A DNA stretch of 64,000 nucleotides from assembly GCA_019096065.1 (NCBI GenBank), contig JAGUCH010000008.1, positions 6,577,001-6,641,000 on the forward strand, in the 5' to 3' direction. The notes under the pieces are model-generated. The model was not told where the DNA came from. It saw only the letters and a program-made list of their open reading frames with translations, and searched no databases. This DNA is from Paracyclopina nana (lineage: Eukaryota; Arthropoda; Copepoda; Cyclopoida; Cyclopettidae). The position numbers and the translations under genes were made by a program. This document shows positions 1 to 64,000 of this stretch, one piece after another. The stretch's first letter is position 1. Each line of letters starts with the position of its first letter.

Positions 1-526
1 CCATATGTCAAAGGTGCAATAAGATTTTTGCTAATTTATGATTGCTGGCCAACAAAATGTTATTAAGACTTGGTCCGTACTCATTCCTTGGATCCTAATG
101 GAAGGCTTCCGTCTGCTTAAGGTGAGAATTGCACGTAACATTTTTTCATTCAAATATAAGAAAAAATATGATGACTAAATGAGTATTTGTTTGAATTCTT
201 CATGATCATAAAGTAGTGTCTGAATCCATGTTTTGACGATTTGTAGTATGTTGAGAAGAAACCTTGATGGGTCAATTTCTCTAGTTTCTCTTTCAAGGTG
301 TCCGTTTTCTGATCTGCGTTTGCTTCTTGGAGACTCGACTTGATGTACTCTTTGCTTCCAACAACTGTTGTTTTTTTGGTGAGTGAGCGGCTTTCTTAAC
401 ATCTTATTTTTTAACATTTGATGATTTTCTTTCAGCGTTCTAAAAGCTTTATGATGTAAAATTAAACTCTGAAACTTCAAAAAAGTACTATCTATTTGAA
501 ATACTTTACTGTGGACTTAAGTACTT
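1..526. other. AT-rich non-coding stretch
   Basis: No gene can be supported here. The sequence is AT-rich and has no long open frame with convincing composition. It leads into the first of the short exon-like blocks at 541-666. Confidence 0.5.
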
Positions 527-600
527 TTCTTTTGTTTCAGTTCCATCTGTATGACATGTTCACTTCTTTTGTTTCAGTTCCATCTGTATGACATGTTCAC
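527..600. repeat. perfect 37-bp tandem duplication spanning a splice acceptor
   Basis: Positions 527-563 and 564-600 are identical. Each unit contains a polypyrimidine tract ending in TTTCAG followed by the first 23 nt of an open exon-like block. The duplication therefore doubles an apparent 3' splice site, and its perfect identity suggests it is recent. Confidence 0.85.
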
Positions 601-3600
601 GAGATCCGGAAAAATTCTTAGTCAAGAAAGTTTAAGGCAGTTATGGAAATCGACTGTCGGTTACTGGTAAGTTCATTTAATTACTTAATCCTCGCAATTT
701 GTAACGTGTAATGCTTAGTCAAGAAAGTTTAAGGCAGTTATGGAAATCGACTGTCGGTTACTGGTAAGTTCATTTAATTACTTAATCCTCGCAATTTGTA
801 ACGTGTAATGATGACCTAATCAGCTCGATGAACATACATGAAAATTAGCCCAATCTGAAAAAAACTTTAACTTTTGAGCTCTTTCATGAATTATTTGCGG
901 TTGTGCTTTAATGATCAATTTTTAGTGTTGTGGTCCTGGATCAGCAACTACGACTGGCTCATCATCATAAGGTAGATTTTTCTAATTCTTACCCTTGTTA
1001 GCAATTTTAAAGATCGCTAGACTTTGCCCCCATTGAAAGCCAGAAATTTGAGTGGTATTTTAGAAAGCTTGAGAAACGCGGGAAAAAAGTATTTTAAGTT
1101 AGAAGTAATCGGAATTTTTGTTTCAGTAGTGCTACAGCTAAAATGAGGGATTGTGTCTTTCATTGTATCACAGGTGAGTTAACTCTTTTATTGATTCCGT
1201 TGTGGCTCAAAGTGATGTTGTTGAAAAACTGGCCCTTATTGTTTTTAAAAGTCTTAGTAGGGCTTTTTGCTTATTTTTCACATCATTTCAGAAGAATGTT
1301 TGAGGCCAATCGGGATTCAAACTATTTGAAATGGCTTTCAAATAGTCGGTGTGTGAGGTCACTGAATTGCCCAATTCGATTTCGTGTGTATATTGTAAGT
1401 TTACTCGTTCTTGTAGCTTTCACTTCCTTTATGATAAGCAAATCTTTACTTAGAATCTTAATAACTCTTGTTAGTAATAGCGTACTGATTTAACACGCAT
1501 CTCAAGCTAATGTCATAATTTTAAATGTGGTCTTGTAATTATTTTCTTACTTATTAGTGGTTTATTGACGATTTCGTGGTTCTCTGTCGTCGATTCTGTA
1601 CCTGGTGAGCTTTTTAACTATATTTTTTGCTTCAAATGTTGATATGGTGTAATTTTATTATTTGAATCCTTGGATTTTGACATATAAAGTTTTCTGATAG
1701 ATCTACAATCTACAAAATATAGTTTTTTCTGATTCGTTAGTTTTTCTAATAATGATGTCTCTTATTCAGGTTGTGGACTTGGTTGGATATACCTAACATT
1801 CTTGTGGCTCTCATGTAAGATGTTTTCGCATTATTAAACCAATGCAGTTGAAATGATGAAATGTAGTCTGGGGCCTTTTGATAATGCCGTGATAATAACA
1901 GCAACTGAATGTGGCAGCTTTCATTTTAATGTTGTTATATTAAACCAATCTTTCGAGCGATTTCACTTATTTCAGGTAAGTGAATTTTATCAACATTGTG
2001 TGGCTCCAGAATTTCCTTAGGATTATCCCATTGCCCATTTAGTGACTTGTCTCTTTAAGGTAAGTACTTGGTAATTTGCAAAATTAAGAACTTGAAATGC
2101 TTGGTAATTTGCAAAATTAAGAACTTGAAATGATGACTTGGATGTTATTCTTTTTGATTTGTTCTGAGAAAAACTTATATCTTCTGATCCATGAAATGTA
2201 TGTTTTCTTAAGAAAGCTCTTATTGTGATAAATAAGTTCATTGAATGATTCAGATGAAACTGTTATCAAGCGGATTTCATTCAGGACGGATATTGTGAGG
2301 AGCTTTCGTGTGGCATGAGGCTTAGGCTCTCGAGGAACACGTCCATTTGTGGCTCAAAACCCATGAAATGTGCGTGAGTGAATCTTAATTTTCTGATCCA
2401 AATCTTAAGTTCATAGGTTGCCCTTTGATTTATGAAGTTTTCAACCTCCATCTCATTAATGATGTTGAAAAATGTTTTCTGATGAACATTCTTACTACAT
2501 TTGTTAAATAATTCCTAGCAAATGTATTAACTAGCTTTCACTGTTTTAGGAGCTGGTGAAGGAAATCGACTGTTGGCTGCAAGTAAGTGAATTTAGTTAC
2601 TTTATGGTAGCAATTTGTAAATGTAATGATGACTTTGCGCTCATATTATCATACATGAAAATAACGTTACCTATAAAACCCCTATCTTTAGTTTTAACCA
2701 CTTTCATGCATTATTTCCGGTTCATTTTAATGTCCATTTTTTCAGGGTGTGATCCTGGATCTACGTAAGTTTTGGCATGATCATAAGGTAGATTGAATTA
2801 GTTAACTCGATAATTGATACTAAGGGACCATAAATGATGACAAATAATGGTCTTTGAACAAATATGACATTTCATAACTGCTGATGTTGTTCATTGGGCT
2901 CTTGATGTTGGATTCTCATTAAGGTTTTTCTCATTCTTGATCATCATTTCAGATGCTCTGGTTTCCAATGTGGATGAACGTTCGTAGTGATAGGTGAGTT
3001 TTGTCTTAAGTTCGGCCTAATTATTTCTTTCTGAATTTTTTAATGTTATGTGGTTTATCAGCGATGCTTTTCTGGCTTTTGGCCTTATTCATGTCTCATG
3101 CGACAGAATCCACAATGATTCGTAAATTAGTCAAGCTTTTTCTTCATTGTATTAATTAGATGGCTGAATGGCAGTTTCCAGCTGTAATAATATTAATTTG
3201 GAAGCATTCGAATTGAAGGCTCATAAACTAATTGTCTTTTTCCTATTTCAGGTCCTAGTTAGCAGATACATCATCATTGTGAGTGATTTGTTTTACTTAA
3301 AAATCAAATATAAGGTCATGGTGATATTTGTATTCATTTGACTAAATATGACAAAAAAAATCTGCTAAATCTGAAATTAATTCTAGAGCAACAGTCCATT
3401 TTTTGTATGTAATGTTCTACAGTAAACTTGCTTTCCACATTTCAGGTGAGTTACTCGGTCGTTCTTGGACTCGAACAAAATCGTGAGCTTTTTTGGTTCC
3501 ATAGCAAGCATTCCGGATTCTCAGTTAGGTAAACTTTTATAGCATTTTAATTGCTATGTTATGCCCCATAAAATGATGCTTTATTATGGTTTCTTGCTTT

Positions 3601-4878
3601 TATACGGAATCATAGGAATCGAATCGTTTGACTTGCTGATGGATGAAGACTCAGCTCAGGTAAACTGCTTTAAAACCTATGAAAACTACTGGTAGTATTT
3701 CTTGATGAAATGGAACCTCATCTGAACCTAAATTGTGCTGCTGCTAATTTTCTGAACTACATGCGCCCCAGCAAATTTGTGACATTTTGCTATGGTGTTA
3801 AAAGGGGCTTATAATTTCAGGACTCTTGACGAATTGCCGCCTAAGTGGAACATTTCATGACTTTACTTCGGATGTCGATTGATCGCGTAATTATTTTTGT
3901 CATCAAAGAATTCTTCTTTTCATTAATGAAACCGATTCTGATCGGAATTGAGTTATTGTGTACTTAATTCCTGAATGATGAGCGCTGCAGCTAATTCGTG
4001 ACATAGCGCGAAAGTTTGTCTTAATGTAGGCTTTTAATTTTAGGATCTTAAGTTTTACTGACCGATGAAATGGCCGGAGCGAGGGGCATTTTGAGACTGT
4101 TCTTCGGTAATTATGCTTTAATACATCTATAACATTGATTATGATGACTATGTTAATCCGATTTTTTTTTACTTGCTCGAATGATAAGATACTATTTCTG
4201 ATACTACAATTATTTCTCTCGTCGGGTCTGGAACAAAATCAAATAATTTGATAGTCGTATCTTATTTAGGTCAGCTCAACTCATGAACCGCGTATCTTTG
4301 CGGAGCAGATGGCCTTTTTGTGGAAGTGTAAGAAATTGCCTCCAATTTCCTACATCGTAAGTTGCCTATGTATTTTACTTAACTCTTTTAAATTAAAAAA
4401 ACATCGAAGCTCTTTTTTTTAAAATTGCAAGCGTTGAATTGAGTTCATTGAGTAGTATATCCCATATTTGAAACTCTTTTTTCCGCTACATTTCTCAATT
4501 TTTTTTATCATTATCGTGTTTCACCCGCAGTTTCGGTGTACTCTTCAGGATCGACTTGGAAGTTTTGGTGGGCCTCGACTGCTTGTCCGAGCTTGGTGCC
4601 GCAATGCGAATCAACATTGTGCGCAGGTGAAATTTTAGCATTTTGCAATATTTATATACTCTTAATAAGATGATGATAAACCGAGGCTTTATGAGAGGTG
4701 TTACATGACAAATAATTTCAACTGAAGCACTCTTTCACGCTCATTCATTAATGTGCTCGCGCGTCCAGTTGTACAACTTTTTTCTCTTTTGCAGGCGAGA
4801 CAAATCCGTTCATGGAGACATAATCCGTGTTCTCTGTATGGTCAAGAGTCATCTGAGCTGGAAAAGGGCCAAAGCTAG
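578..4878 (+). CDS. candidate intron-rich gene of very short exons, product unknown
   Basis: No single long frame exists, but a series of short blocks flanked by polypyrimidine-AG and GTAAGT/GTGAGT is open and often phase-compatible: 578-666 with 926-971; 1292-1394, 1558-1604 and 1770-1814; 2550-2582 with 2746-2787; 2953-2993; 3252-3278 with 3446-3528; and 4270-4356, 4531-4626 and 4795-4878. The last three join in phase 0 into 88 codons ending in TAG. The pair at 2550-2787 is a diverged duplicate of the pair at 578-971, with shared residues such as VxLD and a final HK. Between these groups some junctions do not keep frame (for example 2993 to 3252 and 3528 onward), so the unit may be decayed, alternatively spliced or partly non-coding. 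I do not recognise the product. Confidence 0.33.
617..810. repeat. perfect 97-bp tandem duplication covering an exon end and its donor
   Basis: Positions 617-713 and 714-810 are identical. Each unit holds the last 50 nt of an open exon-like block, a GTAAGT donor and the start of the intron. A diverged third relative lies at about 2560-2640. Confidence 0.85.
2067..2132. repeat. perfect 33-bp tandem duplication
   Basis: Positions 2067-2099 and 2100-2132 repeat the same 33-bp unit, which lies between exon-like blocks. It is the third short perfect tandem duplication in this 2-kb stretch. Confidence 0.85.
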
Positions 4879-5004
4879 CATTGTGGCCATTCCAAAATTT
4901 GCACAAAGTCATCAAGCCCATACTGGCTGAATTCGAGAAGAGGAATCTATCTGTAGTACAGAAAAAGCTGGAAAAGGGCCAAGCTAGCATTGTGGCCATT
5001 CCAG
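4856..5004. repeat. direct repeat of about 39 bp in the last exon region
   Basis: A block running from AGCTGGAAAAGGGCC to GTGGCCATTCCA occurs at 4856-4895 and again near 4967-5004, with one base missing in the second copy. The first copy overlaps the end of the putative terminal exon and its TAG. Confidence 0.8.
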
Positions 5005-7309
5005 GACCTTAAGAAGTTGTTAAGTGAAGGCCGCCTTAACTATCATGTAATTTATTGTAATTTGATTATGCCTTCTGCAAATAATAAGAAAAATGCGTTC
5101 ACTTCTTGCTTTTTTATCTATTCCATGGGGGACATTCGTTCGTTTTTGTAATTATGGCTCCTAGTTTGGATGTATTCTGAATTTTGAGACTCAATCTTTA
5201 TCATGGATTTGGTGGTATAGGTTCCTCATTCGTAAATGTTCCTTTGAATTTTGTGCTTACTTCCAATCTTGGTTGCGCTTTCCTAAAATAATCCCATAGG
5301 CTCGTGTCGCATCCGGATGCAATCAATAATGCGTAGTCCACGTAATCCGGAATCCTAATATAAGCTAGTCATCATAAGTGATCAGCCTAGATCTTGTTCT
5401 TAGTAAAATTCTGAAAATTTGCCAGAATTCGTGAATGATTGTGTCATGGCGCTGAGATCGGGAAAATCCTTGCTTCTTAGAGATATTCATGATAAGCATT
5501 GAAGTTGATATGATATTTTGCAGACTTTTTGATCCAGTAAGTATATTTGATTTCTTACCCCATAGCTACGGGCTGAAAAGTAGTTTCAGAGTTGTCATTA
5601 TTTGCCTTTCGCGTTAGCATGAAATTGAGGCTGGATTAAAAATAAAAACCAGGCAGTCGTGAATTAATACTACGAATTGTGCCTGGTACTACTTGAAAAC
5701 GCATCGTACTTTTGGTACCACAAAACGCATCATTCAAAACGCACCGAATCTGGAACTACTACTAGAGCAAACTAAGTCTTTTCATCTACTATTAAGATCA
5801 GAGTCCAGTTTACTTGAATAGCTGAGCCTTGCATTGTCAGACATGTCTTGCCTGCCAAGTCTAGCTTCAACTGCCATGCCTAGCTTGATTTGTCAAGCCT
5901 TGGCCTTGCTTGAATTACCATGCCTTGGGGATCGAATAAAGAAGAAGGCGACGCGAAAAATTGGTGTTTTTTGATTTAACCTAGGTTGCTTAGCTTTCAT
6001 AAAAACCTGACATTGCATTGGGCCAATTTTCAGTCCGCAAGATTTTGGTTCTGAATGAAGTTTATAGGATGACCTAATCTAAAGGGCATTTATTCTGCCA
6101 ATCTCCAATAAATGCGGATATTCGTTTCGTGTTCACTATGTTCATCTCGTTGAAACCATGATATGGCAATTATGTACCTAACGTATCACCCAATTAATTA
6201 AACTGCAAAAGCCTTGAAAGAACTTTCGTAAGATTACCCTATACTTCTTATGTCTCTTCTCTCTTCCTGACATTTTCTACTTTTTAAATGTTCCGACATT
6301 AAAAAGAGGAATTTTTTTAAGCAGCTAGGTAATAACGTTAGCCTCGTTTCGTTTAATTTGATAAAATAAAATTGCTCAGGTATTATGGCCGAATTCTGCC
6401 AGCAATGGAGGCGATTTTGTAAAGTCTTTTTGTCATAGCCCTTTTTGAGCCATAGGCTAGGCATGAGACGCGATGGAAGAGATGGCTTGAATGAGCGTCA
6501 CCCAGGCGGCTACTTAATGTAACCCACTTTGGAAAATAGGAAAAACCTGAAGTCAGCTTACAGCAGATACAGTTTTCAAGAATCTTTCTCGATATCAGGG
6601 GGAAAGCCGAACTTTATTTGGCCATTCTTCTCTTAGCCACGCCATCCGGGTGCGAATCCGGATTTCATCTAGCATCTGAATTAATAATATGAATTTGCTC
6701 GGAAATAAGTCATGTATGTTAGGAAAACGTGAATTTCATAGGAAAGCTTGTTATCACAATGACTTAAAAAGTTGCAAAAAATCATGAGCAGCCAAAGCAA
6801 AGGCCGACGAGTGAAGGGCTCTATCAAGGCTTAGTTAATACTCCAGCGTCATCCCACTTAACAGCTCCAGAGCCTGGCAATAGATACACCAAACAAAAAC
6901 TGAAGTCCTGACAGCTACCACTTGGTTACATAGTCTTTTGAAGAGTTCATATCACTCAAAGAATTGTTTTCACCAAATGGAAACATGTTGTGGTCACATA
7001 TTGCTCATGCACATTTTAATGCTCATTATGGTGGAAAATATTGTGAGGCACTGCAACTGATGTCAGTTGACTCATCTAACCACAAGGAGCCATCCAAGGG
7101 GCCAATCATCCTGGCCTTGTATCAACTTTTCCGCAGTCCACCTGACCGCGAGCTGATTTATCAGGATTCACTATCTTATGCATTAGCTTAATTTGATCAG
7201 ACGGGTTCCAATACTTGGTAATACTACGAATCGTCTTGGCTGAGTCTAGGCAAAGACTGTTCAATATTTAGTGGCTCTAATAGTAGTTCCCAGTATCCCT
7301 TTGCACCAA
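5005..7309. other. AT-rich intergenic region
   Basis: I see no supportable gene. There are low-order repeats: an AAAACGCA motif several times near 5690-5750, and a run of CTTGCC/GCCTTG motifs at about 5825-5930. A 75-codon + frame at 6964-7191 has no recognisable domain, splice context or neighbour relationship, so I did not call it. Confidence 0.5.
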
Positions 7310-7317
7310 GTGCGGTG

Positions 7318-7810
7318 TAGTGATGGAACGAGTTTCAGCTTGGCTTGAAAGCTTGAAGCTAAAACCCAGCTTGAGCTACATAAGCAAAAAGCTTGGGATC
7401 GCTCGAACCAAATTTTGAAAAGCTTGAAAAAGCTTGAAACCCAAAATATGCAAAGCTTGAAAAAGCTTGACACCAAATTTCAAAACTTTATCCATTTTTA
7501 ATCAAAACAAAAAAAGGGCTGATTTTAAAATTAACAATTGCGTGAGGGAGTGAAGTACTTTTAAATCTAAGTTAAAGCTAATTCTGTCATTTATTGCGCT
7601 TTTGGGGTAATTTTGTCAAATCTGGTGACTAATCGCCATTTTTTATGTTAAAAAAATAAAAAAGTGAAAAGCTTGAAAAAAGCTTGAAATGTAAAATTTG
7701 GAGCTTGAAAAAGCTTGATAATAATTTTCAAAAGCTTGGGATCGCTCGAACACTTTTCAAAAAGCTTGAAGCTTGATCAAGCTGAAAATTTCCGGCTCGT
7801 TCCATCACTA
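7318..7810. mobile_element. hAT-type MITE with AAGCTTG-rich interior
   Basis: The 493-bp element begins TAGTGATGGAACGAG and ends with the exact reverse complement, a 15-bp terminal inverted repeat. It is flanked by an 8-bp direct repeat, GTGCGGTG, at 7310-7317 and 7811-7818. An 8-bp target duplication and TAGTG termini are typical of the hAT superfamily. The interior has no transposase and consists mainly of repeated AAGCTTGAAAAAGCTTGA-like units, plus two copies of a GGGATCGCTCGAAC motif (about 7392 and 7738), so it is non-autonomous. Confidence 0.85.
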
Positions 7811-8013
7811 GTGCGGTGGTTTGGTAGTAGTACCAGATCAGATGCCTTTAGATGCACTAGTTTCAAAAGCTTGCAAGGAGAGAACATGCGAATAGAAAAT
7901 CTCAATCTCGCAATTTTCACAGTTTTTTAGGTGCAAGTGAAGCAATGAAAATGAACTCCTTACTCGCTATGTAAAGGCCTGAATTGTCAGTGTTTCAACT
8001 TGGAAAAAACAGG

Positions 8014-8019
8014 TTTATT
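8014..8019 (-). terminator. poly(A) signal of the gene at 8117-8830
   Basis: AATAAA on the minus strand, about 100 nt downstream of the stop codon of the two-exon gene. Confidence 0.5.
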
Positions 8020-8116
8020 TCTTTAGCCTCATACTTAAATTAGGGTCATTAAACATACAGAAAAGAAAGGGCCATTTTGGAGCCCAATTGCTACAAATAA
8101 TCCACAGCTTTTTCTA

Positions 8117-8830
8117 CTACTCTTCAACATATTGAAGGAGCCTGTCGCGAATCGAATCAATAGCAGTTCGGTTGAGCCTCCAGAACAGCCTGGGATTTTT
8201 GGATCTTCTTTTGAGCAAGGTGTGCACCAAAGTGATGAAGCTCCATTCTCGCGCGCGGGGACAAGGTTTTCTGGGATTGCGAAAGTAATAGTAACGCCTC
8301 GCTACTATTTCCAGTTCAATTCCATAGAGGAAAAGCAATTTCTCCCTCTTCCAGATTTCCAGGAGACCTCTAGCGGTTTTGTAGAGTCCTTTCTTGACCA
8401 AGTAGGCATGGACCAGAGCATCGTTCTCCGAGATCCATCCCCGGATTTTCAGGATTTCTAAGGCGATTTGGAAGTGTCCATTCCTCACCAGGTAATTGAA
8501 GACAAGAGCATCGCTCACCGGAATCACACCGTTGGTGTCATCGCTGAAAAGTCCAAAAAATTAAAATCTCATCACATTTCCAACTAACTTTGAACAAGAA
8601 TTCGTAAAATATTTCGCCTCGAATGGCCGCAAAAGAGACTTGAACTTGAATAAGGGAATGATCAAATCTTAGCGCAGATAACTAATTTGGCGGTTTTTTT
8701 TTCATGCGGCGCTAGCTTAAAATTAGCGGTCTTAAAAAAGCAACTATGAAACGGGATGCAAATAATTTTGAAAGTAATTCAGGGAATTAATTCTTCCAGT
8801 TTACCTTGACTCATAGGATGCGATCAACAT
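8117..8830 (-). CDS. two-exon gene, 150 aa, with tandem LisH-like motifs
   Basis: Exon 1 is 8830-8805 (26 nt) and exon 2 is 8543-8117 (427 nt). The 261-bp intron has a GTAAAC donor and a TTTTCAG acceptor. Joined, they give exactly 151 codons from ATG to stop. The protein has two adjacent similar blocks in its first half, each with a DALVxxYLVxxG core followed by a helix. This spacing recalls the LisH dimerisation motif, but the match is by eye and tentative. The second half is basic (RR, RKP, RRSKN) and has no recognised domain. A longer frame in exon 1 is open on both strands, but only the short ATG at 8830 stays in phase with exon 2. An AATAAA lies downstream. It could be a host gene or a fragment of one. 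Confidence 0.55.
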
Positions 8831-10173
8831 GGTTGAAGAATTTGGAATCGAAAATTCCCGCTGCACGTTTGATCCTGCTTGGCGAGCTGAGCTTTTGTTA
8901 TTGTTTTCGTCAGTGTTCCCGGATTTTTTTCGTAGAGAAAAAACGCCGCTCTTTTGTCAAAAACAGCCAGGAGCGGCGTGGTCGAGAAACTCGCTTGAAA
9001 TAGCCGGTTTTGTCGAATTTGCTGGATTTCTCTTGGGATTGTCATGAAGCCGAAAAAACGCCGAAAATTCGTAGAATAATAGATCCATTTCCGAGCATTC
9101 TCAAAAATAGCCGTAGCAGCTAGCTACTTAATGAACTTAGTGTGGTTTGATTTTTCCTTAGAATTTGTAGAGAATAAAGATATCTTTCCGATTTGCTTAA
9201 CAGGTTACGTGAAAGGAACCAGCGCTAAATTGCGGATTTTGTTGTCCGCTCTCTAAGTTTATTTAGTACCTAGTAGAAGTCTCAAAAGTAGCCGTCGAGA
9301 CGTAAAACCGCTGCGCTGGTTTTTGTACTTTGCGGGAATATTCAAAATTTCAAATGTTTAAAGGGGATGGAAACTTTCAGACTATTGGGGTTATTGTGGA
9401 GCCCTGGGCTCGCATGTTATGCAGGCAACCTGAAATTTGGCACGTACGTGCATTCCTCTCCCCATAGCGCATATGATCTTTATTAGCGGCATTTCTTGAT
9501 TTTCTACCAAATGGCAGACTTCCAATTTTCTCCGCTCCCAGTCAACCAAATGACTTGAATTTTTGCATGTGACCCCAATTTTGCTAGGGCTACAATTTCT
9601 ACTACTGACTTTTTTTCGAAAAACGACTCTTAAGGGGTTGTCTATGAGCATTTTTAGTATTTTTGCCATATCTCTGGCGAGCATCAACTAAATGAGCTGA
9701 ATTTTTGTGTCTGACCGTAATTCTGCAGCTGGTACCTTTTCTATTCATGATATTTTTTCAAAAAGTCACTTTTACGTGGACCTGGCTATGAGCATTTTTC
9801 ATACTTTTTCATATATTTAGTTATCGCTTTTTTACCTAAACAAAACAGAGCTCAATTGTGGCAACAGGCATGTGTCCAGCTCCACGAAAAAAGCCCAAAG
9901 TTTTGATTATTGCGGGTGCCTTTTAGTCACATACCATAATGTCCCATTATAAGTAGCACTAAGCCCTATAAAGTAAAATTCTTAACAAGTATCCATTAAT
10001 ATACCCTGCTGTATTGGCCTATGATCAATGAAACATGGGCTTAATGGCTCATAGCAAATCGTCTCATTGCAAACATAGCTAAGTGTAACATAGCATATTG
10101 TCCCATAGAAAATGGTCTCATAGCATGTTGTCCCATAACATTTGGTCTCATAGCAAATTGTCACCAAGGGAGT
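8831..10173. other. non-coding region with two local repeats
   Basis: The part next to 8830 is probably the promoter and 5' leader of the 150-aa gene. About 9530-9660 and 9690-9800 are diverged tandem copies of a unit of roughly 165 bp; both contain a GACTTGAATTTTTG/GAGCTGAATTTTTG core and TATGAGCATTTTT. From about 10020 to 10165 a degenerate unit of about 20 bp (CATAGCAAATTGTCTCATAGC-like) is repeated, which gives a false Cys/Tyr-rich open frame on the minus strand. Confidence 0.6.
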
Positions 10174-10350
10174 TGTAGCAGGAACACGGGTATGCTCGTG
10201 GGCGCGCTGTGGACGCACTCACCTGGTGAAGTTGATTGTATGATTCAGTAAATATACGAACGGGTCCGAGAAAACACCTTGACTATTTATTCCACACGCA
10301 TAAGGGCGCGCGCGTGTCACCCTCGGGGGGGTCTATGCGAACCTCCTACA
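10174..10350 (+). repeat. 5' LTR of copy A (177 bp)
   Basis: It begins TGTAGCAGGAAC and ends CCTCCTACA, the TG...CA form, and matches the reverse complement of copy B's LTRs at both ends while diverging in the middle. It is followed after two bases by TTGGCTCGGTGCTGAGGAC, the presumed primer-binding site, which copy B shares. Confidence 0.85.
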
Positions 10351-10354
10351 AGTT

Positions 10355-10681
10355 GGCTCGGTGCTGAGGACAAATCTGCGAGTTATCGACACCTTCGCCC
10401 ACAAAACCCACGAGCAAGGGAACAACAACTGCTACAACCCCAAGACCAACAAGTGGTACCGGGCCGCGAGCCAGCAGCAGCAACAACATTCCTCATCGGG
10501 CAAGGGGAATGCAACCCAATCCTCAGACTGCAAGCGGCCCACCGATTCCAACTCGGCTGGGGATCGCCTGCAGTCCACAGGAAAGCGTCCCAAGGTCAAT
10601 GAGATCAGTGAGGCCAGACCTGAGGGCAAGACAGAGGCCATGAGGGCCACGCCGGCGGGAAACAACCCAACCCGGTTGTAG
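10355..10681 (+). pseudogene. gag: gag remnant of copy A
   Basis: Only the C-terminal part of Gag remains, joined directly to the leader. The region corresponding to copy B downstream of the zinc knuckle (YNPKxNKW, Gln/Ser-rich, basic KRP) is clear, but the knuckle itself is lost. The frame ends with TAG at 10679. The heptamer GGGAAAC at 10657-10663 lies in the correct phase for a -1 shift into the protease frame. Confidence 0.75.
10657..10663 (+). other. -1 frameshift slippery heptamer between gag and pol (copy A)
   Basis: The sequence reads G GGA AAC in gag phase, a canonical X XXY YYZ site, 15 nt upstream of the gag TAG. The protease frame continues in the -1 phase. The same site is conserved in copy B. 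Confidence 0.65.
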
Positions 10682-11368
10682 AGGGCTCCACCCAGGCCAC
10701 TCCAGCGTCCCTCATCTTAGCCGCTCTCAACCACATCTAGTTGACAGCGGCAATACCTGGCGCACCTGCATCTTAGAGGACTTCGCCCGGCGCCTGGGAG
10801 TCCTTGCTTGGGCTATGACCCTTGGAGGAAATGACCGCCGTGGACACCGCCAACACACGCCATCGCTTGCAAGTACTAGAGGAGCTCGACAACCCCTGCG
10901 AGTGCAATTCGGGGATCACCTCCATGTGTTCTCCATCCGCCCCTCTGGTGTGCGCAACCTGTCTATGGACTTCAACCTGTCCAGGCCATTTCTGAGCCAT
11001 CACCGGATCAATCAGCTCCACTCCCGGGGCGCTCTACAGATCTATGGCCAATGTATTCCTTTGGTCAGGGCCTTGCAAGCCTCCGCCGGTGCCTCCCTTC
11101 GAGGAATACCCAGTGTGTCATCTGGCCTGCCACGATCCCGCCACATACCGCAGCCCTGGTGGCGGCCGTTGCCGCACAGTGGCATCATGGGTACGCCAAA
11201 CCTGCAGCCCTGGAGGCCGAAGGGCAGTTCGCGGAAGAAACTCAGCTAGCCTTGTGGCTTCATGCCATGGTACAACCTGATGCCGGGGGCCACCTTGTCG
11301 TGGGAGTGTTGAACCCGCTGGACCACCCATTGCATGTGCACCCGGTACGGCACCCTGCGGGAATATGA
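10682..11368 (+). pseudogene. protease-region remnant of copy A
   Basis: Matches the copy B protease and linker region: a retained DSGN-like protease motif at the start, then LRVQFGxHxHVFSIRP, MDFxLSxPFLSHHxI and GQCxPLVRAL. Several shifts and stops interrupt it. The linker downstream (PATIPP, KPAALEAEG) is in another frame in both copies. Confidence 0.7.
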
Positions 11369-11370
11369 GC

Positions 11371-12535
11371 TGCTGACGACGAAATGGTTTTTGGACGACA
11401 ACAGTCTACCAATCTGGACTTGATTTTTGGGGATCCACAACCGGCGGTATTCAAGGCCTTGCAAGCAGGCCGCTTTGCTAATCAACTGAAGGAGCGGATA
11501 CAGCTCGCGCACAAGTGGGCGCACAAAAACATCTCAGCATCAATTGAACGACAGCAAAGATCCTACCACATGGACAAGCAGAAATTCACCCCCGGACAAA
11601 TGGTGTGGCTATTCACGCCTAAAGACACACCGAATATTTCCAAAAAGCTCCAAACATTTTGGACTGGGCCATGGGTCATCGCATAGCGAGTCAACGAACT
11701 CACTTACGAAATCTCGCCTGATCCTTCTTGGGCCCGGGCCAGGAACCAGGTCGTGTCCGTTGATCGCCTCTAATTGTATATAGCCCCCGAGCAAGGTGAA
11801 GATGCACCACACTTGGTCCCGCCGGCCGAGAGCCTGGACTTGTCCATGCTAGGAGACGAGTCCACTGAATTCATCACAAATCAGCCAGATGAACACACTC
11901 CGGAAACGCCACACTAATTCCATACTCCCTTTGAGTACGCTGTCGCACCGACGGACCGAGAATATGGGCTCCCACAAGCACAGGATGACCCCATTACGGC
12001 CTTCAACGACAACCCGACAATTCCAGAGTATGATTGTACTCAATACCAGCCGGACCCGGAAGAGCAACATGAACTTGAATCCGACCCGCTGCCAGGCAGT
12101 CCGGTCACATCACTACCTGAGGCTCCGGCTCCTACAGAGTTGCCAACACCTGCAGTACACCCCATGATGGCAACCAAGCGAAAACGCCGGTCAATTGCGG
12201 AGCTGTTGCAAGCTGACACTGAACAAGTCCTAGGAGGGCCAGAAGGTCGAGGTCAAGGACTTGCAGCGGCGAAAGCCAAACAGCAGTTCATGATGACGTG
12301 CTGCCACTACAACATTTGCAACCCCAACCACCGCAAATGCACCCAACTGCGAGATATTTGCTGCCACCACTGGAGCCTCGACCTCGTCCTCTGAGGCCAT
12401 CAATTCCATCACCTATTCCGGGAAATGTCCAACTTGACATCGCCTTCAGCGCCATCCGCAAACCCAGCTCAACTACAAGACAATGTGTTCTCCAACGACG
12501 AGTGAGAGAAATTGTGATGCAAGACATGTAGAATT
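11371..12535 (+). pseudogene. integrase C-terminus and pol tail of copy A
   Basis: This begins abruptly inside the integrase C-terminal region (VFGRQ...TNLDLIFGDPQPA) and includes a TGPW core like the GPY/F module of Ty3 integrases, which copy B has partly lost. A TAG interrupts the frame at about 11684, and a TAA follows the SVDRL motif. The acidic, proline-rich tail (EYAVAPTDREYG, then KRKRRS) parallels copy B 18632-19480. Confidence 0.75.
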
Positions 12536-12831
12536 CTCCTGTCATTGTCATGACATCTGCAACTGGAGCAGATGGGTTGGAGTACTGTACTGAGAGCCTA
12601 GCGGACCAATTGTCGTCAGTATTGAAAATCTCCTCAAAACTGTCATCATAACAGCACTTGCTTCTGCTGCGTTACTCTGCTCACATATTATTGCTCCCTG
12701 AATCCCAAAGTTTGGGGGGTACTGGCAAATTATTAATCTTAAAACTGTGCGATTCACAATCTGCTCATGTATATAAACCATGGCATCTGGTAGCAAACAG
12801 GTTACGTGTTGTACATAATAATCACACTACT

Positions 12832-12846
12832 CTTTCTCTCTTACAG
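12832..12846 (+). promoter_or_regulatory. probable env splice acceptor (copy A)
   Basis: A polypyrimidine run ending in TTACAG lies about 65 nt upstream of the env ATG. Copy B has an equivalent CTTCTCTCTTCCAG upstream of its env. Envelope genes of such elements are usually expressed from a spliced RNA. Confidence 0.5.
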
Positions 12847-12912
12847 TCCGAGCTACTAGCCGACAACGTATAACCTTTGATTAACACATTAGTGACATCA
12901 TCTACCCCAACC

Positions 12913-14985
12913 ATGCATCTATGCTGCAACCCCACGTTTGTGCTACTGGCCTTCTTCATCTATGGGTACTGGGTGCTCCTCAATGAAGTGGCACAGGCAG
13001 CTGCTTTCCCAGGGCAGTCACCCCGACCCGCGGACCTCTACACCCTGGACGCCAAGGTGACCTTGTTCACCACGTACTACTGCGCGCACCCTGACGCCAT
13101 GCATGAAGCCATCAACCAGAGCCAACCTGAACTGTGCGAGGACATTCGCAGCTCGTACCAGGCACCTATCAACATCACGGTCCAGGTTCTCAAGACAACT
13201 TCTACCCTGTCGATTAAGGCCTACCGCTGCCGGGTCCAAATCTCCAGGCAAGTCACCCGCTGCGGATACAACAGTATCAGCTATGGAAGCCAAATGACCG
13301 ACATAAATCGACCCTACTTGGTGACACCCCAGGCGTGCCGGGACGCGGCCGAGAAGCACTTTCTATTCGTGGAAAACAAGAAGGTCCAGGTTGCTTTAAA
13401 CAATCCGGTTTCCATCTCGTACTTCTCCAAGGGTGGACTTGACAAGGACCATAAGTGCACCACGACCACTAACATCAGCAGTGGGGTGACTTTCTCCCGC
13501 TCTTACGAGACCACTACCATCCATGCCCTGGTGGAACCGATCTATGGCAAGCTGAACACCGCGAATGGCAGGGTGGTCTTCTTCAACCACTTGACAGCCA
13601 ACTTCCAGGACTTGATCGTCCAAGATGATGCCAAGGGCACCATCGTGAGGCCGAAGCGCAAGGCCCCGCGTTGTGAGGACAAACTCAGCAAGGTATACAA
13701 AGGGCCTGCCGTGCTCTATCCTCACTGGAACTCGTCCGGCCTCTCGGGAGGTTCCGGCTATCTAGGAGACTTGCTCCTTTTGGCCCATGAAGAAGAGTCC
13801 AGGTTTGCGGGGTTCGTGCTAAAAGGGGTACAGTCCATGTGCCAGGGTCGACTGTTCACCACGCAGCTCTGTAACTTCGTGGTCCTCTATGTTGGACCAG
13901 GGGATGGGCCCCTCCAGGCCAAGTACTTGCACCCCAAGGATATGGATGGCGCCAACTTCCAGACACAATTGGTGTTTGTGCACTCACAGCACGCTCTTCA
14001 CATCCAAGACCGTTTCAAGTTCCTCCAGGAACTTATCTGTAAGAAGGAGCGGTCCATCTTGCACTCCAAGCTGCAGAGCATGGCCTCCGGCTCCTCGTTG
14101 TAAGCTATCCTCGACAGCCACGGCCCTGGACACTTGGTCACCAGAGCAGGAGCTGTGGCCTACGTCACATCGTGCTATCCCGTGCAAGCTGTCACCCGGT
14201 CCATTGCCAACTGCACTCAGGAGATCCCAGTTCTGGTAAACAACGAGACGAGGTTTGCCAATCCTTTGTCCTTTGTGCTGACAGATCGGCCCAGCATGGT
14301 CCCGTGTGACTCCATCACGCCTATCAAGTGGTGAATCCACAACCAGTGGATGTGCGCCACTCTGCAGATACATGCCTGTATTGCCCCGACTCAGCTCAAC
14401 CCCATGTCGGATGCGGCACCCTGCAGTGGGAACTATGATTTCAGCCGAGGACTGGGAGGGAGTATTTTCGGCTGAACAACGGGCCAATCATATTCTCTAT
14501 TTACATCTCTTCATTAGCCGCGAGGCAGTGGTGAACACGATTACGAGCAACGTATTACACAACTTGCTAATTACAGGCAGTCGGTCGACCACGCTATGGA
14601 CTATGGAAGACATCGACCAAATGGTGGACCATGTTGGCAGTGCCATCATTCCGTTCTTTAGCTCGGTGTGAAAGTATTACTCCTACTTCATGGGGTTCCT
14701 CATTACCATCGGGTTGATCAAGCTCATCCTGGGTGCCATTATTTGGATGGTCATCCTCTACTGGCAACGGGGACTCGGCTGGTGGATGCTCTTAGCCTTG
14801 TGGCACACGGCCTTCCTCATGGTGAAATGCCCTGGAGAATGCTCACCAACCTCGGGCGCAACCAAATCCTGTTGTTTCCGGGTGAGGACGATGATGACAA
14901 TCAGCCACCGAATCAAACACGGACCCAACCTAAAACTTCCAAAAGAAGTAGCTCTTTAGCTCATACATATGAAACAGGAGTTTAA
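12913..14985 (+). pseudogene. env: envelope glycoprotein gene of copy A, decayed
   Basis: The frame from the ATG at 12913 starts with a signal-peptide-like segment (FVLLAFFIYGYW) and follows the copy B envelope closely for about 640 codons. It is broken by TAA at 14101 (Tyr in copy B), TGA at 14332 (Arg in B), TGA at 14668 (Gly in B) and a shift near 14820. After the shift an Asp-rich tail can be seen (GEDDDDN). At the place where copy B has an in-frame TAG, copy A has a glutamine codon. The domain order and the match to chuvirus glycoproteins are given under copy B. Confidence 0.8.
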
Positions 14986-15263
14986 AAACAAAAATTATCA
15001 ACATCACAATGCTTCAGAGTAGTACCAGTAATTGCCTCAAATGGGCTAAAACAAATCAAAACAAACATGGTCCTTGATGAAGCTTCTAGTAGTTCTTTCA
15101 TAAGCAATAATTTGTACAAGGACTTAGATCTAACAGGTTAAAAAGTATTGTACCAAGTCTCTTCCATCAATGACAACCCAACCAAACAAAATAAAAAAAC
15201 TACTGATTTAATACTTTACTACCAGTATTAGCATCCATAGTTTCCTGGTTTACTGTTATGTTT
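14986..15263. other. non-coding spacer between copy A and gene Z
   Basis: AT-rich, no open frame and no LTR remnant. It probably holds the 3' untranslated region of gene Z (minus strand). Confidence 0.5.
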
Positions 15264-15801
15264 TTATAACCTTGTTTGCGACAAAACTTCATCATCATCG
15301 CTCAAGCTAGGGATGCTTGCTGTCCTGGATGGTGGCTTGGCCTTCTCAACAGCTGTTGCCAGCTGAGATGGGGCATCTTTAGGTGGTGGCAGTCTTGGGG
15401 CTGGTGGCCTCATCACTGCAGAATCGTGAGAAGCTGTCGCTTTGCTGTCAGCCAAGATGACCAGCCCAGAGCTTCTCATGGCTTGTTTAGGAGCTTGTTT
15501 GGCTTCAATGACGGCCCTAGTGGGCGTTGGCAAGTTTTCGCCAACTTTGGCCGATTTCAGGGCGCGTTGCCTAATCTCGCCTTCCTCGTCCATGGAGGAG
15601 CGCTCGTCCATCATGATGGGCTCAGTCACCGTTGGATGCTTGGCCTTGGATCTTGTTGATCTCTCTTCGTAATTGTCAAAGTTGAATGTACCATCGGGGA
15701 GCCTTTTGCCTTAGTTCTTGCCTGCCATTAACTTCTCGTAGTAGTCATCGACCATTTTGGTGTACTCTTCATCCAGCTCATCCTCGTGCAACAGCTTGAG
15801 G
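15264..15801 (-). pseudogene. gene Z, 3' part, split by copy B
   Basis: This continues the frame of 25903-26267 across the copy B insertion: excising 15802-25902 and one copy of the GAGG duplication leaves an uninterrupted reading frame. The 3' part encodes an acidic helical stretch (ELDEEYTKMVDDYYEKL), an in-frame TAA at about 15713, LPDGTFNFDNYEE, then a low-complexity Ala/Pro/Ser/Lys region ending SLSDDDE and a final stop at 15264. I do not recognise a domain. Three in-frame stops over both parts indicate decay. Confidence 0.55.
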
Positions 15802-15961
15802 TGTAGGAGGTTCGTGTAGACCCCCCGAGGATGACACGCGCGCCCGCGGGTAGCGATGGAAGAACGTGCTAGTTTATTAAATGCTATACAATTCATTTCA
15901 CCGGGACGTGGCGCTCGCTGCGCGCCCACGAGCACACCCGTATGCCCGCGTTCCTGCTACA
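15802..15961 (-). repeat. 3' LTR of copy B (160 bp)
   Basis: Same TG...CA ends as the 5' LTR. It lacks a 37-bp internal block that is present in the 5' LTR (around 25780-25820); otherwise differences are few. Confidence 0.9.
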
Positions 15962-15975
15962 ACTTCCCCCTACTG
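15962..15975 (-). other. polypurine tract of copy B
   Basis: On the minus strand a purine run containing TAGGGGGAAG ends one base before the 3' LTR, the expected position for plus-strand priming. Confidence 0.7.
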
Positions 15976-16467
15976 AAGGGTTGTCGTGTCCTCACGACGG
16001 GGGCCCACGGTCCGTTGTCTGGGCGTAGCAGGACGAACCGGGGAGATAGGTGGTGCCGGTGTGGCCGCAACTTCCGGAAACGGCTTGAGAGGAGTGGATG
16101 CGGCGGAGGGCACCGTAGCGGCTGGCAGTACTGTCATCAGATAGTTATGCATCGACTCGTTCTGCCAAGCCAGCATGTCCACCTGTGCCTGTAGGTTCTT
16201 ATAGACCGAATCCTGCTCTTGGGAGAGGGCCTCTCGCAATCGCTGGCGAAACCCACGTCTGGTGCTGGGAGCAGCCTCGTCCCCTTCCACACCCGCTGCG
16301 CCGGCAGCTGCCGTTGCGTACTTGGGCGGTGCATCCTCGTCATCGTCATCGTCGTCAGAGCTGCCCAAATTGGCCAAGCGGAATGCTTGTGTAGTCCCAC
16401 CCCCAGGGTGTCGGCGTCCTCGGCGAGAGGGTCGTTCATCATCGCTGTCGCCCCCCAGGAACAGGAT
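15970..16467 (-). CDS. env: cytoplasmic tail of the copy B envelope, after an in-frame TAG
   Basis: These 166 codons lie in the same frame as env and directly follow its TAG at 16468. They encode an acidic stretch (GDSDDE), an Arg-rich patch, a poly-Asp run (DDDDDDED), an Ala-rich part, and a Pro/Ala-rich end that stops just before the polypurine tract. Copy A reads through the same point with a glutamine codon and has a similar acidic tail, so the TAG in copy B is probably a nonsense mutation of a longer Env; stop readthrough is the alternative. A 165-residue tail behind the membrane segments is long for this kind of protein. Confidence 0.6.
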   Translation of the reverse strand: MLFLGGDSDDERPSRRGRRHPGGGTTQAFRLANLGSSDDDDDDEDAPPKYATAAAGAAGVEGDEAAPSTRRGFRQRLREALSQEQDSVYKNLQAQVDMLAWQNESMHNYLMTVLPAATVPSAASTPLKPFPEVAATPAPPISPVRPATPRQRTVGPRREDTTTLQ

Positions 16468-18438
16468 CTAATCCTGCCCCAGGTTGGTCACCATTCTCCA
16501 CGGCATTTCCACCATCAGGAACGCCGTGTGCCAAATCGCCAGCAACATCCACCACCCAAAGCCGCGTCGGCGGTAGAGGATGATCATGCGTAGTACGGCA
16601 CCCAGGATCAGCTTCAGGAGGCCCACAGTGATGAGGAACCCGGTGAAGTACGAGTAGTACTTCCCGACAGAACTGAAGAAGGGAATGATTGCACTCCCCA
16701 TGCGGTCCACCATTTGGTCAATGTCCTCCTGCGACCAGAAGGTGGTGGAGCGACTGCCCGTGATCAGAGAGTTATGCAACACGTTGCTGGTGATCGTGTT
16801 GACCACCGCCTCCCGGCTGCTGAAGAGGTGGAGGTACAAGATGTTGTTGGCCCGCTGCTCCGCGGAGAACACGCCGCCGCCCAACCCGCGGCTGATGTCA
16901 TATTGATGGCTGCGCGGTGCCGCATCGGACATAGGGTTGAGCTGGGACGGGGCGATGCAGGCGTGAATTTGAGGTGTGGCGCACATCCATTGGTTGTGTA
17001 TGCGCCACTTGATGGGCGTGATCGAGTCGCACGGGACCACACTAGGCCGATCGGTCAGAATAAATGACAGCGGGTCCGCGAATCGGGTCTCGTTGTTGAC
17101 CAGCACGGGGATCTCCTGGGTACAGTTGTCGATGGACCGGGTGACCGCTTGTACTGGGTAGCATGAAGTCACGTAGGCCACTGCCCCTGCCCGCGTGACG
17201 AGGTGACCGGGCCCATGGCTGTCCAGTGTGGCATACGACGACGATCCGGAGGCCATGCTCTGCAACTTGGAATGGAGAATTGCACGCTCGTTTTTGCAAA
17301 TTAATTCCTGTAGAAATTTGAATCGGTCCTGAATGTGCAGCGCATGTTGAGAGTGCACGAACACGAGCTGCGTTTGGATGTTGGCTCCATCCATGTCCTC
17401 CGGGTGCAGGTATTTGGCTTGGAGGGGTCCTTCTCCGGGCCCCACCAAGAGGATGGCAAAATCTCTCAACTGGGTGGTGAACAGCTTCCGCTGACACATC
17501 GACTGTACACCTTTGAGGACGAACCCCGCAAACCTTGATTCCTCCTCATGGGCTAGCAGGAGGAGATCACCAAGATGCCCGGCTCCTCCCATGAGGCTGG
17601 TGGCGTTCCTATGAGGGTAGAGCACGGCGGGTCCTCGATAAACTTCACTGAGTTCGTCCTCGCAGCGAGGTGACTTCCGTTTGGGCCACACGATGGTGCC
17701 TTCCGCGTCGTCCTGCACGATGAGGTCCTGAAAGTTCGCAGTCAGGTGATTGGAGAACACCACCTGTCCATTGGCCGTATTCAGCTTCCCGTAGATCGGC
17801 TCCACCAGCGCGTGGATGGTGGTGGTCTCGTACGACTTGTAAAACGTCACACCTCCGCTGGTGAAGGTGGTGGTGGTGCACTTGTGGTCCTTGTCCAATC
17901 CTCCTTTGGAGAAGTAGGAGAGCGAGGTCGGATTGTTGAGAGCTACCTCCACCTTCTTATTCTCTACAATCAGGTAATGCTTCTCGGCGGCCTCCCGGCA
18001 AGCTTGCGGGGTCACCAAGTAGGGCCTGTTGACGTCGGTCATTTGGTTGCCGTAGCTGATGCTATCATACCCACATCTCGTCACCTGTCGGGACAAGTGT
18101 ACCCTGCACTGGAAAGCCTTGATCGAGAGGGTCGACGCGGTTTGGAGCACCTGGACCGTGATGTTAACGGGGGCCTGATATGCGCTCCTAATGTCCTCGC
18201 AAAGTTCTGGCTGACTCAGGTCGATGGCCTCGTGGATGGCGTCGGGGTGTGCGCAGTCGTATGTGGTGAACGACGTGACCTTTGCGTCCGGGGTATAGAG
18301 ATCGGCGGTGCGACTCCTGGGTGATGTTCCCGGGACCACGGCAGCCTGAGCCAGTTCACTGAACAGTATCCAGTACGCGTACACGAAGAAGGCCATCAGG
18401 TACACGGAGGGGCAAAGAAGGCAGCTTACAGGCGTCAT
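16468..18438 (-). CDS. env: chuvirus-like envelope glycoprotein of copy B, 656 aa to the TAG
   Basis: The ATG at 18438 is followed by a signal-peptide-like hydrophobic run (YLMAFFVYAYW). The ectodomain contains a TTYDC motif near residue 58, a VQVLQ...FQC...CGYDS block near 100-135, ACREAAE, a GVQSMC block, FVHSQHALHIQDRF near 380, and a late NNETRF...VPCDS...WMCATP block. Order and cysteine placement recall glycoproteins of chuviruses (Jingchuvirales), class III fusion proteins that have been captured by retroelements in arthropods. This is a family-level judgement by eye. Near the end there are two or three hydrophobic segments (about 590-650). The frame is open up to TAG at 16468, after which the tail continues in frame. 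It is probably expressed from a spliced RNA. Confidence 0.75.
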   Translation of the reverse strand: MTPVSCLLCPSVYLMAFFVYAYWILFSELAQAAVVPGTSPRSRTADLYTPDAKVTSFTTYDCAHPDAIHEAIDLSQPELCEDIRSAYQAPVNITVQVLQTASTLSIKAFQCRVHLSRQVTRCGYDSISYGNQMTDVNRPYLVTPQACREAAEKHYLIVENKKVEVALNNPTSLSYFSKGGLDKDHKCTTTTFTSGGVTFYKSYETTTIHALVEPIYGKLNTANGQVVFSNHLTANFQDLIVQDDAEGTIVWPKRKSPRCEDELSEVYRGPAVLYPHRNATSLMGGAGHLGDLLLLAHEEESRFAGFVLKGVQSMCQRKLFTTQLRDFAILLVGPGEGPLQAKYLHPEDMDGANIQTQLVFVHSQHALHIQDRFKFLQELICKNERAILHSKLQSMASGSSSYATLDSHGPGHLVTRAGAVAYVTSCYPVQAVTRSIDNCTQEIPVLVNNETRFADPLSFILTDRPSVVPCDSITPIKWRIHNQWMCATPQIHACIAPSQLNPMSDAAPRSHQYDISRGLGGGVFSAEQRANNILYLHLFSSREAVVNTITSNVLHNSLITGSRSTTFWSQEDIDQMVDRMGSAIIPFFSSVGKYYSYFTGFLITVGLLKLILGAVLRMIILYRRRGFGWWMLLAIWHTAFLMVEMPWRMVTNLGQD

Positions 18439-18497
18439 GATTTGTGGATTATTACAGTTCCTTATGGTGGCGAATTAAATGATTAGCACTGGTACTC

Positions 18498-18515
18498 AGA
18501 ACTGGAAGAGAGAAG
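18498..18515 (-). promoter_or_regulatory. probable env splice acceptor (copy B)
   Basis: On the minus strand CTTCTCTCTTCCAG lies about 65 nt before the env ATG, matching position and type of the acceptor in copy A. Confidence 0.5.
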
Positions 18516-18631
18516 TAGTAAGTTATTGAGCTGTCGTAATTTTGCGGCCAGAATGCGAAAGTTTTTGGTTTTACTGCTTTTGCATGGTGCCACCCCCCCA
18601 AACTTTTGTATGAGGGGCAGCAATATTCGCA

Positions 18632-19480
18632 TTAATTAAACACATTGTCGGAATTTGATGTTGATATGTTAGAATGTTGTCCTTGCGATGATGATGATGA
18701 TGTTTGTGATCGCGGTACTTCTGGTATTGTTGATGGTATTGACGGTCTTATTGGTGGTGGCCGCGGCTCCAGCGGCGGCAGCAGATACCTTGTTGCTTCA
18801 GGCAGAGCTGGTGCAGTTGATGCTTGTTGCAGCGGCAGCAGGGCTTCGTCGTGACGGGATTGTTTGTCACCACTTCTTGTTCTTGAGCGCGACGTTTCTA
18901 CGAGTTTGTCTTGGCCCCCTAATATTTGCTGGGAGTATTCTTGCAGCATTTCTGTTCCCGTTCTCCTTTTCCTTGCTGGTGGTTGAGCTATCGGTGATTG
19001 CGGCGGTGATTCATTGTTGCCGTCATCGGGGATGATTTGGTCATGAATATCATTCCCGTTTGGTGGGGTATCAGTATCATCTTGTGATGTGTGTTCAAAC
19101 ATGGTGCAATCGTATTGTGGAATGGTTGGATCGTCATTGAATGGTGGAATAGGATCGTCTTTAGCGTGTGGAAATCCATATTCACGATCTGTGGGTGCTA
19201 CTGCATATTCGAACGAGTATGTGGTTTCGCTGGGCTGTTCATCAGAGGCTGAGTCTGTGGCGTGCATGTGCTCGGCAGATTCATCTCCTGGCATGTCGAA
19301 ATCCATGTTTTCCATTGGAGGGGCTGTGATCGTCTCTGCTTGTGGATCTGAAGGTGTGACGTACAGTTTCAATCGGTCCACTGAGACGACTTGCTTTCTA
19401 GTTGGGGGCCATGAAGGGTCTGGCGAGATTTCATTTGCAGTTTCTTCGATATTAACCGCACAACTTTTGGCGTGAACAAC
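18632..19480 (-). CDS. pol C-terminal tail of copy B
   Basis: The open frame follows integrase and ends before env. It holds SPDPSW and VVSVDRLKLY, typical of the end of Ty3 integrases after the GPY/F module. About 230 acidic, Pro-rich residues follow, with a basic patch (ARKRR) and a Ser-rich end. The tail is conserved in position in copy A (11690-12535). Its role is unknown. A small deletion just upstream removed the GPY/F core seen in copy A. Confidence 0.6.
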   Translation of the reverse strand, partial: VVHAKSCAVNIEETANEISPDPSWPPTRKQVVSVDRLKLYVTPSDPQAETITAPPMENMDFDMPGDESAEHMHATDSASDEQPSETTYSFEYAVAPTDREYGFPHAKDDPIPPFNDDPTIPQYDCTMFEHTSQDDTDTPPNGNDIHDQIIPDDGNNESPPQSPIAQPPARKRRTGTEMLQEYSQQILGGQDKLVETSRSRTRSGDKQSRHDEALLPLQQASTAPALPEATRYLLPPLEPRPPPIRPSIPSTIPEVPRSQTSSSSSQGQHSNISTSNSDNVFN

Positions 19481-20992
19481 CACACCTTCTGCCCTGGAGA
19501 GAAGGCTTGTTTATCCATATGGTAGGCACGTCTTTGCCGCTCAATGGATGCAGAAATGTTCTTACGAGGCCATTCGTGCGCGAGCTGTATTCGTTCTCGT
19601 AATTGCTTGGCGAAACGGCCGGCTTCTGTTGCCTTGTGCACTGCTGGTTGTGGGTCCCCGAAGATGAGGTCGAGGTTGGTGGTAGGTTGCCTGCCGAACA
19701 CAATCTCATAGGGGGCTAGCACAGTGGAGCGGTTTTTTGGTAGTACGTAAAATAAATAGTGCGAACGGCACTACTTCAGCCCATTTAGAATAGTGCCCCT
19801 TGATCATTTTACGTATGAGCTTGTTAAGGTCGCGATGGGCCCGCTCCACCGGATTGCTTTTTGGGTTATACGACGGCGTGGTGGTAGCCTTGATGCCCAA
19901 GGCCAAGCATACTTCCCTCATGAGATGTGCTGTGAAGTGCGTACCCTGATCGGTGTGCAGGCGCTCAGGCAGCCCGAATCGGGGGATGATTTCCGTGATG
20001 AGAAACCGTACCGCAGTCTCGGCGTCATTGGACCGGCACGGGAAGGCTTCAATCCATTTGCTGAATACACATTTGGCCGTGAACAGATACCGGTGCTGAT
20101 TGGATGTGGGCTTGAACGGCCCCACATAGTCAAGGCTGAGAACTTGGAACGGGAATCCGGCATGGCGTGGCACCAAGGTGTGTCGTTGATCCGAGGCTGC
20201 GGGTTTGGTCTTTTGGCATAGCAGACAGGATTTCACAACCTCGTCAGCCGTCTTGGCCATATTTGGAAAATAGAAGTGTTGAGCTGCCCGGTGGATCAGG
20301 TTGTCTCGGCCTTGGTGCCCCATGGTTTCATGCAAGTGCCTCAGACTGGCCTCTTCCCATTTGCGAGGTACGACGAGCCGAGTTGAGGGCCGGCCCTGAG
20401 GATCACGCAGCCGGAGGGCTCCTTGCTGATCTAAGCACAGGCTATCGAATTGTTCCATGAGCACCCGCCCTCGGGCGGAAGCGGCATCGAGGTGGGCTCT
20501 GGAGGGAGCTTGCTGGAGTTTGACCAGTTGGCGAAGCGTCACTAAGTCGTCGTCTTCCTCCTGAGCTTCGGCCCATAGTTCCGGTTTAGTAGGGATGAGC
20601 TTCAGGCTGGCCACGTGGAAGAAGTCATCGTCAGAGACTTCAGAGCTAATGTGGTCTCCCGCTTGGTCCAGATGAGGCGCCCGGCTGAGGGAATCGGCAT
20701 TGCCATGCTTGGTACCTGCCTGATGGACGACCTCAAAGTCGTAGTTGGAGATGGTGTCGAGCCACCTGGCCAACATGCCCGTCGGAGCCTCCATGGAGCG
20801 AATCCATAACAAAGCCCGATGATCAGTCCGGAGAATGAACCATCGATGCTGCAAGTAGTACTTGAATTGCTTGATGAAGATAATGACGGCGACCAGTTCT
20901 CCCTGATTGGCGGAGTAGTTGCTCTGAGCCGGGGTCAACTTCTTTGCCCCGTACAGAATGACTTGCTCTTTGCCTCCCTGCACCTGGGACAA
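19369..20992 (-). pseudogene. pol: RNase H and integrase of copy B
   Basis: The main frame, 20992-19706, starts within RNase H (GELVAV, RTDHRALL, HGNADSLSR) and continues into integrase. The zinc-binding region has HETMGH and CLLCQ; the catalytic core has Asp in LDYVGPF, Asp in HTDQGTHF and Glu in NPVERAHR. These are the D,D-35-E residues of Ty3 integrases. A shift at about 19730-19745 moves the remainder (PYEIVFGRQ, FTPKV) into another frame down to 19369. The N-terminal part of RNase H lies in a different frame upstream. Confidence 0.8.
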
Positions 20993-21988
20993 GACCGCCC
21001 CACCGCCCTGTTCTCTTGGGAGAAGTCGGTGTCCAAGATGAACGGGTTCGGGGACGCAAAGTCGGGGTACGCGAGGACCGGGGCCGACACAAGCCGCCTC
21101 TTGATCTCTTCGAAGGCGCCGCGATATTCCTGCGATGGCTCAAAGGCCTGGGTGTCGGGAGTGCCATCATCCTTGGAGAGCCATGCAGTCAGCGGCGCAG
21201 CAATGTGCTGGTACTTTTCGATGAAGGCCCGGTAGTAATTGGCCGTGCCCATGAATATTCGAAGAAGCTTGCGGGTGTTCGGCAGCGGCCACTTGCGGAT
21301 GAGATCTATGTAAGCTGGCATGACTTCTAAACCTTTCGGGGTGACGACATGCCCAAGGTAGGTTACCCTGGTCTGGAAGAGGTGGCACTTAGTGGGCTTG
21401 AGCAACAGACCTGCCTTTTGATGTGCCTGGAGGACGATCTTGAGGTTCTTCAAGTGCGAGTCGAAGTCAGGGGAGTGAACCAAACAGTCGTCCAAGTAGG
21501 GCAAAGCCACGTCCCACGGCACACCTTCCAGCACCAGGCGGTTCAAGCGGCTGTAGGTCTTGGGGGCGTTCGTAAGCCCGAAGGGCATCTTCAGGAAAGC
21601 GTACGAGCCGTCCCCGGTGGAGAAGGTGGTCTTCTCTACATCTTCAGCGCGGATCGGCACTACATTGAAGGCGCCCACCGCGTCCAGGGTGGAGAACACG
21701 GTGGAGCGAGCCAACCTGCTCAGGTTGTCCCGCACGTCTCCAATGGGGTGAGAGTCGACAACCGTGATTTTGTTGAGTTCACGATAGTCGACACACCATC
21801 GGAGACTGCCGTCCTTTTGCGCACGGGGACCAGCGGGGCCGACCATGGGGACGAGATCGGGTGATGACCTCCTCTTCCAGCCACTTGTGGATCTGCTCCT
21901 TCAGGGAGGCCTCCAAGTTGGGGTTGATGGGCCTCCGCCGAATGTTAATCGGTCGAGCGCCGGGTTTGAGGTCGATCGCATGCTCCAC
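20935..21988 (-). pseudogene. pol: reverse transcriptase of copy B
   Basis: Two overlapping frames (21988-21779 and 21846-20935) together cover the RT domain, joined by a single-base shift near 21850. Visible motifs are RRPINPN and EEEVI at the start, VDYRELN, STLDAVGAF (first catalytic Asp), MPFGLTNAP, and PYLDDCLVHS with the two Asp of the active site, then LGHVV and the start of RNase H. All are typical of Ty3/gypsy elements. Confidence 0.85.
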
Positions 21989-22236
21989 CAGCTTGGTCTG
22001 TCCAGTGCGGCCGTCGAAGGAGAAGGCGCCCAGGTACGCAGCCAGCAGGGACGCGGCCGCCCTCAGGCGTTCGGGATGTCGGCAGAGAAGGTCATTTTCT
22101 TTCAGCCCGAATGCTTGGATCGCAAACTCAATCTTCTCCCGCGGGCTGGCTTCAGGGGCAGCCCCGGCGGCGGCTCGGCGGCCCGGATGGCCTGTAGGTG
22201 CGGGAAGGTGCGGCAGAGGCGGCGGCCTCTACTGGC

Positions 22237-22959
22237 TCATATTCCCGCAGCACACCATAGAGAGTGCCCCCTTTCACCTGCACCTGGGGGTGATCCCGTG
22301 GGCTCAGCCTCCCCACCATGAGGTGGCACCTGGCGGAGGGCTGCACCACAGCATTTAGCCAGGGGCCAACTGGGTTTCTTCGGCAAACCGCCCCTCGGCC
22401 TCCAGGGCCGCGGGCTTGGCGTCGCTGTGAGGCCACAGTGCTGCGACGGCGGCGACATGAACGGCGGTACGTGGCGGTACGGTGGCCGGCCGGAGGACAC
22501 ATATTGGGTATTCCCCGGAAGAGGCTTGCTGGAGGCCGACAGGGCCCTGACCAACGGAACGCATTGGCCGTGAATTCTCAGGGCGCCCCGCAAGTGGAGC
22601 TGGTCAATTTGGTGGTGGCTCAAGAAGGGCCCTGAGAGGGTGAAGTCCATTGACAGGTCCACTGCAGGGCGAATGGAAAACACGTGGGGGTGCTCCCCGA
22701 ACTGCACTCGTAGGGGCTGCTTGAGCTCCCCCAGCACTTGCAGCCGATGATGGGCGTGGGCCGTGCCCACGGCAGTCATGTCCTCCAAGGGTCGCAGCCC
22801 GTGAGGGAGGACTCCTAGTCGCTTGGCGAAATCCTCGGAGATGAAAGTGCGCCAACTGTTTCCGCTGTCCACTAAGGCTCGCGTCTTGATGCGGCCGATG
22901 TGCACTGGCACTTGAGTTAGAAATTGTTTATGCTGGGTGATGTGGTCTAGTGCGGCCAA
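22237..22959 (-). pseudogene. protease and linker region of copy B
   Basis: The frame lies -1 relative to gag and contains RALVDSGNSWRTFIS, an aspartic protease motif (D-S-G), within the first 40 codons. LRVQFGEHPHVFSIRP and MDFTLSGPFLSHHQI follow. The rest of the frame loses similarity, while the neighbouring frame picks up conserved linker residues (RPATVPPRT, KPAALEAEG) down to about 22150, so a shift has occurred near 22500. Confidence 0.7.
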
Positions 22960-24310
22960 GATGAGGGATGCTGGAGTGACCCGGGCGGAGCCCTCTACAA
23001 CCGGGTCGGGTCGTTTCCCGCCGGTGTATTCCCCGCTGCTTCCGACTCAGTCTCAGGGCCGGCCTCACTAATCTCATTGACCTTGGGTGCTTGCCGGCGG
23101 ACTGCTTGCCATTGGACGAGTTGGAGTCGGAGGACCGCTTACGGTCCGAAGGCTGGGTCGATCCCCACTTGCCCGAAGAGGAAGAGCGTTGCTGCAGTTG
23201 GCTCGCAGCTCGGTGCCACTTGTTGATCTTGGGGTTGTAGCGGTTGTTGCGCTTGTCCCGCTCGAGGGCATGGCACTCGGCCCGGCGATGGCCTTTCCTC
23301 TCGCAGTAGAAACATGTGATGTCGGCATCGGCATCAGAGGAATGCAGGGCGGCCACCCGGCCTTTGCTGTGCCCGATCGTCATCCAGCATTTGGCTTGGC
23401 AGGCCGCCTCCAGGGCATAGGCGATGGTGGTGAACTTGTGCCCGGCGAGGCCCATCACTACGTCCTTGCGGTGCATCTTGGTGACGAAGATGCGGATGAG
23501 GTCGGGGTAGGTCTCGACCTCCTTGGCGAGCTCTGGTCTGGCCCGGACAAAGATGCTCCTCAGGCGGGCATGCCATTGTGGGATGGCCTCGTCCGACTTT
23601 TGCTGGGCGGTCTCTAAGGCGATACGGGCCACCTGAGAGGACGTGGCGGTGACGAAGAACTTCTCGTACGCGTCCAACAGGTGCATGAAGGTGAAGGCTT
23701 CGTCCCCTAGTCGGAGGTCGACCTCGTTGACCGTTCGGAGCGCCACCCCGACCATGGCATGTTTGATCTCCATCTTCTTGGTGGCCTCTGAGGCTGTCGA
23801 GCCCAAGAAGGTGGCTTCCACATGCAGGCGGAAGGTGAGCCACTTATCGGCCTCGGTGTCCTCGAACTTTTCGAGTTTCCGCTTGCGGCCGGCGCGGGCC
23901 GCAGTAGCCTCGGCTTCGAGGCGTCGGGTCTCTGCTTCTACTTGTCGCAGCTCAGCCTCCCTCTGTCTGGTCTCGAGGTCGGCATTATGTTGGGCCTCAA
24001 ACCCACGGAGGATCTGAAGCATCATGGCTTGCATGTCCCCTGATGCCGGGGGTGCGTCGTCCGGCCCGGCCGGTTGGGGCCGCGGGGGTCCTCCAGCGGC
24101 ATCGCCGCTCCCCCCTAATGGCGTGCACGAGCGTGGGCGGGCCCCACCCTGGGCCATGAGGAAGTTTCCCCCTTGGGCCCCGCCACCCCTGGGCGGCGCG
24201 AGGACCTCGACCGGTTCTCGGTGCGAGTCGACTGATTGACCCGCGTCGAAGGGGTTCTCGGTGCCTTCATTGGCGGAAGATGAGTGCAGCGGTGAGCGGC
24301 CGACAGGCAT
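22928..24310 (-). CDS. gag: Gag of copy B, 460 aa frame
   Basis: Starts at ATG 24310. A Gly/Pro-rich N-terminus is followed by a charged helix (about residues 105-150, many Glu/Arg, probable coiled coil). A capsid-like helical domain (about 155-320) contains WLTFRLHVEATF and IPQWHARLRSIF. A CX2CX4HX4C zinc knuckle (C-FY-C-ERKG-H-RRAE-C) lies near 335-350. The last 60 codons are out of register with copy A because of a one-base deletion near 23070; in the copy A frame gag would end with TAG at about 22996. GGGAAAC at 23013-23019 marks the -1 frameshift site. Confidence 0.8.
   Translation of the reverse strand: MPVGRSPLHSSSANEGTENPFDAGQSVDSHREPVEVLAPPRGGGAQGGNFLMAQGGARPRSCTPLGGSGDAAGGPPRPQPAGPDDAPPASGDMQAMMLQILRGFEAQHNADLETRQREAELRQVEAETRRLEAEATAARAGRKRKLEKFEDTEADKWLTFRLHVEATFLGSTASEATKKMEIKHAMVGVALRTVNEVDLRLGDEAFTFMHLLDAYEKFFVTATSSQVARIALETAQQKSDEAIPQWHARLRSIFVRARPELAKEVETYPDLIRIFVTKMHRKDVVMGLAGHKFTTIAYALEAACQAKCWMTIGHSKGRVAALHSSDADADITCFYCERKGHRRAECHALERDKRNNRYNPKINKWHRAASQLQQRSSSSGKWGSTQPSDRKRSSDSNSSNGKQSAGKHPRSMRLVRPALRLSRKQRGIHRRETTRPGCRGLRPGHSSIPHLGRTRPHHPA
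23013..23019 (-). other. -1 frameshift slippery heptamer (copy B)
   Basis: GGGAAAC on the minus strand, conserved with copy A in sequence, phase and distance to the original gag stop. The protease frame continues in -1. Confidence 0.65.
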
Positions 24311-25705
24311 CCTAATGTTCTATACAGAAGGGGTCAGCTTAAGCGTACAAGCAATGGAAAGTGTTGCGTTTTACCAGCGGTGAGATGGTGCAAAGCGAGA
24401 AGATTGGGGGTGCAATAGTCTTAGGAGCTTCCAAAGAACTGTGCCCGACCCCCCGATCAGCTCTCTTTTTATATTGTCACCAGATCAGCGCAACGGCTGC
24501 TCTCACGGCCAGCAGGGGATTTCTGGCCCCTCTGACAAAATGTTTTAAAACGACTCTCTCGAGATTGTTTACGAGATCTGGTTTACGACCGGTGATTTAG
24601 GCGGCCAATTTTAGCTATTTAGCTATTAGCAGAGCTTCATTAGCAACAGGATGTGAGATTTAGTTTTCAACTTCTCGCAGCTGCAAATAGCAATTGATCT
24701 CCCTTGTTACTAGGAGCAACCTTGGGAATTCGGCCATAACGAGGCCAGCGGCTTGGACTGTTTACAACCGTATTTGCGCAACACAATGCTAGGTCTCAAG
24801 AGTGACCATTTATGACCATATTTTGTGCCTGACAATATCAGATCTCGAAAGTGACCGTGATTGGATTAGCGATAAGCAGCTGAAGCCGACCCATCTACGG
24901 GTCAAGGGATTAACTTCTCTGTTAGTACATTGCTCAGTGATCCTTAACCGGCTCTTCAAGAGCCAAGCCTTTCCGGCCTTTGCCTTGCGGCCCGCCGCTG
25001 GGGTCCGCCTGACGGCTTCCCGAGGTGTGCTTCTCGGGGGTAATCGGTAGTTGTGGCCTGATTTCTTTTGACTGCGCGCGCGCACAGTGTTTGGGAGCGT
25101 GTGGTTAGTTGTTGTTTATTTATCTTAATGCAATCATTAACATGGATCGTTCTGACAAATGCGCATTTTTCTGCCAAGTAACGCGGCCTCCCTGCTAAGG
25201 CTTCGATGATGGCCTTGTTGCGAGGGCGAGGCTGTTATGGCGACTCAGGTGTACAGGGGTCCTGCTGCCTGAGGGCCCGTGCTCTCCTGGTGATGCCCGC
25301 CATTCTCTGTGGCGTGACCTCAGCCGAGGACGAGGTTGCTCGGCGTACGATAGCCGGCTGGCAGCGTATTCGCGATTTTCTGCTGTAGTGTCGCGATGCC
25401 TACTGCCACAACACCTCCATGCGATCCGGGCATACGGCCTCAAGGGGCGCGCCCGGCCTCGACCTGGGGTGGATGCTGTGCTTTTGTTACTCTGGGCACG
25501 AATGCTTGACTGGTGCAAAGGCGACGACTCGCTGTCGGTGTCGCCGGTGGCTTGCTTGGAACGTGGTATTGGCCTGCGGGTGTGGCTCCTTGTCACGCCC
25601 ATTTGGCCCCATTTGGCTGTTTGCTTAGCCATATTGCTGTCCCTTATTTGCGGGTTTGTTGGGGGCGAAGGTGTCGATAACTTTGTCCTCAGCACCGAGC
25701 CAACT
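24311..25705 (-). other. leader of copy B
   Basis: 1.4 kb between the 5' LTR and gag. It begins with the presumed primer-binding site TTGGCTCGGTGCTGAGGAC two bases after the LTR. A 166-codon open frame at 25195-25695 has no ATG at its start and Arg/Ser-rich composition from GC bias, so I do not call it a gene. Confidence 0.6.
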
Positions 25706-25902
25706 TGTAGGAGGTTCGTGTAGACCCCCCGAGGATGACACGTGCGCCCGCGGGTAGCGATGGAAGAACGTGCTACTAAGAAACTAGTCGAGGTGTTTAC
25801 TCGAGTGCGTCCGTTTATTAACTGCTATACAATTCATTTCACCGGGACGTGGCGCTCGCTGCGCGCCCACGAGCACACCCGTATGCCCGCGTTCCTGCTA
25901 CA
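25706..25902 (-). repeat. 5' LTR of copy B (197 bp)
   Basis: On the minus strand it runs from TGTAGCAGGAACGCGGG to CCTCCTACA. It is 37 bp longer than the 3' LTR. Confidence 0.9.
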
Positions 25903-26267
25903 GAGGGCATAGTTCAAGTCCAAGATCAATGCCTCGAGGCGATGCTTTTCAAAGACTAAAAAAGATCAAAAGATTTGGCGCATCCATCAAGTTTTCCACA
26001 TGTTATCAACATACCTTTCTCCACGCAAGCAAAGACAGGGCAGTTATGCTAGGTTAGGCCAGGGAGCTTGATCTTGAAGTCCATTTTCCGATTATCATGC
26101 AAAAGGGTGCTTGGCACTTTATATGGGACACATTCTTGCAAAGTTTGGCTGTCGTCTGACCTCCAATCATCGTCAATTTAGCCAAAAATTGGCCAGTTGT
26201 CAAGGCAGGCGATGATGAATCGGTCGTATTCGCCCTTTCGCTTCTTCTCTTGTTGCTTTTCAGCCAT
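25903..26267 (-). pseudogene. gene Z, 5' part
   Basis: The ATG at 26267 opens a lysine-rich start (EKQQEKKRKGEYDR), then LDNWPIFG, an in-frame TAA, an acidic stretch with PYKVPSTLLHD, an in-frame TAG, and CPVFACVEK. A small intron (GTATGT donor, TTTTTTAG acceptor, about 25955-26015) joins the last part to FEKHRLEALILDLNYAL, where copy B interrupts it. Frame is kept across the insertion into 15801-15264. Z lies divergently, 450 bp from the transposase pseudogene, so the two may be the paired genes of one DNA transposon. No domain is recognised. Confidence 0.5.
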
Positions 26268-26717
26268 TTTTTGTCAGATAAAAAAGATTTAAGTCGATTC
26301 GTAATGCCCACTTTTAACAAAGTGTCGTTTGGCGCACAAAAAATATTTTGCATTAAATAATACAACTACTTTTCTGTATCCACAGGTTCACAACAATATC
26401 TGGCGTAAACTTGAAGATGACAGATAAGCTGTTTGCTGACGCTTCATCTGATTGGCTCTCAGCTTTCAAAAGCTGCTGAGTTGATTGGCACAGCAAAATA
26501 GCTGCGCAGTTTCTGTCATTTTCTTGCGTTATCTCAATTGAAAACTTCAAGATAATTAAGCGGAAACATCATTTCCAACAATTTCAAGTGCGAGCTCAGT
26601 TTCACATCTTCCAATTCCTCCTTCATCCTCGGTAAAGGAATCGAGGCCGAAATTTCATAAACTCTTACAAATTATGTACGAAGCCAAAATAGGACATTTG
26701 TGTGATCAAGAATACCA
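26268..26717. promoter_or_regulatory. divergent spacer between gene Z and the transposase gene
   Basis: 450 bp, AT-rich, between two outward-pointing start codons (26267 minus, 26718 plus). It presumably holds promoters for both. I see no clear TATA box. Confidence 0.35.
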
Positions 26718-29597
26718 ATGGCGAGAGCAAGAAAAAGAGGGCGGACTTCAGAGGAGTTCGACGTCATCTCTAGGCGACGGACCACACATATTCTAAAGAA
26801 ATTGGATGACAACCTTGATCTGATCAATACTGGGTTCAAATTGGCCACTTGTATGATTCACTTTGCCTATTGCTTTTGCTGCATTATCTGATGATAACTT
26901 TTCTTATTCAGGTTTGAACCAGACAATCCTGGGGCCCCTGATTTTGAGATCCAAGAGGATGTCATTAAGGGTGCGCACCATTGTATTCACAAAGCTATTG
27001 CATCAAACCTCATGAGTGCATCAACAACATCTTCAGAAGATGATGCTCCAGTGGCACCAGTGGCGGCTGGAATTCATCAGCCTCCTGAGCTCAATTCTTC
27101 AGTGGAAGAACAACAAGACGATTGCGTTTCACCGGCCTCCATCCAAAACTGGAGCTATACCTAAAGTTCGCCATGGAAGCACCAATGCTGGCACAATTGA
27201 TGACATTGCCCCATCTTTGCCAAGCATCAGAAAAGGGCTCAATAACTCAGTCCAGTCTTTCTTTCCTGACACTGAAGGCCGCCGATTCCAAGGTCAACTA
27301 CTCATTGATCACAATGTTTTCAAGACAAAGACAAAGACAAGACTATGAGTCAGCATCATCTGGAGCTCAAACTGATTTGGAGGACAATGACTACCTAGAT
27401 TTTGTCGAATTTGGTTGCCAAGATGAAAAAGAGGTAGATGAGGATCCAGGAGTAGTGGCTGCTCGAGAACATGTTGCTAACTTGAAGTTAATCAAGTATG
27501 AACGTAGGATGGCTGAAGATCCTGATGGGCAGAACCAAGACGAGCCCTATGATGATCAGAGGTAAGAAAGCAACATAATGGAGCTTTTTATCAACAGTTT
27601 TAAGTTAATTTCTCATCATTTCAGTTACCCTATGCCTCCAATGTCGCCTGAGGCAAAGCAGCGCATGGACATTGTTGATGAAGCATTCATTCTGCGCCAG
27701 GAAACAATTGAGCAAGATGCTGGATAGCTGCAAATCTTGGATGATCTCCCACCAGTGGATCAACCTCAAACAGAGGAGGATTTCACCATTCCTTCACCAG
27801 AAGATGTTGTGGAAGTTGACCCAATCATTCAAGGCGCTGTCAGCATGCCACTCAATTATAAGACCATCAAGCTTTTAAAGAGACAAGAGTGAGCTCTGGA
27901 AACTCAAGACGAAAAGAACAAGTTTTTCTACAACGTCTTTGATCTAGCAGCTAGATTCACTTACATGAATGTCAATCAGATGGACGTGATGATGGACATC
28001 ATTAGGGCTGAGAGTGATGAGCGAGAACTGCGAGGCAACCGCACTTGTCACAACAAGTTCTTGAAAGACAATGCCGATGTAAAGATGATTAATGAATTTT
28101 TGAATTTGGCGAGATTGTCCATGTTTCCAGCAAAACTTTTCCACGTGGATGCTTTCCTGCCAAGGAATGGCAGAAAATTTCTGAATATGCTTATGTGTCA
28201 CTCATTAGCGTCGTTGAGCATGCTGCTAGGCAGCACCCCAATTGCGATTTGAGCAAAAGTGTCGCCATCTTTTTTGATGGGCTCCAGCTGGCACATAGCA
28301 GCCATGATCAGCTCAATGTTCTGGCACTCAAAGTCATGCCATGCATCAGCATTAATGTTCTTGTGCTACATGTGTACAAGAGGAAGTCAGGGCTGAACCC
28401 CAACAAGATCATGGCCAAGTTAATTGAGGAAGCTTGCCAAAGTGGCATCAGAATTTGTCGAGTAATTGGTGATGCTCCGGTTTGTGCGAAGTTGAAAGGT
28501 GTCACCCAATTCAATGGCCAAAACAGCTGCGAATGCTGTGAGCGTTTCGGTGTGATTGTTGGCAGACGCATGTGCTTTCCTGCTAGTACCATGGATGCGC
28601 CATTGAGGAACAGAGCGGAGTGGTTTCACCTTGCAAACCGGATCCAATCATTGGGCATTGAATACTTTTCTAAGGCAGAACTGAAAGGAATTCGAGCTGC
28701 AACACCGCTGGCTTTATTGGAAGATTTTGACATCATGACAGGCTTTATCTATGAGCCAATGCATAACCTTTTGGGAAATGCATGCAAGCTCAAATTCAGC
28801 TGACATTGGGCATTGGAGATTCTACGAAGAGCATGTCCATTGCAGCAATCGCTCGGGTCTACAAATTTGATCAGCGATGGATCTTTATCAAGCTCCCCAG
28901 GGAATTTAATTGAACCCCTCGAAAACTTGCTGAAGAATTTGTGAATTACAAGAGCCAGGAGCTGATCTCTGTTGTTCTAGCCGGATTTATTGCAGTCATG
29001 GACGCTGTCAATGCTTGCGACAAGTACAGTGAAGGCGCAATCACTGTTTGGTTGCAGTTTGCCTTTGTTGTCAGAGCTGTCATGTTTGATAATGCCAATC
29101 TCAAATCCATCATCGCAAACTGCAAGCTGGAACAGGTCTTCAGGGACTTCTACATCAACTATGAAGAGGAGCATGGCCTAATTAACTGTACATGGAACAT
29201 CCACAATATGTCGCATTTGCTCCGGGCCTGCTGCATCTCCAGATTGCCTGCCATCAGTGCACTTAAGTTTGAAGGAAACCTGTCATTTGTGAAAAAAGTT
29301 ATGAAGTCCAACACCATGTCCTTTTCTAAGCAGATCATTGAGAAGGTATTTCGAAAAAATGTTGGACCTCACTCATGCGAAAACACCGTCAGCTTCAAAA
29401 GCAACAGCTCGGCTCGTCACGGAGACAATCTCATCTATACGGACTACAAGCAGCTCTATCAAATTGTCACCATTAATGATGACTGCTACATTGCACGTCG
29501 CTATGTGACCGAGTCCGTCAATTTTCCTGCTGCGCCAAACCTGAATTGGAAAGGTGTTGGCGTTGAGCGATGGCTGAGACTTGAGCCCGAGGAATAA
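26718..29597 (+). pseudogene. tnp2/CACTA-like transposase pseudogene
   Basis: The ATG at 26718 opens a basic N-terminus (RARKRGR). Small introns are seen at 26851-26911 and 27566-27624. Pieces continue at 26912-27105, 27310-27565 and 27625-28200, with stops at about 27725 and 27889. Two long blocks follow at 28195-28803 and 28941-29597. The core has IFFDGLQLAHSSHDQLN, a VIGDAPVCAKLKG block followed by SCECC, and YEPMHNLLGN. These are the conserved features of tnp2-type (En/Spm, CACTA) transposases: a DG-L motif, a DAP motif with a cysteine pair, and an MH-L motif. At least three stops and several shifts make it inactive. I could not find matching terminal inverted repeats. Confidence 0.75.
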
Positions 29598-30281
29598 GTT
29601 GTCCTCTAGAGTTTGGTCATAGCCAAGGCAGTTATTGATGACCAATACATAAATGCCTTCGACTCTTTCTTCACTTGAAGATTAGCTACAACAATTTCAA
29701 CATGTTTCAACTGTAATATGTGATTAATAACTTTTGATTGGTCATCCATCTTAAATGCTTTAAGTCAAGATGGATGGCTTTTTTTTTGCCACTAAGGCCA
29801 AATCAAGGGAATCGGTTCGTTTTTCATGTTATATCGAAATAAAAAAACATGGCGAATACCTCTTATCTGTCTTATTCATCAATTGATGCTAATTTATTGC
29901 CAATCATTGCACATCATTTCTTGAGATTGATCATTTTCATTCAATCAATCAGCCTTAATTAATTGTTTTGTGCCAGCAATCATGCATTCCCCGCTTGCCC
30001 CTTCTTTAGCACTAAAGCTGAAAAGAAGTTGTCTGCGGCTATGATTAATGACTATTTGCTTCATGCTTCTGAAGGACTTTCTTATTATTACTGTTGCACA
30101 GTGGTTCAAAATCCCTTCTAGACGAGCAAGGGGAAAAAATTCGCGAAATCGTCGGAGTCAATTATCATAGGGCTCTAAGCTAAAATTGGCTTTCAGAGCT
30201 CCAAATTCCGCACATTTCTGCAGCCAATTTTGATGAATAATCATAAAAAGGGGGTCTGATTATCATCTTATAATAGCTAAA
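29598..30281. other. non-coding region between the transposase and copy L
   Basis: AT-rich, with an AATAAA at about 29840 that could end the transposase transcript. Nothing else can be supported. Confidence 0.5.
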
Positions 30282-31207
30282 TGATGGGCAATAAGTACAT
30301 CATGTCCCTGGTGCACGTTACGACCAGAATAGGACTTGATTGGACTCTTCCAGTGGAACCAGTGGAAACCGTGGAACCCGTGGAGCCCCCAGATGCCCGG
30401 AAGGTTGCCTATTCACCGCTACATCACCACCTCAAAATCACAAAACCTCCCTTCTTAAAAACACCTTTTTCATCTCCTCCAACTCTCTGATTATTGCTGC
30501 TGCTGCTGCTACTGCCTATACGTTGAGCCTAACCTATGGCAATTCACCTGACTTTGAGTGGAGGAGTTGCTAGCCATTGTATGGAGGAGTTGCTAGCTGC
30601 TCTATAGGGAGGGCCTGCTGCTGCATGATGATGGAGAGAAGCAGATGGAAGCTGATGGAACTTGCTGCCATGGATCGAGGGAAGAAGAAGGAGAAGACTC
30701 GAGGAGTTCGAGGGGGGACTTCAGAGAAGCAAGACATGGACCTAGTGCACAAGGCCCATTGAGTGAGCTCTGCCTTGCTATTGTCCCACCAAAGTTCTCC
30801 AAAGTGTGCTGAGGCATGAAGAAGATGGCCACAAGAATATTTACTGCAGTATTTATTGCTTTGTGTTAGTAGCCATTAATTTGTGTGGTGTTAAAAGCTG
30901 AGTGAATAAGACAACTCTGTTGAACTTTGTTTGACCATGACTTGTATAGTGGTTTTCTGGGCAGTTATGCATCCAAGTCTGAGGCTGTTGAGGTTGTTGA
31001 GGACTTGGGTAGGAGGCCCAATCACTGGTCTACAACACTGAAGCTTGCCATGTGATGTATCTCGCCATAGTTGGAGCACTGAAGCTGTGGCTTTGGGTCC
31101 AAGGCGGGTAGACATCCGGCCAGCACCCGGAGGCTGCGAACGGTACCGCGACCATAAAGCCGATGCTAACCATCCTAGGCTTTAGAGGGTGTGACCGTCG
31201 CACACCA
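30282..31207 (+). repeat. 5' LTR of copy L (926 bp)
   Basis: TG...CA repeat (TGATGGGCAATAAG to CGTCGCACACCA), about 95% similar by eye to the reverse complement of 42291-43216 and the same length. This copy precedes gag on the + strand; the other follows env on the minus strand. Those are exactly the LTR positions. A short CTG/GCT triplet run lies near 30495-30515. I did not find a convincing TATA box. Confidence 0.8.
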
Positions 31208-32158
31208 TTTTGGAGGCCCCGGAGGAATTGATGTACACTTTCTCTCCTAAAGGTTTGATGACCAAAAACCCATTGAAGTCCCGGAAAATGTCTTGGTGTG
31301 TATCAGGATTCCTGCTCTGCGGCGCAGGTTGGGCGGCACGCTGATTGCGATCAGGGTGTGTCAAATACAGTAAAAAATCCCGAAGGCTGACGAGCCGATG
31401 GGGGTCACTCCGATGGCATTTTGGGCCTTTGAGGTGCTCGTGCTTTATATTCCCTTAGGCCTAAAGTGTGCATCGATGCCGTTGGCGGGTTGGAACTGGC
31501 GCGCGGGGAGTGCAAGAAGGTACAGGCCGTGACGTACCACCAGCCCGTTGATGATGTCTTCCATGGACTATTGTTATGATGATGGGCCTACACAAAGTAA
31601 CAATGACACTGTCTTTCCCGGAGGTGAATGCATGCGTGCAGGCTCCGCATGGCATAGCTTGGAGTATGGGTGCCATGGCAGCCGGAAAGCCAGCCAAGGT
31701 GCAGGTTGCGACCTGAGCCTCTGTTGCCTATCCATCATGGGGCGAGTGAGCGCAAGAGTGGTGCGCCACTAGTGGGTCTCGTCCGTGGGTATGGCCACAC
31801 AGATGGAAGAAGATGATGTAATCCATGACCCCGCTGTGAGTCAATGAACCCCAAATAGGCCATGCATGGAGCCAAAGTGGGAGCCACAAAGGAAAATGCG
31901 TGTTTGGGGCCCAAAAAACTGGCTAACCTTGGACAAGTTGCCGAGGGCACAGGGAAGGTTGGCCGGCCCGCAACTTGAGGAGGAGTGGGCAAACTTTAAA
32001 TCTTCATTCACTGAGTCGACACTGGTTGGCGAAGTGGCATACCTTTTTTGCGTAAAAAGTTGATGCACCTTTGTTTCAGAGACTTAAGAAGAACCTACCA
32101 TCTGTGGCACCAGTAGTGCTAAACTCTTAACCTTTTCTATAATATAATAAGTGAGTGT

Positions 32159-32162
<4 letters not shown>

Positions 32163-32191
<29 letters not shown>
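32163..32191. repeat. (TG)n microsatellite
   Basis: About 14 uninterrupted TG units. Confidence 0.95.
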
Positions 32192-32193
<2 letters not shown>

Positions 32194-32347
32194 GTCTTGG
32201 CCGCTCATAGCCTTGACAAAAAATAAAACAAACGAGCTTAGTAATTGCAACCTTTTTCTCTGTGTCACTTGACGCGGCGTAGTAATTAGGACAAGCTTCC
32301 CTGTGCTTTGAACAGCGTATAGCTTTCAATTCCGTATTACCGAATTT

Positions 32348-32437
32348 AGTACACGCAGAAGTGTACTAAGACCAGAATATTGCGTGTGACTCCGTTGCAC
32401 CTCTTAAAGATAAGAATACTCAGTGTGACTCCGTTGC
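32348..32437 (+). promoter_or_regulatory. hairpin and direct repeats upstream of gag
   Basis: AGTACAC-GCAGAA-GTGTACT forms a 7-bp hairpin at 32348-32367. It is followed by two copies of GTGTGACTCCGTTGCAC (about 32385 and 32421), each followed by a TTAAA(G/A)GATAAGAA-like stretch. The gag ATG follows 30 bp later. A role in transcription or RNA packaging is inference. Confidence 0.4.
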
Positions 32438-32467
32438 ACTTTTAAAAGATAAGAAAAAAAATAAGAA

Positions 32468-34840
32468 ATGGCAAATCAGGATTCTAGGATCGCTGGACCT
32501 ACACTGGTTGATGAAACTATGAAAGTTAAGGATCGATTGTTAAACCACCTTGGGATATCAGAGGCCTCCCTTCAAGGGTACCTGTCCCAATGCACCCCAA
32601 ATGGGACAAGCAGAGCTGAGTTGCAAAACTTTATGCTACATGTTGCTTATCCAGAAGCACTTGAGTTTGTTACAGTCACTCCAGCACAAGTAGCAGCTGT
32701 ATGGGAAAGGACTCGAACAGTACTTGTCCCTAGGGAGCCAGTCAGGCCGTTGGACGACCATATAAAAGCCATTATTGGGACTATGCCCCAAAAGGATCCT
32801 GTGGGCCAAGTTGTAAATGTGGTTAAGTATATAGACAGGCTTGACCCTGTTTCATTGACAAGCACTACATGTGCCTTGTTGTGTATTTGTTTTGGTCTGG
32901 ATGATATTTTGACGCGTATTGAGGAAAAGAAAGTTGCACAGCAGAATATTGCTCTCCAAGAAGTTGAGGGTAGCTTCATGATTAGTCTAACGCAAAGGAC
33001 ACAGGAAGTGGTTGCTTTACTGATATCAAGGAATTGGCAAAAGATCCGGACATTTGGAGATGGATTTTCCATTGTAGCGAGACTTTACGGGTTACAAAGT
33101 GACTTTTTTCTGAATGAACCGCTTTCGCTGAAGCCACGGATGAAAACTCCGGGCCAGAATGTACACTTTCCGGATAGTGAGACCAGTAATGCCGCACAAG
33201 ATATGTCGACAATAGCAAGCCCACCTGGGACTAACCATCATGAGCTCACAGAAGGAACTGACCAGGATGGCCATAATAAGTCAGTCCTGACTTCGACTAA
33301 AATGAATTCCCGTGATTTACACAACCTAACAAATTCAATTACGCTTCCTCCAATGGACGTTGCACATAGAATGGTACAAAAGATGTTGTCAGGGGGCCAC
33401 TTGAATATTCAAGAATTGAATACAGTTAAGGCTTATTATACGAAAATGCATGATGCGAGTACTGCAAACAAAATCATTGCCTCCGTGCAAATCACAGCTA
33501 AGCATATGGTTGGGGCAAAAGTGGATTCCATTTTCAGTAAGAATTTGGAAAGGACTTTAATTATAGTTGATGCTGCATCAAAGGAACGTATGGTGCCAGA
33601 AACTGACGTCATCTATGATGAGTCTGCTCCAATTTCAGAAAGGCTAAAACTAATTAATACTGATGAGATAAAGGATGTGGACTCAGCCAGGAGGGTAGTT
33701 CTTCAGATGGTCGATCCTAACCTGTCTTCAGGGAAGAAAATGATTGAAATGCAGAAACTCTTTAGTGTACTTAGCATGCGAGATGAATTTACTTCACTCC
33801 AAAAGCAAATATTGGCTGAGGGCTACTTAAAGACTCCTGAGATAAGTGTAGCAGCAGGAGTGTCAGCCGATACTTCTAAGAGCATTTATGACCCGACCAC
33901 CATGAAGGGGTACATTGCATGTCCTACAAATGGCCATGTTAAGTATGCCAGTTCACAGTCCATGAAGGAAATCAGGCACAAGTTCTCTAAAAAGTTCGAC
34001 CTACACAGTCCTTCATTAACTGCTGAGAATATAACATCTTTCTTAGAATATATGGCAACTGAGGCCGGCAGGCAGCATTGGTCCCATGCAGCGCTGTTAA
34101 CAGCTATGTGTGAGGCTGCCTCCCAGAATACTGGTGAATATTTTAAGGGAATGGCTGGAGAAGGGAAAGATGGCATGGAATTGCTCTGGCAAAACATCTT
34201 TAACTTCACTCAGTTCGTGCATAAGGAGGATGCATACTTCCTTATTCAGGAGCTGATCCGAAAGCCAACTGGGAGCTTCACTTCAACACTTAAGGAAATA
34301 TTTCGACTACGAATAAAGATACATAGTACATCCATTGGGGATGATGGGGACGCTCATGCAGTCTCTGAATCCATCTCTGACGGATTTGCACTTCTGAGAC
34401 GCCATTGGCCCCAAAATTATCAGTCATTAGTGAACAAATATAATGATTATTTGTTGAAGGCAAATATTCCGTCTAGGAGTGTGCATGCCTACAACATCAT
34501 GATGAACCTGATAGGCAGTGATCTGGGTACTTATGTGCCAAGGGATCATGATAGAGCTCATAAAGAGGAGAGGCTGCCAATGGTACCCAATATGCGAGCC
34601 AAGCCCAGAATTGCAATGGTAGAAGCTACTGAAGAAGATTTGTTAGATAGTGCTAGCACAACGTCTGCGGCTTCTGGCCGTAGTCAACAAAGTGCAAAAA
34701 TAATAAATGAGCTAAAGAACAAAAATACAGGGTGCAGCGCCGAAAATGCAACCGTGCTACAGCCAATTCGGCCGGTTTATTTACTACTTCAGAGCAGCCC
34801 GCTGTGTGCAGTTTCGGAGCCTCATACTGTACTTTCCTAA
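32468..34840 (+). CDS. gag: Gag-like protein of copy L
   Basis: The 790-aa frame starts at ATG 32468, preceded by an A-rich stretch. It is largely helical. Residues about 20-210 form one helical region with repeated hydrophobic heptads. Residues 210-290 are polar and low in complexity. About 290-690 resembles a capsid: MVQKMLSGGHLN, WSHAALLTAMCEAAS, LIQELIRKPTGSFTSTLKEIFRLR, LLRRHWPQNYQSLVNKYNDYL. I see no CCHC knuckle. The last 35 codons (after about 34730) are out-of-frame pol or junction sequence created by the internal deletion, so the true C-terminus is missing. The call rests on its place after the LTR and leader and on capsid-like architecture, not on a clear family match. Confidence 0.6.
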   Translation: MANQDSRIAGPTLVDETMKVKDRLLNHLGISEASLQGYLSQCTPNGTSRAELQNFMLHVAYPEALEFVTVTPAQVAAVWERTRTVLVPREPVRPLDDHIKAIIGTMPQKDPVGQVVNVVKYIDRLDPVSLTSTTCALLCICFGLDDILTRIEEKKVAQQNIALQEVEGSFMISLTQRTQEVVALLISRNWQKIRTFGDGFSIVARLYGLQSDFFLNEPLSLKPRMKTPGQNVHFPDSETSNAAQDMSTIASPPGTNHHELTEGTDQDGHNKSVLTSTKMNSRDLHNLTNSITLPPMDVAHRMVQKMLSGGHLNIQELNTVKAYYTKMHDASTANKIIASVQITAKHMVGAKVDSIFSKNLERTLIIVDAASKERMVPETDVIYDESAPISERLKLINTDEIKDVDSARRVVLQMVDPNLSSGKKMIEMQKLFSVLSMRDEFTSLQKQILAEGYLKTPEISVAAGVSADTSKSIYDPTTMKGYIACPTNGHVKYASSQSMKEIRHKFSKKFDLHSPSLTAENITSFLEYMATEAGRQHWSHAALLTAMCEAASQNTGEYFKGMAGEGKDGMELLWQNIFNFTQFVHKEDAYFLIQELIRKPTGSFTSTLKEIFRLRIKIHSTSIGDDGDAHAVSESISDGFALLRRHWPQNYQSLVNKYNDYLLKANIPSRSVHAYNIMMNLIGSDLGTYVPRDHDRAHKEERLPMVPNMRAKPRIAMVEATEEDLLDSASTTSAASGRSQQSAKIINELKNKNTGCSAENATVLQPIRPVYLLLQSSPLCAVSEPHTVLS

Positions 34841-35120
34841 TATTCCACGGATAGCTCCTCTAGCTCGTGACGACAAGGAATTTGCCCGTGTTAGATTTAC
34901 TAATACAAAAGCCAAACCAGACCCAAAAGAGACAGAGTTACTAGAAGAGGTAGTTCCTACTTGGAAACTGAATAAAAACATGGCTGCAGTTCCTGATTAT
35001 ATTCAGTTCCTCAAAGCGACCGGCATGGACCACCAAGATGATAGCAACATAAATGAAATGAAGCGGCTGCGTCTCACCTACGATGACCTATACCGGCTAG
35101 CTTTTAGAAAGTTTAAGTAA
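34830..35120 (+). pseudogene. pol: C-terminal end of pol, copy L
   Basis: Encodes the same 97 residues as the end of copy R pol (PNIPRIAPLAR...LAFRKFK), with two or three substitutions and the same stop. It is joined to the gag region by deletion. Confidence 0.85.
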
Positions 35121-36964
35121 ATACTTAGTTTTCGACCAGATGGAGGTAAATATAGTGCCCATCCTATATGGGACCACTATCTTTACTTTGTCAGTCCAAT
35201 ATGGGCACGCCGTTTTACCAATCAAGCGCACCCATTTACGTTACGATTGATCCATGCAGTCACAAAATCTGCGCAAATCATAGAGATCATGGAGAATAAC
35301 TAACGAGCCCTGTACACTTGCATGCTCGTCAGTAATACTAAGAATTTATAAAACTGGTAGATGCTATCCAAACGCATCAGAAGGCAGAAAAAACCTTCAC
35401 ACAATACTTGGTTCGAAATGACACCAAGGTTTGTGACGGTATCTTTACAATCAATTAACGAAACACTTCAGGTTGTCTTCTTGGAATGGGACAACTTGGC
35501 TCTCCCTGTTGCTCACACTATCACAACTGGTTGAGCCTTGCTTATTGTTTGGAACATGCCTGCCCCATACTCAATAGTAGGGGCTAGGCTTACAATACTT
35601 CTTTCCCAATAAAGTTATATGCTTTTTACAAAAGCAAAGATGGATACAAATCCTATCGTTCCGTTATGTGAACATAGGAACTTAATTTCCAAGACAAGTT
35701 CAACACCTCTTATGAAAGTAAAGAGCATGGATATAAACCCTATGCGTTATGTTCGGTAAACATAGGAAGTATTGTGTAAAATAAAAATGTTGACCTTCTG
35801 AACCTGTACTAATACCACACTTAGTCTTGAAAAGTGTCAATGTTTGGGCCTACACGCCCGTATAAGCCTTGGCTACTGTACAAAAAATAATAAAGTATAA
35901 TGACCTTTGCCCTCACAATATTATAATTGCAAATGGGGGTGATCAAGGTACCAGAGGGGCATATGCCCCATCTGAAATACGGTATGTTTAGAATACTAAG
36001 GAGCTATGGCTCCACTGAGCTATGTCCAAATGGAACACTACAACTCTACGCAATGCGTGAGATGGCTTTTGTTGGACACTACTTCCTTGGCAAAATCTTG
36101 GAACGATCTCGAAAAAATGCCCACCCTCCGAAATGAGGAATGAGCGTACTGTATAGTTATCTTTCTTCTTTATAGATTTCACAAATAGCATTGATAAAAA
36201 AGAATAATTATGAATTAAGACTGTTCAGTCATGGAAACGATAGCAATATCACAGTAGTACTTGCCATGATGTAAAAACTCCGTTTAGGCGACTACTGTGC
36301 TTGTGGTGTCAGAGTGCCTCAACCATGACCTGGTTACATTGAAGAAGTAGGTCTGGTCGTAGCACCTTCTGACCTTGATCAGGATGGAACACGAAAATCT
36401 AAAAACTGTACAAATGCAGTTTCATCTCCTTTAAAAGAGACTCTGAAATACTTAGTACAGTTTCTGTGACTAGGTAATAAAAAAGTTCAAACTTTGGATC
36501 TCTTCTGAATCGAAGTAAAGTGTGGGTGGCCCTGTTCTCTGAAAAGATTGGGCCCATCCCTTATGGTAAATACTGGAAACAAAATAAGCCAAACTGCTGG
36601 TTGAACCATCAGCTTTGGATACAAATAGGATTTTTTGAAGGGGTCTAATGGTTCCCTCATAAAAAACCCTATTACATTCGTTTGGCATAGCGGTCTATGT
36701 ATGACAAACGAAAATGTTTTGACCACAGTACTTTTTGGGTACACTAATTCCAAATAAAAATAAAGTTCAATTTACGCCTTTTCCACTTATCAAAAAGGCG
36801 TACGTTATTTATATCGTTGATGGTGCTCCCTGCACCACGGTTCAAATAAAAATTGAATAAAATTAGCCTAGCCGCTAAATCTTTTAAGGATAATGACTCG
36901 AAAACATACTTACCTGAATTTTGAGTGACTGCCAACTGCAGTTCCCACAAAATGCAGAAAATTG

Positions 36965-36990
36965 TGGAGGGGGGGAGTATATATACGTAG
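36965..36990. promoter_or_regulatory. conserved G-run plus TATATATACG motif
   Basis: GTGGAGGGGGGGAGTATATATACG is kept in copy R (about 51065-51092, inverted). It could be a core promoter or a central polypurine tract. Conservation is seen; the role is inference. Confidence 0.4.
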
Positions 36991-37405
36991 CCGCAGGAAA
37001 TGCAGCCTGCGCCCCAAAAATTTCACAAAATTTGAGCGCACTCGTGCTCTGTGAAAGTATCGTAAACAAAATTTCTGGATAAAACTGGAAACGGCAAACT
37101 GCCACAAAAAACTATCAATCAGAATACAAGCACAAAAACTGGTGCAAAATCTGCTTCATGGAAATATGCGATCAATAAATAATGCTCAGGAGTAAAATCC
37201 ACACAGGGCTTTAGAAACCATAATATTAGGCTTGACTACCCGCGTGGGAGTAGGCTCAGATGTATTAGAGTTATTCATGAATACTCCATGAATTATGCCA
37301 AAGCATGATTAGTATTAGTGCTAACCGAAATTAGCTGAAAAGATGGTGCTGGTTACCTCAATCTTTTGAATTAATTTCGGTTATAAGCACCCGAACCTGA
37401 TGCAC

Positions 37406-38536
37406 GCATCAAGACCGAGCTGGAATGCAGAGCTATAAATAGCGATACATTTCAGTGATAACGAGATATAAAATAATCTATGAGTCTATTAAAATGGCTA
37501 GACAAAAAGCATTTGAGTAAGATAGCCTGAAATGTGAGTTGCATCGCGCAAGACGCTGAGCCAGCGCTTGTCGAGCAGATACCCGACTCCAAGGGGGGCA
37601 AAAAGTTGTTATTGAACAAGGAACCTAGAGACGCTCCCACACTGGATAAATCCAGTTAGAACGGCTTCGGTTGAAGATGTGGAATGGTGGCGCCACCATG
37701 CGCCTACCCTCGAACTAAAAACATTTTGCCCATGGCTAAAACGAATGATAAACGTGGAACCGCCGGCGCACCTACACAATTCACCTGCGTGGGATCTGGA
37801 ATCCACCTGAACGCCAAACTACCACACTTGGCTCGGGTGGTGACCTTAATTCCTGGTTTTATGATGCGAACACAAAGAATAAAAGTAAAACGTTAAGCAA
37901 AAAATCGAGGAAATTAAGATAACCGATAACATATTGATAGCACTAATCGGCGCTAGATGGACCAACAGACAAAAAGGTTAAAAGTGCATATAGATTAGAC
38001 ATATTGTTAAATAAAAGAAATGTGGAAATGTGGCAATCTTGCAGTTGCTGCATGACCCCCATCATCTTTGACAGAAAATTTAGGTTACGCTAAAACACAG
38101 CGCTAGCAAAGTTAGCCATGTCAGCACAAAATCCAGACTGACATGTGAGACCTGGAAAAATACAGGTCTTTAGCTCAATATGAAAAAGATTATCACAAAG
38201 TGCCTTGTGCTTGAGCTTGCTCTTGCTATGTGCAATAACATACAGCTGGTTTTCCGGTCCTGTCCGAGGGAATACGTTTCCTTCGCCGCACTCAAGGCCG
38301 AGCTGGGATGCTAGATGATTTTTTCCATGCATCAAGGCCGAGCCGGAATGCCAAAGGAAAAAATGCTGCCGAATTGGCATTGATAGCCCATTAGCACCAA
38401 CGCTCGGCCTGTAGTGTTCGCATACACTCAAGTATGGTGCTGCATCAAGCCCGAGCTGGAATGCAGGGCTATAATTAGTCCTCATGAGACTGTTCTTAAA
38501 CATGGACGCATCGTTTCAAGGCCTAGCTGGAATGCT
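37406..38536. repeat. iteron-like 23-bp repeats, copy L
   Basis: Five copies of GCATCAAGGCCGAGCTGGAATGC or close variants at about 37406, 38291, 38329, 38442 and 38514. Copy R has six in the inverse orientation. The unit ends GCAT...ATGC. Confidence 0.75.
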
Positions 38537-38548
38537 AGCATATTTACA

Positions 38549-38572
38549 GGCCCAAATCTGTGGATTTGGGCC
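38549..38572. other. perfect 10-bp hairpin, copy L
   Basis: GGCCCAAATC-TGTG-GATTTGGGCC: a 10-bp stem and 4-nt loop, next to the last 23-bp repeat. It is conserved in copy R at 49581-49604 with one pairing change. Confidence 0.75.
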
Positions 38573-38815
38573 GCTAATGATTAATTATGCGATTAAAAAT
38601 GCAGCACATAATGCCTGAAACCTGGTATTTTTGGGCTCCTTGACCATGTAATGTAAACAATTGGACTTAAATGTGCTTGGCTGTGATAATTATTTGCTAA
38701 CTCTAATGATTGGTGCTGAGCTTCCTGTTGAGTATTATGCTGAGCTATTGCTGAACTTAAACGCGAAATGAGTTGCGGCAAACACAGTAGACACAAAAAT
38801 AATAGGCACGTGGAC

Positions 38816-38821
38816 TTTATT
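38816..38821 (-). terminator. poly(A) signal of gene W, copy L
   Basis: AATAAA on the minus strand within CTTACGGGAATAAAG, conserved in copy R (49330-49335). Confidence 0.6.
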
Positions 38822-38975
38822 CCCGTAAGGGAGGCCTCCTGGCGGGGGGCTGGCCGTGGGCCACGTAGGGGCCAACCTGGCCGGTGCGGTGGCCTACCGG
38901 GAATGCGATGAGTTCTGCAAAAGATAAGATAAATATAGTGAAGCGGTGATAGCTTAAGTGAATAAGTTCGACTTA

Positions 38976-39619
38976 CTAGACGACTCCTTCGAGGGGGTCC
39001 GCCTCCGCCACGCCCATCGTGCGGAGGACCCAGGCCGACACCCGGGGGAGGTCCTCCGGCTCGGCCCACACCCGGCTGACAAGCCGGTAGAGGCCCGGGG
39101 GTTTTGCCCGGTGGACCCAGGCGAGGGCAGGGAGAGCCACCAAATAATAGGCGGCCGCCCCTGCCAAGTTCAGGGCCACGCCCTAGAGGATCTCTTTGGC
39201 CTGTAATACGAGAAAAAGTCGAGCTTTCGAACTTTGAATAACCAGATAATGAACTGTTCACTTACGAAGCCCTGAACGGGGCAGGGAGGGCACTCCTCGT
39301 GGCCCAAGGGGGCTGCGGGCGGGGCCGCAGGTGACAGGGGCCACCCCGCCGCGGACTCGGCTGCGGGGGGCGCCCCTTCGGTCGCCAAAGCGGCTGGTGC
39401 CGCTGTTGTTGTTGTCGGATTCTACATTTATCGAGGAAAAACTCGTTTTACGAATGGATTCGATGGATTTAATCTAGAATAAAAACTTACGAACAGTCCC
39501 TCGAGGAAGCCCGCCATGTTTTGGACTTTTTGGTAAACAAGACGCGCTACCAGAAGGTTCCGGACAATAATCAGCCAAATTGTGCTTGATAAAGCCACTT
39601 TTCCGTTACGCATTTCCAC
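38976..39619 (-). CDS. gene W of copy L: small spliced membrane protein, unknown family
   Basis: Exon 1 is 39619-39491 (an ATG at 39517 is the alternative start, shared with copy R), exon 2 is 39421-39266, and exon 3 runs from 39182 or 39200 to 38976. The introns have GTAAG donors and are 58-85 nt long. With the 39182 acceptor (CTCTAG) all exons join in phase 0: a short N-terminus (MAGFLEGLF), a Thr/Ala/Pro-rich part ending CPPCPVQGF, then a hydrophobic segment (AAAYYLVALPALAWV) and a basic/acidic C-terminus. With the upstream acceptor (TTACAG) the protein ends after five codons at TAG. That TAG is conserved in copy R. The final TAG overlaps another GTAAGT donor leading to a 3' exon. W is antisense to gag and pol. 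Confidence 0.6.
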
Positions 39620-39693
39620 ATAAGTTCTGGAAGCGCTGGAAGACTCGAGAAACGGCTATGAGAATAGTAGCTACCCCACTTGAATTCAAATTC

Positions 39694-39699
39694 TTTATT
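39694..39699 (-). terminator. poly(A) signal of gene X, copy L
   Basis: AATAAA on the minus strand next to a TA run, about 290 nt after the X stop. Conserved in copy R (48452-48457). Confidence 0.6.
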
Positions 39700-39808
39700 A
39701 TATATATATGAGATACAAGTACGTTAGCATATACTCGAGTATAGTGGAAAGCTTACGAGATCAAAATAAAAACAAGACGAGCGCAAATACAAAAGAGCCG
39801 GCTTGAAG

Positions 39809-39863
39809 TCCGCGAGACCGAGAAAAGTCCGCGAGACCGAGAAAAGTCCGCGAGACCGAGAAA
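39809..39863. repeat. tandem 19-20-bp repeat in the X 3' UTR, copy L
   Basis: Three units of GTCCGCGAGACCGAGAAAA. Copy R has three units of a diverged version at about 48290-48355. Both lie between the X stop and its poly(A) signal. Confidence 0.8.
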
Positions 39864-39988
39864 GTGCAAGTTATAAAAGTAAAAGGTGCACGCAGTGGAA
39901 AGAGCAAGGTGCAAAAGGTTACAGAAAGCGAGATCAACTCGAAGGAGAGTTTTTCTTCTTCGTCTTGAAAATGAGTTGACAGCGATCC

Positions 39989-41034
39989 TTAGTTGGCATC
40001 GCTGTTGACATCATGGGAAGTTTTGGACCCAGCCGATTCCAGATCCTCGTTTGCGTCTGGGATTAGGTCAGTGGCATCGACTTCTTTGTCAGAAACCAAT
40101 TCTGCAGCCAAGTTCTGGCGACGATTCTCTCGGGTTCGAGCCCGACGAGAACGGCGCTTCATCGTCTGCCGACCATAACCTTCGGCGACAGGTACCTGAA
40201 AAAGTGCATTGAAAGAATAAATGAGAAATTCATTTACAGCTTGTGAATTGATAGGATCTTACCCAGCCTTTGGGATTAGGAACCTCATACACATGGGCCA
40301 AACCCGACATAATACTGGGATTTCGGCGCAATGTTCCGTATGGATCCATGGCGGCCATTGCCATTTGAAGCGACTGAACGTCTGGATCTCGCATAATCGG
40401 GACGGGCGGCAGAGCTCTAACATCCGGGGTACAGCAGTGGAATACTGTTGTGGGCTCGGTAGGGGTCTTGGTGGGGAGCATGTCCATGGCCTCCCTGGCT
40501 GCAGACTCATCTCGAATAGCACGGAACGTTGTCCAGATCCTACGGCACCAACGGGAAACCCACACGCACCCGTATACCAACATGCCGAGCAAGATCTGGA
40601 AATAAGCAAGTGACATATGAAAGTTATGGCTCTATGTATGAACATGGCCAAACATTAGAACTTACTAAAGCCATCCCAATGGAGGCTCCAAGGCCGATCC
40701 ATCCCATTATACCGTAACGGTGGTAGTTGAAGATTTCATTGGCCCAGTCCCTTTGAGGGGCAATGGGACGATAGTCGTCCGGTATCGCCGGCATTAAATC
40801 TCGGGGGTTAAACACCTCCACCTCGAAAGGATCGACAGGGGCTGGCCCACTGCCAGGCCTATCTTCTACAGCAGATATGCCATCCTCAGGGAGAGCAATA
40901 GTAGGGCCTATCGGGCTCATAACTTCAGGATCCACAACCACAGGATCCATGGCTGGCGAATTGACTGTAGCCTCAGTGGGAGCCTTTGTAGAGCTGCCCT
41001 CAGGAGTTAGAGAAATCCAGGCTAACACCACCAT
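39989..41034 (-). CDS. gene X of copy L: spliced single-pass membrane protein, about 302 aa
   Basis: Exons 41034-40666, about 40595-40263, and 40195-39989, with phase-0 junctions and short introns (about 70 nt, GTAAG donors, CAG acceptors). Copy R has the same three exons of the same lengths (369, 333, 207 nt). The N-terminal 105 residues are acidic and Pro-rich (VDPFEVEVFNPRDLMP, DYRPIAPQRDW). A hydrophobic segment spans the exon 1/2 junction (GIMGWIGLGASI...ILLGMLVYGCVWV), followed by RWCRR. The C-terminal part contains FHCCTPDVRALPPVPIMRDPDVQSL and a basic patch (KRRSRRAR). No family is recognised. X is transcribed opposite to gag and pol. Confidence 0.75.
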
Positions 41035-41371
41035 GTTAAGAAAACTAAGTCTGGAATATTGCTAGAAAGTGACCAACTTGGACGAGGTCCGATGGGAGAA
41101 TGATTGGCAACAGGTGAAAGCAGAGAGTTGCGACCGCCTGTTACACCCTCGCTAAGTCATACGATCTAGGAAGTGGAATGCCCGTGCACTGAACGATTAG
41201 CGCGCACGCACGCGCCCATTTTATAAGGAAGTTGCATATGTCCTGTTATTTTTTACCTAGACAAAAAATGACCTTGGTTTTTTAAAGGGACAACCCACGC
41301 ATTTAAATGCCCGAGAGTGTGGGGATTCCTATAAAAAGGGCAGTTTACGCTCTTGTAGCAACAGTCTGGAA
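41035..41371. promoter_or_regulatory. divergent X/Y promoter, copy L
   Basis: 337 bp between the start codons of X (minus) and Y (plus). TATAAAAAG at 41330-41338 lies 40 bp before the Y ATG. On the minus strand TATAAAAT at 41218-41225 points toward X. Both boxes have counterparts in copy R. Confidence 0.65.
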
Positions 41372-42290
41372 ATGAGCGACAGCTTGAGCAGCCTAGACAA
41401 TTTAAGGATGTCTTTAATCACTGAATCCCTTGAAGGAGAATCTGCCATGGTTTCTATGATGGAGACTGATAAGACTGGAGAGTTCAATGAACAAGAAGTT
41501 CGGGAGCTCCTCAAGGACGATGAGCCAGCTCTGGATCGCGACATGCCTTCAGTCAATAATGAAGGCCAACCGCAGAACCACACGATTAGACACCAGGACC
41601 AAGAGGAACCCCTCGAGGTCCCATTGGAACGAGTATCCTCTAGCTTGGGGTACCCGTTGCCATTTGAGGATTTGATTAGACCTCCCCACATGGAAGGGCT
41701 ACAGGCCTATATGAGGGAGGCGAGCCGGACTAGATCAGCTGTACAGCAGCATTATGATGCAAGCCTGTTAAAAATAGCAACAAAGGAGGTCATGACTGTT
41801 GGAAAGGAGGTGCCTTTTGACCTAACAATCCGGATAAACGGTGAACCTTACGAACGGACCGAGCCTCGTAGGCCATTGAAGGTGAAAAACTTCGATTGTA
41901 TCGAGTTGATTATTGAGCCGGTTAATAAGGGTGGGGAGATCCCTGATTTCCTCGTTATATTTCCAATGTTAGACAACCTACCAGTCTACAATTTGCCTGA
42001 CAAAATGGAATATGACGACAACGTCCATAAGCTGGCCAATGTCAGAAGTTGGTCTGCTGTCCAGAGCCCTACTGCAGTAGGGTATTATGTTCATGGAATA
42101 CGTGGCCAGGGTGGAATTCAACTCCCAGTGGTAGTCTCCAAGCACTACACTAAGCGGGGTTGCATCCAGATCATGCCGACATTGGACTCATCTTTTTGGG
42201 ATCCACGGCTGTTTTGCGATTTGACGTCACCTTACTTGCAATTGTATGTGGGACCACCGTCCTGCCTTAACAATGGTGTGGCCCAGGCTC
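41372..42290 (+). pseudogene. gene Y of copy L, truncated by insertion of copy R
   Basis: 306 codons closely matching the first 306 of the copy R Y protein, then abrupt replacement at 42291 by the end of the copy R LTR. The open frame runs a few codons into the LTR. Frame is otherwise intact. Confidence 0.85.
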
Positions 42291-43216
42291 TGGTGTGCGA
42301 CGGTCACACCCTCTGAAGCCTAGGATGGTTAGCATCGGCTTCATGGTCGCGGTACCGTTCGCAGCCTCCGGGTGCTGGCTGGATGTCTACCCGCCTTGGA
42401 CCCAAAGCCGCAGCCTCAGTGCTCCAACTCTGGCGAGATACATCACATGGCAAGCTTCAGTGCTGTAGACCAGTGATTGGGCCTCCTATCCAAGTCCTCA
42501 ACGGCCTCAACAGCCTCAGACTAGGATGCATAACTGCCCAGGAAACCACTATACAAGTTATGGTCAAACAAAGTTCAACAGAGTTGTCTTATTCACTCAG
42601 CTTTTAACACCACACAAATTAATGGCTACTAACACAAAGCAATAAGTACTGCAGTAAATATTCTTGTGGCCATCTTCTTCATGCCTCAGCACACTTTGGA
42701 GAACTCTGGTGGGACAATAGCAGGGCAGAGCTCACTCAATGGGCCTTGTGCACTAGGTCCATGTCTTGCTTCTCTGAAGTCCCCCATCGAACTCGCCGAG
42801 TCTTCTCCTTCTTCTCCCCTCGATGCATCGCAGCAAGTTCCATCAGCTTCCATCTGCTTCTCTCCGTTATCATGCAGCCGCAGGTCCTCTCTATAAAGCA
42901 GCTAGCAACTCCTCCACACAATGGCTAGCAACTTCTCCACTCAAGGTCAGGTGAATTGCCATAGGTTAGGCTCAACGTATAGGTAGTAGCAGCAGCGACA
43001 GCAATAATCAGAGAGTTGGAGGAGATGAAAAAGTGGTTTTTAAGAAAGGAGGTTTTGTGATTTTGAGGTGGTGATGTAGCGGTGAATAGGCAACCTTCCG
43101 GACTTCTGGTGGCTCCACGGGTTCCACGGTTTCCACAGGTTCCACTGGAGGGGTCCAATCAAGTCCTATTCTGGTCGTAATGTGCACCAGAGACATGATG
43201 TACTTATTGCCCATCA
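42291..43216 (-). repeat. 3' LTR of copy R (926 bp)
   Basis: TG...CA repeat equal in length to 30282-31207. The purine-rich AGGGCCGGGGAA immediately precedes it on the minus strand, about 90 nt after the env stop. Confidence 0.8.
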
Positions 43217-43319
43217 TTCCCCGGCCCTAACTTTTTCAGCTTTTGAAATGTTTTTAAGCTCTAAAAATATAAAAAAGGTGTCATTGATCGCTTACATCAC
43301 ATTAAGGGTGATACAGTTA

Positions 43320-45206
43320 TTATACTAACGTTGCGCCTCCCAGGCCACTCATTCGCACAGTAAGGCGCTGATTTTGGTCAGCATCTTTCTTGCGATCTCC
43401 TCTATTGTAGCGAAGCCGTGAGCGGGAGGTATTAGGTCTCACATAGCCTCCATCATCATAGCATCGGCTGCATACTCGCCGCCTTTTCCAAATCAATATG
43501 CCCATACACATGAATCCCAGTGCCGCAGACAATAGGCTCACCGTCAGGATTATTTCCCAATTATTGAATAAACCTCCAATTTCATCTTCAGGGAATTTAG
43601 TAAAGAACTTTACCATATCACTTTCCCAAGGAGAGTCCTCGTATCCAGTACTTTGAGTTCCAAGGGAAACCTTACAGTTGCTAAGGATCTGGTAAGATCC
43701 TGGTTCCAGTACCATCGAGTTCTTAAAGTCATTTAAGCAGGTCCTATTAATCAGTGCACTTGAGACCAAGTTTAAGAACCCTTTATAATTTGCACATCCC
43801 ACATCGGTGAGCGTGTTAATCTTAAGTGGTTCTAAATCACAGGCGTCAAATGGGTCACCCAGAGATAGCCCTAAAAGTACTTTAGCACAGTGTTGGACTC
43901 CTTCTGTCAGGTCAAAGTCCTTATTTTCACACACGGTTAAATTTTGGTCATGAACAAAACAATCACTATAGGTGGGTATTTCCCGGGACACAAACACTAA
44001 ATCATTTCGGCGAGTCAGATATCTATCACGCAACAAAAGTCCATTTTTGCTTCGTGACACAATATGATATGTGACCTCAGGGGTAGGGTCCATTTCTTTA
44101 TACCCGACTATACCCTGAGAGACAAAATCTCCACTACCCTCAGTGTTCGCCAAAGGCTCATAGACATTTGTAATAGTGGCAGCATTCCTGTCACTATTAT
44201 GCGCCAGAGTGGGTATGCTGAAACGTGTGCCCGCTTGTCCAAAATTTCTGGCAAATTGCACAACAGTGTCAGCGTAAGACAATACTTGCTGCAGATCATT
44301 TGGTAGTAATCCAGACTTCAAAAAGACTTTGCTAAAACTTTTCAGTAGTCGTAAGGCCAAAGAAACTTTCGGCGGAACTCTTAGTGGAGTGGTATTTGCT
44401 AGCATAGCATCGGTGAATTTGGTCGATTTACCTGATTCTGCTAAGGCCATAACGGCATTGTAGGCCTTTTCAAGGAAGCTTTTCCTCCCAGACAATTCAG
44501 ATTTGACAAAGTCCTTATGGGTGATGACAAAGTCGTTTTGGACACACATCGTTGCCTTCCGATCACTGTGTGGTGCATGGGCTTTAACTGAAGTCATGGT
44601 CTTCTGTCCTGGTTCCACAGTGAAGTACCCCGTGATACACGGGTAACCTGCAATTATCTGGTCGTCCGGTTTTTTCTCATACCCAACTTGGGGAAATGTG
44701 GTTTTTCCATCCAGGGACATAGGTACCTCATTGACAATTCGAAATTTCACACATAAAGTTACCTTAGGAGCAAGTGGGCTTTGCTTCGCAGTGTAACGTA
44801 ACAGTTCTAGAAAAACATCCATGTCTTCATGAGTCTTAAGGGCAAGTGGTACAAACCCTTGATGTTTGGAACAAGATTTGTCGATGGTGTTTGGGGTGCT
44901 CGCTTCGCCAACTGCCACCATATTCCCAATATGGACCAAATTCTCATTATCCTTAACTTCCTTTACCATAGTGTCAATACTATTCAGAATGCCAATTGAA
45001 GATTGCAAAAGGCCACTGTAATCCTTCGTATCTAACACCATAGCCTTTTTTACCATTCTAGGATGATGGACCACCCTGACCGGAACTAGGGCATGTCCAG
45101 AATGGCAAAGTGCCTCATCCAGCACAAACTGAGTATTTGGGTAGTTGGATAGGCCCCAAGTGCCAGGTCCAAGAAGGGTGAGTATGTAGGCCAATTCAAA
45201 CAACAT
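43320..45206 (-). CDS. env: envelope-like glycoprotein of the giant element, 628 aa
   Basis: The N-terminus is a likely signal peptide (FELAYILTLLGPGTWG). About 535 residues of ectodomain follow, with many cysteines and three N-glycosylation sequons (NTT, NLT, NRT). A single hydrophobic segment (WEIILTVSLLSAALGFMCMGILIW, near 550-573) precedes a basic, Cys-containing tail (KRRRVCSRC). A helical middle part (LRLLKSFSKVFLKSGLLPNDL) could belong to a fusion subunit. I see no RXKR furin site and cannot place it in a class; it is clearly different from the copy A/B envelope. A TTATAAG box lies about 60 nt upstream, and the position just before the 3' LTR fits env. Confidence 0.65.
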   Translation of the reverse strand: MLFELAYILTLLGPGTWGLSNYPNTQFVLDEALCHSGHALVPVRVVHHPRMVKKAMVLDTKDYSGLLQSSIGILNSIDTMVKEVKDNENLVHIGNMVAVGEASTPNTIDKSCSKHQGFVPLALKTHEDMDVFLELLRYTAKQSPLAPKVTLCVKFRIVNEVPMSLDGKTTFPQVGYEKKPDDQIIAGYPCITGYFTVEPGQKTMTSVKAHAPHSDRKATMCVQNDFVITHKDFVKSELSGRKSFLEKAYNAVMALAESGKSTKFTDAMLANTTPLRVPPKVSLALRLLKSFSKVFLKSGLLPNDLQQVLSYADTVVQFARNFGQAGTRFSIPTLAHNSDRNAATITNVYEPLANTEGSGDFVSQGIVGYKEMDPTPEVTYHIVSRSKNGLLLRDRYLTRRNDLVFVSREIPTYSDCFVHDQNLTVCENKDFDLTEGVQHCAKVLLGLSLGDPFDACDLEPLKINTLTDVGCANYKGFLNLVSSALINRTCLNDFKNSMVLEPGSYQILSNCKVSLGTQSTGYEDSPWESDMVKFFTKFPEDEIGGLFNNWEIILTVSLLSAALGFMCMGILIWKRRRVCSRCYDDGGYVRPNTSRSRLRYNRGDRKKDADQNQRLTVRMSGLGGATLV

Positions 45207-45263
45207 CTTACCAGCACAAATACCGAGCAGAAACTATATGGGCCCCAAGACCACTAACTTTCC

Positions 45264-45270
45264 TTATAAG
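45264..45270 (-). promoter_or_regulatory. TATA-like box before env
   Basis: CTTATAAGG on the minus strand, about 58 nt upstream of the env ATG and downstream of the Y poly(A) signal. Confidence 0.4.
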
Positions 45271-45334
45271 CCCAGACAAGTGTGGGCACGCCAACATGCT
45301 ATGTCTAGACACTTATTGCTTTTTGCCATTGGTT

Positions 45335-45340
45335 TTTATT
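45335..45340 (-). terminator. poly(A) signal of gene Y, copy R
   Basis: AATAAA on the minus strand about 105 nt after the Y stop, before the env promoter. Confidence 0.5.
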
Positions 45341-45445
45341 ATCATAACATGTCGACATGTATGGTAAAAAATTAAGAGTATTGGCCCACAACCGAGTATT
45401 TTATCAATATGTACAATTCAATCCTTCAAAGGGTAATTTCATTTT

Positions 45446-46744
45446 TCAGAACTGCCCAACAAATCCATTAATCGCCTCAGTGAATACCTTGATATCGCTG
45501 GGGGTCATTTCCTCCATTTTTGTCTGGAGGAGTTGGCTCACACGCTCCTTATTCTTATCGACTTTGGAGCGCTTGGCGTGCAGTATGTCAGATCCATTTG
45601 CTCCTGCACCAAAAGGGCGCCCGCGAGCTACATCGGCGTACAGTCTTGGTCCTCGCCTTGGCTTTTGTTGCCAGGACTTCTCCACAAATGCGGCTAGCTT
45701 TTGGGGCCTAGCCCCAGCTGTGTACCTCACACACTGCGGATACGTTCCAATGGCTCGATCAGCAAACTGGGCTACCATGGCAGGCAGGAGTGCAGTCATG
45801 TCGATCTTAACATCAATCTTACGTGGGGCTTGGGCCACACCATTGTTAAGGCAGGACGGCGGTCCCACATACAGTTGCAGGTAAGGTGACGTCAAATCGC
45901 AAAACATCCGTGGATCCCAAAAAGATGAGTCCAATGTTGGCATGATCTGGATGCAGCCCCGCTTAGTGTAGTGCTTGGAGACTACCACTGGGAGTTGAAC
46001 TCCACCCTGGCCACGAATTCCATGAACATAATACCCCACTGCAGTAGGGCTCTGGACAGCAGACCAACTTCTAACATTGGCCAGCTTATGGACGTTGTCG
46101 TCATATTCCATCTTGTCGGGCAAATTGTAGACTGGTAGATTGTCTAGCATTGGAAATATAACAAGGAAATCGGGGATCTCCCCACCCTTATTAACTGGCT
46201 CAATAATCAACTCAATGCAGTCGAAGTTTTTCACCTTCAATGGCCTACGAGGCTCGGTCCGTTCGTAAGGTTCTCCATTTATCCTGATCGTTAGGTCAAA
46301 AGGTACCTCCTTTCCAACAGTCATGACCTCCTTCGTAGCTATTTTCAACAGGCTTGCATCATAATGCTGCTGTATAGCTGATCTAGTCCGGCTCGCCTCC
46401 CTCATATAGGCCTGTAACCCTTCCATGTGGGGAGGCCTGATCAAATCCTCAAATGGCAATGGGTACCCCAAACTGGAGGATACCCTTTCCAATGGGACCT
46501 CGAGGGGTTCCTCTTGGTCCTGGTGTCTATTCGTCTGGTTCAGAGGTTGGTTCTCATTGTTGACAGGGAGCATGTCCCGATCCAGAGCTGGCTCATCGTC
46601 CTTAAGGAGCTCCCGAACTTCTTGTTCATTGAACTCTCCAGTCTTATCAGTTTCCATCATAGAAACCATTGCAGATTCTCCTTCAAGGGACTCAGTGATC
46701 AAAGACATCCTCAGGTTGTCTAGGCTGTTCAGGCTATCGCTCAT
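45446..46744 (-). CDS. gene Y of copy R, 432 aa, unknown family
   Basis: The ATG at 46744 is 35 bp after a TATA box. An upstream in-frame start at 46822 exists, but it precedes the TATA box and is unlikely. The N-terminal 100 residues are acidic (METDKTGEFNEQEVRELLKDDE). Next come LPFEDLIRPPHMEGLQAYMREA and a beta-rich middle (about 120-300: VPFDLTIRINGEPYERTEPRRPL, FLVIFPMLDNLPVY). The C-terminal region is basic (RPQKLAAFVEKSWQQKPRRGP) and ends in a helix. There is no hydrophobic segment, so it is probably an internal or nuclear protein, for example a matrix, nucleoprotein or regulator; this is inference. Confidence 0.7.
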   Translation of the reverse strand: MSDSLNSLDNLRMSLITESLEGESAMVSMMETDKTGEFNEQEVRELLKDDEPALDRDMLPVNNENQPLNQTNRHQDQEEPLEVPLERVSSSLGYPLPFEDLIRPPHMEGLQAYMREASRTRSAIQQHYDASLLKIATKEVMTVGKEVPFDLTIRINGEPYERTEPRRPLKVKNFDCIELIIEPVNKGGEIPDFLVIFPMLDNLPVYNLPDKMEYDDNVHKLANVRSWSAVQSPTAVGYYVHGIRGQGGVQLPVVVSKHYTKRGCIQIMPTLDSSFWDPRMFCDLTSPYLQLYVGPPSCLNNGVAQAPRKIDVKIDMTALLPAMVAQFADRAIGTYPQCVRYTAGARPQKLAAFVEKSWQQKPRRGPRLYADVARGRPFGAGANGSDILHAKRSKVDKNKERVSQLLQTKMEEMTPSDIKVFTEAINGFVGQF

Positions 46745-47095
46745 TTCCAGACTGTTGCTACAAGAGCGTAGACTGCCCTTTTTATAGGAATCCTCACAAG
46801 TATGCCCCACACTCTCGGGCATTTAAATGCGTGGGTTGTCCCTTTAAAAAACCAAGGTCATTTTTTGTCTAGGTAAAAAGTAACAGGACTTATGCAACTT
46901 CCTTATAAGATGGGAGCGTGCGCGCACGCTCTCCATCCAGTCGCACGGACATTTAACTTCCTAGGTCGTATGACTTAGCGCGGGTGCAACAGGCTGTTGC
47001 AACTCTCAGCTTTCACCTGTTGCCAATCATTCTCCCATCGGACTTCGTCCAAGTCGGTCATTTTCTAGCAATATTCCATACTCAGTTTCCTCAAC
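46745..47095. promoter_or_regulatory. divergent X/Y promoter, copy R
   Basis: 351 bp between the starts of Y (minus) and X (plus). TATAAAAA on the minus strand (46779-46786) serves Y; TTATAAGA at 46903-46910 points toward X, 190 bp from its ATG as in copy L. Shared blocks include CATTTAAATGCGTGGGTTGTCCC. Confidence 0.65.
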
Positions 47096-48143
47096 ATGGT
47101 ATTATTGGCCTGGATTTCACTAACTCCTGACGGCAGCCCAACAAAGGCTCCCACAGAGGCTACACCCAGTTCTCCAGCAATGGATCCGGTGGCAGTGGAT
47201 CCCAAGGTCATTGGCCCAATGGGACCCACTATGGATATCCCTGAGGATGGCATGCCAGCCATAGAAGGTAGGCCAGGCGTTGAGCCGGCCCCTGTTGATC
47301 CATTCGAAGTAGAGGTGTTCGATCCCCGGGACCTAATGCCGGTAGTTCCGAACGACTATCGCCCCATTGCCCCTCAGAGGGACTGGGTTGATGAGATCTT
47401 TAATTACCATCGTTATGGTATTATGGGCTGGATTGGCCTTGGCGCCTCTATTCGCATGGCTTTAGTAAGTTCTACTGTTATTTTTGCATATTTGCACATA
47501 GTGCTGTAATTTTTCATCTGTTGATACTTATTTGTAGATCTTGCTTGGTATGTTGGCCTATGGGTGCCTTTGGGTATCTCGTTGGTGCCGTAGATACTGG
47601 ACAATGTTCCGTGCAATTCGTGAGGAGGCCGCAAATAGAGAGGCCGTGGAAATGCTTCCAACCAAGACCACTACCGAGCCCACAGCGGTTTTCCACTGCT
47701 GTACCCCGGATATTAGAGCTTTGCCGCCCGTCCCAATCATGCGAGATCCAGACGTTCAGTCACTTCAAATGGCGATGGCTGCCATGGATCCATACGGGAC
47801 ATTGCGCCGGAACCCCAGCATTATGTCGGGCTTGGCTCATCTATACGAGGTTCCCAATCCCAAAGGCTGGGTAAGATCCTATCAATTCATAAGCGTCAAA
47901 TGAGTTACTCAATATTCTTTTCATGCACTTTTCCAGGTACCTGTCGCCGAAGGTTATGGGCGGCAGACAATGAAGAGGCGGTCTCGCCGGGCTCGAGCCC
48001 GAGAAAATCGTCGTCTGAACTCAGCAGCGGAGTCTATTCCTGACAAGGAAGTCAACGAAACTGAGCCACTCCCAATTGAAGACGAGGACCAGGACTCAGC
48101 TGGGTCTAGAGCTTCCCAGGATGTTAACAGCGATGCCAACTAA
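47096..48143 (+). CDS. gene X of copy R: spliced membrane protein, 302 aa
   Basis: Exons 47096-47464, 47538-47870 and 47937-48143. Introns are 73 and 66 nt with GTAAGT/GTAAGA donors and TGTAG/TCCAG acceptors, all phase 0. The joined frame is fully open. Relative to copy L there are many substitutions, few of which disturb the protein pattern, and indels are absent from the exons. The domain layout is as in copy L: an acidic Pro-rich N-terminus, a hydrophobic segment across the first junction, RWCRR, and a basic patch (KRRSRRARARENRR). It is opposite in direction to pol, Y and env. Confidence 0.75.
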
Positions 48144-48285
48144 GGATCGCCATGAACTTGTTGCAAGACTAAGAAGCAACTCTATCGCACGCATTAAGCT
48201 CGTTTTTTTTTTTTTTTGTAACTTTTTGCACTTTGTCCTTTTCATCGCGTGCACCTTTCACTATATAACTCGCACTTTTCGCAGT

Positions 48286-48356
48286 CTTCGTGGACTTTTC
48301 CAGGTCTCGCAGACTTTTCAAGGTCTCGCAGACTTTTCAAGGTCTCGCAGACTTCG
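48286..48356. repeat. tandem repeat in the X 3' UTR, copy R
   Basis: Three units of about 20 bp of the type GGTCTCGCAGACTTTTCAA, matching in position the repeat at 39809-39863. Confidence 0.8.
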
Positions 48357-48429
48357 AAGCCGGCTTTTTGCATCTTGTTTTTATTTTGATCTCGTAACTT
48401 TCCAATATACTCGAGTATATACTATGGTA

Positions 48430-48457
48430 CTTGTATTATATATATATATATAATAAA
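48430..48457 (+). terminator. TA run and poly(A) signal of gene X, copy R
   Basis: A (TA)n stretch followed by AATAAA at 48452-48457, about 310 nt after the X stop. Confidence 0.6.
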
Positions 48458-48632
48458 GAATTCGAATTCAAGTGGGGTAGCTGATATTCTCGAAGCCGTT
48501 ACCTTCGTCAGACAGCGCTTCCAGACTTTACGTAGAGACGCATAATAACAAGAGGCTTTTTTACGTAAAATTCGGCCAATTTCGGACCGGATTTTTCTGG
48601 TAGCGCGCCTTGCTTACTAAAAAGTTCAAAAC

Positions 48633-49166
48633 ATGGCGGGCTTCCTCCAAGGCTTGTTCGTAAGTTTTTATTTCGAATCGAATCCGTCGAATCCTTTCGT
48701 AAAACTGTACTTTTTCCTTGTGAATGTAGAATCCTACCACAACAACAGTGGCGCCGGCCACTGTGGCACCCGTAGGGGCGCCCCCCCGCGGCCGAGTCCG
48801 CGGCAGGGTGGCCCCAGCCACCTGCGGCCCCGCCCGCAGCCCCTTTGGGCAACAAGGAGTGCCCTCCCTGCCCCGTTCAGGGCTTCGTAAGTGCACTTAT
48901 TCGTTATCTATTTGGTCAAAGCTCGACTTTTTCTCGTATTACAGGCCGAAGAGATCCTCTAGGGCGTGGCCCTGAACGTGGCAGGGGCGGCCACCTATTA
49001 TTTGGTGGCCTTGCCCGCCCTGGCCTGGGTCCACCAGGCGAGGCCCCGGGGCCTCTACCGGCTCGTAAGCCGGCTGTGGGACGAGCCCCAGGACCTCCCC
49101 CGCGTGTCGGCGTGGGTCCTCCGCCTTTTCGTGGCGGAGGAGGACCCCCTCGAAGGAGTCGTCTAG
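48633..49166 (+). pseudogene. gene W of copy R, one-base shift in exon 2
   Basis: Exons 48633-48659, 48730-48886, and 48963 (or 48945) to 49166. Exon 2 has 157 nt against 156 in copy L because a C run is longer by one, which breaks the frame. Downstream the frame is intact and similar (AATYYLVALPALAWV, RLVSRLWDEPQDLPRVSAWVLR). The internal TAG between the two possible acceptors and the final TAG within TAGTAAGT are both conserved. A 3' exon begins near 49229 and ends at AATAAA 49330-49335. Confidence 0.6.
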
Positions 49167-49329
49167 TAAGTCTAACTTATTCACTTAAGCTATCACAGCT
49201 TCACTATATTCATCTTATCTTTTGCAGAACTCGTCGTGTTCCTGGTAGGCCACCGCACCAGCCAAGGCTGGCCCCTACGTGGCCCAAGGCCAGCCCGCCC
49301 CCCCCGCCAGGATGGCCTCCCTTACGGGA

Positions 49330-49335
49330 AATAAA
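49330..49335 (+). terminator. poly(A) signal of gene W, copy R
   Basis: AATAAA in a context conserved with copy L. Confidence 0.6.
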
Positions 49336-49580
49336 GCCCACGTACATAGTACTTTTTGTGTCCACTGTGTTTGTCGCAACTCATTTCGCGTTTGAGCTCA
49401 GCATTAGCTCAGCATAATACTCAGTAGAAAACTCAGCACCTTTCAGTAGAGTTTTAGTAACTCATTATCGCAGCCAAGCACATTTAAGTACAATTGTTTA
49501 CATTATATGGCCAAGAAGACCGCAAATATCAGGTTTCCGGCGTCATGTGCTGCGTTCTAATCGCATAATTAATCATTAGC

Positions 49581-49604
49581 GGCCCAAATCCACAGATTCG
49601 GGCC
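49581..49604. other. conserved hairpin, copy R
   Basis: GGCCCAAATC-CACA-GATTCGGGCC, equivalent to 38549-38572. Confidence 0.7.
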
Positions 49605-49616
49605 TGTAAATATGCT

Positions 49617-50803
49617 AGCATTCCAGCTAGGCCTTGAAACACACTGCCAATAGCCACAAATGGCCATTCATTGGACTAGGCATTCCAGCTCGGCCTTGCT
49701 GTTTTCACTGCAAACGATGCATCCATGTTCAAGAACAGCGTTAACTATAGCCCTGCATTCCAGCTCGAGCTTGATGCCGCACCATATTTGAGTGTCTGTG
49801 ATTACTACCAAATGAGCGTTGGTGCTTATGGGGTATCAATGCCAATTCGGCATCATTTTTTCCTTTGACATTCCGGCTCGGCCTTGATGCAACGGAACAA
49901 ATTCAGCATCCCAGCTCGGCCTTGAATGCGACGAAGGAGATGTATTCTCCCATCAGGACCGGAAAACCGGCTGTATGTCATTGCACATAGCAAAAGCAAG
50001 CTCAAGCACAAGGCAATAAGTAATAATCTTTTTCATATTGGGCTAAAGACCTGTGTTTTTCCAGATCTCACATGTCAGTCTGGGTTTTGTGCTGACATGG
50101 CTGATTTTGCTAGCGCTGTGTTTAGCGTAACTCAAATTCTCCACCAAAAAAGAGTCATGTGGCGACTGCAAGATAGCCACATTTCAGCACTTATTTTATT
50201 TAACAATATGCCTAATCTTGGTGCACTTTGAACCTTTTTGTCTGTTGGTCCATCTGGCGATCATTAGCGGTATCAATATAATATTAGTCATTTTAATTTC
50301 CTTGACTTTTTATGCAACATTTTATTTTATTCATTGTATTCGCATCATAAATTCCGGAATTTGAGTCACCACCCGAGCCAAGTGTGGCCATTTCGAGTTT
50401 AGGTAGGTTCAAAAACCTTCACAGGTGAATTGTGTAGGTGCACCGGCGGTTCCAATCTTCATTGTTCGTTTTAGCCTTAGGCAAAACGTTTTTAGTTCGA
50501 AGTTAGGCGCATGGTGGCGCCACCATTCTACATCTCAAAGCGAAGCCGCTCAAACTAGATTTTTCTAGTGTTGGAGCGTCTCTAGATTCCTTGTTCCATA
50601 ACAACTTTTTGCCCCCCTTGGAGTCGGGTATCTGTTCGACAGGCGCTGGCTCAGCGTCTTGCGCAATGCAACTCACATTTCAGTCTATCTTACCCAAATG
50701 TTTTTTGTCTAGCCATTTTGAACAGACTCATAGATTATTTTCTATCTGTTATCACTGAATTGCATTGCTATTATAGCTCTGCATTCCAGCTCGGTCTTGA
50801 TGC
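49617..50803. repeat. iteron-like 23-bp repeats, copy R
   Basis: Six units of the type GCATTCCAGCTCGGCCTTGATGC at about 49618, 49680, 49755, 49868, 49905 and 50781. Confidence 0.75.
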
Positions 50804-52402
50804 GTGTTCGGGTGCTCATAACCGAAATTAATTTAAAAGATTGAGGTTACCAGCACCAATCTTTTCAGCTAATTTCGGTTAGCACTACTAATAATCCATG
50901 GAGCAGACTTTGCACCATTTATGTGCTAGTGTTCAGATTTATAGTTTTTTGTGGCAGTTTGCCATTTCCAGTTTTATCTAGAAATTTTGTTTACAATACT
51001 TTCACAGAGCACGAGTGCGCTCAAATTTTGTGAAATTTTTAGGGCGCAGGCTGCATTTCCTGCGGCTACGTATATATACTCCCCCCCTCCACAATTTTCT
51101 GCATTTTATGGGAACTGCAGTGAGCAGTCACACAAAATTCAGGTAAGTATGTTTTCGAATCTTTAACTATAAAAGATTTAGCGGCTAGGCTAATTTTATT
51201 CAATTTTTATTTGAACTATGGCGCCCGGGGGCACCATCAATGATATCAATAACGTAAGTCACGCCACTGTAATAAGAGAAAAGCGGCACATATTGAACTT
51301 TATTTTCATTTGGAATTAGTGAATCCAAAAGGAATTGTTAACACAATTTCGTTTGTCACACATAGACTGTTGTGGCAAATGAATGTAAAAGGGTATTTTA
51401 TGAGGAAACCAGGTTTCTTCAAAAACCCCAATTGTATCCAAAGCTGATGGTTTAACCAGCATTTGGCTTATTTTGTTTCTATTATTTAACTAAAGGGGCG
51501 GGCCCAATCTCTTAGAGAATTGGGCCACCCACATTTTGTCGATGCCAAAAATCCAAAGTTTGGACTTTTTATTCATCTGGGCAAAGGAACTGTACTAAGT
51601 ACCTCAGAGTCTCTCTATTATAGAGACGGTTAAGGGTTTTGGTATCAAGGCCAAGTGGTGCTATGACCAGGCCAACATTTTTGGCTCGAAGATTGGACCT
51701 TTTTATTACTTAGTCATAGAATTTGTATGTTCCATCCTAATCAAGGTCGGGAGTTTTTGTACAACTTCATGGCATCATGGAGTTCAATCTCGTTCCAAGA
51801 TTTTATCTAATAATGTGTCCAACACAAATCCTCTCGCGCATTGCGTAGAGTTATCGTGTCCCATTTGGACATAGCTCAGCATTTGCTTTATCAAGGTAGG
51901 AATGTCCCGTTAACTAGCAACTCACCAAAGCGTAGAGTTGTTGTTTCCATTTGGACATAGCTCAGTGGAGCCTTAGCTCCATAGTTTTCAAAACATACCA
52001 TATACAGATGGGGCATTTGCCCCTCTGGTATTACGCCCATTTGCAATTTCCCTTTTGCATGGCGTGTTATTAGCACGAAGCCCGAAGATTGAACTTATAC
52101 AAATCTCCCTACGTTTGCCTAATAAACGTATAGGGTTTGTATCCATGCTCTTTGCTCTCGTAAGAGGCGTAGAACTTCATTGGAAACGAAATAATGTAAG
52201 TCTAACCCCCCTATTATAGTAGTAAGGGGCAGGCGCACTTAATTATTATGCAAGGCTCAACCAGTAGTGGTATTTGTCAGGAAACAGGAAGTTATGTAGT
52301 CCTGTTAATATTGTAAGGATTTCCTACACAAGCTTCGTTTCATTTTGAACCAAGTTATGTGAGGTATGGTTTGTTGTTGGATTGAACAGTCCCTCGAGAA
52401 AG

Positions 52403-52692
52403 TTCGCGTCCAATGCGTTTGGATAGTAGTTACTATTTTTATATTCTTAGTATTACTGACGAGCATGCAAAATGCACATGGCTCGTTAGTTCCATGAGCT
52501 CTATGACTTGCGCAGATTTTGCGACTGCACGAACCAATCTTAAGGCTACCTTCACAAATATTGGCTTCATTCCAGGCCAAGTACTGTGTGAAGGTTTTTT
52601 CTTGCTTCTGATGCGTTTGGATAGCATCCACCATTTTATTTTTATAAAATACAATATTACTGACGAGCATGCACAAGTACATGGCTCGTTAG
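52403..52692. repeat. duplicated block near the end of pol, copy R
   Basis: Two diverged copies of a block containing TGCGTTTGGATAG and TGACGAGCATGC...GGCTCGTTAG, about 200 bp apart. The latter has GACGAGC/GCTCGTT arms able to form a hairpin. Copy L has one such block at 35303-35400. Confidence 0.7.
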
Positions 52693-52869
52693 TATATTTC
52701 CATAATCTTTTTTACAAGCGTGCATTTTATGGCCGCAAGTGTCATGGTGGTGTAGTGTATATGGGTGCACTTGATTGGTAAAACGGCGTGCCCATATTGG
52801 ACTGACAAAGTAAAGATAGTAGTCCCATAGAAAATGGGCACTATATTTACCGTCATTTCATCAAAGTAT

Positions 52870-55800
52870 TTACTTAAACTTTCTAAAAGCTAGCCGGTAT
52901 AGGTCATCATAGGTGAGACGCAGCCGCTTCATTTCATTTATGTTGCTATCGTCTTGGTGGTCCATGCCGGTCGCTTTGAGAAACTGAATATAATCAGGGA
53001 CTGCAGCCATGTTTTTATTCAGTTTCCAAGTAGGAACTACCTCTTCTAGTAACTCTGTCTCTTTCTGGTCTGGCTTGGCTTTAGTATTGGTAAATCTAAC
53101 ACGGGCAAATTCCTTGTCTTCACGAGCTAAAGGAGCTATCCGTGGAATATTAGGAAAGTATTTTTGCTCTTTACCAACTTTGCTTTTGTCTTTGTTATAT
53201 TTACGAATGCCTGCAAGTTCCTTATAATCTACGATTTCTTTTCTCGCCCGCAGTTGTCGTCGGGGAAGAATCCGCACCGGGGTGGGCTCACTCGTTTCCG
53301 GCTCAACTAGTTGAGCAGCGGCTGGAGCTTTCGGTTCATTTGGTTCGACGACCAGTGTGGTGGCCAAGCCACTTGGCTTATCAGAGGATGCCACAGGATT
53401 CGTGCCTAAAGGCTGATGAACAGCCAGTGGGGAACTTGTATCCTGGTCAGCCGTCAATGCTACTTCCGGATGAGCCAATGCTTTTGGAGTAACAGGCTGT
53501 GCAACCACAGGAGTACCCGCAGGTGCATCTTTGTCGTATTGCCGAAATCCTGCCATTTCTCTATAGTTTATGTTTTTTCTCCTTCTTAGGTTGCGAGGGA
53601 GAAAACGTATCGGAGACAGCTTTTCAGGTTCATATGGAGCCCGTACAGCGGCCTCAGGTGGTTCCTGAGTACCAGGTTGTGGGACTACTGGGCTAATTTG
53701 CCTGACAGCGGGGCGTGTGTCCTCAGGGGTAACCGGATGAGCAAGCTGCGCCTTTTCAGGCGTAGCCGGGGCACCCAAAGTTGTATCCCGTGCTGGGGTG
53801 TGCTCGAGCACATCCGTGTTTGGCACAATTTGTGGTACTCTAGCAATAGGTAACTCACTAGTACTTGGCTGAAAGTCAGGTTGCCTTATTGGACTTTTCA
53901 TTACAGTATACCGAACTTGAGGCTCCCCTCCCTCAGCTCTATAAATCTCAGGCTTAGGGGCACTGGGCCCTTCCGTAGGATTATCAATTGGTGGAGAAGG
54001 AGACCGTTTGCGCGGGGACAGCTCTAACTGGCGTCGTACAATATCAATCGCATTTTGCATGACATTTTTAATGTTTTTTGTAATTGGTGTACGCCGCAGT
54101 TGTCTTTTAGCGGTAAAATACAAAGTTGTAGTATCATCACTGTCACTACTTTCATCATCATCATCTTGTGCATTTCCACTGAATGGTTCAGTAGGAATTG
54201 CTAATTGCATACTTTCTAGGCCAGCAGATAGTGATTCGAGGTCAGTGTCGAACTTAGACGGTGCAATGAGAGAGGCTGCTTTTTCTACTACTTCCTCTAT
54301 ATTTTCATTGTCCTTATTAGGAGTTTCGGACATACTTTGGTCTGGAGTGTGATATTTCTCTGGACTTTCAGGTATAGCCGGCACACGTTGCTCACGATAT
54401 TGGCCACGAAAAGCCCACTTTACTGGGCTGACCCCTGCAAGTGTCCCTTCACTTACGTTCGAGTGATCAGGAGTACTAATATGGTCAGGTTTAACACTTG
54501 GCAAATTTGGGTATAATCGTTCTTGTTGGGCCATTTCAGCAAAAGTAGGGGGGCCACGTTGGCTTAAGGCCAGCAGGTCCTCATAAAATGCTTCATCAGG
54601 TCCAGTATTTGCACTTAGTGCGATTGCTCGTTCAATAAAATCATCAGTGTCAGTGTCAGACAAAGATTCACTTGTTTCTTTGTGGACGGTATTATTATCA
54701 GCATTGTTAGCTAGGTATTCATCCTCTAACTTCTTACGATCATATTGTTCCCATTGCTTTTGTACGAGTTGCTTGTTTTCCTCCTGTATTCGCAAAATAT
54801 CCGAGGGCTTAAACAAGCTCGCAGCCTTTTGCATGAGAATAGAACCGGAGCGCTTATAGGTTTGGTGTTTCGCACTTGGCTCAGTTCCCGTTGCCGTCGA
54901 CTGTGATATCAATGAACTTTGCGAGGCCACCACACTGGAGGCCTTAGTTTGATTCCGCAAACTATATTCATGACTTTCAGGGGCTGCCCCTTCAAGAAAT
55001 TCAATGACTTCATTTCTAGCTTTCTTACGCAATATTTCTTCCGGAGTGTAAGGTCGTTTCAGGAGGTCGGACAATTTCTCCGGAAGGAATCTATACAATT
55101 CGTGGAATCTATAAAGCTTAACATGATCTAAGCTTACTTCGCGAGTAAGCCCATCATAAAGGTATGGCTTTACAGTCACAGTCGAATGCTGTCCAATGTC
55201 AATAACTTCAAATAAATCATCCATAAATTTGTACTGTTGTTTATTTATGGGGTGTTTTATAACTAAAACTAATGATCCAATCTCAGGTTTAAAGGAAGGC
55301 CTTTCTGTAGCCTTCATTTTTTCTAAGTGGAACTGTTCTTCAAGATCATATTCGCGCATGCGTTGACGCCATTCAGCTTTATGAATTTTGTCCTCGCTTT
55401 CACTAAGTATTTCAAACACATCCCGTCCTAAATGATAGGACGGCATTTTATCAAAGAATAACGAAAAAGGTGTAGGGGTGATCTTCACCCCTTTATCATC
55501 AGTATATGCCAAATAAGTGAGAGGGCGATTATTTATTGCGTAAATAGAAGTCTTAAACACATCGCATAACTTCATATTGTATGAGTTAGAGTTTAAGACT
55601 AATGCACTCCTTATTATTCTTATAGCATTTTCAGCGTAAGCATTCGAATGCTTGTATGGCGACAAAGTTCGATAATGACATAACTCCTTAATTTTATAAC
55701 GATCAACAAGGCGTTGAAGGGCCTTATTAGTCGTTAACTGGGCACCATTATCTGCGAGTAATGTCTTGGGCACCCCAAACAAGGAGATTACTTCTTCCAT

Positions 55801-56352
55801 AGCATTCGCTACTTGCTTATATTTAGCATCCAATAGCGGCTTAGCAATTATCATCTTGGAATAAACATCGACAAATACTAACAGGTCCTTTGCAGATGAC
55901 CCTTTAACTAAAGTTTCATCGAACTTAGCCAAATCAATCATTACCAATTCCCACGGTTGGGTCGGGATGCGGAAGCGCCCTTTCCCAACAAACCTAGTAT
56001 TAGCTTGGCGGTATAAAGCACAATGCATGCACGCACCAATAATAATACGACTAATTCTGGCTGAGTATGTCGAATACATAGATTGTGTAAAAAGGGTGTT
56101 GGTCTTTTTACTCCCCAAATGGTTATGCAACAAATGAATACATGCCATAAGGTACACACAGTTAGGCATACTCATATATACTTTCGTATTGGTTGCAACA
56201 CTAAAAGGTAACTTTACATTCTTGCATATAACCAACAAGGCAGCATCAAGAACACGATATTTTACTGCAACATCTAGTGGTACTTTCTCCGGAGGCGAAA
56301 GCATAATTAGATTTATTATTTTTTGTGTCTCTTCACAATTTTGTTGCAACTT
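52870..56352 (-). CDS. pol: pol of copy R, second part: integrase and long C-terminal extension
   Basis: About 1160 codons. The integrase zinc region has HLLHNH and CMHC. The catalytic core has Asp in VMIDLAKF, Asp in LLADNGAQLTT and Glu in AYAENAIR, with about 39 residues between the last two. Roughly 700 residues follow that are not typical of integrase: an acidic, Ser/Pro-rich region, then two similar modules (LPRNLRRRKNINYREMAGFR near 960 and LPRRQLRARKEIVDYKELAG near 1060), and a conserved end also present in copy L. The frame is continuous with 62296-64000 once element C and one copy of its 4-bp duplication are removed. It is therefore one polyprotein, disabled by the insertion. Confidence 0.8.
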   Translation of the reverse strand, partial: KLQQNCEETQKIINLIMLSPPEKVPLDVAVKYRVLDAALLVICKNVKLPFSVATNTKVYMSMPNCVYLMACIHLLHNHLGSKKTNTLFTQSMYSTYSARISRIIIGACMHCALYRQANTRFVGKGRFRIPTQPWELVMIDLAKFDETLVKGSSAKDLLVFVDVYSKMIIAKPLLDAKYKQVANAMEEVISLFGVPKTLLADNGAQLTTNKALQRLVDRYKIKELCHYRTLSPYKHSNAYAENAIRIIRSALVLNSNSYNMKLCDVFKTSIYAINNRPLTYLAYTDDKGVKITPTPFSLFFDKMPSYHLGRDVFEILSESEDKIHKAEWRQRMREYDLEEQFHLEKMKATERPSFKPEIGSLVLVIKHPINKQQYKFMDDLFEVIDIGQHSTVTVKPYLYDGLTREVSLDHVKLYRFHELYRFLPEKLSDLLKRPYTPEEILRKKARNEVIEFLEGAAPESHEYSLRNQTKASSVVASQSSLISQSTATGTEPSAKHQTYKRSGSILMQKAASLFKPSDILRIQEENKQLVQKQWEQYDRKKLEDEYLANNADNNTVHKETSESLSDTDTDDFIERAIALSANTGPDEAFYEDLLALSQRGPPTFAEMAQQERLYPNLPSVKPDHISTPDHSNVSEGTLAGVSPVKWAFRGQYREQRVPAIPESPEKYHTPDQSMSETPNKDNENIEEVVEKAASLIAPSKFDTDLESLSAGLESMQLAIPTEPFSGNAQDDDDESSDSDDTTTLYFTAKRQLRRTPITKNIKNVMQNAIDIVRRQLELSPRKRSPSPPIDNPTEGPSAPKPEIYRAEGGEPQVRYTVMKSPIRQPDFQPSTSELPIARVPQIVPNTDVLEHTPARDTTLGAPATPEKAQLAHPVTPEDTRPAVRQISPVVPQPGTQEPPEAAVRAPYEPEKLSPIRFLPRNLRRRKNINYREMAGFRQYDKDAPAGTPVVAQPVTPKALAHPEVALTADQDTSSPLAVHQPLGTNPVASSDKPSGLATTLVVEPNEPKAPAAAQLVEPETSEPTPVRILPRRQLRARKEIVDYKELAGIRKYNKDKSKVGKEQKYFPNIPRIAPLAREDKEFARVRFTNTKAKPDQKETELLEEVVPTWKLNKNMAAVPDYIQFLKATGMDHQDDSNINEMKRLRLTYDDLYRLAFRKFK

Positions 56353-56356
56353 AATG
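56353..56356. repeat. target duplication of element C, left
   Basis: AATG, repeated at 62292-62295. Confidence 0.85.
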
Positions 56357-56599
56357 TGTTGTGAATTTGGTGTCTATATATAAGCGATACCTGACTTCTC
56401 TCGTACAAAGCCACAACTGAGTTTATTTCTCAACCAAGCACTGTATATACAATGTACTGTCAAGGTGAAATCGCATTGTACATCCTGCTAGGTGAAAGTG
56501 TGGTTAGGCAGCGCGGCTCGTACTATGCTACTATACTACTATATTACTGAAGGACGACGCGCTAGCGCCATGAATGGTGAAAGTTATAAAAACATAACA
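56357..56599 (-). repeat. 3' LTR of element C
   Basis: 243 bp, TGTTATGTTTTTATAAC to CCAAATTCACAACA on the minus strand. Confidence 0.95.
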
Positions 56600-56612
56600 T
56601 CCCTCCCAAGCT
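56600..56612 (-). other. polypurine tract of element C
   Basis: CTTGGGAGGGA on the minus strand, directly before the 3' LTR. Confidence 0.8.
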
Positions 56613-56758
56613 AAAGAAAGCTGTTGTTAACAGGGGGATGAAGGTATTAACGAAAACCACCACCAAGTCATAAAAGTTAGAAAGTGTAAAGTCAAACTTC
56701 GGGTTTGTCAGGTCAGGTCAAACAGGATAATTATGACCAAGTCATGTTAAGGCAGACA

Positions 56759-59700
56759 TCATTTTTTCTTAGGTCGCCCCCGGCCAGGCTTGTATTCTGG
56801 CGCCCTGGCTGGTAAAGGCTGGTCTTCTATCAAAACTCGTTGAGCTCTAGCCTGATTGCGTGTCAATGAGCTTGTGGGGTCTCGTCCCCCTCGGAAGCTG
56901 TCACGGAAACAGTTGAGTAGTTTCCTAGGAGAGCCAGGGTTACTTCTTGATGGTAAGTCTGGTGGTTCATCATCTTGAGTGGGTTCATTCACATCGTCAT
57001 GAATGAGTACCTCTTCCGCAGGTGGAGAGTCTGGTTCTTGCTTAATAGGTGGAGGTGTTGTTGTCATCGGAGAGGCAATGCTGGCAGCTGGTTCCTCTGA
57101 TTTGAAAGGAATGGGTGCTGGTGGAGGGTCTTGCGGATTCATGATGATCACGTCATCATCTTCAATTGTTATGTAGCCTCCTTTTGAGCCTGTGTCTAGA
57201 TGGGCAGGATCCCTAGAAGATGAAGTTTCAGGCAGGGTTTCCGGTAAGTCATTTGTTGCTTGAGCCAGTGGCTTAGATGGTGTAGATTTACAAACACGTA
57301 ATCTGTTTAAATGAACATATCTGGATTTGCTAGTGGAAAGATGTTGAATCAAAGCATTTGTGTCCTGGAGACTCACAATAACATAAGGTCCCTCCCACCT
57401 AGATCGAATTTTCGGATTGATTTTCAGAAGTTCTGGGCGATCCAACCAAACCAATAACCCTTCCCTAAAGTCTTCTGGCTTGATCTTGGCATCATAGAGC
57501 TGCTTGTATGAGTCACGATAAGATATGTTGCTTTCCATAGCAACTTGACGGGCAATCTTCATCCGTCTAGCAATTTCACTGATGTAGTCTTCCCCATAAT
57601 AGGTTTTGTCAACCAGATTTGGATCCATTAACGGTGTTCTGGGATGCACACCAAAAAGGAGGAAAAACGGACTCATTTTTGTTGCCTTACTCACACCACA
57701 GTTGTAGGAGAGTTGAAGCGCCGGTAGAAGGGGTTCCCATTCCAAAGGAGAAGATGTATCAAGCATCTTCTGCAAGTAACTTATAATGTGCTTATTAATA
57801 ACTTCAGCAGCCGCATTGCACTGAGGGTGGCTAGGGCTGGTTTTGCGCTTGTCTATCTGGAGCAGATCATAAAGCGATTGACTCAACTTTGATGTGAATT
57901 CTGCCCCTCCATCGGTAATGAGCACAGCTGGCGAGCCGAATCTTGCAATCCATCGATTAAAAATGGCCCCAGCAACAGTATCAGGTTGTTTGTTCTCCAG
58001 AGCGACAAACTCTGCATACTTGCTAAAAGAATCAGTGATAACCAAAATATACTTCTTTCCATCTGAATCCCTCAAAGGTCCAAAGAGGTCAGCATGGACC
58101 CGCTCCAGGGGGCCCTTTGGTTGCTGGTGGGGCAGCAATTCCACATTTGGCTGTGATTGCTTAGGTTTGGTTCTGTCACATTTCCAACATGAACTGATGT
58201 ATTCCTCAACATCAGCCAGTAAACTAGGCCAAAAATACTGCTCGCGAATTCTTTCACTGGTTTTGTAGATGCCCTTGTGCCCAACGGCGGCATGCGCAGC
58301 ACTTATAATGTCAGCATGACAAACAGCCGGTGCTGCCAACACTGACTTGTCCAAAGGCCCACTCTTCACAAATAACAAGTCATTCTTGACTTCACAAATA
58401 GGGCCGTATCTTCTAATAATTCGCTTCAACTCATGTTGTCTGGGTACAAGTCCTTGTTTGACAAAGGAAAGTAAGGCTGCAACTACCAAATCTGTAGATT
58501 GTAGCTTCTTCATAGCTGCCATGTCCTCCATGGCCTCAATAGCAACACTGTGGGTTTCACCACCTCGCAAAAGTTCAGGAATATTCCTCGAACAATAATC
58601 AGCAGGGTTCTCTGCTCCTGGACAATACTGCATCGTAAAATTGTGTTCTAACATCTGTTGCTGCAAGCGGTTCAATGTTCTGGAATGTGTCTTGTTCAAC
58701 TTCTCTAATGGCTTATGGTCAGTGTATAAAGTAAATGGGTTACCAGTTAAATAAACTGCAAAGTGGTCAATTGCCCATGTGCAGGCTAGCAGTTCTAACA
58801 AATAAGGAGTGTAGTTCTTTTCATGCTTCTGAAGACCTCTTGAGGCATAACCAATTACTCGTGGACTATCATCTTGATATTGGATAAGTACTGCTCCAAG
58901 GCCTCCATCATCGGCATCAACAGCACCTTGAGAGGCATCAACATAGAGATGAAAATCTAGGCCGGGTTTGGGATAGGCTAGCACAGGTTCCATACAGAGC
59001 ATCTTCTTCAGAATCTCAAAAGATTTCATTGCTTTTGGAGGAAGAGGGCCGCCCTTCCATCCACTGTCCTTACAAGTAAGACGAGACAATTCCTTTGAAT
59101 GTCTGCTGAATTGAGGAATACACGCTCTGAAAAAGTTAGTTAGACCCAGAAATTGCCTGATTTCTTTGACATTAGAGGGTGGCTTCACATTCGATATAGC
59201 ATCCAATTTCCTTCGATTTGGCTTGTAGCCCTCAGGGGTCAACGTGAAACCCAAGTAAGTGCAAGATTCTGTTCCAAAACTACATTTGGGTAAATTCAAC
59301 TTTAGGTTGGCCTTTCGAAGTCTCGCAAAGCATTCTTCAAGGCCTACTAACATGTCTTCATGCCCACTACCCTTGACAAGCACATCATCCAGGTATATCA
59401 ATACACGGGAAGGCGTCAGGCCTTGGAAAGCACACATCATCATTCGTTGAAAGGTAAGTGGCATCCCTGTTAAGCCAAAGGGTGCCCGAATATAGCTGTA
59501 TTGGCCCTTTCCAGGTATAGTGAAAGCTGTGTAGGGTCTTGAAGATGGTGCCAATTGCATTTGGTGAAATCCATGTCGAAGATCAAGCTGCGAAAACAAA
59601 CGGGTACCTGATGATCCTATGTCATCCAAACATTCAGAAATAAGAGGGAGTCTGTAGCTAGAGGGCTCTGTTTTTGCATTTAGGCCTCTATAATCCACCA

Positions 59701-60838
59701 CTGGTCTCCAACCAGTACCCCCATCGGGCAGTTTCTTAGGCACACAGAAAATACTTGAGTTCCAAGGAGAATCGCAGGGTTCCACAATGCCCATCTTAAG
59801 CCATTCTTCAATGCTTTTGTTGATTTCATCAAGATGTGACATGGGAATCTGGAATTGTCTGGCATGAACTGGTCGGTGGTCATGTAGGTCAATTTTGTGT
59901 TTCATCAGGGTGCAATCACCCAAGTCGAATTCTGAAGTGGAAATAATGTCAGAATTACGAAGTAAACACTTCAAGTAACTCTGACGTAAATTAGGAGGAA
60001 GATGATCAAGATTTGCATGCTTTAGAATATAGTCCTCCACCTGTCTAGAAGGCCTCCCCAAAACATTTTTATCATTTAAGAACACATCATGAACAGGGAC
60101 AATCTTATCAACACTGAAAATTTGCCCTATAAAAGAACCCTTGTCTAACTCAATAGGCAATAATCCTGCATTTGTAACCTTAATATTAGCGATTCCTTGT
60201 TGATTAGAGCGGATGAGGCAATCCTCCTTGCAAAGCTGGGCGGCATCGCTTATTTGGAGACATCCTTCAAAATGGCCTATGGGCGCATTGTCCTGGTTCT
60301 TTAGCTGCACAGAGATTGTAGCAACACTTCTGGCCGGTATGTACGTCTTTTTCTGAGTTCTCGCCTCAAGTTGTAACTTATTTGCAGAGCGGATTTCCAT
60401 CGATATGGGATCATAAAACAAGCCGGTAGCATGGATCAGGTCAATACCCACGATCCCATCAAGTGCGAGTCCCTCGCACACATAAAATGGCCACTTCAAC
60501 TGTCGGCCTTCTATCATACAGTCTATTTCATAAAGTCCATTGATCCTTAAAGGGTTTCCGGAAGCACAAGTTGCACGTAACATCGGAGCATTTGTAATTT
60601 TCTGAGGTCTTAGTTGGGGGGCAATTCTCCTGAATGCCATACGCGATAACAGGGAGATATTGGAGCCAGTGTCAAACAACATTTCAAAGGTGGCTCCAAG
60701 GCTGTGGATTGATACAAAAGGTCGTTTGGTATTCTCATTCGAGGATAGCAGGCTGAAACTTGTGATTGCGTGAAAAAGCTCAACGACCTTGCGACGACCA
60801 GTGGTGCGGAGCCCACCCTGGTCGTTTACCAGTTTAAA
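56759..60838 (-). CDS. pol: Pol of element C: protease, RT, RNase H, integrase
   Basis: The frame is entered by -1 shift at 60832-60838; the first internal ATG is at 60682. Protease has MLFDTGSNISLLS. RT has VDYRGLN, FSQLDLRHGFHQM (first Asp), APFGLTGMPLTFQ and IYLDDVLV. RNase H has YVDASQG, ELLACTWAID, LYTDHKPL and NPADYCSR. Integrase has HAAVGHKG/CWKC for zinc, HADLFGP, ITDGGAEFTS and AAAEVINK for the catalytic triad, then a GPY/F module (SRWEGPYVI). A Pro-rich acidic tail and a basic end (RGRPKKK) follow; I see no chromodomain. About 1360 residues in all, with no stop or shift. Confidence 0.95.
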   Translation of the reverse strand, partial: FKLVNDQGGLRTTGRRKVVELFHAITSFSLLSSNENTKRPFVSIHSLGATFEMLFDTGSNISLLSRMAFRRIAPQLRPQKITNAPMLRATCASGNPLRINGLYEIDCMIEGRQLKWPFYVCEGLALDGIVGIDLIHATGLFYDPISMEIRSANKLQLEARTQKKTYIPARSVATISVQLKNQDNAPIGHFEGCLQISDAAQLCKEDCLIRSNQQGIANIKVTNAGLLPIELDKGSFIGQIFSVDKIVPVHDVFLNDKNVLGRPSRQVEDYILKHANLDHLPPNLRQSYLKCLLRNSDIISTSEFDLGDCTLMKHKIDLHDHRPVHARQFQIPMSHLDEINKSIEEWLKMGIVEPCDSPWNSSIFCVPKKLPDGGTGWRPVVDYRGLNAKTEPSSYRLPLISECLDDIGSSGTRLFSQLDLRHGFHQMQLAPSSRPYTAFTIPGKGQYSYIRAPFGLTGMPLTFQRMMMCAFQGLTPSRVLIYLDDVLVKGSGHEDMLVGLEECFARLRKANLKLNLPKCSFGTESCTYLGFTLTPEGYKPNRRKLDAISNVKPPSNVKEIRQFLGLTNFFRACIPQFSRHSKELSRLTCKDSGWKGGPLPPKAMKSFEILKKMLCMEPVLAYPKPGLDFHLYVDASQGAVDADDGGLGAVLIQYQDDSPRVIGYASRGLQKHEKNYTPYLLELLACTWAIDHFAVYLTGNPFTLYTDHKPLEKLNKTHSRTLNRLQQQMLEHNFTMQYCPGAENPADYCSRNIPELLRGGETHSVAIEAMEDMAAMKKLQSTDLVVAALLSFVKQGLVPRQHELKRIIRRYGPICEVKNDLLFVKSGPLDKSVLAAPAVCHADIISAAHAAVGHKGIYKTSERIREQYFWPSLLADVEEYISSCWKCDRTKPKQSQPNVELLPHQQPKGPLERVHADLFGPLRDSDGKKYILVITDSFSKYAEFVALENKQPDTVAGAIFNRWIARFGSPAVLITDGGAEFTSKLSQSLYDLLQIDKRKTSPSHPQCNAAAEVINKHIISYLQKMLDTSSPLEWEPLLPALQLSYNCGVSKATKMSPFFLLFGVHPRTPLMDPNLVDKTYYGEDYISEIARRMKIARQVAMESNISYRDSYKQLYDAKIKPEDFREGLLVWLDRPELLKINPKIRSRWEGPYVIVSLQDTNALIQHLSTSKSRYVHLNRLRVCKSTPSKPLAQATNDLPETLPETSSSRDPAHLDTGSKGGYITIEDDDVIIMNPQDPPPAPIPFKSEEPAASIASPMTTTPPPIKQEPDSPPAEEVLIHDDVNEPTQDDEPPDLPSRSNPGSPRKLLNCFRDSFRGGRDPTSSLTRNQARAQRVLIEDQPLPARAPEYKPGRGRPKKK
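60794..60838 (-). other. -1 ribosomal frameshift signal of element C
   Basis: Slippery heptamer T TTA AAC in gag phase (60838-60832), then a 6-nt spacer containing the gag TAA, then a stem-loop (60825-60794): an outer 8-bp stem ACGACCAG/CTGGTCGT, an inner 4-bp stem GGTG/CACC, a 7-nt loop and one bulged A. Pol is open in the -1 frame from this point. This is the classical arrangement of a -1 programmed frameshift. Confidence 0.85.
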
Positions 60839-61980
60839 GGGTTGGAATGGTAGGAGGCACGAACTTCATTGACCTTCTTTGCCTCTTGCTCTGTTGCTCT
60901 CTTACTGCCAGGCCTTGGGTTGTACACGCCCTTAGCAGCATCTGCTTGCCTGGAAAAGCACTCAGCCTCACTATGATTCTTCTTGGTGCAATACCAGCAG
61001 ACCACGTTGGCTCGGAACTGTCCACTTGCAGGACCCCGCACTTGTCCTCGGGCTTGTCCTCGCACTTGTCCTCGCGCCTGTCCTCGCGCTCCACTTCCAT
61101 TGATTAGATTTACAAGTGCTCCTAGTGTCAGAGGCTGGTCGTGAGGATTGCTCTCCTGAGCACTGTCGGCCTGCTCAACAGCATGGACTTCAGGGACTGG
61201 TACAGTGGCTTTCTTCTCACTTGACAATGAGGCCTCTACACGTTTCGCAACTTTGAAGATTTCTTTAAGGTCCGTGATGTCATGCACGATCACCTGCTTC
61301 TTGATGGCAGGTAACAGACCTTGAATAAACTTTCGCCGGCATGCGAACACATATGCGCTCCTCTTGCACATTTCTACGGCAGCGTCATTTGTGGCGTACT
61401 CGCCCTCACCAAGGACGATGAAAGTCTCCATCAGGGTCATGACTCCAGTTTTTACACGGTCGTAGAAATCCCGCACGGATTCTGATGCCTCCTGCACCAG
61501 GCTGTCCTCGATTGCGGACTGTTCGGCTAAAGTGGCCTCATGATGCCAATGATCCAGGAACTCCTTCTTCAGACCAGATGCTCCACTCCACTGTTTAGGA
61601 GCAAATCCCTCTTCCTTTAGGGTGTTATACCATTGTGCTGCCTTGGCCTTAAGTGCCATGGCAGCGTACATGGCCGTCATTTCGTCTGTCCACCGTTGCG
61701 GCTGTCCAGCTGGGATGTTGTCGTTGGCAAGGGCTCTTAAATCGTCGATCCTCCTAGCCCATGCTCGTGCTTGCAGCTTGTCAACTGCCGGGTCACCACT
61801 AAATTCAGGTACATCAATTGCCTTGATATTACGTTGAGCCATGGTGAACAGATTTTGTTGGGGAAATGCGGAGGTTTCTGTGTTATCGTCTTGTGGTGGA
61901 GCAGTAGCTTGAATTGTGCCTTCTGATGAAGCCTCTTCGTAATATTCCTCCTCAAAATATTCGTCCTCACTATCAGCCAT
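60826..61980 (-). CDS. gag: Gag of element C, 384 aa
   Basis: ATG at 61980. The acidic start (EDEYFEEEYYEEA) is followed by a capsid domain typical of Ty3 Gag (IKAIDVPEFSGD, WARRIDDLRAL, AAQWYNTL, LKKEFLDHWH, VRDFYDRVKTGV, FIQGLLPAIKKQV). A short Arg-Gly-Gln repeat ((A/V)RGQ, five units, about 298-317) and a CX2CX4HX4C zinc knuckle (C-WY-C-TKKN-H-SEAE-C) come next. The stop at 60826 lies just after the slippery site. Confidence 0.95.
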   Translation of the reverse strand: MADSEDEYFEEEYYEEASSEGTIQATAPPQDDNTETSAFPQQNLFTMAQRNIKAIDVPEFSGDPAVDKLQARAWARRIDDLRALANDNIPAGQPQRWTDEMTAMYAAMALKAKAAQWYNTLKEEGFAPKQWSGASGLKKEFLDHWHHEATLAEQSAIEDSLVQEASESVRDFYDRVKTGVMTLMETFIVLGEGEYATNDAAVEMCKRSAYVFACRRKFIQGLLPAIKKQVIVHDITDLKEIFKVAKRVEASLSSEKKATVPVPEVHAVEQADSAQESNPHDQPLTLGALVNLINGSGARGQARGQVRGQARGQVRGPASGQFRANVVCWYCTKKNHSEAECFSRQADAAKGVYNPRPGSKRATEQEAKKVNEVRASYHSNPLNW

Positions 61981-62048
61981 TTAAATAGAACACAGCATCA
62001 CTCACACTTCATTCCCTCCAGGGCTGTAGGTAAGTGGCTGCCACCAGT
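61981..62048 (-). other. leader and primer-binding site of element C
   Basis: On the minus strand, CTGGTGGCAGCCACTTACC follows the 5' LTR directly. The TGGTGGCAG start suits a tRNA primer-binding site; I cannot name the tRNA. The leader is only 68 nt. Confidence 0.75.
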
Positions 62049-62291
62049 TGTTGTGAATTTGGTGTCTATATATAAGCGATACCTGACTTCTCTCGTACAA
62101 AGCCACAACTGAGTTTATTTCTCAACCAAGCACTGTATATACAATGTACTGTCAAGGTGAAATCGCATTGTACATCCTGCTAGGTGAAAGTGTGGTTAGG
62201 CAGCGCGGCTCGTACTATGCTACTATACTACTATATTACTGAAGGACGACGCGCTAGCGCCATGAATGGTGAAAGTTATAAAAACATAACA
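62049..62291 (-). repeat. 5' LTR of element C
   Basis: 243 bp, identical by eye to 56357-56599. Confidence 0.95.
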
Positions 62292-62295
62292 AATG

Positions 62296-64000
62296 AGTAG
62301 GTTGCGTGTAATTCCTGGTAAATGTGGCGATATTCGCCGTTTAACAGTGACTGTATCTACTCTTAAGTTATTTTCTATATGATTTACTGGTGAATCAAAA
62401 TCAGCTTCACCATGAAATGAGTGAGATATTTTTGAAAGTATCTCTTCCTCAAGAAATTCCTCATCATCATGTTTCGCGTGGAGTAAGGTTGACGTGTCGT
62501 CGTGTATAAATGGAGGTTTCGTGCCGATCATGTCTACCCATTTATCATTCAGGCAATGCAACCTTTTATGGAGTAGAGTCTTACTCATAGTTCCAGAATT
62601 TACAAGTGTATCATACACGTGTGTAAGTAATTCCTGTGTCGTAAGCACCTTATCTTTGATCGCATCGGGCAGAGGGTATTTATTTGCATAAATATCCTTC
62701 GTAATCTGTCCCGCAATAGAGTAGGGCGCATAAAATACAGTTTCACCTTCTGGTGTTTGATGGTATTTATTTAATAATACATCTACTACTTCTACCTCTG
62801 TGCGAGGTACAGCTCTCAGTTTCCATGCTACAGGCAAGGAATATATGCGAGCTGCTAGTCTATGAGTAAATGCATCTTTACCCGTAAATGAACTAGCAAG
62901 CACGCTAGCGATTGATAAGCAATCAGTAACTATTACCAATCGCTCATAGGCGAATAGTATGCTTTTAAAATGATTTATCATTGTTAAAACTCCTAATGCT
63001 TCACGTTGAAATGAGTGGTATGAGAGGCAAACCGATAGAGGAAAGCGTGCGCTGTGTGCACCAACACACACTGCTTTCCCATCCTCATTTACCTCCATTA
63101 ATAAAGCCGAGGTACTTATTACCCCAGAATCAACCACTAAATAACCTTCTTTAAAACGTGGTAGCGCCAACGACATACCCGTTTTAATCTCATCTATTAC
63201 TTTATAGAAACATTTTTCCTGGAAAGCAGAGAAGGTGAACTTTCCTGTTTTTCCTTGCGCTGTTTGTAATACATCTAGCAGTGGTGCTGTGTATGTGGCC
63301 ATATTGGGGCAGTACTGGCTTAACCAGTTTGTCATCCCAATAAACTTTTGCAGCTGTTTCTTGGTTGTAGGCATAGGGAAATCATCAAATGCAGACCTGA
63401 ATTTATCGGGCATTCGCATAGTCATAATCCCATTTTCGTCAATAGATATTAGGTGCCCTAAGACTGTAGCCTCTTTAACACCTAATTGGGTCTTTTTAAT
63501 TTGTAATAGGGCATTTAAGTCCTTAAGGCTTTGGAATAACTTCCTCAAATCACCCAAATGTCGTATGTAATCATCCAACGTAGCAGGCCTAGGCTTGCCA
63601 GGGTTCTTACAGGCCACAACCAAGTCATCTACATATACACATGTAAAGGGCAATATCTCAGGGTTAAGGGCCTGTTGGAGGAGCTCTGCGAACATTCTCG
63701 GAGCGATCGCGATCCCCTGGAGGCACGCCTTACTCTTCAAGAAGACCGACCTGTATATACTGCGAGGGGACGTTACCGCAAAGCAGCACATATCAGCACT
63801 ATCAGAGTCCACAGGTAAGTTATCGTATCCGGATGTAACATCAAAAGATGACATCAAACATGAATTAGATAACATCCCTAACAAGGTAGGGATAGGGGGC
63901 ACTATGTGCTCTGAGGTCGTAAATATCAGATTTTTATTAAAGGACGTTAAGTCGACTAATAGCCGAGGCTTGCGTTGCTTCATAGGCAGCTTTTCATCAT
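62296..64000 (-). CDS. pol: pol of copy R, first part: reverse transcriptase and RNase H (runs off the window)
   Basis: The frame is open to the window edge, so the true start (and any protease) is outside. RT motifs: LLVDLTSFN, SSFDVTSGYDNL (first Asp), an FLKSKACLQGIAIAPRMFAELL block in place of the usual Phe-Gly-Leu motif, and CVYVDDLVVA (catalytic Asp pair), then LGHLISID. RNase H: VVDSGVIST, REALGVLTM and VTDCLS. The overall order is Ty3-like but strongly diverged. About 150 residues follow with no recognised domain (KYPLPDAIKDKVLTTQELL), then the point where element C is inserted. Frame is kept into 56352. Confidence 0.8.

Follow-up and report, generated by a model that had tools for sequence, protein, structure and literature searches.

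How many elements does this locus hold, and are genes read from both of their strands? In the window, the whole 64,000-nucleotide stretch of Paracyclopina nana DNA analysed, the first-pass annotation described positions 30282-64000 as one giant ambisense LTR element. The sequence makes it very probable that the locus derives from a recently active, env-bearing LTR retroelement of about 23.3 kb, resembling an endogenous retrovirus, with a conserved intron-containing antisense gene (W) and usually a second one (X).

Nested and inverted copies

The description as an ambisense LTR element holds, but that as a single element is rejected: the stretch comprises two inverted, incomplete copies (A and B) of one element, with a Ty3 element nested in B (Table 1). 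The total length of copy B is about 23.3 kb. The matching 926-bp TG...CA repeats first noticed are real and 95% identical (30282-31207 on the plus strand against 42291-43216 on the minus strand), but they do not form a pair; they are inverted because one is the 5' LTR of A and the other the 3' LTR of B. A foldback structure was rejected likewise. The Y gene of A was the insertion target of B and is split by it, the remainder of A lying outside the window at C8:6673342-6676885. In copy A the end of gag is missing as well, together with most of pol (junction at about 34715-34830), and copy B extends beyond the window end (64000). The 5' LTR of B is in turn interrupted by a related element, C. 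These three nested integrations carry the target-site duplications (TSDs) TAAA (A), GCTC (B) and GACT (C), and the locus holds at least four insertions in one nest.

The 5' and 3' LTRs of C differ by one mismatch in 708 bp, and near-identical LTRs of this kind indicate that the element has recently been active and mobile. The primer-binding-like site and purine-rich tract beside the 3' LTR were correctly recognized at the outset; the site matches tRNA-Thr (gene at C2:6687982-6688055) over 19 bases in B and 18 in C. Paired LTRs, a TSD and a primer-binding site, features of Ortervirales type, are present in A, B and C. These features bear on the reading as an integrated DNA virus with LTRs, replicating as DNA, which would account for TATA and poly(A) signals placed gene by gene on both strands but is extremely improbable. 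LTR pairs, a primer-binding site, a protease-RT-RNase H-integrase set and 4-bp TSDs are hallmarks of an element that is reverse-transcribed and integrated, the two LTRs of A, like the two of B, resemble each other more closely than those of the other copy, and Pfam scans of the element's ORFs returned no DNA-polymerase or packaging genes.

Table 1. Positions of element features within the window (strand as in the window; a point marks features given without strand).
Feature	Position	Strand	Details
Copy A left TSD, TAAA	30278..30281	.	Identical 4 bp after A's 3' LTR in L050
Copy A 5' LTR	30282..31207	+	926 bp, TG..CA; differs from A's 3' LTR (L050:158-1085) at 12 of 928 aligned bases
Primer-binding site TGGAGGCCCCGGAGGAATT	31211..31229	+	One base off complement of tRNA-Thr(AGT) 3' end plus CCA
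Copy A gag-like ORF	32468..34840	+	3' part missing (gag-pol deletion); matches B's gag in L009 at 92% (DNA) until about 34714
Copy A pol C-terminal remnant	34830..35120	+	96% inverted match to 52864-53160
Copy A gene X	38976..39517	-	Exons 39517-39491, 39421-39266, 39182-38976; 18-nt tandem-acceptor segment 39200-39183
Copy A gene W	39989..41034	-	302 aa; exons 41034-40666, 40595-40263, 40195-39989
Copy A gene Y	41372..42290	+	Cut by B insertion; remainder begins C8:6673342
Copy B TSD, GCTC	42287..42290	.	In A's Y; found again in L049, at the right-hand end of B's 5' LTR
Copy B 3' LTR	42291..43216	-	926 bp; 100% over 700 bp to L049:848-1547; 4 mismatches in 232 bp to L009:9619-9850
Polypurine-like tract AGGGCCGGGGAA	43217..43228	-	Before 3' LTR; similar counterparts in A and C
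Copy B env-like gene	43320..45206	-	ORF, 628 aa; conserved cysteines, single C-terminal TM
TATAAGGAAA box upstream of env	45259..45268	-	Invariant, 29 aligned env loci
Poly(A)-like signal AATAAA 3' of Y	45335..45340	-	Invariant, 29 aligned env loci
Copy B gene Y	45446..46822	-	ORF, 458 aa
Acceptor-like site TTTTTACCTAG before Y	46869..46879	-	Kept with small changes in 4/4 copies
TTATAA between Y and W	46899..46908	.	Intact in A and B; one base altered in D and in E
Copy B gene W	47096..48143	+	302 aa; exons 47096-47464, 47538-47870, 47937-48143
TATA-like box upstream of X	48262..48272	+	TATAAC in 4/4 copies
Poly(A)-like signal AATAAAG 3' of W	48452..48458	+	Identical in 4/4 copies
Copy B gene X	48633..49166	+	Exons 48633-48659, 48730-48886 (out of frame), 48963-49166; tandem-acceptor segment 48945-48962
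Poly(A)-like signal AATAAAG 3' of X and of its 3'UTR intron	49330..49336	+	Identical in 4/4 copies
Third antisense promoter-like block (TATATATA)	51069..51151	+	Ends in donor CAG|GTAAGT; B vs A 89%/405 bp, vs D 91%/401, vs E 92%/294
Copy B pol 3' half	52870..56349	-	Integrase plus long C-terminal region; rve (Pfam) at E=1.6e-7 and 31.9 bits (cut-off 32.6)
Ty3 element nested in B's pol	56357..62291	-	5.9 kb, identical 243-bp LTRs, gag and pol domains; ordinary, not part of giant element
Copy B pol, RT and RNase H	62292..64000	-	Runs past window; RVT_1 8.8e-14

Sense-strand genes and relatives of the element

Ty3/gypsy elements (Metaviridae) include env-bearing insect endogenous retroviruses. 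The present element shares with them LTRs, a tRNA primer site, the order protease-RT-RNase H-integrase, short TSDs and an env-like gene after pol. It differs in its size of about 23 kb, in its antisense genes with introns, in gag, Y and env genes without a Pfam family, and in a Pol that starts independently and bears hydrophobic helices at the N terminus. The gag-like, RT, RNase H, integrase and env-like ORFs all run in one direction, as originally reported, and Y runs likewise. The start of pol overlaps the gag stop as TAATG in B and C, the two copies in which the hydrophobic helices of Pol were seen. The protease has a DSGA motif and weakly resembles Ty3 peptidases (0.029 and 0.11), and the integrase of B shows HHCC-like and D, D, E residues, identified by eye. 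In Pfam, RVT_1 scores above its cut-off and RNase H (22.8-23.0 bits) below it. A single RNase H stretch was matched after RT in these sequence-based scans, to be compared with the dual RNase H, tether plus RH, of Retroviridae; Odin elements also have a dual RNase H and lack env, whereas this element carries an env-like gene.

How far does the element stand from Ty3/gypsy? Its RT shares 18-28% identity with 21 Ty3-type RTs, for 20 of these the identity to the RT of the nested Ty3 element is 30-75%, and a branch of 2.27 with support 100/100 splits it from them in a tree built from these 21 Ty3-type RTs, without retrovirus, caulimovirus, Bel/Pao or other-family outgroup rows. It probably represents a deep lineage near Ty3/gypsy elements. 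There is about an even chance that the element belongs to Metaviridae as a highly divergent member and does not form a new family-level lineage: the top match of RT among solved structures is a Ty3-type RT (4.6e-20), and the peptidase resemblance, gag-pol order and 4-bp TSDs fit such membership, against which stand the low RT identities and the long branch.

The gag-like ORFs of A, B and C had no gag match in Pfam, though a family match is not obligatory for Metaviridae. Searches of gag, env and Y against PHROGs at 0.1 gave no match, and Y against the PDB gave nothing at threshold 1. The env-like gene is present at one examined locus in each of four subfamilies. Pfam scans of these four Env members at E up to 5 gave a single chance match (LapA_dom, 1.1), and neither a single-sequence search nor a four-member profile search (threshold 0.01) of a protein collection found a homologue among the best 7,997 word-sharing candidates scored in each. 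The env profile had no significant match in the PDB (best 0.26); env and RT had none among viral contigs (five and one pattern matches, unconfirmed). Alignment with the window's own PF24664 env is limited to the TM, and the Env fold predicted from one sequence was uninformative (mean pLDDT 34). Gag, Y and Env matched no known family in the databases searched.

Other giant or neglected lineages offer partial parallels. Planarian Burro and plant Ogre are giant gypsy-like LTR elements with extra coding capacity, as here, and Burro also has env homology; however, the extra domains of Burro lie within a 4,873-aa ORF1 polyprotein, and the word antisense does not occur in the main text of that report (PMC6431247). 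Kuafuorterviruses are likewise a neglected animal LTR lineage remote from known ones, but are mostly 5-6 kb with an RT motif IADD, VADD or LADD (PMC11673190), as against about 23 kb and YVDD or YIDD here (one RT in each of four subfamilies). The status of the element as an undescribed lineage is to be read relative to the databases and literature searched.

The antisense genes W and X

Are the antisense ORFs genes, and do they belong to the element? Splice models of W and X, drawn by eye, could be placed on the opposite strand in both copies, as the first-pass annotation had it, except that X of B is out of frame because its exon 2 has 157 nt in place of 156 or 159. Splice sites of X are conserved across four copies, and W has conserved GT-AG sites. 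The W frame has no internal stop in any of four copies, against 5-21 in each of the five other frames, and none of 5000 resamples was open. Differences between W of A and B fall 34/22/105 by codon position, indels are codon-sized, and dN/dS is 0.096-0.152 (six pairs), indicating purifying selection. The predicted W protein has a Thr- or Pro-rich outer part, one TM and a basic tail, and an intron splitting the TM segment recurs at one locus in each of three other subfamilies. X would encode a small hydrophobic protein, and its exon 3 gives a weaker dN/dS (0.14-0.53) than W. The LTRs, primer-binding site, TSDs, dN/dS values and splice-site conservation together speak for a genuine ambisense LTR element.

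That these ORFs instead reflect antisense non-coding RNA, or conserved signals that are non-coding or belong to the sense strand, is improbable. Antisense non-coding RNAs occur in other elements (PMC7264820), exon 3 of X is short and also open in another same-strand frame and in one or two sense frames, and no gene was found downstream of the third antisense promoter-like block. For W, this reading is opposed by the third-position excess, codon-sized indels, single open frame, conserved GT-AG sites and a membrane plan kept in four subfamilies; for X, by the retention of exon 3 at 42-100% identity across three.

Four subfamilies, with RTs 50-86% identical, were found in the genome, where TTAGG-like arrays, which would fit an arthropod, and an 18S end were also observed. 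Matches numbered at least 75 for RT (75 of 436 candidates scored), 72 for env, 96 for Y, 59 for W exon 2 and 80 for X exon 3. Copies free of W, X or Y had been named as a check. W exon 2 lies antisense to Y at 56/56 places, 1.3-1.9 kb centre to centre, and X exon 3 lies antisense near Y at 70 of 73 Y places and near RT at 68 of 75 RT places; X was detected in three of the four subfamilies but not in that with RT 66-69% identical (7/75 RT places; one locus, L054, inspected directly). A second check concerned host genes at unrelated loci. W is not an ordinary host gene of this kind, since every examined W place adjoins a Y. For X, 11 of 79 places have no RT match within 16 kb, and at one (C3:2723320, 43% identical) no W, Y, RT or env match lies nearby.

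It is highly improbable that W and X are locally captured host genes or that the arrangement is a chimera of adjacent insertions. A nest of at least four insertions can fake structures, but gene order and strands are unchanged at dozens of places and in divergent subfamilies, and local capture is refuted by these other copies. W may have come from a host long ago, given that the W of element C matches the Pfam family Comm (PF15957; Commissureless, an animal membrane sorting protein) at 1.1e-5 and 26.0 bits, below the cut-off of 27.0. The match covers the TM region only and is absent from the W of A, B, E, L053 and L054 (five of the six W proteins scanned), so that membership is an unconfirmed, weak lead; a genome search with the family found nothing, and its control gave no match either. 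Against the PDB, W had only a chance match (0.85). Most likely W and X are accessory membrane proteins at the host-element interface, to judge by their predicted features.

Antisense genes have precedents. Plant Grande, RIRE2 and Retand carry additional antisense ORFs, that of Grande being transcribed from its own promoter (PMC7264820; PMC11963269). As described there, these are copy-conserved ORFs between pol and the 3' LTR, as here, but their proteins are nuclear with a TRP28 domain, in contrast to predicted spliced membrane-type genes, Y, env and an animal host; no TRP28 match was found by Pfam in six W proteins and one X protein. The word intron is absent from the main texts of both papers, one of which recommends a search for antisense and spliced transcripts (PMC7264820). 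HBZ of HTLV-1 is a minus-strand, alternatively spliced retroviral gene (PMC3185809), but as described there it is one ORF in the pX region, compared with two predicted antisense units in a pol-Y region of about 6 kb. In the literature searched, no LTR element from an animal appeared in which multi-exon antisense genes are conserved.

Signals and the proposed organization

The antisense genes were first described as having their own TATA and poly(A) signals. This stands for the TATA-like box of X and for both AATAAAG signals (4/4 copies); the TATA-like box between W and Y is altered in two of four, and antisense promoters as such are precedented in plants. The predicted internal promoters also recall the second, internal promoter of foamy viruses (PMC3185809).

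Genomic RNA would be driven by the 5' LTR, with Y, Env, W and X presumably expressed from integrated DNA, either by splicing or with promoters and poly(A) signals of their own. Antisense introns could not be removed as introns from packaged sense RNA and would therefore persist, so that every new copy still has them. Antisense transcription may also damp sense expression. The case is evenly poised for a lineage of reverse-transcribing viruses that is new at family level. Its provirus would be run like a small DNA virus, with spliced genes, promoters and poly(A) signals set separately on each of the two strands, introns kept by antisense placement, a Pol membrane-anchored through stop-start translation, and a novel Gag, Y and Env. 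As an animal case that spans four subfamilies, the element indicates that LTR retroelements can retain intron-containing genes by opposite-strand placement. It offers a specific setting in which to test how closely reverse-transcribing elements can approach DNA-virus gene organization, bears on the persistence of giant LTR elements, and adds Gag, Y and Env proteins without a known family in the searches made. It bears also on how genomic RNA passes an internal poly(A) signal: a sense-strand AATAAA should threaten that RNA, and in the Y-env spacer both the AATAAA and the TATA box are invariant in 29/29 aligned spacers.

Nested copies and element size

The first-pass annotation had read 30282..64000 as a giant ambisense LTR element. 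An LTR element is present and its 926-bp repeats are genuine LTRs, but one marks the start of copy A and the other is the 3' LTR of a second, inverted copy, B, and the interval is a nest of A and B rather than one copy. Self-comparison of the window, which corresponds to C8:6577001-6641000, identified A and B as a long, interrupted inverted pair; C, a related element whose LTR is 708 bp long, is inserted in B's 5' LTR. Reading past the window, the broken Y gene of A resumes and is followed by env and the 3' LTR, the gap being occupied by B. Each insertion carries a 4-bp target duplication (A, TAAA; B, GCTC; C, GACT). The LTR pairs differ so little (12 differences per 928 aligned bases in A, 4 in B across two pieces, 700 and 232 long, that overlap, 1 per 708 in C) that the insertions are young. 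B is approximately 23.3 kb long after subtraction of C and a nested 5.9-kb Ty3 element, and C is 24.8 kb as it stands, any inserts included. The Ty3 element within B's pol is ordinary, with identical 243-bp LTRs and numerous similar reverse transcriptases (RTs) genome-wide. In a separate Ty3 element, gag matches PNMA weakly and an env ORF matches Pfam Monjiviricetes_fusion (1.4e-78); a partial second relative of this glycoprotein is also found (E=5e-24).

Coordinates of features in the window, elsewhere in the genome (contigs C2, C3, C6 and C8) and at locus L046
Feature	Position	Strand	Remark
Copy A 5' LTR	from 30282	+	926 bp; self-comparison
Break in Y of A	42290		
Continuation of Y of A	C8:6673342		beyond window
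Copy B 3' LTR	42291-43216	-	B ends here
Ty3 in pol of B	56357-62291		
Separate Ty3	15802-25902		
env ORF of separate Ty3	16471-18438	-	
Second glycoprotein relative	12877-14100	+	partial
W of A	39989-41034		
W of B	47096-48143		
W of C	L046 8542-9550	-	
Tandem acceptors, X exon 3	48945-48962		also L046, L053
Third antisense block	50917-51326	+	also A, L047, L048
tRNA-Thr(AGT)	C2:6687982-6688055		
Lone X	C3:2723320		43%
X near Y and env	C6:6501187		

Sense genes and affinities of the reverse transcriptase

The primer-binding site and polypurine tract proposed earlier both hold. The former follows the LTR and TTT; in B it is TGGAGGCCCCGGAGGGATT, which fits 19 bases of the tRNA-Thr(AGT) 3' end with CCA added, with one base changed in A and a difference at the 19th base in C. 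Purine-rich AGGGCCGGGGAA lies directly ahead of B's 3' LTR.

The gag-like, RT, RNase H, integrase and env-like genes are confirmed to share one direction. The gag-like ORF (856 aa in B, 832 aa in C) has C-terminal cysteine/histidine knuckle-like motifs and matched no Pfam gag family in either copy. In both, gag ends and pol begins within a shared TAATG. The Pol N-terminus is hydrophobic in B and C (L009, L010), with two helices read by eye, and this precursor is unusual and possibly membrane-anchored. Next come a protease motif (DSGA), an RT carrying YVDD, an RNase H of the Ty3 type and, last, an integrase whose residues include an HHCC-like set and D, D, E. By our own count, 8 of 75 RT matches elsewhere have single-frame Pol, in a stop-free open frame of 2,669 codons. 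Pol is followed by Y, of 458 aa, and env, of 628 aa. Aligning one env per subfamily (n=4) gave 11 invariant cysteines, and identities to the window's env of 44, 28 and 28%; those for Y are 46, 22 and 23%, two of the four aligned rows being partial. Env is stop-free over residues 1-628 at ≥92% identity in 32 of 72 matches (own count).

The best solved-structure match of the RT is a Ty3-type RT/RNase H (4.6e-20), followed by an 'Enzymatic polyprotein' (6.8e-12), which we take to be caulimoviral, and retroviral entries from 3.3e-11. At least 13 relatives in the protein collection passed 0.001 (7,995 candidates scored), 21-26% identical where given. In a tree of 25 RTs with exclusively Ty3-type outgroups, the four subfamilies form one group (100/100; branch length 2.27). 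Of the tree's 22 inner branches, 13 are open, and a warning was given that P0013 and this clade may be drawn together as long branches; RT identities are rough because a few rows, elB included, were cut longer than the RT.

Antisense genes and expression signals

W has three exons whose GT-AG borders are conserved in four copies (A, B, D at L047 and E at L048). It is open in a single frame, with 5 to 21 stops in each of the other five, and the A-B comparison counts 34, 22 and 105 differences at codon positions 1, 2 and 3. Its dN/dS is 0.096-0.152 (six pairs); env gives 0.11-0.12 (three pairs) and Y 0.05 (A-B) for comparison. Synonymous sites of W are saturated when C is the partner. The dS between A and B is higher for W (0.68) than for Y (0.31), a hint of recombination and mosaic copies. 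W is predicted to cross the membrane once, with an outer part rich in Thr or Pro and a basic tail. The exon 1/2 junction lies inside the TM segment, and by eye a like junction occurs in C, L053 (first exon model unsettled) and L054, one locus for each other subfamily, although the W proteins are otherwise barely alike. A Pfam scan of six W proteins found nothing of note except a sub-threshold Commissureless match around the TM of C's W (1.1e-5, one bit below cut-off), at most a lead on W's origin.

X encodes a small, hydrophobic predicted protein; that of A has no Pfam match. Exon 1 has 9 codons, exon 2 is Pro/Ala-rich and exon 3 has 67-68 codons in A, B, D and E and 69 in C. An extra intron follows, its donor overlapping the stop codon, with AATAAAG downstream. 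Exon-3 dN/dS spans 0.14-0.41 among copies of the main subfamily, and pairs that include C or L053 give 0.18-0.53. Counting against X, exon 3 is open in other frames too, the gene has lost its frame in B, and L054 shows none. The open frame corresponds exactly to exon 3 (67-69 codons) in 66 of 80 matches (own count). Of the multi-exon genes claimed for both copies, W keeps its splice borders and X is present, but B's X is out of frame. Tandem acceptors before exon 3 enclose an in-frame TAG (CAG|GCCGAAGAGATCCTCTAG|GGC), implying either an alternative acceptor or stop readthrough. A further block, 89-92% alike between copies over 294-405 aligned bp, carries TATATATA and a CAG|GTAAGT donor, resembling the promoter and first exon of a third antisense unit; comparison with A, L047 and L048 found no conserved gene downstream.

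The TATA-like boxes and poly(A)-like signals are sequence signals, putatively promoters in the former case. The TATA-like box of X is conserved in 4/4 copies, as is each of the two antisense poly(A)-like signals. AATAAA after Y and TTATAAGGAAAGTTAG before env are invariant in 29 aligned Y-env spacers (30 env loci fetched, one removed by an offset filter). The TTATAA that separates Y and W survives only in A and B, whereas all four copies retain an acceptor-like site ahead of Y, and Y may therefore instead be spliced out of the LTR transcript.

The introns of W, present in all four aligned copies, are expected if copying passes through sense RNA, from which antisense introns would not be removable and would hence be retained. 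Accessory roles at the membrane are the likeliest reading of W and X, with about an even chance of being correct; regulation of sense transcripts ranks next.

Plant elements have antisense ORFs between pol and the 3' LTR (PMC7264820, PMC11963269), which in Grande have their own promoter (PMC7264820). HTLV-1 has spliced, minus-strand HBZ and foamy virus an internal promoter (PMC3185809), and Burro and Ogre are giant elements (PMC6431247). Kuafuorterviruses and Odin elements, as far as the available accounts describe them, do not fit. Among the matches listed, from a search with bioRxiv and most subscription journals outside its coverage, no title or abstract opening reported multi-exon antisense genes in an LTR element of an animal. 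The layout is thus a variant on known kinds, and the element possibly a new family.

Copies across the genome

It had been reasoned that complete copies lacking W, X or Y between pol and env, or a match of W or X to ordinary host genes at unrelated loci, would point to local capture or a chimera. Searching 92 Mb (10 contigs) gave at least 72 matches for env, 96 for Y, 59 for W exon 2, 80 for X exon 3 and 75 for RT. The synteny set comprised 68 env, 73 Y, 56 W (defined by exon 2 alone), 79 X and 75 RT places, omitting second pieces of places already listed and fragments merged or dropped by hand. Y lies antisense to W at 56/56 W places, 1.26-1.90 kb away centre to centre, which argues against W being an ordinary host gene at unrelated loci. 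X lies within 6 kb of W on the same strand at 56/79 places; the remaining 23 belong mostly to subfamilies whose W escapes this exon 2 query. RT is antisense to X within 16 kb at 68 of the 79. W accompanies 56 and X 70 of 73 Y places.

For X the case is less uniform: it accompanies 68 of 75 RT places, but the other seven, all matches at 66-69% identity, show none. X was not found at L054, one locus of that subfamily, where W, Y and env are present. One X stands alone, none of W, Y, RT or env having a match nearby, and another has as neighbours just one Y and one env, at a distance of 13-15 kb.
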